From Ligustrum vulgare (taxonomy: Eukaryota; Streptophyta; Magnoliopsida; Lamiales; Oleaceae): a DNA stretch of 64,000 nt. This document shows positions 1 through 64,000 of the stretch, piece by piece. Position numbers and translations under genes: made by a program. A model generated the notes under the pieces. The model was not told where the DNA came from. It did not search any database and was given only the letters and a program-made list of their open reading frames with translations. Each line of letters opens with the position of its first letter. The stretch's first letter is position 1. The stretch covers positions 7,767,501 through 7,831,500 of the forward strand of contig OY743189.1 of NCBI GenBank assembly GCA_963555705.1, given 5' to 3'.

Positions 1-483
1 ATCTTGAAAGATCTTACCATTTACCAATCAAGTGATAAACTTTGATACCAATCAACCATATTTTCGGCCCTATCAAGATTCTTCATGATCAAGATTTTCG
101 ACCAAATAATCTCACCATATGCAAAGATAAGATTGAAATATTCACGATCATAATAAGAAGAAACTTACCATATCTAAGGATAAGCTTGAGTGCCAAGGAT
201 AAACACAAAATATATCATCAAGAAATTTACCAATATCACAAGATATCAAGATCAGGATTTCGAGATTATGATCCTAATCAAATCAATATTTCTTGATCAT
301 TATTTTTCCAACAATAACATGATTTTCGAAAATAAGAGATATATTTTTCTCCAAAAAAAATATTTGCATAATTTAAATAAACTTAATAAATTACTAAATA
401 CACGTACATAGTAATTAAATTACGTTTACTTAAAATTACACATTTGTGGAAAAATAGGAAATGCCAATAATATAAAATTAACA
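1..483 (-). repeat. 3' LTR of the Sirevirus-like element (partial)
   Basis: Matches 9408-9893 almost base for base and ends, like that copy, in ...AATTAACA at 481-483, which is TG... read on the minus strand. Only the last 483 of about 1110 bases are present. AT-rich; the short open frames in it are not genes. Confidence 0.92.
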
Positions 484-497
484 ATCTCCCCCTTTGG
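484..497 (-). other. Polypurine tract of the Sirevirus-like element
   Basis: Read on the minus strand this is CCAAAGGGGGAGAT directly followed by the LTR start TG. It is the expected plus-strand primer for reverse transcription. From here to 836 I see only non-coding sequence. Confidence 0.85.
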
Positions 498-836
498 CTT
501 TTTCTATTTTTCCAAAACCAATCATCTTTTCATAAACACAAGAAATCAACAAGCTCCCCCTATCAAAAATCTCTCCCTCAAGATATGCATCATGATAAAC
601 ACAATCAACACATAGAGAGCATAAATCAAAAAGATGATATGACATGCAAATGCTACTCCCCCTTTTCGGAGAAAGAGGAGAAGCCATATGGTTCACAAAA
701 CCAGCACGCAAAATCGACAACCTAAAGTTGATCACAAGAACAATCATGTTAAAGGAAAACAGAAGAACAATGTTTCAAAATCATTGAAAATAAGCAGATG
801 GAACTGGCGGGGTTGAGATCAGTCCTAGGTCTTCTT

Positions 837-2582
837 TTAATTCTTTGAGGCAGGGAGCTTATTGGCAGCAACTGTCCTCTTTTCCTTGGCTACCACAGGA
901 GCCACATCTTTCGAAGACCCTCCAAGTAGCTGATCTAATGTGTCTTCAAGACGTTTGACACGCACACTGAGGTCAGATATGTCAGCCTTCAACCCAACAT
1001 TCTCCGCTTCCACCTGGTCTATCCTGGCATCCTTACCAGCAGAGTCCTGATTCCCAGCAGTCTCTTCCACAACCTGTTTCCTGTGACCCGTCTATACCTC
1101 CGGAGTTTTTCTACGTCTGGACCTGTTTAGCACTTTGGGAGTGATCACAAGGTCATCCTCCAATGTCTGGATACCCTGATCACTCAGAAACTGTGTAATA
1201 ATCCCAGGGTACACCAACAAATAAGTATTCCCCTGTCGAGGGCCACTCCCTGAGACCCTACCAATGATTGAATTCCAGATTCGTGCAGCAAGGTCAATAT
1301 TACGTTTACTCCCTAGGAGAAACAAGGTTCTGGAAGATTCTCTCTTAAAACTTGAGTCATGGATGAGTTGGTCAAAATTTGCCTTCACAATTTTGTGAAG
1401 AATTTTGTATTTCTTGAACATCTCCAACCTAGGCAATTGTTTTAACCGCTTCACTAGCCACGTGATCTTACCCCCTGACAACTCCATCGTGATTTCATCA
1501 TTAGTGGCTTCCATAGATTCATCCTCATCAGCCACATCCTCATTCAATCCTAACCACTTTCTAAGTTTCTTTGTAGAAATCTTAATCAATTGTCCCCTAA
1601 CAAATAGTTAAGTAGTAAACAGATATTTTTTGGAGTTAAAACCAATAAGGATATTTGCATAAAATTCTTTAACCAAGGTCTCATTGATCTCCCCATCACA
1701 TTCAGTCAACTTCTTCAACCCAAAGTGTGACACAATATCATCTACTTCAAAATCATCAAATTCGCCTACAGTCACTCTAGATTCATAATGCAGCCGTTTT
1801 CCCAAAATGTGCTTTTGGAAATCAGAGTATGCCTCAGACGACCAAAATTTAAAATTAAATGGGGTAAACATACCTCTAGCAGTCTGCATGGGGGTGCAGA
1901 CGAATGAAGTTATGTCAATTTTGGATCTCACTAGACCCGCAGCTGTGTCACCCTTTTTCTTTTTCGAACTTACAGTGACTTCTGCCTTCTGTTTTCCCTT
2001 TCTGTCTGGGATTACAACCTCTTTCTCAGTCTCCTCTTCTGACTGATCAGACTCATCTACATCATCAGATTTCTCTGACTCTTCTGGTGGTGCTTCATCT
2101 CCAGATTCTTCTGCTTCCTTGTTTTCCTCAGATTTTTCATCCTCCCCAGACTCTTCCTGCTCCTCTGGTTTTTCCTTTTCATCACCAGATTCAGTTTCAC
2201 CAGATTCATCTCCACCTTCTTCACCCCCAATTTTCGCATCTTTTGTACTTCTCATGGTTGCAAACTTTCTTGCTCCCTGCAGTTCACTACGAATATCTAA
2301 GGGAGAAATATGGCTGGACCCAAGATTACCTGATACGGGTGTTAGGTTTATGCCCATGGTAATTGGCGTGCCCCAACTTAATTAGGCCATAAGGAGAGTA
2401 GGTGTTGAAGTAGTACCAGCGGTAGAGAGTGAAGTCGGCGTTGGGCTGGTGCCAGACGTTGGTACAGGAACAATGGAGCCGCTTGGAGTTCCCATCTCCG
2501 ATGGGTTTGGTTGAGATGATTCTTCATTGCCACTGCCGTCTCTGGTGACTCTCCTCCTTCCGGTTTGTTTGCTTCTGGCCAT
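837..2582 (-). pseudogene. Third (env-position) gene of the Sirevirus-like element, three in-frame stops
   Basis: Four open segments lie in one frame from ATG at 2582 to the stop at 837 (582 codons), broken by stops at 2382-2384, 1608-1610 and 1092-1094, with no frameshift. The N-terminus is basic (MARSKQTGRRRV). A long Glu/Ser/Asp-rich low-complexity part follows (about 2240-2000), then a folded region with the residues VKEFYANI before the second stop and GGKITWLVKRL after it. That pattern I recognise from the domain annotated as 'putative plant transposon protein'. The C-terminal part (1070-930) is a likely coiled coil with heptad leucines and valines. The place between pol and the 3' LTR is where Sireviruses carry an optional 'env-like' gene. 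I see no signal peptide or obvious membrane segment, so an envelope role is not supported. Function unknown. Confidence 0.75.
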
Positions 2583-3783
2583 GTCTAGAATGGGTTTTGG
2601 ATTTGAGAGAATAAGAGAGACGAAAGCTATGGTTTTCGATAAGAGAAATTTGTGGTTTTTGGAACTTGGGACGTGAGGTATATGAAGAAGTGTGAGGGTT
2701 TTTGGGTTTAAGAGGAATTCTCGTATAAAAGGAATTGGAGTTTATTGTGGTAACTGGAGAATCCTGATTCTTACTAACTTCTTTCCTTAAAAATAGATAA
2801 GCATAGAACAGAATATGTTGAAAATTAGGAAACAAATAAATTATCAAAATTGAGCTCCACAATCAACTACTTGTTCTGTAAGATTTGTACACATTAGCCC
2901 ACGATATATTGCCTTAAGAAAAAGATTTTCAGAATAAAATCTAAAATTCATGAATAAGAAAAATCTAAATACATCTGGATACCTGAGACACGTCTGAGCA
3001 CTTGTTGGCATCTGTTGGGTCAAATACATCTGGCAGTATACAATCCACCACGTACATAAATAAGTTGATTAATGTCCGTGTGTGATCCGAGCAACCCTTA
3101 GTCATCCACATACTGTCAAAAATCGTATGATTGCCCTGACTTATTGATTTGTCACCGTAGTGCACAATAAGACCGATCAATATCTATAAAGTACATTTTC
3201 TCAAATTCGGCTTGCCGACTTTTTCTATATTGTGGCAATGTCTTTTGGAGGTGGAAACGGCTTCACACAATCTCCAGAAGTTATCTTACAGTATGTTCCC
3301 CTTTAGATTAGAAGAAAGGGTATGAACTTGGCTTGGATTGGTAGATTCACACAATCCTCAGAAGTTATCTTACTAGGTTTTCCCCTTACTTCTATAATAT
3401 TTTCCACATTTACCTTGATTCATCATATATTGAAGCTAAAGGGTATGAACTTGGCTTGGATAGGCAGTCTTCTTTTCCACTAGTCCTGCCCTTGGATAAG
3501 AATATGCGTGCAATGCTATAAGAAAGATTCATCTAGTACCAACCATATGACTTAGACAGCAGTGACTTATCCTTTGGATTGTCCAGATTTGAGTGCTAGT
3601 TAGATTCATCCAGAGACATGTTGACTGCTTTTAACCAGAAGTATTTGTCTCGTTATCAGCCACAAGCACTCAGATTTATCTACAAGCAAAAATATGATCT
3701 ACTTAGTATAAGAATAGGATAACCTAAATACATGCAATAAAAAGAAGAGAAAAAAAACATTTTTTTTTAAAATATGCATGTTC
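2583..3783 (-). other. Non-coding spacer between pol and third gene
   Basis: No coherent reading frame. It holds an interleaved imperfect direct repeat: a block around 3260-3345 recurs around 3346-3460 (CAGAAGTTATCTTAC and AAGGGTATGAACTTGG both occur twice). It may carry splice or promoter signals for the third gene, but I cannot identify any. Confidence 0.5.
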
Positions 3784-5630
3784 TTATTCAGGAGACAGTG
3801 ATACTCCAATTTGTTTCCTAAGGCTTTCAAATTTGACAGTATCGAGGGCCTTAGTGAACAAATCTTCCAGCTATAGACCAGTCTGTATGTGCTCCAGATT
3901 GATAATCTTTTGTTCCACCAATTCTCTGATGAAGTGGTGTCTGATGTCAATGTGTTTTGTTCTGTAATGCTGGACTGGATTCTTTGAGATATTAATGGCA
4001 CTGGTGTTGTCACAATACATAGTAGCTTGTTCTGTAGAGATCCCATAGTCTTCCAACATTTGTTTCATCCAAAGTAGTTGTGTACAGCAACTGCCAGCTG
4101 CAATATACTCAGCTTCGGCTGTGGAAAGTCACACTGAATTTTGTTTTCTACTTAGCCAAGCCACCAAATTGTTCCCAATGTAGAAGCATCCTCCGGATGT
4201 ACTCTTTCAATCATCCACATTCCCAGCCCAGTCTGCATCTGAAAAACTAGCAAGATGGGTAGTGGTATCTCTTGTAAACTAAATTCCATAGCTTAAAGTA
4301 TCATTTACATATCTGATGATTCTTTTTACGGCGGCAACATGAGACTCCTTAGGTTTTGCCTGATATCTTGCACAAACTCCAACACTGAAGGATGTCTGGC
4401 CTACTGGCAGTAAGGTATAGAAAACTTCCAATCATACTTCTGTAGAGAGATAGATCTACATCCTTGCCACTGTCATCCTTTGAAAGTTTTAGAGTAGTTG
4501 CCATGGGAGTCCCATTCCTTTGCATCTTCAAGTCCAAATTTCTTCACTAGATTTTTAGCATATTTTGCTTAAGATATGAATATGCCCGATTCATCCTGTT
4601 ATACCTACAAACCAAGAAAAAATGCTAGTTCACCAACCATACTCATTTCAAATTCTCTTTTCATTGTATTTATAAATTCATCAATTTTGGACTTAGATGT
4701 AGACCCAAATACTATGTCATCAACATATATCTGAGCAACAGTTAGTCCAGGATTTAGATTCTTAATAAAAAGAGTTTTATCAGTTCCTCCCCTTTTGTAT
4801 CCGTTGCTTAGCAAGAATGATGTGAGTCTTTCATACCAAGCTCTGGGGGCTTGTTTCAACCCATATAACGCTTTTTTGAGTCTAAAAACATAGTCCGGGT
4901 CAGATGGATCTGTGAGTCCTTGGGGCTGCTCCACATAAGCTTCCTCATTAAGCACTCCATTCAGAAAGGCACTTTTGATATCCATCTAAAATAGTCTGAA
5001 ATTAATATAGCAGGACACAGCTAGCAACAGCCTGATGGATTCCAGTCTAGCTGCTGGAGCAAATATTTCGTCAAAGTCTATCCCTTCAATCTGGGTATAG
5101 CCTTGAGCAACAAGTCTGACTTTATTTCTTACCACATTTCCTTGTTCATTTGATTTGTTCTTGAAGATCTATTTGGTTCCAATTACATTACCTTCTTTAG
5201 GACGTGGTACTAGCTCCCAGATGTTGTTTCTTTCAAATTGATTGAGTTCCTCCTGCATAGCCTATACCCAGTGTTCGTCTGTCAACGGTTCCTTGACATT
5301 TTTTGGCTCAATTTGAGACACGTGACAGATGTTTCCCATCTCGGCAGCAAATTTTCTTCTGGTCACATTTCTCTTAGACATATCAGTAAAAATGTTATCA
5401 AGTGGATGATCCTTTTGAATCCTAGGAGGTGGTAGTCTCGATGCTTCTGATTCTGCAATATCAGGTGTGTCAGGGAAGTCAGATTCGTCTCGATCTGCAG
5501 ATATTACTGGGTGCCCAGACCCATCCTGATCGGATTCTTTAGTATCATTGAGACTTCCAGCTTGGTGTTGCTCTTCTTCTGACTTTTTAGTTCCAGCTTT
5601 TTTTTTTTGGTGGAATTTCCAGTTGATCAC
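3784..5630 (-). pseudogene. Copia pol: integrase C-terminus, reverse transcriptase and RNase H (broken)
   Basis: Minus-strand pieces 5630-5262, 4985-4605, 4537-4349 and 4068-3871 give the connection after integrase, the RT core and RNase H; pol ends at about 3784. The RT segment contains [23 protein letters not shown] and the catalytic YVDD at 4716-4727. The RNase H part shows CDNTSAINISKNPVQHYRTK, typical of Copia. Stops interrupt the RT N-terminus (around 5263 and 4986) and the RT/RNase H link (about 4600-4070), which is also frameshifted. The product would copy element RNA into DNA in the cytoplasmic particle. It is not functional here. Confidence 0.9.
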
Positions 5631-7063
5631 CGTCTGCTTCCTGCAAATTCGAGTTCAAGCAATTAGTGTCATCCACTTTCACATTAATTGACTCAAGAAC
5701 AGTTTGGGTTCTTAGATTGTAAACTTTATAGGCCCTACTATTTTCAGCATAACCCAAAAATATTCCATCATCCGATTTTGAGTCAAATTTTCCTAGGTGT
5801 TCTCTATCTTTTAAAATATAGCATTTACTTCCAAAGGCATGAAAGTAATCAACCCTAGGTTTTCTACCCTTCCAAATTTCATATGCAGTTTGATTTGTTA
5901 CTGATCTAAGCATGACTCTATTGACAATATAACAAGTAGTGTTTATGGCTTCCACCCAAAATTTCGTGGGCAATTTGTTGCTGTTTAGCATGACACGAGC
6001 CATCTCTTGTAGAGTCCTATTTTTTATTTCCACCACTCCATTCTGTTGAGGAGTCTTTGGGGATGAGTACACATGCTTGATCCTATATTGGATACAAAAA
6101 TCAGCAAACTCGGAGTTTTCAAACTCTCTTCCATGATCACTTCTAATCTTTTTGACTATTACCTGTTCGTCTGCCTTTTTATTGCTCAATTTTTGAAAAA
6201 GATTAACAAAATTGTCAAAGGTACCATATTTATCACTAATAAATATGACCCAGGTGTATCTGGAGAAATCATCAACATACACACACACACACACACACAC
6301 ATAAATATACCTCTTGCCACCAATACTTTCCTTTTGGATGGGACCCATCAAATCCATGTGAATTAGTTCAAGTATATGAGAGGTATTAATAGATGTACCT
6401 GATTTTTGTTGACTTTTGATTTTCTTACCCTTTTGAAAATCACTACAGATTTCATCTGGAATATTTTTTTATGCTAGGAAAGCCTCTCATTCTCATAGCC
6501 TATAGCCTGGTCAGTTTCACGAGATCATGGTAGTTTAGATGCCCTAATCTGTTATGCCACCGTTTCTTATTTTTGGTTGAAACAGAATTGCAAGTTGTGT
6601 GACTTTCAAATGTATAGCATTTGTCTCTAGATCTAACTCCCTCAAATAAAACACTTTTTAACGGGTTAGACTTCTTGTCACAACTTAAAACCTTGCAATA
6701 TTCTTTTGAAAATATGACTAGCAAGTTATCATCACACAGTTGTCCTACACTGATCAAATTTGGCTTAAGTCCTATAACATATAAGACATTTGTTAGTGTA
6801 GGCAATCCCTTGATGTTGATGATACCAGATTCATCTATCTTACCCTTTTGGCCATCACCAAACGTAACAGCACCTATTTCGCTTTTTTCAAAATGTGTTA
6901 GTAGAGAGAGATCATCTGTCATGTGTCTAGAACATCCACTATCAAAACACCATGTGTTAGGAATCAAAGCACTTAAAGATAATTGAACTACATAGGCATT
7001 AGTTCGAATTTTCTTTTCTTGTCTAGAAACAAGTCTTCTTTTGTGTGCATTGATTAATTTCAA
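5587..7063 (-). pseudogene. Copia pol: aspartic protease and integrase (frameshifted)
   Basis: The 7063-6500 frame carries the protease active site CFDSGCSRHMT and the GAG-pre-integrase/zinc-binding stretch RWHNRLGHLNYHDL. A stop and frameshift near 6500-6470 separate it from 6357-5587, the integrase core. The catalytic triad is visible: VDDFSRYTW, then RSDHGREF, then the Glu in NGVVE. A CA dinucleotide run (6280-6302) encodes Val-Cys repeats directly before the first catalytic Asp. A run of T on the plus strand around 5600 causes the frameshift into the following segment. Normal role: polyprotein cleavage and insertion of the cDNA into chromosomes. Confidence 0.9.
6278..6302. repeat. (CA)n microsatellite inside integrase coding sequence
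   Basis: A run of about a dozen ACs. On the coding (minus) strand it reads as Val-Cys codons between RYIY and VDDFSRY. The ordinary family sequence has only about one such pair there, so the tract is an in-frame expansion. Confidence 0.85.
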
Positions 7064-8103
7064 GTACTCATGACACCTAAATACATCATGACCATATTAG
7101 CACAAAAATTACAGAATACCTAGAAAACTTATGTATCCTGCAGACTCTGTCGAGGTTGAAATTTCCTGCCGTTCTGATGGACAGACTCATCTGGCTTGTA
7201 CAGATTCGAATGAAATTGTCTTCTTGTATAGTTCCTGGCTGGATGTGAGTTTTGAGTTCCAGCCGCATTGTATTGATGATGATGAGAGGTAGATGCATCT
7301 GTATAATTTCTATTTTGTTCCATGCATCTGTATCCAGATTCTCTTACAAAGTTTATTTTATGGTCATGATTTTTACCTTTGCCCTCATATCCAAGACCTG
7401 TTTTTAGGCTGACAGGTCTGCCACTGTTCAGGATTTCATCAAGCTGGACAGATCCAAGTGCCCTCTTCTTGATTTTTTCTTGTGCTTTAGTAAGTTCTGA
7501 ACTTAACCTGCTTACCTCATTTTGTTCAACTTCTGAGAATGCAGATGCGTCCAGTTGTCGTTCCCTGTTATGCTCAGCGAAGGCCTACAATAGTTGGATC
7601 TTCTCTTCTGCATCTTGAAGTTCCTTTCTCAAGTGTTCAGTGTTTGGTCCAGATTCATCTGCATAAGAAGAGTGACTAGATTCAGTACCAGATAGCTGTA
7701 AAGCAGTAAGGGTAGTTACCTATTTTTCAGAATTGCTGTTGTTTGATTCAGATTCAGATTCATCTGAGTCTCCATCACTCCATGTAACATTCATGGTCTT
7801 CCTTCCCTTGGTCTTCTTTTGAATATTAGGACAATCAGCTGCAATGTGTCCATATCCTTCACATTCTCTGCATTGAATTTGACTCCTATGCTTTTTGTGG
7901 ACCTTATTTTTCCTCCATTATTTTTGTGTTTTTTGATTCTGGCCTTGAAGATTTGTGGACCTTTCTTTTTGTTTGCCCTTGAGGAACCTTTTAAATTGTG
8001 TGGTGAGAAGTACGAAGTTTTCATCTTCATCTGTCTCGCCAGATTCGTCTGGATTGTCACTGTTTGACTTGAAAGCAATCCCTAGTGTTTTGTCTTTCTT
8101 TCT
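7064..8103 (-). pseudogene. Gag C-terminus with CCHC zinc knuckle and gag-protease linker
   Basis: A nucleocapsid zinc knuckle C-RE-C-EGYG-H-IAAD-C (CX2CX4HX4C) is encoded at 7872-7831 on the minus strand, in the frame of gag but behind the stop at 8104-8106. Further downstream (about 7780-7080) there are Ser/Asp-rich and Gln-rich remnants in shifting frames. The knuckle would bind element RNA during packaging. Confidence 0.8.
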
Positions 8104-8733
8104 TCAGGCCAGATTTAACTCATAGGTGATCAATAACCCTACAAGTTCCTCAACTCGCATGGTTGAGAGATCCTTACTTTCTTCAATAGCTATCACTTTT
8201 GCATGGAACCTGTCTTGCAAAGATCTAAGGATTTTTTGTACAATCTGCTCATTTGAGTAGGTTTTCCCAAGAGCTTCAGCTGAGTTGGTGAGATCAGTCA
8301 ATCTGGCGTAGAAGCTTTTGAAGTCTTCTTTCTCATCCATAGATAGTTGTTCAAACTCTAGAGTGATCATCTGCAGCTTGGAGGTTTTGACAGCATTGGT
8401 TCCTTCGTTTGCAACCCTCAAAGCATCCCATACTTCCTTCGCGGTTCTTAAGGAGGAGATGATTCTGAATTGACCTGGATCAACCAAAGAAACAATAGCG
8501 TTAAGTGCCTTAGAATTCCAATTTGCATTAGCTAATTCATCTGCAGTATAAGCACTTCTAGCTACAGCTGTAACAACACCTCCAGTAGTGACAGTGGGTG
8601 CTATGTAACCTTCAAGGACAGATGTCCACCAACGTTCATCAATAGATTGATTAAAAATTTCCATACGGATCTTCCAATATGCATAGTTACTACCAGTTAA
8701 CAGAGGTGGCCTAAGAGATGCAGAATTTTCCAT
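8104..8733 (-). pseudogene. Copia gag (UBN2/DUF4219-type capsid protein), ends in premature stop
   Basis: 209 codons open from ATG at 8733. The N-terminal PPLLTGSNYAYWKIRM is the typical start of plant Copia gag, and the body contains AKEVWDALRVANEG and MRVEELVGLLITYELNL. The protein forms the virus-like particle that packages element RNA. The stop at 8104-8106 is premature, because the zinc knuckle follows in the same frame 230 bases later. The start lies 37 bases inside the primer binding site, as expected for the first gene after the leader. Confidence 0.9.
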
Positions 8734-8770
8734 TTAGACAACCGGATCTCACTTTCTAGAAGTGAACCCA

Positions 8771-8781
8771 CTCTGATACCA
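8771..8781 (-). other. Primer binding site, initiator tRNA-Met type
   Basis: Reads TGGTATCAGAG on the minus strand, two bases inside the LTR end, matching the complement of the 3' end of plant initiator tRNA-Met used by Sireviruses and most Copia elements. Confidence 0.9.
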
Positions 8782-8783
8782 AT

Positions 8784-9893
8784 TGAAAATTTAAAGTTGT
8801 CCAAATTTTATAAACAGACTGTCACAGATAAGTCTAGACAGTAACTAGTTAACAGTAAAATGTTAAGATATGTTTTAGCGCAATCCCAGATGAATCTTGC
8901 TAATGCAGATTCGTCTGGATAGTAAAACGGAAATGGACAGAATAAATTATGCAGAATTATAAATAGACAAGAACACAATAATTTGAGATTAACGTGGGAA
9001 AACACTTTCAGGGAAAAACCCACGGCCCGCATCATGCGGACAAAAATCAATCACTATATAAGGAATGAGTTTATACAGATCAATCTAAACTACAGTATAA
9101 ATCTACGCATAGACTTTATCAAACATCCAAGAAGTAGATCACACCCTGATCCTTCTATGGCATGTAATATGATCTAGCGTTCCACCACTCTTCTGTAGCT
9201 TTCTTTGAATCTGCAACACTTTTTCAGCAACCTCAAACTCCCATTCGAACACGATCCAAACCTCCCGTTTGATCTTCATTATGAAATTCCTTCCTTCTCT
9301 AAGTGATTATGAAATCTCTAATACCTGCAAAATACAGTAGAGATAATTTGAAAAAGGTAAGATAATTATTCTTAAATAAATCTTACCATAAAATGAGATA
9401 ATGATAAATTTTGAAAGATCTTACCATTTACCAATCAAGTGATAAACTTTGATACCAATCAACCATATTTTTGGCCCTATCAAGATTCTTCATGATCAAG
9501 ATTTTCGACCAAATAATCTTACCATATGCAAAGATAAGATTGAAATATTCACGACCATAACAAGGAGAAACTTACCATATCTAAAGATAAGCTTGAGTGC
9601 CAAGGATAATCACAAAATATATATCATCAAGAAATTTACCAAAATCACAAGATATCAAGATAAAGATTTCGAGATTATGATCTTAATCAAATCAATATTT
9701 CTTGATCATTATTTTTTCAACAATAACATGATTTTGGAAAATAAGAGATATATTTTTCTCCAAAAAAAAATATTTGCATAATTTAAATAAACTTAATAAA
9801 TTACTAAATACACGTATTTAGTAATTAAATTAAGTTTTCTTAAAATTACACATTTGTGGAAAAATAGGAAATGTCAATAATATAAAATTAACA
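8784..9893 (-). repeat. 5' LTR of the Sirevirus-like element
   Basis: 1110 bases with TG at 8784 and CA at 9892-9893 on the plus strand. The right 485 bases repeat at 1-483. The left ~530 bases recur diverged at 57984-58515. It should contain the element promoter and polyadenylation region; I cannot place a TATA box with confidence in so AT-rich a sequence. Confidence 0.9.
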
Positions 9894-10224
9894 AAGGTCA
9901 CCAGATGGAGAATGTGACAAAATTGACCATTGGGAACCCAATTGATCCCGGTTGAAGAAAGAAAAAAATGAGTCTAGTCAAAGATGTAAAAGAAAAGCGC
10001 TTCCGGGAGGCAACCTGAGTTTTTCTTTAGTTTTAGCAATAAATTTTATTTTTATTTTTGTTTTTGTTTTTGTTTTCCTTTATTTACTATTATTTGTTTC
10101 ATGATATCCATAATTTTTTTTTTGGAAGTGAAATTGACCTTATTTTGATTTTTGGGCAGGTATGAATTTTCATTAGGACGTGGGTACGCTCTATTAAGAA
10201 AACAATGGATGGAAAGAATCTTGA

Positions 10225-10248
10225 AATAAGGCGTGCCCACGCCTTATT
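10225..10248. repeat. Perfect GC-rich palindrome, internal copy
   Basis: Arms AATAAGGCGTG and CACGCCTTATT with a 2-base spacer CC. A shorter copy of the same palindrome lies in the LTR at 13138-13157. Confidence 0.9.
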
Positions 10249-10574
10249 CAAAGTGATTTTCGGGTTTAAACATAAGGTCTCTAAAAAAAAAAAATCTGAA
10301 AAAGAAGGAAAAACGGAACCCCAAACCCTACCTCATGCATCTCTCTCTCCTCCTCTCGCCCTCATCCACTTTCTACATCAACCTTTTGGAATTTCAACAT
10401 CAACCACCATCGAGAGCATTATGGGCAGGGAGAAAAGCACTCGTTACACTTCAAGAAAATCTGTAAGGTCAACCTCCGGTGCAGAAACCCGAACAAGTTG
10501 GATGAGGTCCAGTCACTTCCAGGGGAGTCCTCTATTCCTATTATCTTCTAGTTTTCATAATTTATGATTTTGTT

Positions 10575-10612
10575 ACATTGAGGACAATGTATGGATTAAG
10601 TGTGGGGGAGGG
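10575..10612 (+). other. Hairpin plus central purine tract of the Tat-type element
   Basis: Stem ACATTG-AGGA-CAATGT (10575-10590) followed by AAGTGTGGGGGAGGG (10598-10612). The layout copies the 3' polypurine tract module at 12901 and may be a second, central plus-strand primer. Confidence 0.55.
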
Positions 10613-12900
10613 TTTTGATGTCTTTGTTTGGTTTGTGAAATTTGATTCATTTTAGTAAATTTTTTTAAAATTCTCTTCTTAATTTTGGATTTTGGCGTTG
10701 CTTATCCCTTTATGATCTGAATTATTGTGCATTATTGAGATGAATTGAGGAATAGTGGGGAATGACATGAGTTGTTTAATTTTTGTTTACTGCACTAGAT
10801 TGATTGCTCTTGATGGTGGATTGAATTAAGGGTGTATGGGATTTGATGCACATTAACCCTATTTTGTGAGCTTTTTGAACCTCTTGAGCATTTACATTTA
10901 ACACTACAACATGCTCTATTTCTTTTATTGTGTGATTGTCATGTATAGTTGATCTCTTCTAGAACTTGCTCTGTTATGCATGTTGAGATGCCTTTTGGTA
11001 ATTGAATGCACTAAATGAGTAAGGGCACTTAGGTGAAGCCAAATTTAGCTTTATTAAAATACCTACCTTGAAATATATCCCTAGAAAGCCACTTTTGAGC
11101 CATAGCCTTTTTGTTGAAAATTAACCACAATACAAGCCATGAGAAATCCTATTCTTTGCTAATCTTCCATTCTATTGAACTTTGCATTGAAGGAATATAT
11201 AAGCTTTTTCACTTGAACTTCAATTTATTTTGGTTGAGACTGAAAGACATTGAGAATCAAAGACCTATGATGTAAGTCTCCTCTCTCTTTTGAGAAGTGG
11301 TAATGTGAAAGAAATGTTAGGGATAAAGTGATCGAGTTGCAATTTATACCTAATCGAGTCAAACCAAAGTTGATATGATGTAACACCACCCCGATTAACC
11401 TAACTCCACTTCTTTCAGCATTAATCCTTGGTCACTAAATTTTGAGTTCGAAACCAGGACCGAGCAATGACCTATATCTCATAAATGGATGGGAGCAACA
11501 CATATAAACCGTAATTCGTTAGCTTTTGAGCCTATGAGCTACTTTCACTATTTAAGCTCTTATATCTTTGATGTGTGTCCTGCATGGTTAGTTTGTTCTT
11601 GGATGTGCTCTCTTGTGCATGCCATTGTAGCTTCTTGACTCAAGTGCAAAATATAGCAAAGGCATTAGGTGAAACCCAATTTGACCTTCTAAAAGGGCCT
11701 ACCATGATACATGTACTAGTATAAGCCCCTTTGATCCTTAGCCTGTCTTTGGAATTTTGGTGCCACGCTACAAGCCAAGGAACCCGCTCTTTCATGCTAC
11801 CTCTATCTTGAACCCGCAAGAGAGGAATTTCAGAAGCTTGTATTGGTTGAGAAGTATGAGACAGACTAAGCTTCGAAAAGATGGTGATTTCACTATGTGC
11901 TAATCAAGGATAAAGGAAAACAAGCTGCAGTAAATTCATTTGAAAAAGAAAAAAAATTGTGTTCAAGCTACCGAATCAAGAAAATTCCACGGTGAAGAAA
12001 ATAAACCCCCAAGTGCATAACAAGAATCAAGGGCTAAATCGATTGGATACTAGGAAATTCTGGAAAACCACATTGGAAGGTGGAGGAAGAGATTATCGTT
12101 TTTAACCAAATCGGCTTGTGAACTCTCCTCTCAACTTAGTCTAAATATTTTCCTTTTATCCTACCTGACCCGAAGCCCCGTTACAACCAAGTAAAGACCT
12201 TTACTTTGGACTTGTGTTATTGTTGGCTCCGGTCATGACATTTTAGCAGTCTGTGGTAATGAATTCTCCATGCAGTGAGTTGAGTGAAAATTCTCACCCT
12301 TATACACTTTCTGCAAAGAGAGAAATACCTAGTGAGGGTGTTAACTCCCATTACATATACTTATGAGTGGTTTGAATTGCTTGGTCTATATTCCGTGCCT
12401 TGGAGTTGATCGAAACTAACACCCGTGTTGTAATTCATTGATAGATACTCACGAGAGGTGAAAAGATATAAACTACATTGGGTATGATTTGATTTGATTG
12501 AAGTACATGAATTGTAAGTGAGCTCCTGTGAAGAAGTTTGCATAATTCATTCGATGAAAATAGCCAAAAATATATCCTTTTTATCCCACCTTACCCAAGC
12601 CCCATTACAACCGGTGTTAAGACCCTTACTTTGCATTCAAAACCATTGGTGGCTCCAATGTGATCTATTAGAAAGCCTATGGCAAGAATTTTCTATGCTT
12701 TGACTTGAGAGTACATATATACTTTACACCCTAAACACTTTTAGGGTATTGTATGAGCCTAATGTGAGGTTTTAAATCCCACCACATGTGGATTTTGAAA
12801 AAATTGTTGAAGTAACTAGTCTTGTTTGGATTGTGGATGGATAGGTGGAGATAGAAGAATGAATGATGATGAGAAAAATTGATAAACTTGATCTAGTTTT

Positions 12901-12937
12901 TGCTTGAGGGCAAGCATTGTCTAAGTGTGGGAGGATT
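12901..12937 (+). other. Hairpin and 3' polypurine tract of the Tat-type element
   Basis: Stem TGCTTG-AGGG-CAAGCA (12901-12916), then AAGTGTGGGAGGA, ending next to the LTR start TGATAG at 12938. Confidence 0.75.
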
Positions 12938-14249
12938 TGATAGAGCGCGTAATTGCTATTTAATTTGTGATATTTCCTCTTACTCCATTGATTTTAAATG
13001 CTTAAATTGTGGATATTAATCATATTTTTTACTTTGTGGATAATGTGGAGAATTGAGATCAAATTGGACTAAATATCACAAATTGAAAAGAGGAAGTTGA
13101 AATATCAAAAGGTGCACAATCAGAGAAGGACTTTGCATAAGGCGTGAGCACGCCTTACTGTTTCAGGAAGATTTGACTTATATGGGCGATTTTTGGATGG
13201 AGAAAATATTACTATTGGACCCACAATTATTTTATAAAGGGATATGAATATTTAGAGAGATTATTTATGTAATTAATAGATTTTTATTATTTTAGAGAAT
13301 AATTAGATTTTGATAAAAGGAAGGAAACTAGATCCTTCCTTATCTCTAGGAGTCTTTCCATACAAAGACTCTCGATCCCTTTTTCTTGTTCAGGGTCTTA
13401 GGTTTTCCACGATTCTCTTTTCTCTTAGTTTTATTTTTCCTTCTCAATTTTTATGGATAGCTAATTTATTATTCCAGTTCAAGGATATTCGAAATTTTGA
13501 TTCACCAAGAATTGTGAGATCTAATTAATTTAATTGTTCTTTTATTTGTTTTCTACTTATATATCTTTTGTTTGCATTGAAGTTGTTGTTTTGATTGATT
13601 GATACAAAGTGCACGTTTTTTTAATTGTCAAAACGGTACTTAGTCAATTAGGAATCTAAATCCGTAATTGTTTTGGTTTTCTAATACAAGTGGCAAATAA
13701 CATAATTGATTATAGACTGATTTTTTACTTGTGTTATGAAGAAATATAACCTAACTTAAATGAATCACACGTGTGAATTTGTTGGTTAGAATTGGTAGTC
13801 TTTCTAGAGGTTAATGCTATTGGTAAATTAAATTCTAAGATCGTATCTAGGGTTATTTATTGATTAAGAAAATAATGGACGAGCGTCTTTTGATTATCGA
13901 GATAGTAAGGAGAGATAGGTTGTTAGATTGTATCAATGACCATAACCAATTTAGAAAATGAGTAAAGGATTTTATTTTTGCATCCATGATCAATTCTATG
14001 AATCAATACTGAGATTATACCTTGAGCTGGATATTTATTTAATTTGATATTTTCATCATTTTAATTTCGCAATTGTTTATTTACAATTTGATTTTACATT
14101 CTAAATCCAAACCCCACCTTGTTTTTAATTTATTGTTTTACTTTTCTCGAAGAATTAAATCTAACCAATCCCTGTGGATTCGACCTTGCTCACCACTATT
14201 AATAATTATTTTTATAAGAGCAAGAAATTATTATTTGTTGGATTCAACA
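12938..14249 (+). repeat. 3' LTR of the Tat-type element
   Basis: Starts TGATAGAGCGCG, ends ...GATTCAACA, 1312 bases. The end carries the Tat/Athila hallmark CCCTGTGGATTCGACC (14170-14185). The left third contains the palindrome TAAGGCGTG-AG-CACGCCTTA (13138-13157). Open frames here (13310-13528, 14073-14354) have no domain similarity and are not called. Confidence 0.75.
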
Positions 14250-15046
14250 CCCATCATCCTCCACCACATTGGCCCTAATCATGGCTACCTCCATGTCTTT
14301 ATGATACTCCTCCACACTCCTAGAACTTTGTGTAAGCCCCTTAACCTTTGGTAAATATCCCTATGGTAGTGGCTTGGGACAAACCTCTCTCATTATGGTT
14401 TTCATCTCAAGCCATGTATCCACTGGCTTCTCACCATTTCTCCTTCGATCCTTCACCAATTGATCCCACCAGTTTATGGCATAGTCAGCGAACTCAACTA
14501 CGACAAGCTTAAACTTCTTTTCCTCTGAATAGTTATGACACTCAAACATTTTCTCCCAATCTAAATAAGCCTCCGGGTCACTCCTCTCACTAAAAGGTCG
14601 TATGGTCAGTTTAATATTTCCGAGGTTACCATCCATTTCATCTCTATTCTCATGCCTCCTTATATGACCTCTTTCACGCCTATCACCCCTTTCACTCTTC
14701 TTCCCACACTATCCATTGAAGAATGCACACTTTCCCATCCACTATCATCCCTCTCTTCATCAAACCCGTATCCAACCCTATGATTGTTTCCCCTCCTAGC
14801 TCTAGGACCCATATGAGTTTGATCCCTACGCAACTGATTAATAGTTTCTTCCTGCCTATCCATTCAATTTATCAACTTATCAAAATGTTCATGCAAAGTT
14901 GTCATCACACCTACATCATTCCTATCCACCCTATTCATACCTTCTGGTCGCTTGTTGTGGCTCATTTATGAAGCTGCTGGCTCCCTTATGCCAATGCCCT
15001 CGTTGTCGTCAACCGATGAAGAAGATGAATCCCACCTGCTGGACAT
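14250..15046 (-). pseudogene. Gag fragment of a CRM-like Gypsy element
   Basis: On the minus strand from ATG at 15046. The part 14636-14361 contains WEKMFECHNYSEEKKFKL and VVEFADYAINWWDQLVKD, nearly the same as the gag of the CRM-type element at 37461 (CHNYSEAKKVKLAVVEF, DYAIVWWDQLV). The retrotransposon gag domain is cut off at 14250 by the Tat insertion. Stops occur at about 14970, 14864 and 14640. Upstream is Ser/Asp-rich and Arg-rich as in the intact relative. Non-functional. Confidence 0.85.
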
Positions 15047-15442
15047 TGTTAGTTCTCAAAAAAATAATTAAGAATTTCATCACAAAATGTATCCCTCAAA
15101 AATCCCCTTTCAAGGACTCCAACACAATCCAAGAACTCAATTAAAGGTAGGGCAAGATATGACACAAATAAGAATAAGAAAATTTGAGAGTTCAGAATTC
15201 AGAATATTTGGGAAAAATATCAAATTTTCGGATTTTTTTTACTCGAAAATTCAACCACGATCGCAGCGAAGCAAACGAAATTGAATTTGGATAAGAATTC
15301 ACTAAAATAAACAAGATTCCATTTTTGTTGGATTTTTGTATGGATCAGACTAAGAAAACTATGAAAAACACGAAGAGCAAGAAGCTTAAGAAAGTCAAGA
15401 GAATATCAAGAACTGAATTTAGATACAAGTTCTGATACTAAA
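15047..15442 (-). other. Leader and degenerate primer binding site of the CRM-like remnant
   Basis: Non-coding. Reading the minus strand, 15440-15428 is TAGTATCAGAACT, a decayed TGGTATCAGAGC (initiator tRNA-Met) two bases inside the LTR end ...GCATCA. Confidence 0.65.
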
Positions 15443-16140
15443 TGATGCTATACCACTCGGAAACGCGATGAAGAACGCGGTCAAATGACAGGAAAGATCT
15501 AAATTCAGCAACGAACACAAGAAACAAGAAACAAAATAACTGGAAAAAAATTTGATGATATGACCTTGACCCAACGATCACGACGCGAAGATTCAACGAT
15601 GCGGATTGAATAACTAATGCTTTCGAAACACCACAATGACTTGTCAATTTTCTTGATAAGTTTCTAATTGGAACACCACAAATATTTCACAATATTTGAT
15701 AAGTTCAGATTTGTTCTTGAAGAACACAAAAGGGAATCATCAACCTTTTCAAAGAGAAAAACTCTCAATCTGTTCAATAATCAAAGTTATCTAATTGTTC
15801 ATGACGAAAAATATAACATAATATAGTCAAAAATACCTCAAACCTAGCCCTAGCCACAATTAGGGTTCAAAATAAGGAAATAATTAATTAAAAACGAAAA
15901 ATAATCAAAATTTTCGAAAATCCGGAAAATTGAAGTTACGGACGTAAAATGTCAATTGCGGCTGTAAGTGACTCCCTGCTAATGAGTTACTGCCGTAACG
16001 AGCACTCTCACGGCCATAAGTATCAAATTGCTGAATTTCTTCAATTCTGCCCGAGAAGGAGTTACGGCCATGACCAACTGGGTTTACGACCGTGAATAGG
16101 CTTCTGAATTTCAAACTTTGATCATTTGATTCGGCTCGAT
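15443..16140 (-). repeat. Truncated 5' LTR of the CRM-like remnant
   Basis: Its terminus at 15443 (TGATGC on the plus strand, ...GCATCA on the minus) and the GTTCTTCATCGCG-type block beside it match the 3' terminus of the CRM LTR at 44580-44643. Between 15930 and 16110 it carries decayed copies of the TTACGGCCGTAA palindrome. The outer end is lost against the hAT fragment; I place it at about 16140, uncertain by 60 bases. Confidence 0.65.
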
Positions 16141-16202
16141 CCCTTCGTCTTCTCGGCTCAACCCCAACATGGAATTTGCTCTGTTTCTCACGTAGATCAC
16201 TG

Positions 16203-16617
16203 TCGTATTGCTAATAGCTCAACTTCTCTTTTCGACGCCTACTTTGGATCACATCACCACACCACACCTACTGAATTAGAAAAATATTATCAATTTGATC
16301 ATTATAGTTTAATACCTGAAGATGAAGTGGATAATTTAGATATCTTACGATGGTTGAATTTAAATGAGCGCTCATACCCTGTATTATCTAAAATGGCATG
16401 AGATCTACTAACAGTTCCAGTCTCAACAGTAGCATCCGAGTCTACTTTTAGTGCAAGTAACAGGGTATTAGATGAAAGAAGATCTAGACTTGAAGAAAAT
16501 ATTTTTGAAGCTATCATTTACGTGAAATATTGGATATTTGCAGATCGAAGGATGCAAGTTAAAATTATTGATGATGTTGCTGAAGACTTCAAAAATCTTG
16601 TAGTTCCTGAAGAGTGA
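16203..16617 (+). pseudogene. hAT transposase C-terminal fragment (dimerisation domain)
   Basis: One frame with a single stop at 16399-16401. The residues NLDILRWLNLNERSYPVLSKMA, then VPVSTVASESTFSASNRVLD are the hAT-family C-terminal dimerisation motif; the frame ends at 16615-16617. Only the last ~135 residues exist, so the catalytic domain is missing. The stop replaces the Arg usually found before DLL. The 3' flank has a two-fold repeat of GTAGGTG(T/C)CAACCTAGTTG at about 16668 and 16726. Confidence 0.9.
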
Positions 16618-17213
16618 AGATTGATTAGGAAACAAATATATAATTTTTGAATAGCTAAATTATAGGTAAGTAGGTGTCAACCTAGTTGTGATGTACTAAA
16701 ACTATAAATTATAGTAAAAGTAGGTGCCAACCTAGTTGGGATGTACTTAAGCTATAAATATTTAATAATAGTAATTAGAAATGCAATTAGCTGTTATTTG
16801 TTTATGTTATATTTAACTTTGCAAAGTTCTAAATAATTCATCTGTAACATTAAATTTGAATTCTATGTAAACATTTCTTGGTATAAATATGAATTTATCA
16901 TTTTGTTCATTTCTTAGTTTACATTTAACAAATAAATAAATAAATAAATTTGCTATAAATATGAAAAATTCTATAGTTTTATAATTTTATTCATACAATC
17001 ATATGGGCCAAACCAGAACGAGCCGCGACCCATAACCCGCATGGGCTCAACTTGGATATGCCAGGGGTGGGCCTGGATTGTAATTCAAAATTTGTGGGCC
17101 AACCCGGAACAGCCCCGTAACACGCAGCAAATGGGCTTTTTTCCACGCGAGCCATTACCGGGCTCATACGTTAGCGGGCCGACCCACCCGGACCACCCGG
17201 ATTGACATCTCTG
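16618..17213 (+). mobile_element. 3' untranslated region and terminus of the hAT element
   Basis: An AT-rich 3' region, then a GC-rich subterminal block rich in GGGCC/GGCCC (17000-17200), ending ATTGACATCTCTG at 17213. hAT elements end CAGxGxTGxCAA; read inward from 17213 this is CAGAGATGTCAATCC. A second terminal-like string CAGGGGTGGGC occurs inside at about 17081. The 5' end of the element is absent. Confidence 0.6.
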
Positions 17214-17276
17214 CAAACACCAAAACCCAACATATAGGACGTGGGATTTTAAACATTTTTGCAATGGCTGAATGCA

Positions 17277-17286
17277 TGTGAGTTAG
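17277..17286. repeat. Target-site duplication of the MULE, left copy
   Basis: TGTGAGTTAG, identical to 48103-48112. MULEs make 8-11 bp duplications, usually 9. Confidence 0.85.
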
Positions 17287-17380
17287 GTGGGATATAGGGG
17301 AAATGGCCAGCCCAATTTGTCATTTTATGAAAACGGCCGTTGACCAAATTTTTTTCACTTAATATAATAGTAATAAAAAT
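17287..17380 (+). repeat. Left terminal inverted repeat of the MULE
   Basis: Begins (G)GTGGGATATAGG, then GAAATGGC. Against the reverse complement of 48102-48020 it shares GAAATGGC, CATT, AAAA-GGC and AAATTTTT in order, with substitutions and a small gap. Imperfect, about 80-90 bases. Confidence 0.65.
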
Positions 17381-19129
17381 AAATTTTGTTGTTTCCTAAT
17401 ATAACCTTCAGTTTCAATTTCAAAAAACGTCTCCCTTTTCAAATATCCAATTAGAATTACCCGACTCTAACTTACCCCTTCGAGCTATCCTCTTCTTTCC
17501 CGTGGTTTTCTTCTTCGACAAATCAATTTTTCAGCGCCATCCAACCTATTCGAATTGTCATTTTACCATTGATTTTGTATATCAGGTATTTCTTTTTTTG
17601 TCATAATTTTTAGCCTGAAATGCTTCGTTTGATTTAAGTGTTTGAATTCTCTCGATACATTTATGAATGAATATAAAGTTATTATCGATATTGTCAGTAT
17701 TTAGTTTCAAAACCCTAATTGAACTCTTAGCTATTGGATTATTTAACTGATGATACGTTGATCATTGCGGAGTTTTCGACCCAGAGCCGTTTCGGATCAC
17801 CTATTTTCTTCAAATTTTCAGAGTAATTTTAAAGTTTAAAGTTTTCAGGTAACTTCTTTTTTCTTAGCATTTCACGTTTGGATTTTTCCTAATGATTCTG
17901 AAATGTAATCTTTAATCATGGTTTTGAATATTTAGTTAGTGCGTGTATGAGATCACTTGAGTTTTGAACACGAGCATTGGTTAAAGAAGGTTAGAAGTTG
18001 AGGATTTTCAAGGTAATATTTGATCAAAGAAGTAACATTTTAATGTTCAAAGCCTCCAATAGGTTTTGAGGTAGAAACAACATTTTTTGTATTTCCTACT
18101 TTTGGAGAGGAAAATTTTAGTTGTAAAAAGGAGTCGAATTTGTGGAATTTATTGAGCATGAAATTGGAGCATCAGAAGCATTATTAGCTGAAGATGAATA
18201 GTAAATGCTAACTTAGAAATTGGGAACTTGGACAGCTGAGTTTTTTTTGTTTGTTATCATTTAATTAGTGACACAAGTTTGCAATTAATACTTTAATAGC
18301 AATATTTAATTTGTATGAATGGAAAGATTCCATTTTGCTATGGTGTTGATGGTGTAAGATATGAGTGGACAGATAAAGTCTACTTGACAATTTGAATAGT
18401 TCATTAACTTCCACATTTTCTTGTTATAATATTAAAAGTTCTTAATATTTGGTAGATTAACCTACCATCAGGGGGTTAACCTACCTCAATGTCGATTAAC
18501 CTACCATCAGCAATTTGTAAATCGCCCTTTGATGGTAGGTTAACCTACCGAGAACCCTGAATTGGCAAAATGATTGGAATGATTTGGTGAGGTTATGTGG
18601 CTCGATTTTTTTACCTTCGGTTACTAGTTTTTGATATTGTTTCCTTCTCTTCCAATTAATATTTATGGGTGTAGCATTAAAATGATGTAGTAATTTATAC
18701 CAAATCTCTGTTGATGATGCCATGAAAGAGAATATAATGAAGAGTTAACAGATGGTTTCTAAATCTAATTTGTGATTTTTGTTCACTATTTATTGGAATA
18801 TGGTTTTTGCATTCATGGTTCTCTACGATGATGTGTTCTTAGTTTTTGTTTGTGAAGAGGTAGGTTAACCTACCCTAGAATCAAAAGGTAGGTTAACCTA
18901 CCAGAGTAGGTTAACAGACCATCTGGTAGCTTAACCTACCAGATGGTAACCGACCATCTGGTAGGTTAACCTACCAGATGGAAGGTTAACTAACATTTTG
19001 TTGTTAGAACTTTTTTATGAACTCTGTATTGTTGTTTAATATTTTTCTGTGTTTCTTCTTTATTTTCTTGTCCATTTTCATCGCGTAATTAGCACACTCA
19101 TTTGACTAAAATTATTTTATATTATGCAG
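17381..19129 (+). other. 5' region of the MULE DUF1985/Ulp1 gene
   Basis: No protein-coding frame. It probably contains the promoter and an untranslated leader with introns: several CAG-GT junctions occur, and the last acceptor ATTATGCAG lies at 19121-19129, directly before the ATG. The block 18454-18985 has GGTTAACC palindromes. Confidence 0.5.
18454..18985. repeat. GGTTAACC palindrome cluster 1 (left subterminal)
   Basis: Around ten sites of the form GGT(A/C)GGTTAACC(T/G)ACC or half sites, in two groups (18454-18552 and 18860-18985), for example GGTAGGTTAACCTACC near 18890 and near 18960. Confidence 0.9.
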
Positions 19130-20389
19130 GATGGAGTTTCAAGTAGACATCGATGATTGGTTTACAGGAAAATGTACGAACCTCTGTAACCTAGATGCTA
19201 TAGATGAGGTTTATGGTGCACTGGATGCAAATCATCGACAAGTTTTCCGTTGCTCTTGTTTTCGAAAATTCTATCATATGAGAAAAATGCAATTATCTGG
19301 CCAACTCATCCATGGTCTAGCATTGAGAATCCTGAAGTCCGTGAATAAGAATGAACTATGGTTTGGAGTTGGGAATAAAAAGGCTGCAAGATTTTCATTC
19401 GACGAGTTCACTCTGATTACGGGGCTGAACCCCGAGGATGAAGCATTGTACAAAGATCAAATACCGGTGACCAATACACTGGCAGAGACATATTTTGATG
19501 GAGCTAATAAGATTATTCCCGCCTAGTTAAAACTTTCCTTTGACAATTGCGAAGAAATGGAAGACAAGTACAAATTGGGTTTGGTGTATGTCTATGAGTC
19601 AATTTTGAGATCCAAACACTACAAGACATCTATTGATATGCTTGTCTTGAATATAGTTGACGATAGGCATTTATTTAATCAATATCCATGGGGAAGAAGG
19701 TGCTATAATAGCACGATACATGATTTTTTTAGGAGTTGGGAGAAATTGCAACAAAACTCAAAGAGGGGGGGGGGGAAGCGTCTATAATTACTCTCTTGAG
19801 GGTTTTCCTTACGCACTGCAGGTAAATAGCAAACACTTGTAGTTCTTTATACTGTGCTTTATTTATAGATGTTAGAATGAATAAATGATCATGTCTATTT
19901 GTAGGTATGGACTTATGAGGCTTTCTCGGCCATTGGCAATGATTTTGCAACTAGGAAACGGGTGAATAAAGTTTCGAGGACGGAAAACTGGACGGCTACT
20001 GGTGTATTTGAACAAAATGAAATCAATTCAGTTTTAGACCATCCACATGTGAGTAACTGTTACATGGTTATTTTATTACCTTCACACAATAATGTAATTG
20101 GTATGTGATTATTAACTCTGTCAAATTTTTAGCTCGAAGTTTGTGTCAGACTAATGGCTACAGAGATTGAGAAGAAGCAATGGTACATGCAATTGTTTGA
20201 ATCTTTTCCAAGACAAGTAGACCCAGTCCTTGATGCTTATATCCACGAGGATGGAGGTGATGTTATGGCTGATAATGAAGAAGGGGACGACAATGTGGAT
20301 CTTCTCCAGGGAGATAGAGTCTCTCCTCTTTGACATGATGAAGATCCAGGCAATGGGAGAGATCAAATTTCTTCTCCAAGACAGGTATA

Positions 20390-21170
20390 TATAACCTACC
20401 AAAGAGGTCGGTTAACCTACCGTTAACCTACCACTTTTGTATGTTCACGTACCCTCAAATTCAAAAGGTAGGTTAACCTACCATTAACCGACCACTTTTG
20501 TATGTTCACCTACCCTCAGATTCAAAAGATAGGTTAACCTACCAAAGCGGTCGGTTAACCTACCGTTAACCCACCACTTTTGTATGTTCACCTACCCTCA
20601 AATTCAAACCTCAAATTCAAACGTTAGGTTGACCTACTAAAGAGGTCGGTTAACCTACCATTAACTAACCACTTTGGTAGGTGTTAACGCACCCTCAAGT
20701 TAAAAGGTAGGTTAACCTACCAAAGAGGTAGGAGGTTAACCAACCCTCAAATTCAAAAAGTAGGTTAACCTACCATTAACCGACCACTTTGGTAGGTGTT
20801 AACCTACCCTCAAATTCAAAAGATAGGTTAACCTACCAAAGAGGTCGGAAGTTAACCTACCCTCAAATTCAAAAGGTAGGTTAACCTACCAAAGAGGTCG
20901 GTTAACCTACCGTTAACCGACCACTTTGGTAGGTGTTAACCTACCCTCAAATTCAAAAGGTAGGTTAACCTACCAAAGAGGTCGGAAGTTAACCTACCCT
21001 CAAATTCAAAAGGTAGGTTAACCTACCAAAGAGGTCGGTTAACCTACCATTAACCGACCACTTTGGTAGGTGTTAACCTACCCTCAAATTCAAATGGTAG
21101 GTTAACCTACCAAAGAGGTCGATTAACCTACCGTTAACCGACCACTTTGGTAAGTTAACCTAGACTTTGT
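20390..21170. repeat. GGTTAACC palindrome array 2, inside intron 3
   Basis: Dense array filling an intron (donor after 20384, acceptor AG at 21252). Units start CTCAAATTCAAAAG, then GGTAGGTTAACCTACC, AAAGAGGTCGGTTAACC, GTTAACCGACCACTTTGG and TAGGTGTTAACCTACC. About ten starts of CTCAAATTCAAA are spaced mostly 50-85 bases. Copies differ by point changes and by loss of a sub-block, so array growth is old or ongoing by unequal exchange. Confidence 0.95.
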
Positions 21171-21519
21171 TGTTCCTTTTGTGATTTTCTTTATTTCCTT
21201 GTCCATTTTCTTATTGAATTAGTGCTTACTTTTAATTATCTTATTTGCTTAGGTTCCATCTTCAACACCTGATGCTGCAAATGAAAATCTATAGGCTAGT
21301 CAGTCGGTTCCTCATGTACATTAGCCTTCTCATGATTTGGACTTCATATTGGAGGGCTTGAGGATGCACATAGACCAGATTGTTTCGCCTAGATTGTTCA
21401 ATTATATAGATTAGATGGAAGAGTGATTGCTGTCAGATATACTATTAGTAAACAACAAAGTTAATAGCATGATGGAGTCGATGCAATGCTATAATGAAAC
21501 TTATGCAAATTATCAGTAC

Positions 21520-22005
21520 TGGGAGGATGGCCCCAATGACGGATGGGATGGAGGTGATGGATGTGAGGGAGAGGGAGGTGAGGGATACAAAGGAGGCAGG
21601 GGTAAGGGATACGGAGGAGACGGAGGTGGCAGCTGCTAGGGATATAGAGGAGGGGGAGGTGAGGGAGACGGAGGAGGCTGAGGTGAGGGATACGGAGGAG
21701 GTTGAGATTAGGGAGACAGAGGTGACAACTCTTAGGGATAGAGAGGACGCGGAGGTGAGGTAGACAGAGGAGGTCAGGGTGAGGGTTATGGAGGAGGCGG
21801 GTGTGAGGGAGATGGAGATAAGGGAGACAGAGGTGGTAGCTCCTAGGGATATAGAGGAGGCGGAGGTGAGGGAGACGGGGGAGGTAGAGGTGAGGGCTAC
21901 GGAGGAGGCGGGTGTGAGGGAGACGTAGGAGGCGAGTGTGAGGGAGACAGAGGTGGTAGCTCCTAGGGATACAGAGGAGGTAGAGGTGAGGGAGACGTAG
22001 GTGAC
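21520..22005 (+). repeat. Coding minisatellite GAGGTGAGGGA(G/T)AC in exon 4
   Basis: A purine-rich imperfect repeat of about 24 bases. In one frame it encodes EVRDTEEA/EVRETEEA-like octads with alternating acid and base residues; in another, Gly-rich sequence. Stops of the type CTAGGGATA break it in the second half. It joins the DUF1985 part to the Ulp1 part. Confidence 0.85.
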
Positions 22006-22577
22006 ATCTCCTATGAATGATCTACCTACGAAACAGACGGGAAGAACATATTCACGTAATAAGAGAAGTCTAGCAAGTCAGATACCCGAAGCTGATGTGA
22101 GACCGATGGAAAAGCGACTTCCAAAAAGATCAAAGTACTTATCTTCTCCATTCACAACCGAGGAAAAGAAGAGAAATTTTTTGGATGGCTCTACATTTCT
22201 TCCCTTTCAGAAGATTGATCCAGTGAAGGATAAGACATTTGATACTTGGTATTCACATTTACACGATGGGTAAATATCCTATCTATATTTTTATCAATTC
22301 ATTTTTTTACAATTTATGTTCTTTAGTTGATATTGTCATTTTTAGTGTTGCATACGAGTTATACTGGGTCAAAATAAATGACGCGAAGAAGTGGTGTAAG
22401 GATGTTATGGATTCAGGTGCCTGGATCGACTCCTATGTAAGTAAAACTTAAGGATTTGATCACGTGTTATATGTTTTTTTCTTAACTATTTGATAATAGG
22501 TTTTTTTGCCTTCAGCATGTTGATTTGACGATGTATTTGTTGCGGCTTCGGGCAAAGAACTACTCTAGTATCCAAGG

Positions 22578-25450
22578 TATAATATCGGATGGCTCCTTCG
22601 TAACTTAAAAGAGCTCAAAGTGCAACTATAGAATCTCATGGACAAAGGTTTTATTCAACCTAGTTTTTTTTTTTCCATAGGATGCTCAGGAGCTATACCT
22701 GAAGAAGAAAGATGGTTTTATGAGACTTTGCAAAATCGATTTTAGACATGGCAAAACCAGTTTTATGAAGTTGTGATGAGATGTTGAGATTAGAAGTGAT
22801 ATGATTTTATTGAGACTTTTATGAGAAGAATTATGAAATTTGAGATTTAAAGATTTGATTCTTAATTATTGGGAATTAAGGAATGGATATTGTGTTTGAG
22901 TAAGTGAATTATTCCTCTATTTTTAGAGAAATTTATAATGTTGTTTGGTCTTGTAACTAAGAAATTTTGGGAATTTGATTTGTGACATATATTTATAAGT
23001 ATGACTAATGGGTGGTCATTTGAGCCAATTAATGTATTGAAGGAAGTGAGATATTGATATTGGAAACTATGATTTGAAATTGTTATGTTGAGGAATTAAG
23101 AATTGATTTTCTGGGATATCAAGGTATACATGAAGTTATGTGATGACTTGATGCGTATATTGGGAAATGTCAAGAAGATGAGTGAAGACAAATGTTATGG
23201 CATTAGTGGAAAGAATTTTAATTATTCTTAGGAACTTATTGATTATTAGTGAGAAATGATCACTTATATTGGAGAATATTATAAATTATGATGGTAAGTG
23301 ATAATACTGTTGATTTATTTTGGAAGTTGATTGGTAGATGATATGTTAAAGATTTGGTTATTTACATGCAATATGATTATTTGGGAAAGTTAGTTATAAT
23401 TATTGGGAGATGTTGAAAATATTTTATAGTGAGATGCCTTAAAGGAGTAACCATTTATTTGAAATGAGAATTTGGGGACATATGATTGAAGGTTTGGGAT
23501 TATGTGAGATAATGATGATTGTCATAAGGTCATTTGAATACAAAAGGTACAAGAGATAATTATAAGGAATAATACGATTGCTCTTATGGTGAGAACTGAA
23601 GGTGACGATGTATTGAGATTATGAAATAAGTTGACTTTCCATGAATAAGTTATGCTATATTTGGTTTTAAGTGGAATTCGAATAAAGAGAAATCTCAGTC
23701 ATGGAAAATAAATCAGGTTTCATCGTAAATTGAATGATTCACTGATGTACGTTAAGTTTTCATTGATGATACTAAAATATCATATGAGAGATTGTTGGAT
23801 GAAATTGATAAAAGAAACTTTATCAGGTCCTAGATTTGTACAAGTATTGTAGAAGTAATGCATCTGATCGGAGTAAAGTTTATGATAGTACATACCATGA
23901 AATTGTGGAAATTATTATTGATGGTATCTTGATTCAAAAATAAGAAATGAAATTTTAGGCAATTGTCCTTGTGGATAGAATTTGTGGAAAATGAGAATAA
24001 GACTTCAGAATGATTACTTATTATGGAGTAGTGTGCAGAAGGAGTGACAATGACAGAATTTAAGATTTATAGAGATTGAGAGATTGGTATATATAAGATT
24101 TCCGTGATTTATTGATGTATGAATGTTCATGTGATATATATGATGGTTATTATACTTTGATCTCAAGGAGATTGATATGATTAAATGTTGAGGTCATAGG
24201 GTATGGTGACAAGTGGCATGTCACATGATTATCACAAGTTATGGTGAGTAGACAGTTAATGAAGGTCATGATTGTCCTATGGAAGAATAGTGTGATGATA
24301 TGTTTGAACTAATCAATGGTTTGTTTATGACAAGATAGATGAATTTATTTAAAATTTTGGTGATGTAGTTGTGGTTACTCATTGTTGGTTGTGCATTAGA
24401 TGTGAGTAGAGCATATTATTCATTTTGAGATCTCCATGGAATATACATAAATTTGGATTGGTTGAAATCTAAGATGATCATTAGTCTAACTTTTACTTAT
24501 TGTGGAGTTGTATCTTTGGGTTGAGTAAACTTGATGAGGAATTCTATATGAATCACAAAAGTCTTATTCATTGGTGATAGGTTAATGATTTATTTATAAA
24601 ATACTTGGTTAGAGTATTGTTGTTATGATGATTTTGAAAGCATGAATTCTTAAATTAGTACCTTGGCTTTAGTTTTAAGATGAGTGTATGATGCTGAATA
24701 CTTGATTACAATATGTAAGTATGGGTTACAGGATTTAAGTTAATTCTTCGATTTTAAAAGAAATGTCAGCATGTTCAGAAAGGATTTCGTTTGTAAATCT
24801 TTCCAGAAAGATTCTGTCAAAGTTTTAGTATTTCTACTGTATATTTTGGTATGGACGTTAAGTTTCAATAATTCTGGATTATAAAGTTTTAATTTTGTCA
24901 ATCTTGATTTTAGTTTTAAGAATGTGATCAATCAATATATATATTAAGGTTTAGACGTTAGAATAGATCCTATGAAAGGCTGGAAATGGAAAGTTAGTGA
25001 ATGGATTCATAAGTGGGATAATGTTGGTTGATGATCTCCTACAACAATAGCTATTAAACTTCGATCCGTATTGAGTACCATACGATAGAAAATGTAGATT
25101 GCCGGTTCATTGGCATGAAGTAGGAGAAAGAAGATTATTGGGTCCAGTAATAGTACAGCAGACAACTGAAGTTGTTGAAATAATTCGTCAGGGAATGAAA
25201 ATTGCACAGAGTTGACAGAAAAGCTATGTGGACAGAAGAAGGAAACCTTGGAATTCGTTGAAGGAGATGTGATCTTTTTGAAGGTAGCCCTTATGAAAAG
25301 AGTCATGAGGTTCGGGAAGAAAAGAAGGTAACATTAGTTAAAGTCTTTTGGAGGAATCATGCAGTGGAAGAGGCTACTTGGGAACGCGAAGATGAAATGC
25401 GTACTAAGTATCCACAAGTTTTGGTAAATTTTAATTTCGAGGACGAAATT
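22578..25450 (+). pseudogene. Decayed Tekay pol (RT to chromodomain)
   Basis: Near 22582-22740 the frame shows YRMAP, LKELKVQL and KKDGFMRLC, the N-terminal part of Gypsy RT. The middle is so decayed that no frame survives beyond some 60 codons. At 25090-25320 integrase C-terminal signatures return (CRLPVHWHEVGE-like, QKSY, FLKVALMKRVMRFGKK split over frames). At 25340-25410 a WRNHAVEEATWEREDEM stretch is the typical chromodomain end of Tekay elements. Composition is strongly A/T-shifted, as expected after long methylation and C-to-T decay. Confidence 0.8.
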
Positions 25451-25470
25451 TCTTTTAGGGGGTAAGGAAT
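25433..25470 (+). other. Hairpin and polypurine tract of the Tekay element
   Basis: Stem AATTTCG-AGGA-CGAAATT (25433-25450), then TTTAGGGGGTAAGG before the LTR at 25471. Confidence 0.8.
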
Positions 25471-28249
25471 TGTAAGACCACTTTTCATTTTTCTTACAAT
25501 TTTAAATTTCCACGTAATATTGTGGTGAATGTTATTATAAATTATAATTTTATGATCTTTAACATCTATAATTGGAATTATCTTGCAGTGGAAGGACTTG
25601 GACGCCGTCTCGATCAATGTACCAATTAAAATGTTTATAAATTGTTTACGTACAATTCTATGTCTAATTATTTATCTCAAATTGTTGCTTTCCAATTCTA
25701 TTGTAATTGAGTAGTAAGTTGCCTAAATTGTATTAAATTGAAGTTGGGAAAAGTTTGGTGACACTTTGGAATTTTATTTGAAAGTTATGAGCCTACATTA
25801 CTAATTTATGAGAGTTGAGGGACTAAATTGCAATTTAGCAAAAGTTAAACATTAAACCCTAACCTAACCCTCATTCTCACCCTCTCACTTACGATCTCTC
25901 ACTCTCCGTCTCAACTCCCTCACGCTCTCTCTTGCTCTATCCGATCTCTCTCTCCCTCACGACCATGTCTCTCGTCGGGCGCATCGCCGGCCACCTCACT
26001 GCCGCCGAGTCACCACCGCGACACCACCACCATACCTTGGTGTAAGCCCCTCTTCTCCTTCCCTTCCTCGCCCGCAAACACCTACTCACACTGCCACACG
26101 GGTTTGCACACACACACCCGCTCACACACACAGAGATTTATATGCTGAATTTTATGTATAGGTTGATGTATAAATGGATTTAATGTAAGTATGTACGAAT
26201 TTTCTCACATTTTCAGATTTTGGTTTTTGGTTGATTTTCGAATTTTACCTTAAATTAAGGATTTAATGATGGTTATGTGTGTGAGTATTGATGTATGGGA
26301 ATGTGTATATGATTATGTATGTATAGGTGTATGTAAATATGTAGATTTTGGATTTTTATGTGGGAATATGTATAAATTCAGATTTTATGGTAAGTTTGAG
26401 TTTCGAAAATTATAAATTTGTTTAATTTAAGTTCATATTAAACTTTGGTAAGAAGTATAAAATTTTTGATTTGGGTAATGCATATACATACAAGTAAAAT
26501 TCGGATTTTATAATGTTTAAATTGGTAAATTGATATTGGGTAAAGTTTGAGTTAAGTTAAATATTTTAGTTTGAGTTTGAATTTAAAAATGAGAGTCTCT
26601 AACGTGGATTGAAATTTATCTCTTATTTTCGAATATGGTTTTATGTGTTTTGGTCATTATGTAAAGTCACGCGTGGGTTAAATTGAAATTTTAATCTCGG
26701 TTAATGTTTGATTATTATTAAAATGAATAACGAATGTGTTTGTGAACAAAAAATTACATGTTTTGTCGAATGGTTTAAATCTTTTGATTTCGAGCATTGT
26801 ATGGAAGTATTTAATATATCTTAATACCTTGTTTGGAATAAATGATCACAAGAATGAAAAGGGAAAGAAGACTTATTGTTTTAACTTGTTTAATGTAATG
26901 TTGAAAGAATGATGAATATACCAATTTGAACTGAAAGTATATTTTATGCAATGAATGAATATGACTAGTGTTGTTGGTACATTGACGGCACGGGCAGTCG
27001 AGGCTCCTCCACTTGCAAATCAAGAAAACGGTAAATTACTAAGGACTGCAAGTAAGTAAACTTCCCCCTACTTTCATCAAAGTTGAATGTTAATGTGGAA
27101 TTAATGTGCTTAATTGACATTCGTGTTAATTACGGAATTTTAATGCTTTTGGTCTACCATATGCAATTATGTGTAGTTAAGGAGATGTTCAAGCATGCAC
27201 GTTACATGTCATTGCATCATCAAGCATGCATTGGCATCGAAATGGGAAAGTCAAATGTTTTAATGAAAGGAATGTGTCAAAGTGCAATTTTTGTCAAAAA
27301 TTGTGTATCCCAAGTTTTTGAAAGAATGGGTGTACTTCTATGTCATGAAAGATGCGAGTGGGAAATGGGGCGCGGGGGACCGGCGTACCCGAATGTAATG
27401 AGCCGCTTTGCGGTGGAATGAAGTGAATGAGCCGCTTTGCGGTGGAATGAATGTAATGAGCCGCTTTGCGGTGGGAAAGTGAATGTTAAACCGCTTTGCG
27501 GTGGAAATGCGCATGTTAATCTGGTTCCAAATAAGAATGGCCCACTGTTATCTGATTGACTAGAAGTTACATCAAGTGAGCTCACGATGGAATGAAGTGA
27601 AGTTTTGAAATGTTAAGTGAAAGTTCGAAAAGTTTGAAAGTTTTGGAAAGTAAAGTAAATGGGGATACATACATGGAATTTTTGAAAAAGCATTCATGTC
27701 ATAAGCATGCATTCATGCATACAGTTTACTTACTGAGCTTTAGCTCACCCCAATCCCTCCCCAACATTTCAGGTGATGAAAGTTAGGTGATCCGAGGAGA
27801 GCACTCGGCAGCTGACTCAGGCTATACCCGCTTCAACCTTTTTAAAATAAAGTTAAATTAGAATTTATTTCAATTTCTCACTATTTATTCTTTAATTCAT
27901 GTATTATTGAGGTTAAATCACCTCTTGTTTCATTTGCTAAGTTTATTTACTTGGAAATGTATCGTTGAGGAGTTTGGGACTTATTGAATGGTTTTGATGA
28001 TTATGAGATTGAATGAGTTGAGATGTATGCTTTAAAAATGGTTTTGAAGTCCCTCTACAGGTTGGTTAAGTCCAATTTACAGAGGAGACTCTGTCGAAAT
28101 TTCTGCTAAAATTACATCCGAGAAAAATGGAACGTTTAAATGTGTAAACGTTTTAAATTCCGCATGGTTTTAAATGATTTATTTCCGCATTAAAAAAAAA
28201 AAGGGAAGTTAACACCTAGGTTTGAGATTCTTGAACTTGGGGTGTTACA
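25471..28249 (+). repeat. Tekay 3' LTR
   Basis: Starts TGTAAGACCAC and ends GGGGTGTTACA (2779 bases), the usual termini of Tekay/Del LTRs. The GC-rich part 25930-26110 and the open frames in it (for example 25937-26131) are LTR sequence, not genes. Confidence 0.85.
27398..27510. repeat. Minisatellite with CCGCTTTGCGG hairpin, four copies
   Basis: The unit GAGCCGCTTTGCGGTGGAATG occurs at about 27401, 27430, 27460 and 27490. Each contains the inverted repeat CCGC-TTT-GCGG. Confidence 0.9.
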
Positions 28250-28557
28250 GCAGGCATATCTACTGTGGATGGTGATTTTACAATTGAAAGGGTCGAGAAT
28301 ACTGCAAAGCAAAGTACACAGTAAGTCTTTTGAGTATGATAAATATTGTGTCCTTATTGTTTTTTTTAATTTGCTACAAAAATATATTCATTCTTTATTA
28401 TCTCATTAATTGCAGAGGAGATTGTGGTATTTTTACCATTAAATTTATTGAATTTTTAAGTGTTGGAGGGGAAGTTGATAAAGTCAGTAACCTATATATG
28501 CTCCAGTGGAGAAAGAAATTGGCGATTGACTTATACGGATTTGATTATGATCCTTAA
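28250..28557 (+). pseudogene. MULE DUF1985/Ulp1-like gene, 3' end (C48 peptidase C-terminus)
   Basis: Two pieces: 28254-28320 (GISTVDGDFTIERVEN) and 28416-28557, joined over an intron with the acceptor TTGCAG at 28410-28415. The second holds RGDCGIFTIKFIEFLSVGG; the Cys of GDCG is the catalytic cysteine of Ulp1/C48 peptidases. The stop TAA at 28555-28557 is a natural end. The catalytic His and Asp would lie in the part missing at the Tekay junction. Confidence 0.85.
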
Positions 28558-28714
28558 ATTTCTATAACTGACTATTTTTTGTATTTTTGTAAATTATAAT
28601 ATCTGTATATGATTTTTTTTTTTTTTTTTTTTTGTAAATGACTAAAATTTTTAAATTTATTGTTTGGGATTTTCATGACCTGTCCACTTGTATATATATT
28701 GGTTCTGGATACTG

Positions 28715-29140
28715 GTAGGTTTTTCAGCAGGTTAACCTACACATAAAAACTCTGGTCGGTTCAATGGTAGGTTAACCAACCATTAACCTACCCATTAATA
28801 GACATGGTCGGTTATGGGGTAGGTTAACCTACTATTAACAACTCAAGTCGGTTAAAGGGTAGGTTAACTGACCTTTAACCTACCCGTTAACAGACGTGGT
28901 CGGTTACGGGGTAGGTTAACCTCCTCATAAAAACTCAGGTCAGTTAAAGGGTAGGTTAACCAACCAGGTCGATTTATGAGGGTTTAAATGACTGAATAAC
29001 CTAAACCCTAAACACTCAAAAACCAACTAGGTAGGTTAACGTACCCCTTAACCGACCACTTTGGTTAATAGGTAGGTTAACCTATCTCTTAACCGACTTG
29101 GTTAGTTAATGGCTGTGGTTAACCTACCTAGTCGGTTATC
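28715..29140. repeat. GGTTAACC palindrome cluster 3 (intergenic)
   Basis: More than ten sites behind the Ulp1 stop, in longer irregular units such as GGTAGGTTAACC, GGTCGGTTA and TTAACCGACC. Confidence 0.9.
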
Positions 29141-29159
29141 AACTTTTGAGGATCGATTT

Positions 29160-29750
29160 TAAGTTTGACGTGAACAACCGATTTCAGTAATCGAGGTCAA
29201 ATTTTAGCAACTTTCTCAAATCTATTAAAACGTTCGATCAATTATTAAGATCATTAAGAGTGACGTGAACAATCGATTTTACCAATCGAAGTCCTAAGTC
29301 TGCATCTTTATCAAATCTATTAAAATGTTTGATCAATTATTAAGTTCATTAAGTGTGACGTGAATAATTGATTTTCCCAATATGGATCAACATTAGCAAC
29401 TTTCTCAAATTTGTCGCTAACGTTTGATCAATTATTAAATTCATTAAGTGTGATGTGAACAATCAATTTTCCCAATCTGTATCAAAATTTAGCAACTTTC
29501 TCAAATTTGTCGCTATCATTTGATCAATTATTAAATTCATTAAGTGTGAAAATGGACAAATGATTTTACCAATCTGGATCAACATTTGCAACTTTCTCAA
29601 ATTTATTAAAACGTTTGATCAATTATTAAGTTCTTTAACTGTGACGTGAACAATTGATTTTACTAATTGGGATCAAGTTCAGCAACTTTCTCGAATCTAT
29701 CAAAACGTACGATCAATTAGATCATTAAGTTTGATGTGTTGAATTTATCA
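29160..29750 (+). repeat. 95-bp tandem repeat, about six copies
   Basis: Each unit contains TGACGTGAACAA-TCGATTTTACCAAT, then GCAACTTTCTCAAATCTATTAA, ending TTTGATCAATTATTAAG. The TGACGTGAA-type starts fall at 29166, 29261, 29356, 29451, 29547, 29642 and 29732. It lies between two GGTTAACC clusters. Confidence 0.9.
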
Positions 29751-29859
29751 AATCTTTCTTTATTTTTAAATGACTAAAAAATTTGAATTTATTGTTTGGG
29801 ATTTTCATGACATGTCCACTTGTATAGGTCTAATTTGATTTGTATATACTGGTAGGTTT

Positions 29860-30240
29860 TTTTGCAGGTTAACCTACTCATAACAGCTCAGGTCGGTTAA
29901 AGGGTAGTTTAACCGACCAGGTCAATTTTTGAGGGTTTAAACGACTGAATAACCTAAACCCTAAACCCTCAGAAATTGACTAGGTAGGTTAACCTACCCA
30001 TTAACCGACGTGGTCGGTTACGACGTAGGTTAAACTACCCCTTACAACCACTTTGGTTAATAGGTAGGTTAACCTACCTCTTAACCGACCTGGTTAGTTA
30101 TGGCTATGGTTAACCTACCTAGTCAAAATGTTTCAAACCCCAGCCTAGTCGGTTAACCGGTCAGTTAACCGACCAAGTTGGTTAGAGGTCGGTTAACCTA
30201 TCTCTTAACCGACCAAATCAGTTCGGAGGTAGGTTAACCT
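29860..30240. repeat. GGTTAACC palindrome cluster 4 (intergenic)
   Basis: Same motif family as cluster 3, and the leading sequence (TTGTTTGGGATTTTCATGAC...TGTCCACTTGTATA, about 29800) repeats that before cluster 3 (about 28660), so the whole block was duplicated. Confidence 0.9.
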
Positions 30241-30285
30241 ACTACAGAACTGAATAGTTTGCATTTATGCCATTTGATCAGTATG

Positions 30286-30290
30286 GTAAC
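30286..30290. repeat. Target-site duplication GTAAC of the CRM-type element, left copy
   Basis: GTAAC directly before the LTR start TGATGAG; the second copy is at 44644-44648. Confidence 0.9.
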
Positions 30291-30527
30291 TGATGAGTTC
30301 CGGAGTGGCTCAACGAGCGTTGACCCGTTGCACGTGCCCGTAGGACCAATAACGAGACAAAGAGCCAAAAGAATCAAGCAGGCAATGCAAGGATTCATGC
30401 AAGCGTGGATGGACGAGTGCTCGAGTGCAAAGACTTCATTTACGTTGCATGACAAAGTGGAAGAAGAACCAAAGTTGTTACTACGCATTTGGAATAAAGA
30501 ACAACAAGAAATTAAGGCAGAAGCATT
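30291..30527 (+). repeat. 5' LTR of the CRM-type element, first part
   Basis: Identical but for one base to 43716-43952, the start of the 3' LTR. Its open frame (30259-30585) is the LTR copy of the pol C-terminus, not a separate gene. Broken off at 30527 by the Tat element. Confidence 0.9.
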
Positions 30528-30846
30528 TGGTCCCTGTCTTTTAATTGCACAGCAAGTCCTCCAACTTCTGATTGTTGCAATTTAACCCTTGAACTTCTGA
30601 TTTCTTCCAAATTCGATTTTTTCTTCAAATTAGCTATTTGATTGACTGCATCAATTCTTGAATTGCTCACTTTGATTCTTTTATCATCCAATTTGCTTGT
30701 TTTTGCTCCAATTCCATTATTTTCTCGACTTTGAGATTATTTATGAAATATAAACAAATAACACAAAATAAATAGCAAATATTCTAAAACAAACATATAA
30801 AGTCCTGCTTTTAGGATAGAAATAAGTGTATAAAATACACTTATCA
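30528..30846 (-). repeat. 3' LTR of the Tat element (truncated)
   Basis: Corresponds to 35903-36221. On the minus strand it starts TGATAAGTGTATTTTATACAC, in which AAGTGTAT and ATACACTT form a hairpin. The junction with CRM sequence shares TT. Confidence 0.9.
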
Positions 30847-33831
30847 ACACCCCCAAACTAGAACTATTGTTCGTCCTCGAACAAAATAAAACTAAACTAT
30901 AAATGTAAAACGGCAAAATAAAAAATTATGTTTTTGCTTTTGTCAACTTATTTACCATGCGCTTCAATAATCCAAATTGACGGTTCACTTTAGACAAAGA
31001 AATATGAACAACATAAAATATTTACATTCATCCGATGCTCAACTTCATTGTGTGTGTGTGAATAGCCAGAATCAGATGCAAACTTATGCAAAAATAAACT
31101 TGATAATGTGTGACTTTTTATGCAAGAGTAAGCCCGAATCTCGTGTGGTCAACAATGATTTTCTTTTGATTTTCCTTACCCCCTCATGAATCAGCACAAC
31201 CTTACTGCTTTTCTCTCGTATCCCGAGGTCTTTCCTATTGATGTGGCTTCTAAACATGTATACATTGCATTTTTTCACACAAGGCAGTTAGGACTAGACA
31301 AGTATGCACGACAGACCAAGAATAATTAACAACATGTTAGGAATTTCAACCAACAAAGCTTATACCATTTTATTCTATTTTTCTTTCATATGGACGACAT
31401 TTTCTTTTAATGTCCTTATCTTTTACCATCTTTGTGCAATAATTTTCATACTTGCTTTCTATATGACCCCTGTAGCGAGCTTTAGGTCGGTAGCTCCTAA
31501 CTCAGTTGAGCTTAGGGTACCAGATTCAGAGAACCCCTCAGACTTAATTACCCGAGTCATAAAGGCATAAACAAAAAAGTTAAAGATGTTTTAACGTCTT
31601 ATGTGTAAGTCCACTCTCCGTACTTGCTTTCTAGTTGACCCCTGTAGCGAGCTTTCAGATCGGTAACTCCCAAACCAGTTGGCTTTAGGGTACCAGGTCC
31701 AAAGAACCCCTCAGACTTACTTGCTCCAGTCAAAAAGGCATTTGAAGAGTAGAATAAGACCTTCAGCATTTTTCTGTTTTGATGCTGGTTATTATGGTTT
31801 ATACCCGTTGATCGAAATCCCTTACACTAAAGATGTACAATTAAAAATTCCAAATCTTAAATCCATCAATGCATACTCATACTAACCTTCCCACCCCCAA
31901 ACTGTTCTTGAGCAGTTTGGTTCTACATTTCAGGTCGGGATCTAAATTACTTAAGGTTTGGGATTTTTCAATCAATACTATGTTCAAAGTGCACAAGTTT
32001 ACCCCACAAGTATCAAGCATCTCCCCACACAAGTCATTACTTGAAATTGGCTATGTGCTCCAATTTGATTAAAGTCTTACATGGATGAATGTTTAGAAAA
32101 AAATTAGTTCGCATGTTGTCCAATTTTCTAACTAAAGCACAAAAGTCAATTCAAATCATGTCATAAGCAATAAATAAGTTAACAAAATTTTTCAAAATTT
32201 TCACTTTTTATGATTTTTTTTCCACATTTTTCAATATATTTGAATTTTCTACCCAAAATCGAATGAATGTGTACATGAAGCACATGAATGAGATTCCCAC
32301 CCCCAAACTAGAATCATACATTGTCCTCAATGTGTTCAAAACATATAAAGAAAATAAACACAGAAATAACAAAGGGGGTTAATGTACTTCCCGGGTTTAG
32401 AGAGTTGGTGTTCCCATTTTTGAAGCTATGACTCGAATGTTTGTTGGATGAAATGACCCCTTACTTCCTTTTCCATGTTTGACGTGAATTGTCCCATGAT
32501 GATATGTTCCTTGCAAATAAACATTAATGATCATTAGAAATATAATTATTACATAGGAACTAAAGAAAATAAAAACAACACACCCAAACTAGGACTTAGA
32601 AAAATTTTGAGATTTTTGAAAAGTGGTTGACCCCTGATTTTCAACCCTTGACATCGCCTCGAAAAAGTGAAAATTTCCCGAGACATGTCCCGGGCATATG
32701 AAAGTACATAACTTGGTCTACAACATATCAAAAATTCATTAAGTTAGAAGTTCATTTGGGTCATGAAAAGATGTGACAAAGTAGGTGCAGTGAAGCTGAA
32801 AACAGGTGCATTGGTGCAGTGGTGCCTGCAATGGCCTTGCAATGAACTGCTTTGTAGTGCAAAGATGTTCATGTTGAGTTCTATGCCTTAAATCTTTGTA
32901 AACAATGAATGGATGATGCACAAATGGTGTTTAACATGTAGTGAGGGTGATCATCCAAAAAGATTTACCAAAACTCAATAAAAACCTCATTGAAACATTT
33001 TATCGAGCACCTTGAATGCATATGAAGAAATCAATGAAAATCATAGAGTTGGAGACTTGAATTAAGCCAAGAATTTTCACCTATTAAACACAATTCAATA
33101 CCCCAAGTTCTATCCTAAGCCTATCACTATCAATCCACAATATTCAATTTCCACAAAAATTTGAAGAACACAAGAATTATGCATAATCTTGGAAATTGGT
33201 GAAAAATTCTTACCTTTGGATGATTTTGATGCAATGCAAGGAATGATTTTGAGTTATAATGATGTGCAAACTTAGGGGAACAGTTGGGGACTCAATGTGA
33301 GATGATTTGGGGGAGGAATTTCGGGTTTGAAGTGGTTAAAATGAAAGAAGAATGCATATTAAACAATCTGCCGGTTCTGCCCAATTTCAAACCGTGCGAC
33401 CGCACGGTGTTGAAGGTAATGACTTGAAATTTTTCCAAATCTGAGTTTTGGACCCTGTTTTTGACCCCAAAATGCCTTCTAATGCTTGCAACTAACCTCC
33501 ACGCTATATGCTCATGTCCTAAACTAGGTTCTCATGTTGAAAAATTGTGATGATAAACAACAACAAAAATTGAAATGCAATTAAAGCTAAAAATGTTAAA
33601 ATATGCAAAATGGAATACTAGAATTACTTAAAACACATAACAACTCAATGCACGCATTCTAAACATACTAGTGATCCTAAAACGCAAGGTCAAGCATCTA
33701 AACAACTAGAAAGTAATAAAAGCAATCAAAAGCAATAAACAAAACAAATAAAGAAAAGAGTTTGAGAAATTGGGTTGCCTCCCAATAAGCGCTTCATTTA
33801 TAGTCTAGAGCTAGACTTTATGGAAATTAAT
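30847..33831 (-). other. Non-coding 3' region of the Tat element
   Basis: Polypurine module: stem TTGTTCG-AGGA-CGAACAA (30884-30867 on the minus strand), then TAGTTTGGGGGTGT up to the LTR. A second hairpin plus purine tract at 32333-32297 (ACATTG-AGGA-CAATGT, then TAGTTTGGGGGTGGG) parallels that at 10575. Imperfect duplication: 31451-31610 resembles 31622-31790 (TGACCCCTGTAGCGAGCTTT, GGGTACCAG, GAACCCCTCAGACTTA). The palindrome CCGTGCGACCGCACGG is at about 33393-33408. No coding frame recognised. Confidence 0.7.
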
Positions 33832-34581
33832 TCAAGGGCACCTAAAGAAAGCTTTGGATGCCTTTCCCATCTTCTTTCTTTTGGATTTGTTCCACTCCTC
33901 ATTTGATCTCCAAGACTCGAAATTGCCCCTCTCCATATTATAGAACATGTCGTCATCTAATTCAAATTCAACTATGAAGACTTCCACCTCCTCATCGGGT
34001 TTAATTACAAACTCAATTACTTGGCAATCAACAAGGTCAAAACCATGTAAGTTGATTTCTTCCCCATTGATGTCCAAATCTCTATTTAGCTCCACTGTGA
34101 TTGATTTTTTATCATCTTCAAGTGTTTCTTCAATAGTTGACTCATCTTTGGATTCAATGGCGGGTTTTTCGTCAAACTCCACGGGCATTGGCGAGTCTTT
34201 CTTATGAACTTTCTCGAGTGGATTATATCCCCACCTTTTAAATTCACTCCAATACATGGAGTCTCCTAGCACCATATCACCTTCGTCTATCTTGGCTAGC
34301 TTCTGATAGTATTTTGAAATTACCCTTTCACTCCAAAGTGGAGGACCATCTCCCACTAGAGCGATGTCCTCATCCCAATCATTCGGTACACACTCATCAA
34401 AGAGCATGTGACTTGCATCCGACATGTCAATTGCTTGTTGTCGACATTTCAAGTATTCTTTAAACACTAGGAGTTTTGGTGTGACCCAAATATTGCTCGC
34501 ATCCAAGCACTGTCCATTACAATATATTTTGGAGCAAAATTCACAGTCTGGATATTCTCTAAACATGTCTTCATAGTCCAT
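33832..34581 (-). CDS. Protein of unknown function, only gene of the non-autonomous Tat element
   Basis: 249 codons from ATG at 34581, 196 bases inside the primer site, so it is the first and only gene on the element RNA. N-terminus MDYEDMFREYPDCEFCSKIY with C-x2-C-x4-C-x3-C (CEFCSKIYCNGQC), possibly metal-binding. The middle contains FDECVPNDWDEDIALVGDGPP, the second half is strongly acidic (EETLEDDKKS, EEVEVFIVEFELDDD), the C-terminus basic (KSKRKKMGKASKAF). No signal peptide, membrane helix, zinc knuckle or enzyme motif. Some Tat/Ogre elements carry an extra gene before gag; this may be that gene kept alone. The frame is fully open in an otherwise non-coding element. Confidence 0.6.
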   Translation of the reverse strand: MDYEDMFREYPDCEFCSKIYCNGQCLDASNIWVTPKLLVFKEYLKCRQQAIDMSDASHMLFDECVPNDWDEDIALVGDGPPLWSERVISKYYQKLAKIDEGDMVLGDSMYWSEFKRWGYNPLEKVHKKDSPMPVEFDEKPAIESKDESTIEETLEDDKKSITVELNRDLDINGEEINLHGFDLVDCQVIEFVIKPDEEVEVFIVEFELDDDMFYNMERGNFESWRSNEEWNKSKRKKMGKASKAFFRCP

Positions 34582-34776
34582 GTTGAAATCATTTATTGCA
34601 AGCCAATGGTAGATTCAAATATACCTCGCAAGAAAAACCAAACATGGGAAGGCTTAAAATTGTGGTGGATAATCCAAAGTAACAAAATAAAAATAAACTA
34701 AAAATAAAATAAAATAATAAAAAAAGTAAAAAGTCCGAATTAGTGAAAGTAATCTAAAAATAAATTTAAACTACAA

Positions 34777-34794
34777 TCCCCGGCAACGGCGCCA
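34777..34794 (-). other. Primer binding site, tRNA-Asp type
   Basis: Minus strand TGGCGCCGTTGCCGGGGA, an 18-base complement of the 3' end of plant tRNA-Asp, the usual primer of Tat/Athila elements; six bases inside the LTR end. Confidence 0.9.
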
Positions 34795-34800
34795 AAAACT

Positions 34801-36221
34801 TGACGGCGCTCCGCAAGTGCACGGGTCGCGCAAGTAATAAAGTGGATTTTAAGTCCGAGTATCGTTCCCACAGAGATTGTTTTAAATCTTATTTTAGACT
34901 ACTACCTTAACCGGAACTAGAGAAATTGTTTGAATTTGAGAATTTTGAATTAAAATTAAACTAGAAAGAATGAGGAAATTTGATTTAGAGAAAATATGAG
35001 AAAAACATGCTAGAATTGAGAATCCACATTTATTCCATTAATTACGCATTAAATTAAACATCTAACAATAATTCACGAGGTTTTGAAAATCCATATTCCT
35101 AATATTGTCAAGACTCCCTTTCGGACAAGAATCAACATCTATTTCTATACACAATCCGACTATATTTCTATGACGAATCTAAATGTATAGAAAGGCATTA
35201 CAAATTTAGTGAATACGATAGCAGATAACACAAAGCATAGGGGTATATTTCTATCCCCTATCGGACTTTGTGGCAATTGATACAAGTCTAATGAAATCTC
35301 AATCTTTCGAACTTTAGAAATCACTACCTAAATTCATACAACTAGTGATCAAGTAATTGCATGATAAAAAAGTATAAATCAACTGTTCAAACCCATGAAT
35401 TATGAAATTAAATGATAATCAATACATAAAATCCGGAAATAAATGCTTCATCACAATTCTAACATTCAAAATCTAGCCTAGATACATAATTGAATATAAA
35501 TTACAAAAGGAATGGATAGATGTCACCCTATTCATGCCCTTGATCTTCGTTCTTCAATTATGTTCTTGGCGTGGCATGGATCCCTCGGCACTTCGACAGC
35601 GTTTTGGCCTCTCTTCAATGAATTGGGAACCCCTCATTTCGTGCCTTAGGTCTTGTATTTATAGATGTTCATGAGAATTAGGTTAATTGTGGAGGAAATT
35701 GCTGAATTCCGCGTAAAAAGCCCAGCTGAGGCCCAGTCGGGACTACCGTGCGACCGCACGGTTCAAAAACACGCGGTCGCATGACTCTGCAGGTAAACTT
35801 CAGTCGCCGAATTTTTTGACCGTGCGACCGCACGCCTTGTTCAACCGTGCGGCCGCACGGTTATAATTCCGGCTGCAATTTTTATCTTTTAAATTCTGCA
35901 ACTTGGTCCCTGTCTTTTAATTGCACAGCAAGTCCTCCAACTTCTGATTGTTGCAATTTAACCCCTGAACTTCTGATTTCTTCCAAATTCGATTTTTTCT
36001 TCAAATTAGCTATTTGATTGACTGCATCAATTCTTGAATTGCTCACTTTGATTCTTTTATCATCCAATTTGCTTGTTTTTGCTCCAATTCCATATTTTCT
36101 CGACTTTGAGATTATTTTTGAAATATAAACAAATAACACAAAATAAATAGCAAATATTCTAAAACAAACATATAAAGTCCTGCTTTTAGGATAGAAATAA
36201 GTGTATAAAATACACTTATCA
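34801..36221 (-). repeat. 5' LTR of the Tat element
   Basis: 1421 bases. The minus strand starts TGATAAGTG and ends ...GAGCGCCGTCA, with the Tat hallmark CTGTGGGAACGATACTCGG before the end. Three copies of the palindrome CCGTGCG(A/G)CCGCACGG or its half lie at 35745-35870. GAAGA (36222-36226) is the right target copy; the left one was deleted. Confidence 0.9.
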
Positions 36222-36803
36222 GAAGACTTACGACCGTAATCAAAGTCTCACGGCCGTAACCCGGGATTTTGTAACTTTTAATTTTTGTTCAGAAGGTAGC
36301 TTACGGCCGTAATATAAATAGTCACGGCCGTAACATATGTTTTCAATTTTTATCCGTAGCTTGCTTACGGCCGTAAGAGTATAAGTCACGGCCGTAACTT
36401 TGCGCCGTAATTAAAACCTAATTTTGGGCTTTTTAGTTTAGGTTGAATTCTAGTTTATTTTTAGTTGCTTTATTTTCTTTGCCTATATATATGGCTTTAT
36501 TCAGCATTGTAAAACACAACTTTTTATCTTGAGATTAATGATATTGAAGGTGAGATATTCCCTTATATTTTCTTCGTGTTCTCGTCGAACAAATTGAACT
36601 TATCAAAGGATTTGACAACCTTTGTGGCGTTCCCTCTTTGTGGTTCTTATCTCCGCATCGTAACGGGTTTTGGGTTTAATATACCCATAGTTCTTGCATC
36701 GTGAGGACGGGGTTGCATTGTAACCGTCTATTATCTTGGATTTTAGAGCTTTCCGGCGTTTAATTCCGCGTGTTCTTGGTGATCCTCGTATCGGATCACA
36801 TCA
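36222..36803 (+). repeat. 5' LTR of the CRM-type element, second part
   Basis: Equals 44062-44643 with about eight differences. Holds TTACGGCCGTAA/TCACGGCCGTAA pairs (36228-36400) and a TATATATATGG string at about 36484 that may be the TATA box. Ends CACATCA. Confidence 0.9.
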
Positions 36804-36805
36804 TC

Positions 36806-36818
36806 TGGTATCAGAGCC
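36806..36818 (+). other. Primer binding site of the CRM-type element
   Basis: TGGTATCAGAGCC, complement of the initiator tRNA-Met 3' end, two bases after the LTR. The following leader (to 37460) is A-rich and non-coding. Confidence 0.95.
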
Positions 36819-37460
36819 TGTCTCTAAATCCAATTATTTAGTATTCCAGTTCCTTTTCTTTTATTTCCAGTTATTAATCATTAAAAAAAAAAAAAAGAAA
36901 AAAAAAATTTCATTCCAATTCCTATTTCTTGAAATTTCTCCAGAAAATTCAAGATTTGCCAATTTCTGTTTTCTTGTTCTTGATTATTCTTGTTGCATAG
37001 GATAAAAAAAAAATAATAATAATAAAAAATTCCGAAAATTACAAAAAAAAAAAAAAAAAAAAAAGAAAAGAGATCGTTGTTGATTTGAACAAGAAATCAA
37101 GAAAATAATCTTGGGCAAATCTTTCCAACAAATCCTTGTTTCCATAAAATTCCTTATTCTTGTTTCCATAAAACTTCTTCTTGCAATAAAATTCTTGTTT
37201 CCATAATTTCTTTCTTAAATTTCCTAATTCCAATATTTTCCATCAACTTTCCTTATTTGCACTTTGGGGTTTATTCCACAAGGACCAAATTCGTGACTAG
37301 TTTAGTGGGTTCTTTGAGAACGTGGGAAAAAAGGGAATAGAGAGGAAAAAGGTAGAGTGGTGGGAATAATAGAGGGAAAAAGCCAAATTGAGTGATACAC
37401 GAGCGATAAAACACGTGAGGATCTTTATTTAATTTTTTTTTCTTTTCTTTATTACTAACC

Positions 37461-39106
37461 ATGTCACAGAAAGAAGTTTCGTCGACGGAAAAGGATCTTC
37501 AAGATTTTAAAATGCTTGCAATGGTGGAGGAACGGTTTGCAAAATGGGAGGCGAGGTTGGATGCCAAGTTGGAAGCAAAATTTGGTCCACAATCCGGCGA
37601 GAATGTGGGAAGGGTAAATAATCCGGGGGAGACACGTGGTGCGGGAATTGCTCAACCACGTCAGGATCAACAACGCAATTTTCCTAATTTACAGAGACCA
37701 CTAAGGTATGACTTCAACCCACAATTTAAAGCTAGGAATGAACGTGTTGAGGTTGTTGATAGTGATGAGGATAGTGGTGAATTGTCTATTACTAGTGTTG
37801 GTAGGAGACGAGATCGGGGAGAAAGACGTGATAGGGGATATAGGCGTGATCGTAGGGATGATGTCGATGGACATGTTGGTAACATTAAAATGTCCATTCC
37901 CTCGTTTCAGGGTAAGAGTAATCCGGACGTTTATTTTGAATGGGAAAAGAGGGTAGAATTATTTTTTGATTGTCATAATTATTCTGAAGCTAAAAAGGTT
38001 AAATTGGCAGTCGTAGAATTTACTGATTATGCTATAGTATGGTGGGATCAATTGGTTACTAGTAAAAGGAGAAATGGGGAGAGGCCAATTGAAACTTGGG
38101 ATGAGTTGAAGGCCCTTATGAGAAAACGGTTTGTGCCTGGACATTACTATAGGGATCTCTACCAAAAACTACAAACCCTTTCCCAAGGTAGTAAGAGTGT
38201 GGAGGATTACCATAGTGAGATGGAGGTTGCCATGATTAGGGCAAATATAGAGGAAGACCCGGAGGCAACCATGGCTAGGTTTTTAAATGGTTTAAATCGA
38301 GATATTGCTAATGTTATTGAATTGCAGCATTATATCGATTTGGAGGAAATGCTTCACATGGCCATGAAGGTGGAGCGACAACTAAAAAGGAAGGGAACTT
38401 CAAAATTCTCTACAACTTCTAATTCTTTTGGTAAGTCTACATGGAGCGGGACTTCTAAAAATGAAGGGGTTGTGCAGAAAAATAAATTTGAGGCACCAAA
38501 GGGAAAAGTAGAGCCACCCAACAAAGGTAAAATTGCTTCTGATTCTCAAACTCCTAGGACTAGAGATATTCGTTGTTTTAAATATTCAGGTTTAGGACAT
38601 ATTTCTTCACAATGTCCAAATAAACGAATATTGGTTATGCGTGACGGGGTATTAAGTTCGGAGGATGAGAAAGAGAGAGAAGTGGAGGATGAGTATAAGG
38701 ATATGCCAGCTCTAGAGGATGTTAGTGAAAATGATGATGGGGACTACACAGTAGCTAAATCACTTGTCACTAGGACAGCCCTTAGTACTCAAGTTAAGGT
38801 GGAAGAGTCGGGTGAGCAGCGAGAAAATATATTTCATACTAGGTGCTTTGTGAATAACAAGGTGTGTAGTTTGATAATAGATGGTGGTAGTTGTGCGAAC
38901 GTTGCTAGCACTACTCTAGTGGAGAAATTATGCCTACCTATACTAAAACACCCTAGGCCATATAAGCTACAATGGTTAAATGAATCGGGTGAGATTAAGG
39001 TGAATAAACAGGTGGTAGTTGATTTGGCGATTGGGAAGTATGAAGATAGGGTGGTTTGCGATGTGGTACCCATGCATGCGGGGCACATCTTGTTGGGAAG
39101 GCCATG
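37461..39106 (+). pseudogene. CRM-type gag and protease, interrupted by a solo LTR
   Basis: Open from ATG 37461 for about 549 codons until the inserted LTR at 39107. Order: N-terminal acidic/coiled part, Arg-rich RRDRGERRDRGYRRDRRDD (~115-135), retrotransposon gag domain (~140-300, with DYAIVWWDQLV), zinc knuckle near residue 373, acidic linker, protease with IIDGGSCANVAS and GHILLGRP. The knuckle reads C-FK-Y-SGLG-H-ISSQ-C: the second cysteine is Tyr (codon 38583-38585), which should abolish zinc binding. The insertion falls right after the LLGRP motif, so the frame beyond 39106 belongs to the LTR. Confidence 0.9.
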
Positions 39107-40657
39107 TGATAAGTGTATTTTATATACTTATTTATCTATCAAAATTAGGATATTATAATATTTTTCTTGAATAAATTCTACGTAATTGTTATTATTTTTC
39201 ATTATTTCAGGTTTTTATCCCAAAATGAAGAAAAATGAGGAATTGAAGAAATTATACAAAAATTGGATGGAAAAACTCAAAAGTGGAGCAAATTGGAGAA
39301 AGTCAAGACTCAAGGACCTACTTATCATATATGAAAGAATTGAGTAACTTGAAGGACAATTTATTTTACATGGGCTTAGGGTTAATTTGTGTATATATTT
39401 ATATATATACACATGTTGCTAAAAAAAGAAGAGGAGGAGAGGGCAGCCGAGAGAGACAGAAACCGTGAGTTGAAATAAAAAAGGGAGGTTGCTGGTGTTG
39501 AATTGAGAGGAGACAAGAATAAAGGTTTGGCAGAATATATATTTCAAAAGTGGTGGGCTTGCATTGGAGAGAGACATGGCTACGGATCAAATAAAAAATG
39601 GAGCAGTAGCATTACTTTGTTGATTGGAAGAGAAGGAATATATATATATATATATATACACACAAAACCAGGCAGCAATAATTTGGAATAGGATTGTGTG
39701 GCTGGAATTAATTGGTGGATTGATAGAAAAACAGGGGCTGAACTTGGGAATATATACACAGAATTCGGCTGGTTGCAATCGAAGAAGACGGCTGATGTTG
39801 TTCTTGATGGTGAAATTCTACAAACTCCGAATTTTGTTTACATTATTTACTGTTTTTAATTTCAAGAACATGAATAGCTAATTTAATAATCGGGATTAAC
39901 GATATAGATTTAATGTTTTAGTTGATTTTAATTCTCAAGTTGGTGCTTTGATATTTACGTATTGATTTTATTATTGCGTTTAATGCTTGAATTGCTTGAT
40001 CACCAATTCATGAATTAATGGTTGTTTTCATAATCCGAGAGGTGAGTTGACAATTAGATCACGTAATAAAATCCGGCAATTTCAACAAAAAGATAGAGAT
40101 ATGAATTTGTGGTTGCATGTGGTCACTTAGGAATTCTTAGGAAATTTAATGCATTTAGCTAAGGAGAACTCTGACCCTCTGTAGAGATACATGGTTGACT
40201 TAGTTAAATAGGTCTAATTTGAACTCGAGAGAGCTAAATTAGATATAAGCGTGAATTCGACAAAATACAATTTTAGAAAATAACTTGAGATGAGAAATTA
40301 AGCTAGAATGTTATTTCGAAATCGTTAGTCCCGATATTCATTCAATTGCTAAAAATCCACCACGTTTGTTTCTTGCTTTCGTTAATTGTTTTGTTAGCTA
40401 GTTTTAGTTTAATTTTCTATTTTCATTTTAATTACGTTGTTTCTTTCATTTATTCTCAATTTTATTGTCGTTTTTGGATTATTTTGCATTCTATTTTCCT
40501 AGTTTGTTTTTGTTTTAGTTTAGGAATTTTAGAATCGAAGTAAATCGATAATGAATTAACTAGTCCTCGTGGGATCGACAACCCGGACTTAAAAGTCCAC
40601 TTTTACTACTTGTTAGCGATATCGTACACTTGCGATATTATTTTTACCAACACCATG
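39102..40657 (+). mobile_element. Solo LTR of a Tat-type element in CRM pol
   Basis: LTR 39107-40652 (TGATAAGTGTATTTTATA ... TTTTTACCAACA, 1546 bases) between two copies of CCATG (39102-39106, 40653-40657). It starts like the Tat LTR at 36221 and ends with the block CCTCGTGGGATCGACAACCCGGACTT typical of Tat LTRs, but its middle is different, so it is another family. A solo LTR results from recombination between the two LTRs of a full insertion. Small open frames in it are not genes. Confidence 0.9.
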
Positions 40658-43600
40658 GCAATTCGATAGGAAGGTTATTCATGATGGCTTTAAAATAGGT
40701 ATACCTTCACTAAGGATGGGAAAAATATCAAACTAATGCCTTTATCACCTCAACAGGTCTATGAAGACCAATTGAAATTAAAAAGTGAGGAAGAGAGAAA
40801 GAGGGTCGGGACCACGTTCCCGGAAAAAGGAGAGTTGAGTGAACAGAAGAGGGTCGGGACCACGATCCTGGAAAAAGGAGAGTTGTGTGAAAAACCGAGA
40901 GTTGGGACCACGATCCCAGAAAAAGGAGAGGGTGTGAAGAGTGCCAGTAAAAGAGAGAAAACAAAAGTGAGCTTCTACGCAAAACAGAGTGATATCACCA
41001 AAGCTATTTCTACAAATAAGCCAGTGATTTTACTAATGTACAAGGAATCTCTCCTTGTACTTGATGAAGCTAACCACTCCCTCCCCAGTTTAGCTGTGTC
41101 TTTTTTGCAGGAATTTACAGATTTATTTCCCGAGGAGATTCCTAGTGGGCTGCCGCCAATTCGAGGGATTGAACACCAGATTGACTTCGTGCCAGGAGCA
41201 GTCATTCCAAACAGGCCGGCTTATAGGAGCAATCCTGAAGAGACCAAAGAGCTACAAAAGCAGGTTGAAGAGCTGTTGAAAAAGGGCTATGTTCGGGAAA
41301 ACATGAGCCCATGTGCAGTACCAGTTTTGTTGGTGCCAAAAAAAGATGGGACTTGGAGGATGTGCGTGGATTGTAGAGCAGTCAACAATATTACGGTAAA
41401 GTATCGCCATCCCATACCTAGACTTGATGACATGCTTGATGAACTATATGGTGCTTGTATTTTTAGCAAAATAGACCTTAAGAGTGGTTATCACCAAATT
41501 CGTATGAAAGAAGGTGATGAATGGAAAACCACCTTCAAAACCAAATATGGTTTATATGAATGGATGGTTATGCCGTTCGGCCTCTCAAATGCACCTAGCA
41601 CTTTTATGAGATTAATGAATCATGTCTAGCGTGCTTACATTGGTAAATTCGTTGTGGTATACTTTGATGACATTTTGGTATATAGTAAGAACTTAGGTGA
41701 TCACATTGAACATTTAAGATCTGTTTTGGAAGTTTTAAAAACTGAAAAACTATATGCTAATTTTAAAAAGTGTACTTCTTGCATGGAAAAGGTAATTTTT
41801 CTTGGTTTTGTCGTTAGTGCAAATGGTGTTGAGGTAGATGAGGAGAAAATTCGTGCTATTAAAGAATGGCCAACTCCCAAAACTATTACGGAGGTTAGGA
41901 GCTTCCACGGGTTGGCTGGGTTTTATAGGAGATTTGTTAAAGATTTTAGCACACTTGCAGCACCACTCACAGAAATAGTCAAGAAAAGTGTAGGATTCCA
42001 TTGGGGGGTAGCACAAGAAAATGCTTTTAAAATGCTTAAGGATAGGTTATGTTCCGCACCGGTTTTGGCTTTACCTAACTTTAACCAAACCTTTGAGATT
42101 GAATGTGATGCATCAGGAATAGGTATTGGAGCCGTTCTTATGCAGGAAAAAAGGCCACTTGCATTTTTCAGTGAAAAGCTGAGTGGGGCAGTTTTGAATT
42201 ATCCTACCTATGACAAGGAGCTTTATGCTCTTGTTCGTGCCTTGGAGACATGGCAGCACTATCTGTGGCCAAAGGAATTCGTCATACACACTGACCACGA
42301 GTCACTGAAACACCTCAAAGGACAAGGTAAGCTAAACAAAAGACACGCCCGTTGGATGGAACTCATTGAGACTTTTCCATACGTCATTCGCTATAAGCAA
42401 GGTAAGGAGAATGTGGTAGCCGATGCCCTTTCTCGCAGGTACGTACTTCTAAACTCTTTAAATGCGAAGTTGCTTGGGTTTGAATATATAAGAGGTATGT
42501 ATGCCAATGACCCTGATTTTTCTATCATTTACGCTTCATGTGAAAAAGGTGCAATTGATAAATTTTATAGGCATGATGGCTATTTGTTTAGGGAAAGTAA
42601 ACTTTGTGTGCCTAATTGTTCTATGCGTGAATTGCTAGTACGTGAGGCTCATGGTGGGGGGTTAATGGGACACTTTGGTGTTACTAAGACATTAGAAACT
42701 TTACAAGAGCACTTTTATTGGCCTAAAATGAAAAAGGATGTTCACCATATTTGTGAACGGTGCATAACTTGTAAGCAATTTAAGTCTAGAGTCTTACCAC
42801 AATGTTTGTATACACCTTTGCCCGTACCTAATGAACCTTGGGTAGATATATCCATGAATTTTGTGTTAGGTCTGCCTAGGACAAAAAAAGATAGAGACTC
42901 GATATTTGTGGTGGTAGACAGGTTTAGCAAAATGGCGCATTTTATTCCTTGTAATAAAACTAATGACGCAACAAACATAGCTGACCTATTCTTTAGGGAG
43001 GTTGTGAGACTCCATGGGGTACCTAGGAGTATTGTGTCTGATAGGGATGTTAAGTTCTTAAGCTACTTTTGGAAAGTCTTGTGGGGGAAGATGGGTACTA
43101 AATTATTATTTTCTACTACATGTCACCCGCAAACTGATGGCCAAACGGAGGTAGTTAATAGGACATTAATCCAACTTTTGCACACTGTAATAAATAAGAA
43201 TTTAAAAAGTTGGGAGGAATGTTTGCCATTTGTGAAATTTGCTTATAATCGATCAGTACATTCTACTACTTCATGTTCACCTTTTGAAGTTGTTTATGGT
43301 TTCAACCCGCTAACTCCTCTTGATTTAATTCCTTTACCTGCAGATGAACAGAGCAGTTTGGACGGGGCGAAAAAAGCTAAGCTTGTGAGAGAGCTTCATG
43401 AGAAGGTGAAAGGGCAAATTGAAAAGAAAAATGAGCGTTATGCGACTCATGCCAACAAAGGTAGGAGGCAAGTGACGAGCCCGGTGATTGGGTGTGGGTG
43501 CACTTGCGAAAGGAGCGATTTTCAATCCAAACAAAGTCTAAGTTGCAGCCAAGAGGCGATGGACCTTTTCAGATCCTTGAAAAGATAAATGAGAATGCAT

Positions 43601-43715
43601 ATAAACTCGATCTTCCAGGCGAGTATAACGTGTCTGCTTCTTTTAATGTTGCTGATCTTTCTCTGTTTGATGCAGGTGATGATTCGAGGACGAATCATTT
43701 TCAACAGGGAGGGGA
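40658..43715 (+). pseudogene. CRM-type pol: protease end, RT, RNase H, integrase
   Basis: After the solo LTR the reading resumes with PWQFDRKVIHDGF (from 40652), is frameshifted near 40695, and is open from 40736. An 18-19 residue unit with RVGTT(F/I)(P/L)EKGE occurs three times near the start. RT: VPKKDGTWRMCVDCRAVN, SKIDLKSGYHQIR, YFDD at 41660-41671. One TAG (41627-41629) just before YFDD. RNase [34 protein letters not shown]. Integrase: HHCC zinc region, [36 protein letters not shown], so D, D and E are intact. A frameshift near 43480-43490 moves into 43492-43965, which continues 250 bases into the 3' LTR. Confidence 0.9.
43679..43715 (+). other. Hairpin and polypurine tract of the CRM-type element
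   Basis: Perfect stem ATGATTCG-AGGA-CGAATCAT (43679-43698), then AACAGGGAGGGGA next to the LTR start at 43716. Confidence 0.9.
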
Positions 43716-44643
43716 TGATGAGTTCCGGAGTGGCTCAACGAGCGTTGACCCGTTGCACGTGCCCGTAGGACCAATAACGAGACAAAGAGCCAAAAGAATC
43801 AAGCAGGCAATGCAAGGATTCATGCAAGCGTGGATGGACGAGTGCTCGAGTGCAAAGACTTCATTTACGTTGCATGACAAAGTGGAAGAAGAACCAAAGT
43901 TGTTACTACGCATTTGGAATAAAGAACAACAAGAAATTAAGGCTGAAGCATTCTCACGGCCATAACCCTACTTTTACGGCCGTAAAACCATGTTGGCGGA
44001 TTTTTTACAGAAAGGCCTTCACGGCCGTAACATATCTTCTTAGGGCCATAAAAGTAAAATAGAAGACTTACGGCCGTAATCAAAGTCTCACGGCCGTAAC
44101 CCAGGATTTTGTAACTTTTAATTTTTGTTCAGAAGGTAGCTTACGGCCGTAATATAAATAGTCACGGCCGTAACATATGTTTTCAATTTTTATCCGTAGC
44201 TTGCTTACGGCCGTAAGAGTATAAGTCACGGCCGTAACTTTGCGCCGTAATTAAAACCTAATTTTGGGCTTTTTAGTTTAGGTTGAATTCTAGTTTATTT
44301 TTAGTTGCTTTATTTTCTTTGCCTATATATATGGCTTTATTCAGCATTGTAAAACACAACTTTTTATCTTGAGATTAATGATATTGAAGGTGAGATATTC
44401 CCTTATATTTTCTTTGTGTTCTCGTCGAACAAATTGAACTTATCAAAGGATTTGACAACCTTTGTGGCGTTCCCCCTTTGTGGTTCTTATCTCCGCATCG
44501 TAACGGGTTTTGGGTTTAATATACCCATAGTTCTTGCGTCGTGAGGTCGGGGTTGCATTGTTACCGTCTATTATCTTGGATTTTAGAGCTTTCCGGCGTT
44601 TAATTCCGCGTGTTCTTGGTGATCCCCGTATCGGATCACATCA
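43716..44643 (+). repeat. 3' LTR of the CRM-type element (complete)
   Basis: 928 bases, TGATGAG ... CACATCA, followed by GTAAC (44644-44648). The first 250 bases carry the C-terminal part of pol (VPVGPITRQRAKRIKQAM). From 43953 to 44250 there are about nine ACGGCCGT-centred palindromes, mostly in TTACGGCCGTAA + TCACGGCCGTAA pairs. Confidence 0.95.
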
Positions 44644-44692
44644 GTAACCTTATAAATATGAACAATATTAGCAAATAATACTACCACAATTA

Positions 44693-47222
44693 CTAGACTA
44701 TTGTTCTATTGGATAGTGGTACTCGATCATTACATCGTTGTTGGTTGTGCCCAGATGCACCACACCTACCACACTTACGTGTCGTACAAAACTCTCCGGT
44801 CGAAGTTATCTTACTTTTACGCTTACGTCCACTTTGTCTTTGTTTGATCAATGTTGGAAAGATATTCAACATACACCTAAGGTGTTCTGGAACTTCCCAA
44901 TCAATTTCATTTGGTAGAGGCATTATAGTATCAGCGTATGCTGCTTTCCAAACGGCAGTAGTATAATACGAAGAGCACAAATCATATGCGGAATTTCCTA
45001 CCTGTCGTGAAGCAGTGATAGCGTGCTCACATGGAAACTTATCCAACTGAAACTGCCCACATGTGCAAGTTCTACCGATTAAGTTAACAACAAAATGATT
45101 GATTTCATTACCCACATCAAACATATATTCGTCCATAGGATCCGCTACGAACTTTTTGGACAACTCAAGTTTCTTCCGAATTTTTTCCTCCATTGCCGGG
45201 GTCAGTATACTTGTACAGTTTTCTGCATTGATGCACCTCTTATAATACCATTTTTGCAATTTGCACCTGATACACTCAACCAAAGCAAGTACTGGACACT
45301 CTCGAGCTTTTCTGAATACCAAGTTCAGGGACTCTGCATTATTTGACGTCATGATGTTGTAACGGATCCCTGTAAAGTGTGACCTAGCCCAATGTTTATA
45401 GTCAGCCTCTTTTAAATAACCCCAAAGGTCGGGGTTCCTGCTAAGAATCTCATCCATATGTTTATTAAATTCTTCAACTTTATATGTGTATGTCGCTTTC
45501 TTAAACAATGTCACCATCCCAGAGATGCGATACTTGGCCTTTATGTTGCCTTGTATATGGTATATGCAATGAGCGTGATGCGCATTAGGAAAAACATCTC
45601 TTACACCCTAGAGTAGACTCCCATTCCTGTTAGACATAAAGACCAGATCTTCAATATCACCAATTATTGTCTTCAATTTTTCAAAAAAACATTTCCACAG
45701 CTCATTATTCTCAGAATCTACTATACCCGATGCGAGAGGATAGATTTGCATATTTCCATATTGACATGTTGCCACTATTAGTGTACCTTCATATTTTTCT
45801 TTCAAGAATGTTCTGTCCACAGAAATTACTCTCCGCATCGACGAGTGAAATCCTTGAATGCATGGTCCAACCGCCATAAAAATGTACTTGAAGCGATGAC
45901 TACTTGGGTCGGTGTCAACATATATCACTGTGCCAGGATTAGTTCTAACCAAATTGTGGGAATATACGACCAATATAGCATAGCTACCATTAGGTGAACC
46001 CATTAATATCTCTAAGGCATGTTCTTTAGCCGTCCATGCTTTCTGATAGCTCATACTTACCCCAAACTCCCGACGAATGTCACTAATGATGTTTACAGGT
46101 CTGTATTCTTGATTTGGATTTTGAAAATTATGCATGACATGTGTGCCGATAACCCATGACCTCACTTTTTTATGATCATTTCTATGTATACCCAAAGAAC
46201 AAGTATGTTCACGTACATAACGAGGAACTTCAAAAAAATCACACTCCTTGTACTTCGTAGCATGCAAACGCCATTTTACAATTGTCATCTATGCAAATAA
46301 TTTTGTATGTACTCTTATTTGATTTTTTAACTTTGAATTCAAAGTTGTGCTTCAATGCAAGCAAATGAATGTGTTGTTGTAGATCTTTCTTGTTCTCAAA
46401 CAACTGATGATCTTTCAAATCCTCTTTCTCAGGAATCACATGTGACGTATGAGCGTACCTTAAACTTTATCCAGGCTCAAATGTGTGGCCTGATGTGCTA
46501 CCACATGCAGACAATGCAACAAGATCCTCATTAGTAAAACGAATTTCAGCTTCATTCTGTCGAACTAGTTCTTGTCAACATGTAGGTAAATTAGCATTGT
46601 TCCCATTTTCCTCAACAGTGTCACCATTGTTGTTTCGAACAATCTCCTAATCATTCCAGTAATAATCTAAACCGCAGTTCCCATCATTGTCATCATCCAA
46701 TTTCATCTCAAAATCTATATCATTATGGACCTCATCTTCAAATTCATCATTAACTGCTACATGTTCATGTTCAACATAATCTACAACATGTCCTTGTTCA
46801 AATGTGTTTATTGTATGTTCAAGTTCAACATGATCTATATCATGTTCATGTTCGACAATACTTGCTTCAAATTCACGTTCAATGAGATTCTTGCTTACAA
46901 TTGTTACACAAAGGGGAGACTGGCCTTTCTGTTGAGTTCTAGGAGCCATTTCACTTGCCTATTTGAAGTAATCTTGATTGGTGGAACAGAAACTTGTGTA
47001 TTATTATTAGGGAAAAGAAATCTCATCTCCAAAATGTGTAAAGAAGAATCAATATGAAGAAGTTCTTGTACATCATCATATAATTCTGTATACGTTGCAT
47101 TTTTTGACAAAAAAAATTGCTTCTGTAGCTTCTTCATTACTCCAATTCCATATCCATTTAGATTGATCATTCTTCACAAACTCACCATAGTAACAAATAG
47201 GAATTAATGTAGTATCATTCAT
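44693..47222 (-). pseudogene. MULE transposase (MURA type)
   Basis: Start ATG 47222, stop 44693. N-terminal domain (47222-46950), acidic spacer, MuDR DNA-binding domain (QLFENKKDLQQHIHLLALKH, CIDDNCKWRLHATKY), MULE catalytic domain (VISVDRTFLKEKYEGTLIVA, GIVDSENNELWKCFFEKL), SWIM finger C-T-C-G...FPCEHA and a C-terminal CCHC knuckle CGRCGASGHNQQRC. Breaks: frameshifts near 47090 and 46915, stops at about 46647 and 46560, a one-base A insertion near 46284, TAG at 45608-45610. The second catalytic Asp of the usual SDR motif is Asn (SNR, codon 45629-45631). The product would bind the terminal repeats and cut the element out. Convergent with the Ulp1 gene. Confidence 0.92.
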
Positions 47223-48019
47223 ATCTGCATTTAAAAAATTGAAAAATGTTACGTATTAACACCAAAATTCATTAAAGAAATTTTTTTTTTTGAATAATTA
47301 AGCAAGCAAGTTAACAATTGGTTAGCAGACTGCAAAGTTGCTTAACAACCTTCACTCAGGTAGGTTAACTGACTTCATTGGTCGATTAACCAACCTACTG
47401 CAAATTTGGTTAACCAACTTCACTAAGGTAGGTTAACCGACTTCATTGGTCGGTTAACCAACCTATTGCAAAGTTGGTTAACCAACTTCACTAAGGTAGG
47501 TTAACCGACTTCATTGATCGGTTAACCTACTTCAGTCAGTTGGTTAACCGACCATGAAGTCGGTTAATCGACCTGTGTGCGTAAAATTATATTATTCGCT
47601 ATCTAGAATGAGATTTTTGCAATGGATGAAGTTTACACTAAAAAATTCATCCCAAAACAAGCAAAACTCATATAAATACATTTTAAACAAATCAAAGCAA
47701 CTCAAAATAAGATTAATTTTGGGATGTCTTACCAATATCAAATGCATAAAACTTAGGGTTTTTGTCAACATTTGAGAAAATGATGAATAGTTTTGCTACA
47801 AATCCAGATAAGGAGTATCTGGAGAAGATCACAGATAGTAAAACTGAGTTTTTTATAATGTGGGTAGTTGAGGGGGAGGATGTTTGTTGGAAGGACACAA
47901 TTTTGAGAGAGAGATAGCCGTTGGTTTTTCTTGAGGTTTTTTCTGTCATTTTAAATTGTTAGGTAAGGTTGAAAATTTAACAAGATAACAAGGATAATTT
48001 TGTCTTTGTATAAGGATGG
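47223..48019 (-). other. 5' region of the MURA gene, right subterminal part of the MULE
   Basis: Non-coding. Contains palindrome cluster 5 and probably the transposase promoter and leader. Short open frames (47554-47775, 47713-47949) show no domain. Confidence 0.55.
47330..47575. repeat. GGTTAACC palindrome cluster 5 (right subterminal)
   Basis: About ten sites in units of roughly 68 bases: AAGGTAGGTTAACCGACTTC, ATTGGTCGGTTAACCAACC, AAGTTGGTTAACCAACTTC. Here the AACC half sites are mostly ACCGAC or ACCAAC. Confidence 0.95.
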
Positions 48020-48102
48020 AGGTCATTCTAACTTATCAAACAAAAATTTGCCTTTTTTGACTTAATGCCTTTTGACTGTAGCCATTTCAATAAATCCCCC
48101 GT
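48020..48102 (-). repeat. Right terminal inverted repeat of the MULE
   Basis: Reads ACGGGGGATTTATTGAAATGG inward from 48102 on the minus strand; diverged partner of 17287-17380. The right target copy TGTGAGTTAG follows at 48103-48112. Confidence 0.65.
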
Positions 48103-48112
48103 TGTGAGTTAG

Positions 48113-49400
48113 TAAGTCATTTCAGTGACTTATGAATTCTAGTAATATTTTATTGCCAAGAGAATTTTTTTTTTTTTTTTTTTTGATTTATTATTATTAT
48201 TTTCTTTTTCTTGCTTCCCAAGGCATTCTAATTTGTTCTAGTCACTAGTTTTATCAATTTTCTTGCCATCTGTTAAGACTTCAGCTAATAAAACACAAGT
48301 GGGATGAGAAATGGAATAATCCAAAAAAAAAAAAAAAAATTTATCACACATAAGCGTGCAGAAAATACTTGGCCGAAACGCTAATTAACGTAAATATGTA
48401 TATCATGAGAGCATCATATGATTTACAAGATTAATTTCATACAGACTAATAATAAATTTTGTATCTGGAAAACTTAGAATTAATGGTCAGTCGCTAGAAA
48501 AATCGTTGCCTGCAAATCAAAATAAGAAATTTCTTACAGATTACATATTTAAGTCTCTTGATTCCAGAAGCGAGTAACGTAGATATTGGATATGTGTACG
48601 CGGAAGCTACAAAAATTCGAGGAAAGTTAAAATGTCAACTTGTAGGTTTTTTTAAATGAAATTGTCAAGATAGATTAGTTTGAAATATCAGATCATCTCG
48701 AATATTATGACTTGATTGACTTCTCCGTTTGGGAAAAAAAAATAGCAAAATTAACAAATGTGGCATTTATTTTTGGGAAATAACCATAAATAGATTTAAC
48801 AACTACAACATTTTAGATAGGGTAATTATATTGACACCACTTATTTTGTTAATAACACTACACTATTCATATATACTAAATCGACCGTAATTAAATTGAC
48901 TGAAATAACCACCCCATTATATTAGTTTTTCTTATTTGTTATTCTTATATACACCACAAATATTAAAAACCCTAAATTTTATATAGTGTTGTGCTAACTT
49001 CAATTGCAAATCAATCTCTTCTATGTGTCTTGTGTCTTCTGCGTCCAACGATTGCTTCAAATGTAGGGACTACCTAATTTAGCCTTACATATAGGATTTT
49101 TAACCAAAGTCATCAAAACATGGCAAAAACTTCAATTGAATCCCCAAATATATTTATTCCGTAAAAATTCCGTTGCACTCACTCTGGTGACCTAATATCA
49201 GAGCTTATAGACCTCTCTAAAGTGGGGCATTGCACCCAAGAGAACTCTATAGGAAAAGAGAGTAATTACCAACTATCTGCTCTTGTTGGTGTTGATTATC
49301 TCGTACGGTGGGTGATCAATAAGCTTGATAGGTACTTTTGTACTACTGTAAATCATAGTTAGATCGTGACCTGAATGGCTAGAGTGTCTATAGCGCACTC
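48113..49400. other. AT-rich sequence without recognised features
   Basis: No coding frame, RNA gene or element terminus recognised. Contains a T run (about 48165-48184) and an A run (about 48323-48340). The last 200 bases may already belong to the leader/intergenic region of the pararetroviral fragment that follows. Confidence 0.6.
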
Positions 49401-49410
49401 TGGTATAGAA

Positions 49411-50040
49411 TGGCATCAGAGCTAGAATTCGAATTACAACTAGATTATTTAAAAAAGTCTGAAAAATTACATAAAATAAAACCTAGAGTTTATAATTATA
49501 AATCTAAAGATTTACCTAATAACAGTCACTAGCCTTTAATAACCAAAACATATAGAAAACTTATTACATTTATCCAACTAGGAGGAGGGTTTAAAGATCA
49601 TAAGCAATTAAATTGGACAAAATTATTTTTACTAAATAAATTAGGAATAAGTTTATATAAAACTACAAAAAAAATTTAGATCAAGCTAAAACACAGAACA
49701 AATTCAAAAATTTATTAAAAATCTACCATTCGAAGTAAGACAAATGATAAATATAACTAATGACTATTAAAGATGTTAATAAAAATATACCAACACGAAT
49801 ATTAGATGTAAAACAAAACATAAATAATATATCAAAATAATTAATAACTTTAAAAAACCAAATAAAACATATAGCAGAAAAATAAGTAAGATAGGAAACA
49901 CGGTAAGAGTTTATGAAAATCCAACAGAAATAATATAACAAAAAAAAAAAAAACTATAGAACAAATAAACATGATTAGGACAATTAAAGAAGACAACATA
50001 GGGAAAAATATTTACACAAAAGATTAGACAATATACAATA
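49411..50040 (+). pseudogene. Endogenous pararetrovirus fragment, plus strand: tRNA-Met site and start of first ORF
   Basis: TGGCATCAGAGCTAGAA at 49411-49427 is close to the initiator tRNA-Met complement that marks the start of caulimovirid genomes. Behind it a Lys/Asn-rich frame with several stops runs to about 49720 and shows no domain I can name; assignment to the first viral ORF rests on position only. The fragment ends near 50040, where the opposite-orientation copy begins. Old, inactive copy. Confidence 0.45.
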
Positions 50041-50176
50041 AAACATTAAACTGCCCGGAGGCCTCTATTTATAATATTACATTGGACACAATTACATCAC
50101 TGCTTACATCATCGACCTAACAATTTCACAGTTTTTTTCATCTAAAGACACACATGTCCCTCTATTATTTATTATA

Positions 50177-50530
50177 TCACATGACTCTTATTTGTTTATC
50201 TGGTTCCACAGCTTTATCAAAATCTTTGCATTCTTTATGAATTTCAATATATGGTTTTTTAGAATAAATGTTTCCATAATTAGAATTAGTAAATGTGTAT
50301 AATACTCTGTATTCTATAGTCATAATTTTATCTCCTGGTTCCATTATATCATCTTTATGTAATTTGAAATGTAGTCCTAAAACTTCATTAAAATTTCTAT
50401 CTTTTAATGATATACAATATTTTGGGTAACATGTAAATATTAGTTTCTTATATGCTACATTTCCTTCTACTGTTCCCAAATGACTGCCTTTTAAATTTAT
50501 AATTCTTCTATCATGTAAACTTACAGTCAA
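50177..50530 (-). pseudogene. Pararetroviral movement-protein domain (C-terminal part)
   Basis: 117 open codons with the pattern of 30K-superfamily movement proteins of caulimovirids; the upstream half is interrupted by stops at 50530-50680. The family widens plasmodesmata for cell-to-cell spread. This copy cannot encode a full protein. Confidence 0.65.
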
Positions 50531-51480
50531 AGAGGAATCTAATCATTCTCTAAACAGAGATTTAAACATTATTTGGATACTTGCAAAGTAAACATATTGA
50601 ATCTTTTCATTTTGTTTTCTATTGATCTTTGTTAATAATTCTGTAACCGTATTTTTTGTTAAAAGATTTAATTTGTGTGTTCATTGAGTGGTTCTAACAT
50701 CTATTACCCTTTCAATTTTATGATATTCATTTATTACTACTTTTTCTCTTTTCCATATTCTTTCTAATATTTCCCATTTTCCTATTTTCAAATCTAAAGG
50801 TAATTTTTGTATTTTTCTGAACTTATTATTATCAAAAGTTACTTTTAATCCATAACCTTCTATTCCTTCATATTCTTGTTTATCTATGTTCTTATTTGTT
50901 TCTATTTCTTCTGTTTCTTTATTCTGATCCTGATTCATTGTTTTCTAAATCTGTTTTACTTATATAGACTTCTTGATCATAGTATTCTTCAATATCAGAT
51001 ATTTCACTTAGTTCGTTTTCTATTTCTAGATATTCTTTTTGTAATATTTTAACTTTCTTTTTGTTACAATCAGGGCCTATATGTCCCATTTCTCCACAAT
51101 TCCAACATTTGCACTGGCTTTTGTCATTCTTATAAGTCCTATTTTTCTGTTTTTTATTTGGGTTATATTTTCTTTTATAATATCTTCTCTTAGGTTTTAT
51201 ATATCTTTTCTTAAAATTTTTGAATTTTTTAAACTTTCTATTTTTATATTTTCTTTTATTATTATTTTTTCTTCTTTCAGGGTTACATCCTCATTGGGTA
51301 GGTTTTTCCATATCTTCACAACATATTCTAGTTAATTTTTCCTGATTTCTTTAATAATTGTCTTTGTTGACATATATAGGCTAATCTTTCGAATAGAAAC
51401 TTTATTCTTGATCCTAATGTTCTAGGTATTCTAGGGTTATCTCTGATAAATTTTTCAAATTATATTTTAAAGTATATTCC

Positions 51481-52245
51481 CTATGAACCTGGTAATTTAT
51501 TGTAATACATATCTCTATATACTTCTTGGTTTTCATTACTATAGAATTGGACATAATAGTATTCTTTAAATTCACAGGTGTATTCTTTGATTTTAGACAT
51601 ATCACATATTGTTAAATATATTAATCTCACTCTTGCATTATCCTTTTCTCTAATTGATTCTGCATCAGCATTACTTATCAAATTTTCTCCTAAAAATTCA
51701 TCTGCAATATAATTTACTAACTTTTCTATTCCTTTTTTATCTGATTTTATTAGTTCTGTTTGTACATTTCTTCTTATTAATGCTTTTGTATCACTACTTA
51801 TTCCTTCCCACCAATTTTTAACATGTCGTTCAAAAGATGCTACTAAAAAATTTATCATTCTATCAGTATTCTCCCATGTATCATCTTTATTGTATAAAAA
51901 TAATAGTATCATTGAATCTGGCCAAGTTAATAAGTCTTTTTTAATATCTATTTTAAAATCCAGGTCTAATTTTGTTCCTCCATGATTAATGGGTTTATCA
52001 TAATTATTATTTGGTTCAAATCTATCTTTATATTTATTCCCCCTAGGTGGTTGTCTATCTCTGATTCTATCATAATATTGTCTTTGTGGTTTACTGTATA
52101 AGGGTGTATAACTTTCATCTGGATCTGGTAATTCTTGTTTGGAAGTTCCTGTCGGAGCTGGGTTAGGTGCTTCTCTAGTATGCATTAAAACTTGGTATTT
52201 ATTAAAATCTTCTATGCTTAACTGGTCAAAAAATTTTATAAGCAA
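51481..52245 (-). pseudogene. Pararetroviral coat-protein domain
   Basis: 254 open codons; the C-terminal 150 residues contain the conserved Trp-Trp pair and aromatic-rich stretch of caulimovirid coat proteins. The associated CCHC finger (C-x2-C-x4-H-x4-C, 51107-51066) lies 370 bases downstream in broken frames. In the virus this protein forms the icosahedral shell and binds the RNA pregenome. Confidence 0.75.
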
Positions 52246-53932
52246 ATCTAATTCTTCATCCCTTTTTGTTTTGTTCTTCTTCAGTTTTTTCTTCAGCTTT
52301 TAATTTTTCTAAAGTTTTTTCTATAGATTTTTGTAATTCTAATTCTTCTTCTAGTATTTTTGGTAATATGTTTCTTCTAAATTCATCATCCATACTTCCT
52401 GCTTCTATTATAATTTTTTCTTGTTCAAAGTGTTTCTTTCCTATTCTTAATATTTATTTTTCTATGAGTTTTTTGTCTATTTTCTTATCTTTGCTTTTAC
52501 TATTTTCTTTGAATTCTCTATTATCTAGTTTTAGTATATTTATATCATTTCTTACTTCTTTTAATTCATTTTTTACTTCTTGTACATCACTTATTAATGA
52601 TTTTATTAATATTTTTAGATCTTCAATATATTCACTTATCGACATTTTATACTCTTGGTTTTTGAGTTTTTTGTACCTTAAATAGTCTGTCATACATATC
52701 ATCTATTTTTATTTCTAGCTTTTTGATTCTTTCTTCTATTGATATGATTATTTCATTTTCATTCTTCCTTATTTTTTCATTTAACCTATCTATTTTTTCT
52801 ATAATTATTCCAATTTTATCTTGATTAATTAATTCTCCTGATTTTCTTCGAAATTTTTTTAAGATTTCTTCATCTATATTTTTAACTTCTCCTATCATTT
52901 CTTTTAATTCTTTAAATTGTATTGTTAGTTTATTTTGAATATTTTATAATTTTTCTTTGATATTCACGTCCTGTATATTTAATTGTTGTAATTCTTCGAT
53001 AGCTGATTTATCTTGTAAATTTATGTTTTTATATGTTTGTCATAAAAAAGCACTTATCCAACTTAATTTCATGTTAAGAAATCCATCAGATTCTCCCCCA
53101 TGAGCTTAATGGTTGAAACATAGTTGTATTAGCTCCTTTTATTTGGTATGATCCTACTGGTAAATTGATATTTTCTATTATCTATTTTTCAAATTTTATT
53201 TCTGGAAATTCTGTCATTAATTCCTTTCTTTAATACGTTCGATTTCTAAGATAAGTTCTGTTTCATATTTTGCTTCTTTATAATTCATTATTTGATATTC
53301 ACAATATTCTTCTATTGATTCAATCATTAATTTTCTATGATATATTTTATAATATTTTAGATAGTCTTCCAATGTGTTTGTTTCATCATATTTTTCTTTT
53401 CTAGTTTTTTCTTTGTCTTCTAAAATTTTTTGAATTTTTGGTAATTGTTTTAAAATTCTATCAAAATATTCTCTCTTTTTCTCCAGTAATTTTATTCTTA
53501 ATTTTTCTTGTCGTTTTATATTTCTTTCTTCTCTTATTTGATCCATTAAGTTTCTTCTTTGTTCTACTATTAAATCTAATTTTTCATTTATTTCTATGTC
53601 TAGATACCTAACTAATTGAGGATCTGCTCTATGATAATCTATTTCTATAATCTTTATATAACTCTTCTAGTATATCTTTGTGAATTAAATCTAATATTTC
53701 GTTTATAATAAAATCTTCTTTTATTATATCGAAATTTATTAGATCATATATTTCTCTTCTCATATCTTTATCTAAATATTTTAAAGTGTTCAAGATTTCT
53801 ATTTTATAATTATTGGGTAGTACTAATGTATGCATAATTATAAATCTTGATGTATATATATTATATATTCATTTTTATTTTTTGTCAAATAATATTTATC
53901 TTTTAGATCTGCCATATGGCTCTGATTCCAAG

Positions 53933-54389
53933 TGAGGGGTGCTACTATGAGCGAACAAAAATCAAATAAAATCATAAACAAAATTAATAAAAGTATTTAA
54001 AATTTCAAGGACTAGGTTGTAACTTTTCTAAATCTTAATGGGTTTAGTTGAAATATGATATATAAGGGTATTTGTGGTAGTTTATAATGTTTAAGGCTAT
54101 TTTTAAAAGATATAAAATTGTTAGGGTATTTTCAAAAATTGGTAAGTTTTTATGGGTATTTTCATGTATTTTCTTGATTTTTGGGGATGATAGATTTATT
54201 TTAATTTATTTTTTATTAAAAATACCAATTTAACACCTGATTTTCAAAATAAAAAATTTATTTATACTTGACTTTTAAAATTGGAACTTAGAATACAAGT
54301 CTACATGTAATATTTTCCATTTTTTAAAATTACCAAGCCCATGAAATTTATAATTATTTAAAGAATGGGAAAAATTAAATATTCCATCA
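53933..54389. other. AT-rich spacer between pararetroviral fragments
   Basis: No coding frame or repeat recognised. Confidence 0.5.
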
Positions 54390-56456
54390 AATAATAATAG
54401 TTTAGGAGCAAGAATACAATTTATAGAAATAAATCAAAAGGAAAAATATATGGAAGCAAATTATAATGTATCAAAATTTTACAAAGCAAGTAAAAAATCA
54501 TTATATTGTGATAAATTACAATACAAACATGCCCAATGGGGATGTCATTTACAAAGAAAACATAAGAAAAAGAAATGTTATAGGAAAGATAAATTCAAAG
54601 ATAGATTTAAGATATTTAATAAGTACAAGAAACCACATAACAAAACATTTAAAAGATATAGAATACCATACAAAACATATTTATGACAAAAACAAAATAA
54701 ATCAAAAACATACCAAAAAATCCAAAAAAATGTAAATGTTATTTATGTGGAGAAGTAGTACATATATCTCGAGAATGTCCCAAAAAGATAAAAGAAAGAA
54801 TATGATGTATGTTTCTTTAATAGGAGCTCACATCGACGGGAAGGTTTGGCTTCTCGATGTCGGCTCTTTGCCACCTGGGGCTGTAGTATGTTCTAAGGGT
54901 TGGGCTTTTCACCCATTAAAAAGGAAATTTATGACTTATTACCTATAGAACAAGAAAAAGAACGGAAAGAGATTCGTGAAGATGAGGAAATTTATGAATT
55001 AGAAGAGTATGGAGTAATAAATTCTTTTATGGAATTAAAATCTTTAGAAAGTGAAGAAAGTGAATCTAGTGAATAAAAATATTTATACATAAATATGATA
55101 AGACAAATAAGTGAAGAATGTACATCTAAAGAATATCAATATCAATTAGAAAAATATTAAGAACGATTAAATGAAAGATTAATATTTAATCCAAAAATGT
55201 ATGAAACGATTTTAAAGTCAAAGTTAGATGTAGAACCAAAAGAAATATTTAATTTACCATTTTGCCAGAAAAATAAAGAAATGGCATAGGTGGCAAGAAT
55301 GCTAAGAAATCATAGTCACCCTATAGATATAAGAGATATTACATAAAATACATTAATACCTGTAATTAATGAGGAGATTATAAGACAAGAAATAAATTTA
55401 TTAAATTCTGAACTAAAAGGAAAAATAAAAAAAATGTATATTTAGGAACTATACAAATTGTTGCTAAAGCCTATTTAAGAGAAGGAATTAATACACCTAT
55501 AGAATTTTATATAATAGATGATAGAATTGTAAGTTCAGTACAAGATTCTTTAATAGGAATCGTAAAGGAAATTTAATATATCAGGAAGTAAAATTTACAA
55601 TAAGACCAAATTTCAATTCAATATAAGTATGGGAGAACAAAATAAGAATAAAGTTTTGACATTGCATTATAAATTAAGAGGAATACATATGGAACTTGGT
55701 GATTAAAATATAAGTTTAACTATTAGAACAATATATGCCTCTACTAGCAAACATGAAGTTAGAATTAAAAATCCTAGAGAAACACAAAAAATAGAAACTA
55801 TATTCAAAATCTTACTAGAATACAAGTAAGCTAAAGAAATCGGTGAATGTCCATACCAAAAGATATAGAAATAGATTTTAACCAAACTAGACAATTAGTA
55901 AATATAGAAAGACCACAAATAGAATTTGGAAGAAGAGCTATAAGCCTAAGAATAAACAATACTACAAAATTACCTGAGATAGAACACGAGGATAATTAGG
56001 AAAGACTTATACTGTTAAGAATACATAGAAGAATACCTATGATGAATCTATCTAAAAAAATCATACAAAACAATTTGAAATTATGATAGAAATTAAAATA
56101 AATGGAGAATGGTAAGAGGAGAAAGTATTAATAGATACTGAAGCAAATGTATCACATATAAAAGAAAATATAATAGGAGATTTAGAACTCAAAGTTACAA
56201 ATAATCCAATTCAAATGCAAGATTACTTTGGAAACATTCACCCTATATATACTTAAGTAGAATTACCAATAAGAATAAACAAATGATATGAAATAATCAT
56301 AAATATGTATGTAAAACAACAAGTAAAGCCTTACTAAATCGAAGATGATAGAATGCTATTGACAATACAAAATGAAAATTTAGTAATACACAAGTCATTA
56401 TGAAAAGAATACAAGGGGGAAGAGAACATATTTACATACTAACTAAGATGAATTAT
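54390..56456 (+). pseudogene. Endogenous pararetrovirus fragment, plus strand: coat end, zinc finger, movement protein, protease
   Basis: Order: end of coat protein (54390-54680, Lys-rich tail), CCHC zinc finger 54737-54778, acidic stretch, movement protein (55080-55830, several stops), and an aspartic protease start (56090-56180). The protease active site reads Asp-Thr-Glu-Ala (56134-56145) where Asp-Thr-Gly-Ala is expected. The order matches the minus-strand copy, but the sequence differs, so they derive from different insertions or strains. It is cut at 56456 by the Tork element. A plastid rRNA piece lies at 54824-54920. Confidence 0.7.
54824..54921 (+). rRNA. Plastid 23S rRNA fragment (domain V), displaced copy
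   Basis: The string ACATCGACGGGAAGGTTTGG, then CTCGATGTCGGCTCTT, GCCACCTGGGGCTGTAGTAT and AAGGGTTGGGCT match from memory the conserved domain V of chloroplast 23S rRNA, with roughly eight differences. Only about 98 bases are present, far too short to function. GC content contrasts sharply with the AT-rich neighbours. It lies 46 bases behind the pararetroviral zinc finger. Confidence 0.9.
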
Positions 56457-56751
56457 TGTAAAGCAATTGGACAAGATGCTGCAGCCCAGATGATAAAGTC
56501 CAATCCAAAAGCTAAGGTCCAAATCTGTAAAAGCCCAGCTAGTTGAAGATTTGAAGTCTAAGACCAAAATGTTGTTGGTCCATCTGATTTGAAGAAGCTC
56601 GAGTCCGTTGAAACCAGGTCAAGGCCTAACCAATTTAACAACTTTCTCAATCCTAGTTGTTGGATCCCACAAATTGATGTGGATCGTCCAAAGTGTTGAT
56701 AAGGCCTTATAATCTTCATTTGGCTACTCTCTGACTTCTTCCAGATGTTTC

Positions 56752-56803
<52 letters not shown>

Positions 56804-57038
56804 GCTTTGTGCTCTCTTAGACTCTTCTTTCTTTCTCGCATCTGATTCATCTTGTTAAATCGTTTGTTTGTGTGAGTTTTTAGAGTTTATGAAGTTTTAT
56901 CAAATTTGGTTTATTTCTGTAAAACTTTGATTTTCTGCTTCGTTTTGTTGATTAATAAGATTTTTGAAGTTTCTTTGTGTTTAACTTCGAGTTCTTTGCG
57001 ATTTTCTTGGTGTGATTCAAGGTTCAGACTTGTAATAG
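56457..57038 (+). repeat. 5' LTR of the Tork-like element
   Basis: Matches 63413-64000 from TG(G)TAAAGCAATTGGACA onward. It contains a CT microsatellite (56755-56799, about 22 repeats) versus about 13 in the 3' copy (63711-63736). The 3' copy also has an extra segment and long T runs, so the LTRs have diverged considerably. Confidence 0.8.
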
Positions 57039-57049
57039 TGGTATCATAG
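57039..57049 (+). other. Primer binding site of the Tork-like element
   Basis: TGGTATCATAG, one mismatch to the initiator tRNA-Met complement TGGTATCAGAG. The 930 bases that follow (to 57983) are leader without a coding frame. Confidence 0.65.
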
Positions 57050-57983
57050 TCTTAGGGTTCGTGTGAATACGCTATTAAAGACTCAGATCTTTTTAGATCC
57101 AAACAATTTTGGGCTAGATCTGTTGATTTTTGAAAGTTTTTGGGGGATTTCTTGATAAAACGTTTTAGGGTTTTTTTATTACTTGAAATTTTTAAGAATC
57201 TTTGAACAAATTTGTTAGATCTAAAAATCCGAAGTAAAACGTTTCAGTGTTTATAAAATCTTAGTGAAAATTTTTCAGATTTGAAAGTCTCAAATTTCTC
57301 TTTTGAATTTCTTCGTGGCGTTCTTGAACAAAACTTTATATTTTGAGAAATCTTTATTTAAGAAACCTTAGAAAATTTTCAAACAGGGGGATTTTTCTTA
57401 TTACTCTGTGTTCTGGATCTATACTTTCTTGAGTAAAAATTTTTATAAAGATCCTAGAACTTAGGATAATCTTTCTGATATCCTAAGAGTTCTAAAGGGA
57501 CCTGACATTATCTTGGTGATTGATCTTGGTGCATGCGATTGGAACTCATTGGTGCTAAAATTCCTTAAGAGACAAATTTTTGCTAAAGATGATATCATTC
57601 TATGCTAGTGTGTTTTTTAGTCTCTTTAATAAACTCTTGTTCTTTTCAAAATCCCTCCGTTTTTGAAGCCTTCTATTGGACCCCTTTAGTTTTCTTTGTC
57701 CAAGATTTCTTAAGAACCTACGAATTTGAGGGAGACCCAAATTAGGTTTAGGGATATACTGGAAGAACACTACTGCTTAGTGTTCAGATACTTAGTGATT
57801 AATTCTTAGTGTATAATTGTCTCTTTGTGCATTGTGATCATCTTGATTACAGTATTACTGAGTTTCTGCATTTGTTGAATCTGTGTGTAACATCATATCT
57901 TTCTTAGTGTGGCTCTTCTTTTTGTAATTCTTTGTGTTTATTTAATTTTACTTAGTGAACTTTTGCTTTGTATATATGTAATT

Positions 57984-58515
57984 GAAAATTTAAAGTTGTC
58001 TAATATCTACTAAGGCGAGACTGACTGTCACATATTTGTCTGGATAGTAGAGTATTAACAGAAAACGAAGTTTTGTTTAGTGCAGATCCAGATGAATCTT
58101 GTTATCACATATCCATCTGGATTATAAAATGTGAACAGGTAAAATATACGATGCAGAACTGTAAAGTAAATGAACACGATATTTGAGCTTAACGTGGGAA
58201 AAATCCTAACAGGGAAAACTCATGTGCTCATACCCTAAGGACAAAAATCAATAACTAATAAGAAAAGAGATTACACGGTTCAATCTAAGCTACAGGATAA
58301 ATTTATACATAAATTTATCAATTACCCAAGAAATAAATCACTCCCTGATTCTTCTATGGCGTGTAATATGAGATGGCATCCCACTAGTCTTTAGTAGCTT
58401 TCTTTGACACTGCAACGATCTTCAGTAAACTCGAACTCTCATTCGATCTCGATCCAAACCTTCCGTTTGATCTTCTGGCTGAAAGTCTTTTCTTCTTATA
58501 GTGATTGACAAAAAC
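57984..58515 (-). repeat. Sirevirus-like LTR fragment
   Basis: Starts TGAAAATTTAAAGTTGTC like 8784 and follows it with moderate divergence, including AACGTGGGAAAA, the CATACCCTAAGGACAAAAATCA block and CTTCTATGGC(G/A)TGTAATATGA, to about 58515. The other half of the LTR is absent. Confidence 0.85.
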
Positions 58516-58559
58516 TTGTTTTCTCTTTTCTGGACAAAGTATAGCAAGCCGAAGGTAAA

Positions 58560-60315
58560 TAAGTACGTTTTTCCCTACTCTTCCAGTGCTAACTGATCTA
58601 TATCCCCATTTCTACCATGTCCTTTCTGACTTTTATACCATTTTTCATCTTTCCTGGAATGTTCAATAATGTCCCAATGATACTGTCATAAACTTTTTTC
58701 TTCACGTGCATTACATCAAGACAATGCCTTACCGATAAATGTTGCCAATAAGGTAGATCCCAGAATATTGACCTCTTCTTCCAAAGACTCTTCTAAGGAG
58801 GCTTAAAAGGTTTTCCAAACAAAACATCAATATTTTTAACTCGTTCATATACCTCACATCCTGTTATTGGCAAGCGAGCTGCTCGAGCCTCGATTTTTCC
58901 ATTGAAGGGTTTTTTCTTCTTTCAATAAGGGTGGTCAGCAGAGAGAAGTCTTATATGACTCATAAAGACATTTTTCTTATAATTTTTCAACCAAAGATCA
59001 ATCGTGTCTTCTTTATAAATGGGACATACTTTAGGTCCTTTATTAGTATAACCCGACAAGTTACCATACGCTAGAAAATTATTTACGATGCAAAATATCA
59101 TAGCACGTAAGGTGAAATTCATCTGACTATGTACATCAAACACCGACACACCTTCATCCCACAACAGTCTTAAATCTTCAATTAGTGGGGTTAGGTAAAC
59201 ATCTATGTCATTCCCCAATTGTTAAGGCCCTGATATTAGCAAAGACAACAAGATATACTTGCGCTTCATACATAACCAAGGAGGAAGATTGTAAATCGTC
59301 AAAAGAACCGGCCAAGTGCTATGTCGACTACTCATGTTACAGTGCGGGTTCATCTCATCCGTACATAGTCCAAGCCTAAGATTCTTATCTTCGTCCCCAA
59401 ACTCAGGAAACAGCCTATTAATGTTCCTCCATTGAGGAGAATCAGCCAGGTGTCTTAGTTTTCATCTTCTTTCCTCCCATCAGCATGCCACCGCATGCTC
59501 TTCGCATTCTTTGCATTGGCAAACAAACATTTAAATCTTGGTATTACGGGTAGGTACCATAACACCTTTGCCGGAGGGCTTCTTTCGCTTATACCGTGAT
59601 GCCCCACACGTTGGACACAGACGCAAGTCCTTTTACTCATTTCAATACAGTATACAATCATTTGGACATGCATGTATCCTCTCAATCTCCATACCCATCA
59701 AATACAACAATTTCTTTGCCTTCTAGATTGAACTAGGAAGCTCGTTATCTCCCGAAAGCATCTCTCGTAAAAGTTCTAGTAATGCAGTAAAACTCTTATC
59801 ACTCCACCTATTGTTTGCTTTCAAGTTATACAATTTCAACACAGCAAACAATTTTTTGAATTTATTACAACCAGAAAACAAAGTCTTTCATAATCATTGA
59901 ACAAGTTATTGAATATATGAGGTTTTTCAATAAATTCCCCTTGTATATCATGCATCATTTCATCTATTATATCATTCTCATCATTTTCCACATCATTCTC
60001 ACCAATATTACTCAAATGATTCTCCTGCTGATCACCATCATCGTGACCAGTGCTCGTTCTAGGAAGCATACTCTCACCATGCCATATCCATCGTATATAA
60101 CCTTCCTTAAACCCACGACGAATAATATGGCTCTTCACTTGCTCAAAAATATGAAACTTTCTCAAATTCTTACAATCACAACAAGGACACAAAATCATTG
60201 ATTCACCTTTCTTTTTCCTGTGTTCCTTCGTACATTTCATAAACTCTTCAACCTCTTTTACATATTCATGTGTATTACGTCTATCATACATCCAACTCCG
60301 ATCCATATCTAACAA
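58560..60315 (-). pseudogene. CACTA transposase (TNP2/TNPD type), broken
   Basis: 60315-59836: transposase-associated domain with MDRSWMYDRR, ILCPCCDCKN and a HGE motif. Then 59685-59350 in mixed frames (RWHADGRKEDEN). 59218-58922: Transposase_21 core with GNDIDVYLTPLIEDLRLLWD, NFTLRAMIF and LAYGNLSGYTNKGPKVCP. 58790-58560: downstream part with the HCLDVMHV-like stretch and SIIGTL. Stops and frameshifts occur throughout. The enzyme would bind the CACTA ends and excise the element. Confidence 0.9.
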
Positions 60316-61259
60316 CCTATATTTGAAGATATAATTTAAAAAACAAATAGTTTTGAGTTAAAATTTTTCATGATAGAACTTTAAACCAACTAAATATTAA
60401 CAATTGAAATCAAGTACGATAATATATTAGGTTGGAATCTTCATAAATTTACTCTGATGATTGTATTCTGTTTAATTATTTATTTAGTAAGGTCAATTAT
60501 ATAATAGTGAAAATCACCTTAAATTATAATGTTCAATTTTTATGTATCAAATCCTACAGAAATTTCAGTAGAATCTCCCCTATATATTGGACTTATCCAA
60601 CCTGAGGAGGAATCAAAATATCACAATAAAATCAAAATGTTCAGCCTCGACATATTCAAAATTCAAACATAACTCCATTCAAACTTTAACATCATCAACT
60701 ACTCCAATATTAATCAAAAATCAATTCCCAACTCCTAAAACTAAAACTAAGATTTCATAACATAACATACTATAATTTCAATAAAACTCCAATAATTCAA
60801 ATATTGCAATGTATCTATATATCTAGCTACTAACTAAAAACCAACAATATAAAATTAACATTCAAATTACTAAACTAATAAAAAACTCATTTCAACCAAT
60901 TAGAATATAAAATCATAAATTCAATCATAAACTAACAAATTAAATAATTAACTAGTTCATATATATATATATATAAAGAGGGGTGTGGGTTCTTAGTGGG
61001 AGGGGGCGGGTCTCTCAAAGGGGAGGCACGGTGGTGGCGAGGAGGCACAGTGGGAGGGAGTGAGGGATTTTGAATTCTTGAGTTTTTGTGAGAGGAAGAG
61101 ATAAAGAGAGAGGAGAGGAATGTGGTGGTGGTGGTGGTGGAGGAGTGTGTTGCTGGAGGAATATGGTGGTGATGGTGATGGCGGCAACATCGAACCTCGG
61201 CGAGCGTGAGAGAGAGATAGCTAGAGATGCGAGAAGATAGTGAAAGAGAGAGCACGGCG
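60316..61259 (-). other. 5' flank of the CACTA transposase gene
   Basis: AT-rich to about 60975 (with a TA run 60958-60975), then GA-rich with a GGT microsatellite (61121-61141). The His/Ser-rich open frames at 60932-61255 come from these simple repeats and are not called. Leader and promoter of the transposase are expected here. Confidence 0.5.
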
Positions 61260-61289
61260 CGCGGCGGGTGTTTTATGTTAAAAAAAAAG

Positions 61290-61660
61290 CTTGTTTTAGG
61301 CGTTGGTTCCTTAAGAACCGACGTACCAAAGTCTAAAACAAGTTTTACGCGTCGGTTCTTAAGGAACAGACTTGTAAAACCAGTTGTTTAGGCATCAGTT
61401 CCTACCTAAAACTGGGTTTAGGCATCAATTCTTATGGAATCGACGCCTAAACAACTGGTTTTACACGTCGGTTCCTTAAGAATCGATGCGTAAAACCTGT
61501 TTTAGACGTCGGTTCCACAAGAACCGACGCGTATAACTTAAAATTCCATTTTTCGTGTCGGTTCCAAAATATAAACGATGCATATTTCTAGAAAATATTT
61601 ACAAAAATACCACCATCCTTTTATACGCATCGGTTTATAAAACCGATGTGTATTCTGTTT
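61290..61660. repeat. CACTA subterminal repeats with CTTAAG palindromes
   Basis: About seven units of the type CG(T/A)CGGTTC-NNNN-GAACCGACG, several with GGTTCCTTAAGAACC symmetry. A perfect 20-bp inverted repeat has arms at 61374-61393 and 61445-61464. Such subterminal arrays are the binding sites of the smaller CACTA-encoded protein. Confidence 0.85.
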
Positions 61661-61689
61661 TTTTTTTGTTAATTCTGTACCAGTGCTTA

Positions 61690-63240
61690 GTAATCCATCA
61701 GCTTACTAGGGATACAACTAGAAGAGAAATTAGATCTCAATCTAGATATGAGGATCTTAACTTTGTTTCTGCTTTTACACTTACATTGAACCTATGCAAT
61801 CTAAACCTGAGTTATTTTAAGAAGTCATTTCTTCAATTGATTCTAAATTGTGGCTTGCAACAATGGAAGATGAAATGGATTACCTTATTAAAAATGGAAC
61901 TTGGGTCTTAGTGAATAGGCCCTAAAATAAGAGGATCATTGACTGCAAATGGATTTTTAAAATTAAAGAAAGTGAGTCTAATGATATAAAACTTTGGTAC
62001 AAAGCTAGGCTTATAGCTAAAAGCTTTTCACAAAAGGAAGGGATTAATTATAATGAAATTTTTTCACATATTGTTAAGTATACTTCTATCAGAACTTTGT
62101 TTGCTTTAGTTGCACAATTTGATTTAGAACTTGAACAAATGGATGTTAAAACTGTATTTCTGAATGGTTCTTTAGATGAAACTATTTATATAAATCAGCC
62201 TCAAGGATTTGATAAAAAAAAATAAATCTGATTTGGTATGTTTGCTTAAAAAAATTCATATATGGACTTCAACAGTCTCCAAGGCAATGGTATAAGAGGT
62301 TTGATTCTTACATACAAAGCCTTAATTTCCAAAAGAGCCAATGTGACTCTTGTTTTTATTTCAAATGTTGTGAAAATGATTATATGTACGTTCTTTTATA
62401 TGTTGATGACATGCTAATTGCTAGTCCAAATATGCATGATACAGATCTGCTTAAACACAAGCTTCATTCTGAGTTTGAAATGAAAGATTTAGGACATGCT
62501 AAATAAATTCTAGGAATGGACATCATTGCCTCTGCTTGCACATTTTAAACTGTCTATTGATCAATCTCCTAAATCTAATGAAGAAGAACTTAGAATGCAT
62601 AATGTGCCTTATTCAAATGTTGTAGGATTAGTTATGTATCTTATGGATTGTACTAGGCCAGACATTGCATTTTATGTTAGTGTGTTAAGCAGATTTTTGA
62701 GTAATCCTGGTGAATTACATTGGGAAGCTATGAAATCTTTATTAAAAATATCTAAAGGTTCTGCAAAACTTAGTCTTATGTTTTCTAAAACCAAAACTGA
62801 TTTCAAACTAAACGGCTTTGTAGATTCTGACTTTGCTGGAAACAATGATAACAAAATGCCTACTTCTGCATATTTATTTACACTAAATGGTTTCTGCATT
62901 AGCTGGAAAGCTCAGTTACAAAAGCTGGTAGCTTTATCTTCAACTGAGGCTGAATATATAGCTGTCACAGATGCTGTTAAAGAGTTTACGTAGGTTAAAT
63001 GTTTGCTTAGTGAGGTAACTTTATCTTCAACTGAAGTTGAATATATAGCTTCCACAGATGCTGTTAAAGAGTATATGTGGGTTAAATGTTTGCTTAGTGA
63101 AATTGGATACATTGACAACTTTGAAATTGAGATTTACACTAATAGTCTTAGTGCTTTACATTTGTGCGAAAATCCTGTGTTTCATAACAAATCTAAAGAC
63201 AAAGATGTGAAATTTCATTTCATTAGGGATATAACTTAAA
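61690..63240 (+). pseudogene. Tork-like Copia pol: RT and RNase H
   Basis: RT shows QFDLELEQMDVKTVFLNG, YGLQQSPRQWYKRFDSYI and YVDD at 62399-62410. The link around 62505-62530 has a deletion and stop. RNase H is in 62526-63239 with CTRPDIAFYVSVLSRF, LSSTEAEYIAVTDAVKEF and HFIRDI. An 87-base tandem duplication (62932-63018 and 63019-63105) repeats 29 codons around the SSTEAEY motif; TAG at 62991-62993 lies in its first copy. The catalytic Asp of YVDD is intact, but the frame is broken several times. Confidence 0.9.
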
Positions 63241-63412
63241 AAGGTATTTTTAAACTTATTAAAATACCAACTCAATTAAATCCAGCAAATGCTGGAACAA
63301 AGGTAATTCGTATATCTAAGTTTAAAGATGCATTATCATTTTTAAACATAGTTGAATTTTGATATTGCTGTGTGTGTTTTGCAGGTTATGCTGATCCAAT
63401 TGAGATGAAGAT

Positions 63413-64000
63413 TGGTAAAGCAATTGGACAGGATGATGCAGCCCAAATGATAAAGTCCAATCCAAAAGCTAAGGTCCAAATCTGTAAAAGCCCAGCCGGT
63501 TGAAGATTTGAAGTCTAAGACCAAAATATTGTTGGTCCATCTAATTTGAAGAAGCCCAAGTCCATTGAAACCAAATCAAGGCCCAACCAGTTTACCAACT
63601 TTCTCAATCCTAGTCGTTGGATCTCAAAAATTGATCTGGACTGTCCAAAGTGTTGATAAGGCCTGATAATCTTCATTTGGCCACTCTCTAACATCTACCA
63701 AATGTTTCCAATCTCTCTCTCTCTCTCTCTCTCTCAATGCTTCATGTTCTCTTGTTAAATGTCTTAATCTTTGTGAAATTTCAAAGAATTACTTAGTGGC
63801 TTTTTTTTTTTTTTACAGTCATTGGTCTGTAAACTTTGTGGATCTTTGTGGTTTGTTTGTGTGAGTTTTTAGAGTTTATGAGTTTTTATTAGATTTGTTT
63901 TTTTTTTTTTTGTAAAACTTTGATATTCTGTTTTTTTTTTTGTTGATTCATAAGATTTTTGAAGTTTCTTTATGTTTAACTTCGAGTTCTTTGCAATTTA
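63413..64000 (+). repeat. 3' LTR of the Tork-like element (partial)
   Basis: Begins TGGTAAAGCAATTGG behind the purine-rich GAGATGAAGAT; runs past the window end. Same order of blocks as 56457-57038 with an additional ~90 bases and T runs at 63804-63818, 63898-63912 and 63932-63942. Confidence 0.8.

Follow-up and report, generated by a model that had tools for sequence, protein, structure and literature searches.

Why a short palindrome should accumulate in five clusters within a single MULE of Ligustrum vulgare is the question raised by this locus, and a possible answer is that the element recognizes itself. Proteins that do so have been described: VANC proteins bind short motifs in the non-coding tandem repeats of VANDAL elements and remove methylation (PMC5735166, PMC10398659). 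In the 64,000-nt stretch of DNA that was analyzed (the window), the core of the palindrome, GGTTAACC, was found 41 times against a mean of 0.74 in 100 shuffled versions, none of which held 41 or more. Every one of these cores falls within native MULE sequence (10,764 bases), and the other 53,236 bases have none. A wider form, GGTNGGTTAACCNACC, spans 16 bp and was matched with up to three mismatches at 61 places, all of them inside the five clusters (Table 1). An earlier note, made from the letters of this DNA alone, had described both the five clusters and their avoidance of nested elements, and both descriptions held, with the cluster bounds refined. Between arrays the 16 bp are 78–89% identical, and the 15-bp flanks agree at 0.23–0.34, which is at or slightly above the 0.27 expected by chance; the motif, and not a longer repeat unit, is therefore what unites the arrays. 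A duplication relates clusters 3 and 4, and cluster 2 probably corresponds to an intron, as judged by eye from its splice sites. Among the titles and abstracts searched, no paper with the GGTNGGTTAACCNACC motif was found; absence from print is not claimed.

Table 1. Features of the MULE and of the DNA inserted in it (window positions).
Feature	Position	Strand	Remark
Left target-site duplication, 10 bp, TGTGAGTTAG	17277..17286		Exact repeat
MULE	17287..48102	+	Duplication at both ends; colinear with un-nested L035 and L037
Motif cluster 1	18451..18995		Two runs, 4 + 6 sites; upstream of DUF1985 start
DUF1985-coding stretch	19131..19784	+	One in-frame TAG; model and fold match
Motif cluster 2	20406..21164		22 sites, between coding stretches
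24-bp tandem repeats	21568..22025	+	Between DUF1985 and Ulp1; 12 copies, nearly all at 24-bp spacing
Ulp1-type (Peptidase_C48) start	22120..22563	+	Homology to L035; cut by first insert region
First insert region	22564..28248		No motif site; absent from L035 and L037
Ulp1-type end	28249..28558	+	GDCGIF read by eye; colinear with L035, L037
Motif cluster 3	28726..29128		9 sites, downstream of Ulp1 part
95-bp tandem array	29159..29738		Without motif, between clusters 3 and 4; kept in L035, L037
Motif cluster 4	29863..30243		10 sites
Second insert region	30297..44663		No motif site; contains Ty3-type element
MuDR-type transposase, two open frames	44693..46288	-	PF10551 E 8.4e-10, SWIM E 9e-8
Motif cluster 5	47359..47573		10 sites, subterminal, upstream side of transposase
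Right target-site duplication, 10 bp, TGTGAGTTAG	48103..48112		Exact repeat

The element is bounded by the two copies of TGTGAGTTAG, which are its only occurrences in the window; the target-site duplication was examined in this copy. Two un-nested copies elsewhere in the genome, L035 and L037, share three aligned blocks with the window, and from these alignments the element ends and the approximate bounds of the inserts were placed, leaving ~10.8 kb of native sequence (17287–22563, 28249–30296 and 44664–48102). A scan for target-site duplications together with TIRs yielded no strong TIR pair and nothing convincing, and the ends of the element are loosely alike by eye. The transposase reads leftward, towards the rightward DUF1985/Ulp1 gene region; its relative in L037 matches PF10551 (7e-22) and PF03108 (3.9e-9), and its named kin come mostly from Lamiales (Primulina, Henckelia, Olea). 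The Ty3-type element of the second insert has its LTRs at 36221–36803 and 44061–44643. As a side observation, these LTRs are 98.6% identical, and pieces of the same family lie in an unusual order at 30291–30846 and 35903–44643, with 30291–30527 matching 43716–43952 and 30527–30846 matching 35903–36221.

Within the gene region, the DUF1985 domain is matched by Pfam PF09331 at ~19326–19718 (E 3.2e-14; 53.5 bits, cut-off 35.1). A protein search with the DUF1985 of the window alone returned nothing at E 1e-3; a seven-row profile found 12 proteins, and homology to VANC21, a DUF1985 relative whose complex with DNA has been solved (9lnj), was established by profile (E 4.8e-30) and also by model. The fold match was obtained with a model from a 12-row alignment (pLDDT 75.9) and is to be read with caution, since models made up largely of helices may reach high match scores by chance; the deep branches of a tree that included L035 were weak. 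One of the homologues, P0121, carries PF10536 (plant mobile domain) together with DUF1985 in precomputed domains, a hint at kinship of the two. Downstream of DUF1985, the 24-bp repeats apparently code for repeated peptides in the frame read from the sequence. Pfam gave no C48 match in the window itself; PF02902 was matched in L035 (1.8e-9), downstream of DUF1985 on the same strand, and in L037 (6.1e-12), on the strand of the DUF1985 gene, and the DUF1985 protein is probably joined to a Ulp1-type protease domain. The Pfam scans returned no DUF287. A stop in DUF1985 and the interruption of the Ulp1 part have broken the window copy, which would at present serve as a target and no longer as a source.

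The motif is abundant in the genome and confined in its distribution. Across 1.38 Gb, 2649 exact copies of GGTNGGTTAACCNACC were counted versus a single match to the reversed control, and among the matches listed, three clusters on contig 1 corresponded to the full elements L035 and L037 and to L036, a locus described below. A genome search with the DUF1985 of the window returned 150 scored matches of 2468 candidates, ~80 of the 150 covering nearly the whole domain at an identity of at least 78%; below that value, fragments and a few decayed copies aside, identity falls to 38–44% (seven sister loci) and lower. Close relatives with 54–88% DUF1985 identity carried the motif in all 14 sampled, at 3–15 sites per ~850 upstream bases, so that no sampled relative with the same DUF1985 lacked the repeats, and the number of sites in the cluster-2 region ranged from 22 in the window to 36 in L037. 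Outside the family, motif density was not equal: GGTTAACC was absent from 102,192 bases around 30 other DUF1985 loci, from 54,306 bases of other MULE loci and from 19,206 bases of sister loci, for a chance expectation in unrelated DNA of ~1 per 100 kb. The arrays are restricted to the MULE family of the window plus one hitchhiker, a TIR-bearing MULE with a captured array. About ten DUF1985 relatives had equal scores and an open frame (E 2.3e-123, 243 aa), pointing to a recent burst of the family.

The earlier note had also proposed comparing motif and DUF1985 sequence across families, and families with other DUF1985 sequences do carry other words, though not every one of them has an array. Six of the seven sister loci (38–44%) were taken (L044–L049), none of them with GGTTAACC. 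Eleven copies of AATAGACC were found in L045, where no word rose above 6 in 200 shuffles; a word related to AATAGACC is present in five copies, not above shuffles, in L047 and in L048 and in four partly degenerate copies in L049, while L044 has four AGATATCT and L046 has no copies of the word and no clear array. More distant loci, collected by the Pfam search, were likewise devoid of GGTTAACC (0/30), and 21 of these 30, close kin of each other and thus not independent, carry TGTGACC, with 226 copies on the DUF1985 strand and 0 on the opposite one against ~9 expected on both. Copies of TGTGACC within one locus have differing flanks, and one complete element of this family (L042 + L043) comprises a transposase and DUF1985, along with a weak match to C48 (E 1e-5) and 41 sites; in L042 the sites form single-orientation blocks that switch along the element. 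Four copies of the core of a TTCGGTCGACCGAA-type palindrome were found in L007/L038, a family that rests on this one locus plus two GGTCGACC in L019. The word of L039 is weak (7 CTGTCGA versus 0.67), and neither L040 nor L041 has a clear array. A de novo 9-mer search of 34 loci and the window gave clear words in two families, that of the window and that of TGTGACC, and most of the others did not rise above shuffles. A GGTY core, noticed post hoc, is present in most of the four clear words (GGTNGGTTAACCNACC, TGTGACC, AAATAGACC and TTCGGTCGACCGAA).

It had been claimed that a change of the fourth base in one half of the palindrome is often accompanied by a change in the other half that keeps the dyad; counts in four loci did not support such covariation. 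The dyad is kept at this base in 26 of 48 window sites with up to two mismatches versus 24.7 by permutation (P 0.37), in 23 of 38 sites in L035 (23.0 expected), in 7 of 12 in L036 (7.7 expected) and in 25 of 59 in L037, which is below the 32.6 expected by chance; the fourth position varies in either half irrespective of the other, A and C being the usual bases. Lone half-sites also occur, as 21 of 84 exact TTAACCNACC in the window have no good partner, with 19 of these 21 reading in the sense direction of the DUF1985 gene and many being copies from tandem duplication. From the palindrome alone we infer that GGTNGGTTAACCNACC may be read by a dimer or by a pair of inverted monomers. Neighboring sites are frequently 21, 41–42, 52–53 or 63 bp apart. 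Sasaki et al. are reported to have found in 2022 that sites are phased with the DNA helix, and 10.5 bp was chosen for the test on account of this periodicity. With the arrays of the four loci pooled, the cosine score is highest at 10.5 bp (0.638), and for distinct spacings the effect is moderate (P 0.0026 at 10.5 bp, but 0.054 with the period left free); the window by itself peaks near 10.25 bp. The TGTGACC family favors 21 bp, with a peak at 11.0 and a distinct-spacing P of 0.09, which is not significant.

We compared the element with known VANC systems. VANDAL21 (Hiun) of Arabidopsis thaliana is likewise a MULE with a transposase and a DUF1985 protein, whose DNA-binding domain is homologous; a short motif is likewise repeated in its intron, intergenic and terminal non-coding DNA, and VANC21 also contains tandem peptide repeats (PMC5735166). 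The motif of VANDAL21, YAGTATTAY, is however non-palindromic and in one orientation, unlike the palindromic GGTNGGTTAACCNACC (PMC5735166). Single orientation is seen in VANDAL21 and is not an established hallmark of the group; the palindrome lacks it, and the lone half-sites lie mainly one way. Furthermore, VANC21 has DUF287 where the window element has a Ulp1-type domain, and its function was tested, whereas the window protein is known from sequence. VANDAL6, with its VANC6, is a related MULE with another motif (AGTTGTCC/AGTTGTAC), and copies of it occur also in the unrelated element AT9TSD1 (PMC5735166), a parallel to the hitchhiker L036/L064/L065. Closest in domain content are the KIU (Kaonashi) genes, in which a Ulp1-type domain accompanies a VANC-type gene in non-TIR MULEs, a capture of Ulp1 reported to be conserved in eudicots (PMC13317346). 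According to a 2026 review citing Sasaki et al. 2022, these Ulp1-carrying VANC genes recognize in Arabidopsis specific motifs in KIU-carrying VANDALs, so the suggestion that such a motif was undescribed for a Ulp1-type MULE did not stand (PMC13317346). VANC-type recognition with Ulp1 is already known, and the window element would therefore belong with these systems, its palindromic motif being the unusual feature.

The best explanation for the arrays is, in our estimation with a probability of roughly three in four, that this MULE has its own VANC-type anti-silencing system. The DUF1985 protein, probably with its Ulp1-type protease domain, would bind GGTNGGTTAACCNACC, of which dozens of non-coding sites, many of them about two to six helical turns apart, flank both genes. 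Such arrays would gather the protein at high density on the window's family only, and the gathered protein would lower DNA methylation, letting both genes be expressed. That the DUF1985 of the window family binds the motif, and that demethylation follows binding, are predictions. The self-recognition proposed in the earlier note is supported by the homology of DUF1985 to VANC21, by array placement (upstream of DUF1985, inside the probable intron, past the Ulp1 part and in subterminal DNA close to the transposase) and by the other words of other families; the half-site covariation that formed part of it was not.

Sequence comparison does not show which protein reads the motif, because DUF1985 and transposase both differ between families. 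The arrays could be sites for the element's own transposase, serving end recognition or transposition with no involvement of DUF1985. MuDR transposase binds element ends, one cluster is subterminal (47359–47573), and in the TGTGACC family the transposase has diverged as well (its best piece being 37% identical), so that motif changes could track it equally well. We consider this unlikely, since the majority of sites lie well away from the ends (22 of 61 in the probable intron and 19 of 61 downstream of the Ulp1 part), a DUF1985 relative is the protein in the solved VANC21-DNA complex, and a captured array lies inside a MULE family whose relatives encode a transposase of only 25–32% identity.

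Slippage or unequal exchange could also have multiplied a chance sequence without function, as tandem units of 53, 84 and 137 bp make up most of cluster 2 and copy number varies greatly between copies (22 in the window, 36 in L037). Neutral expansion of this kind is nevertheless highly improbable: the same 16 bp recur in arrays with unrelated flanks, the motif is present in all 14 sampled relatives down to 54% DUF1985 identity, and the other words of other DUF1985 families are scattered, with unrelated flanks. Since palindromes can fold, they might instead act as RNA, either as hairpins or as sources of small RNA, or they might be sites for a host factor. Both possibilities are very unlikely, given that the word of the TGTGACC family is not a palindrome and occupies comparable places, and that a host site is not expected to differ between MULE families of one genome.

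The hitchhiker, the TIR-bearing MULE with the captured array, is represented by L036. This locus is without a MULE gene and has its array between inverted repeats of ~160 bp that are 96% identical, for which the genome returned 40 scored matches of 61 candidates. Twelve stretches were taken and ten loci counted, L036 included: nine had 7–16 sites and L072 a single one, and in seven of the ten the sequence covered a single inverted repeat, so that their counts are without element length. Two further cases had no sites: L066, a stretch with both repeats, whose transposase shares 25% identity with the one in the window family, and the pair L074/L075, which lie 14.6 kb from each other and whose transposase piece shares 32%. 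A target-site duplication was sought in the copies and none was established. In L065 the captured piece continues ~190 bp past the array, to window position 21352, which places its origin in the DUF1985-Ulp1 gene region. Capture alone may be chance, because MULEs often pick up gene pieces; spread with the array suggests use of it. Parallels have been described in Arabidopsis, where the unrelated element AT9TSD1 carries copies of the VANC6 motif and responds (PMC5735166), and in a Pack-TYPE element with possible VANC6 repeats (PMC12312487).

A more specific reading combines a palindrome made of overlapping inverted half-sites, which a dimer or pair of monomers would probably read on one helical face, private words per family, mostly with GGTY, and an array stolen by an unrelated TIR-MULE that spread; we put it forward tentatively, as a little short of even odds. 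If true, it would amount to a series of specificity changes made by nature, together with a parasite of an anti-silencing system. On the question of how VANC protein and target word change together, this one genome offers ~80 near-full-length DUF1985 relatives, and with sister families that have other words and the solved VANC21-DNA complex, the changes can be mapped. Moreover, capture of an array by another MULE family suggests that arrays act in trans on whatever carries them, in which case they would be candidate address tags for targeted demethylation in plants.

Finally, beyond the right end of the element, endogenous plant pararetrovirus fragments were recognized at 50177–53666 (movement protein E 7.4e-20, zinc knuckle and a weak caulimovirus coat domain), and the window stretch 53231–54171 recurs with 95% identity adjoining the MULE copy L035.
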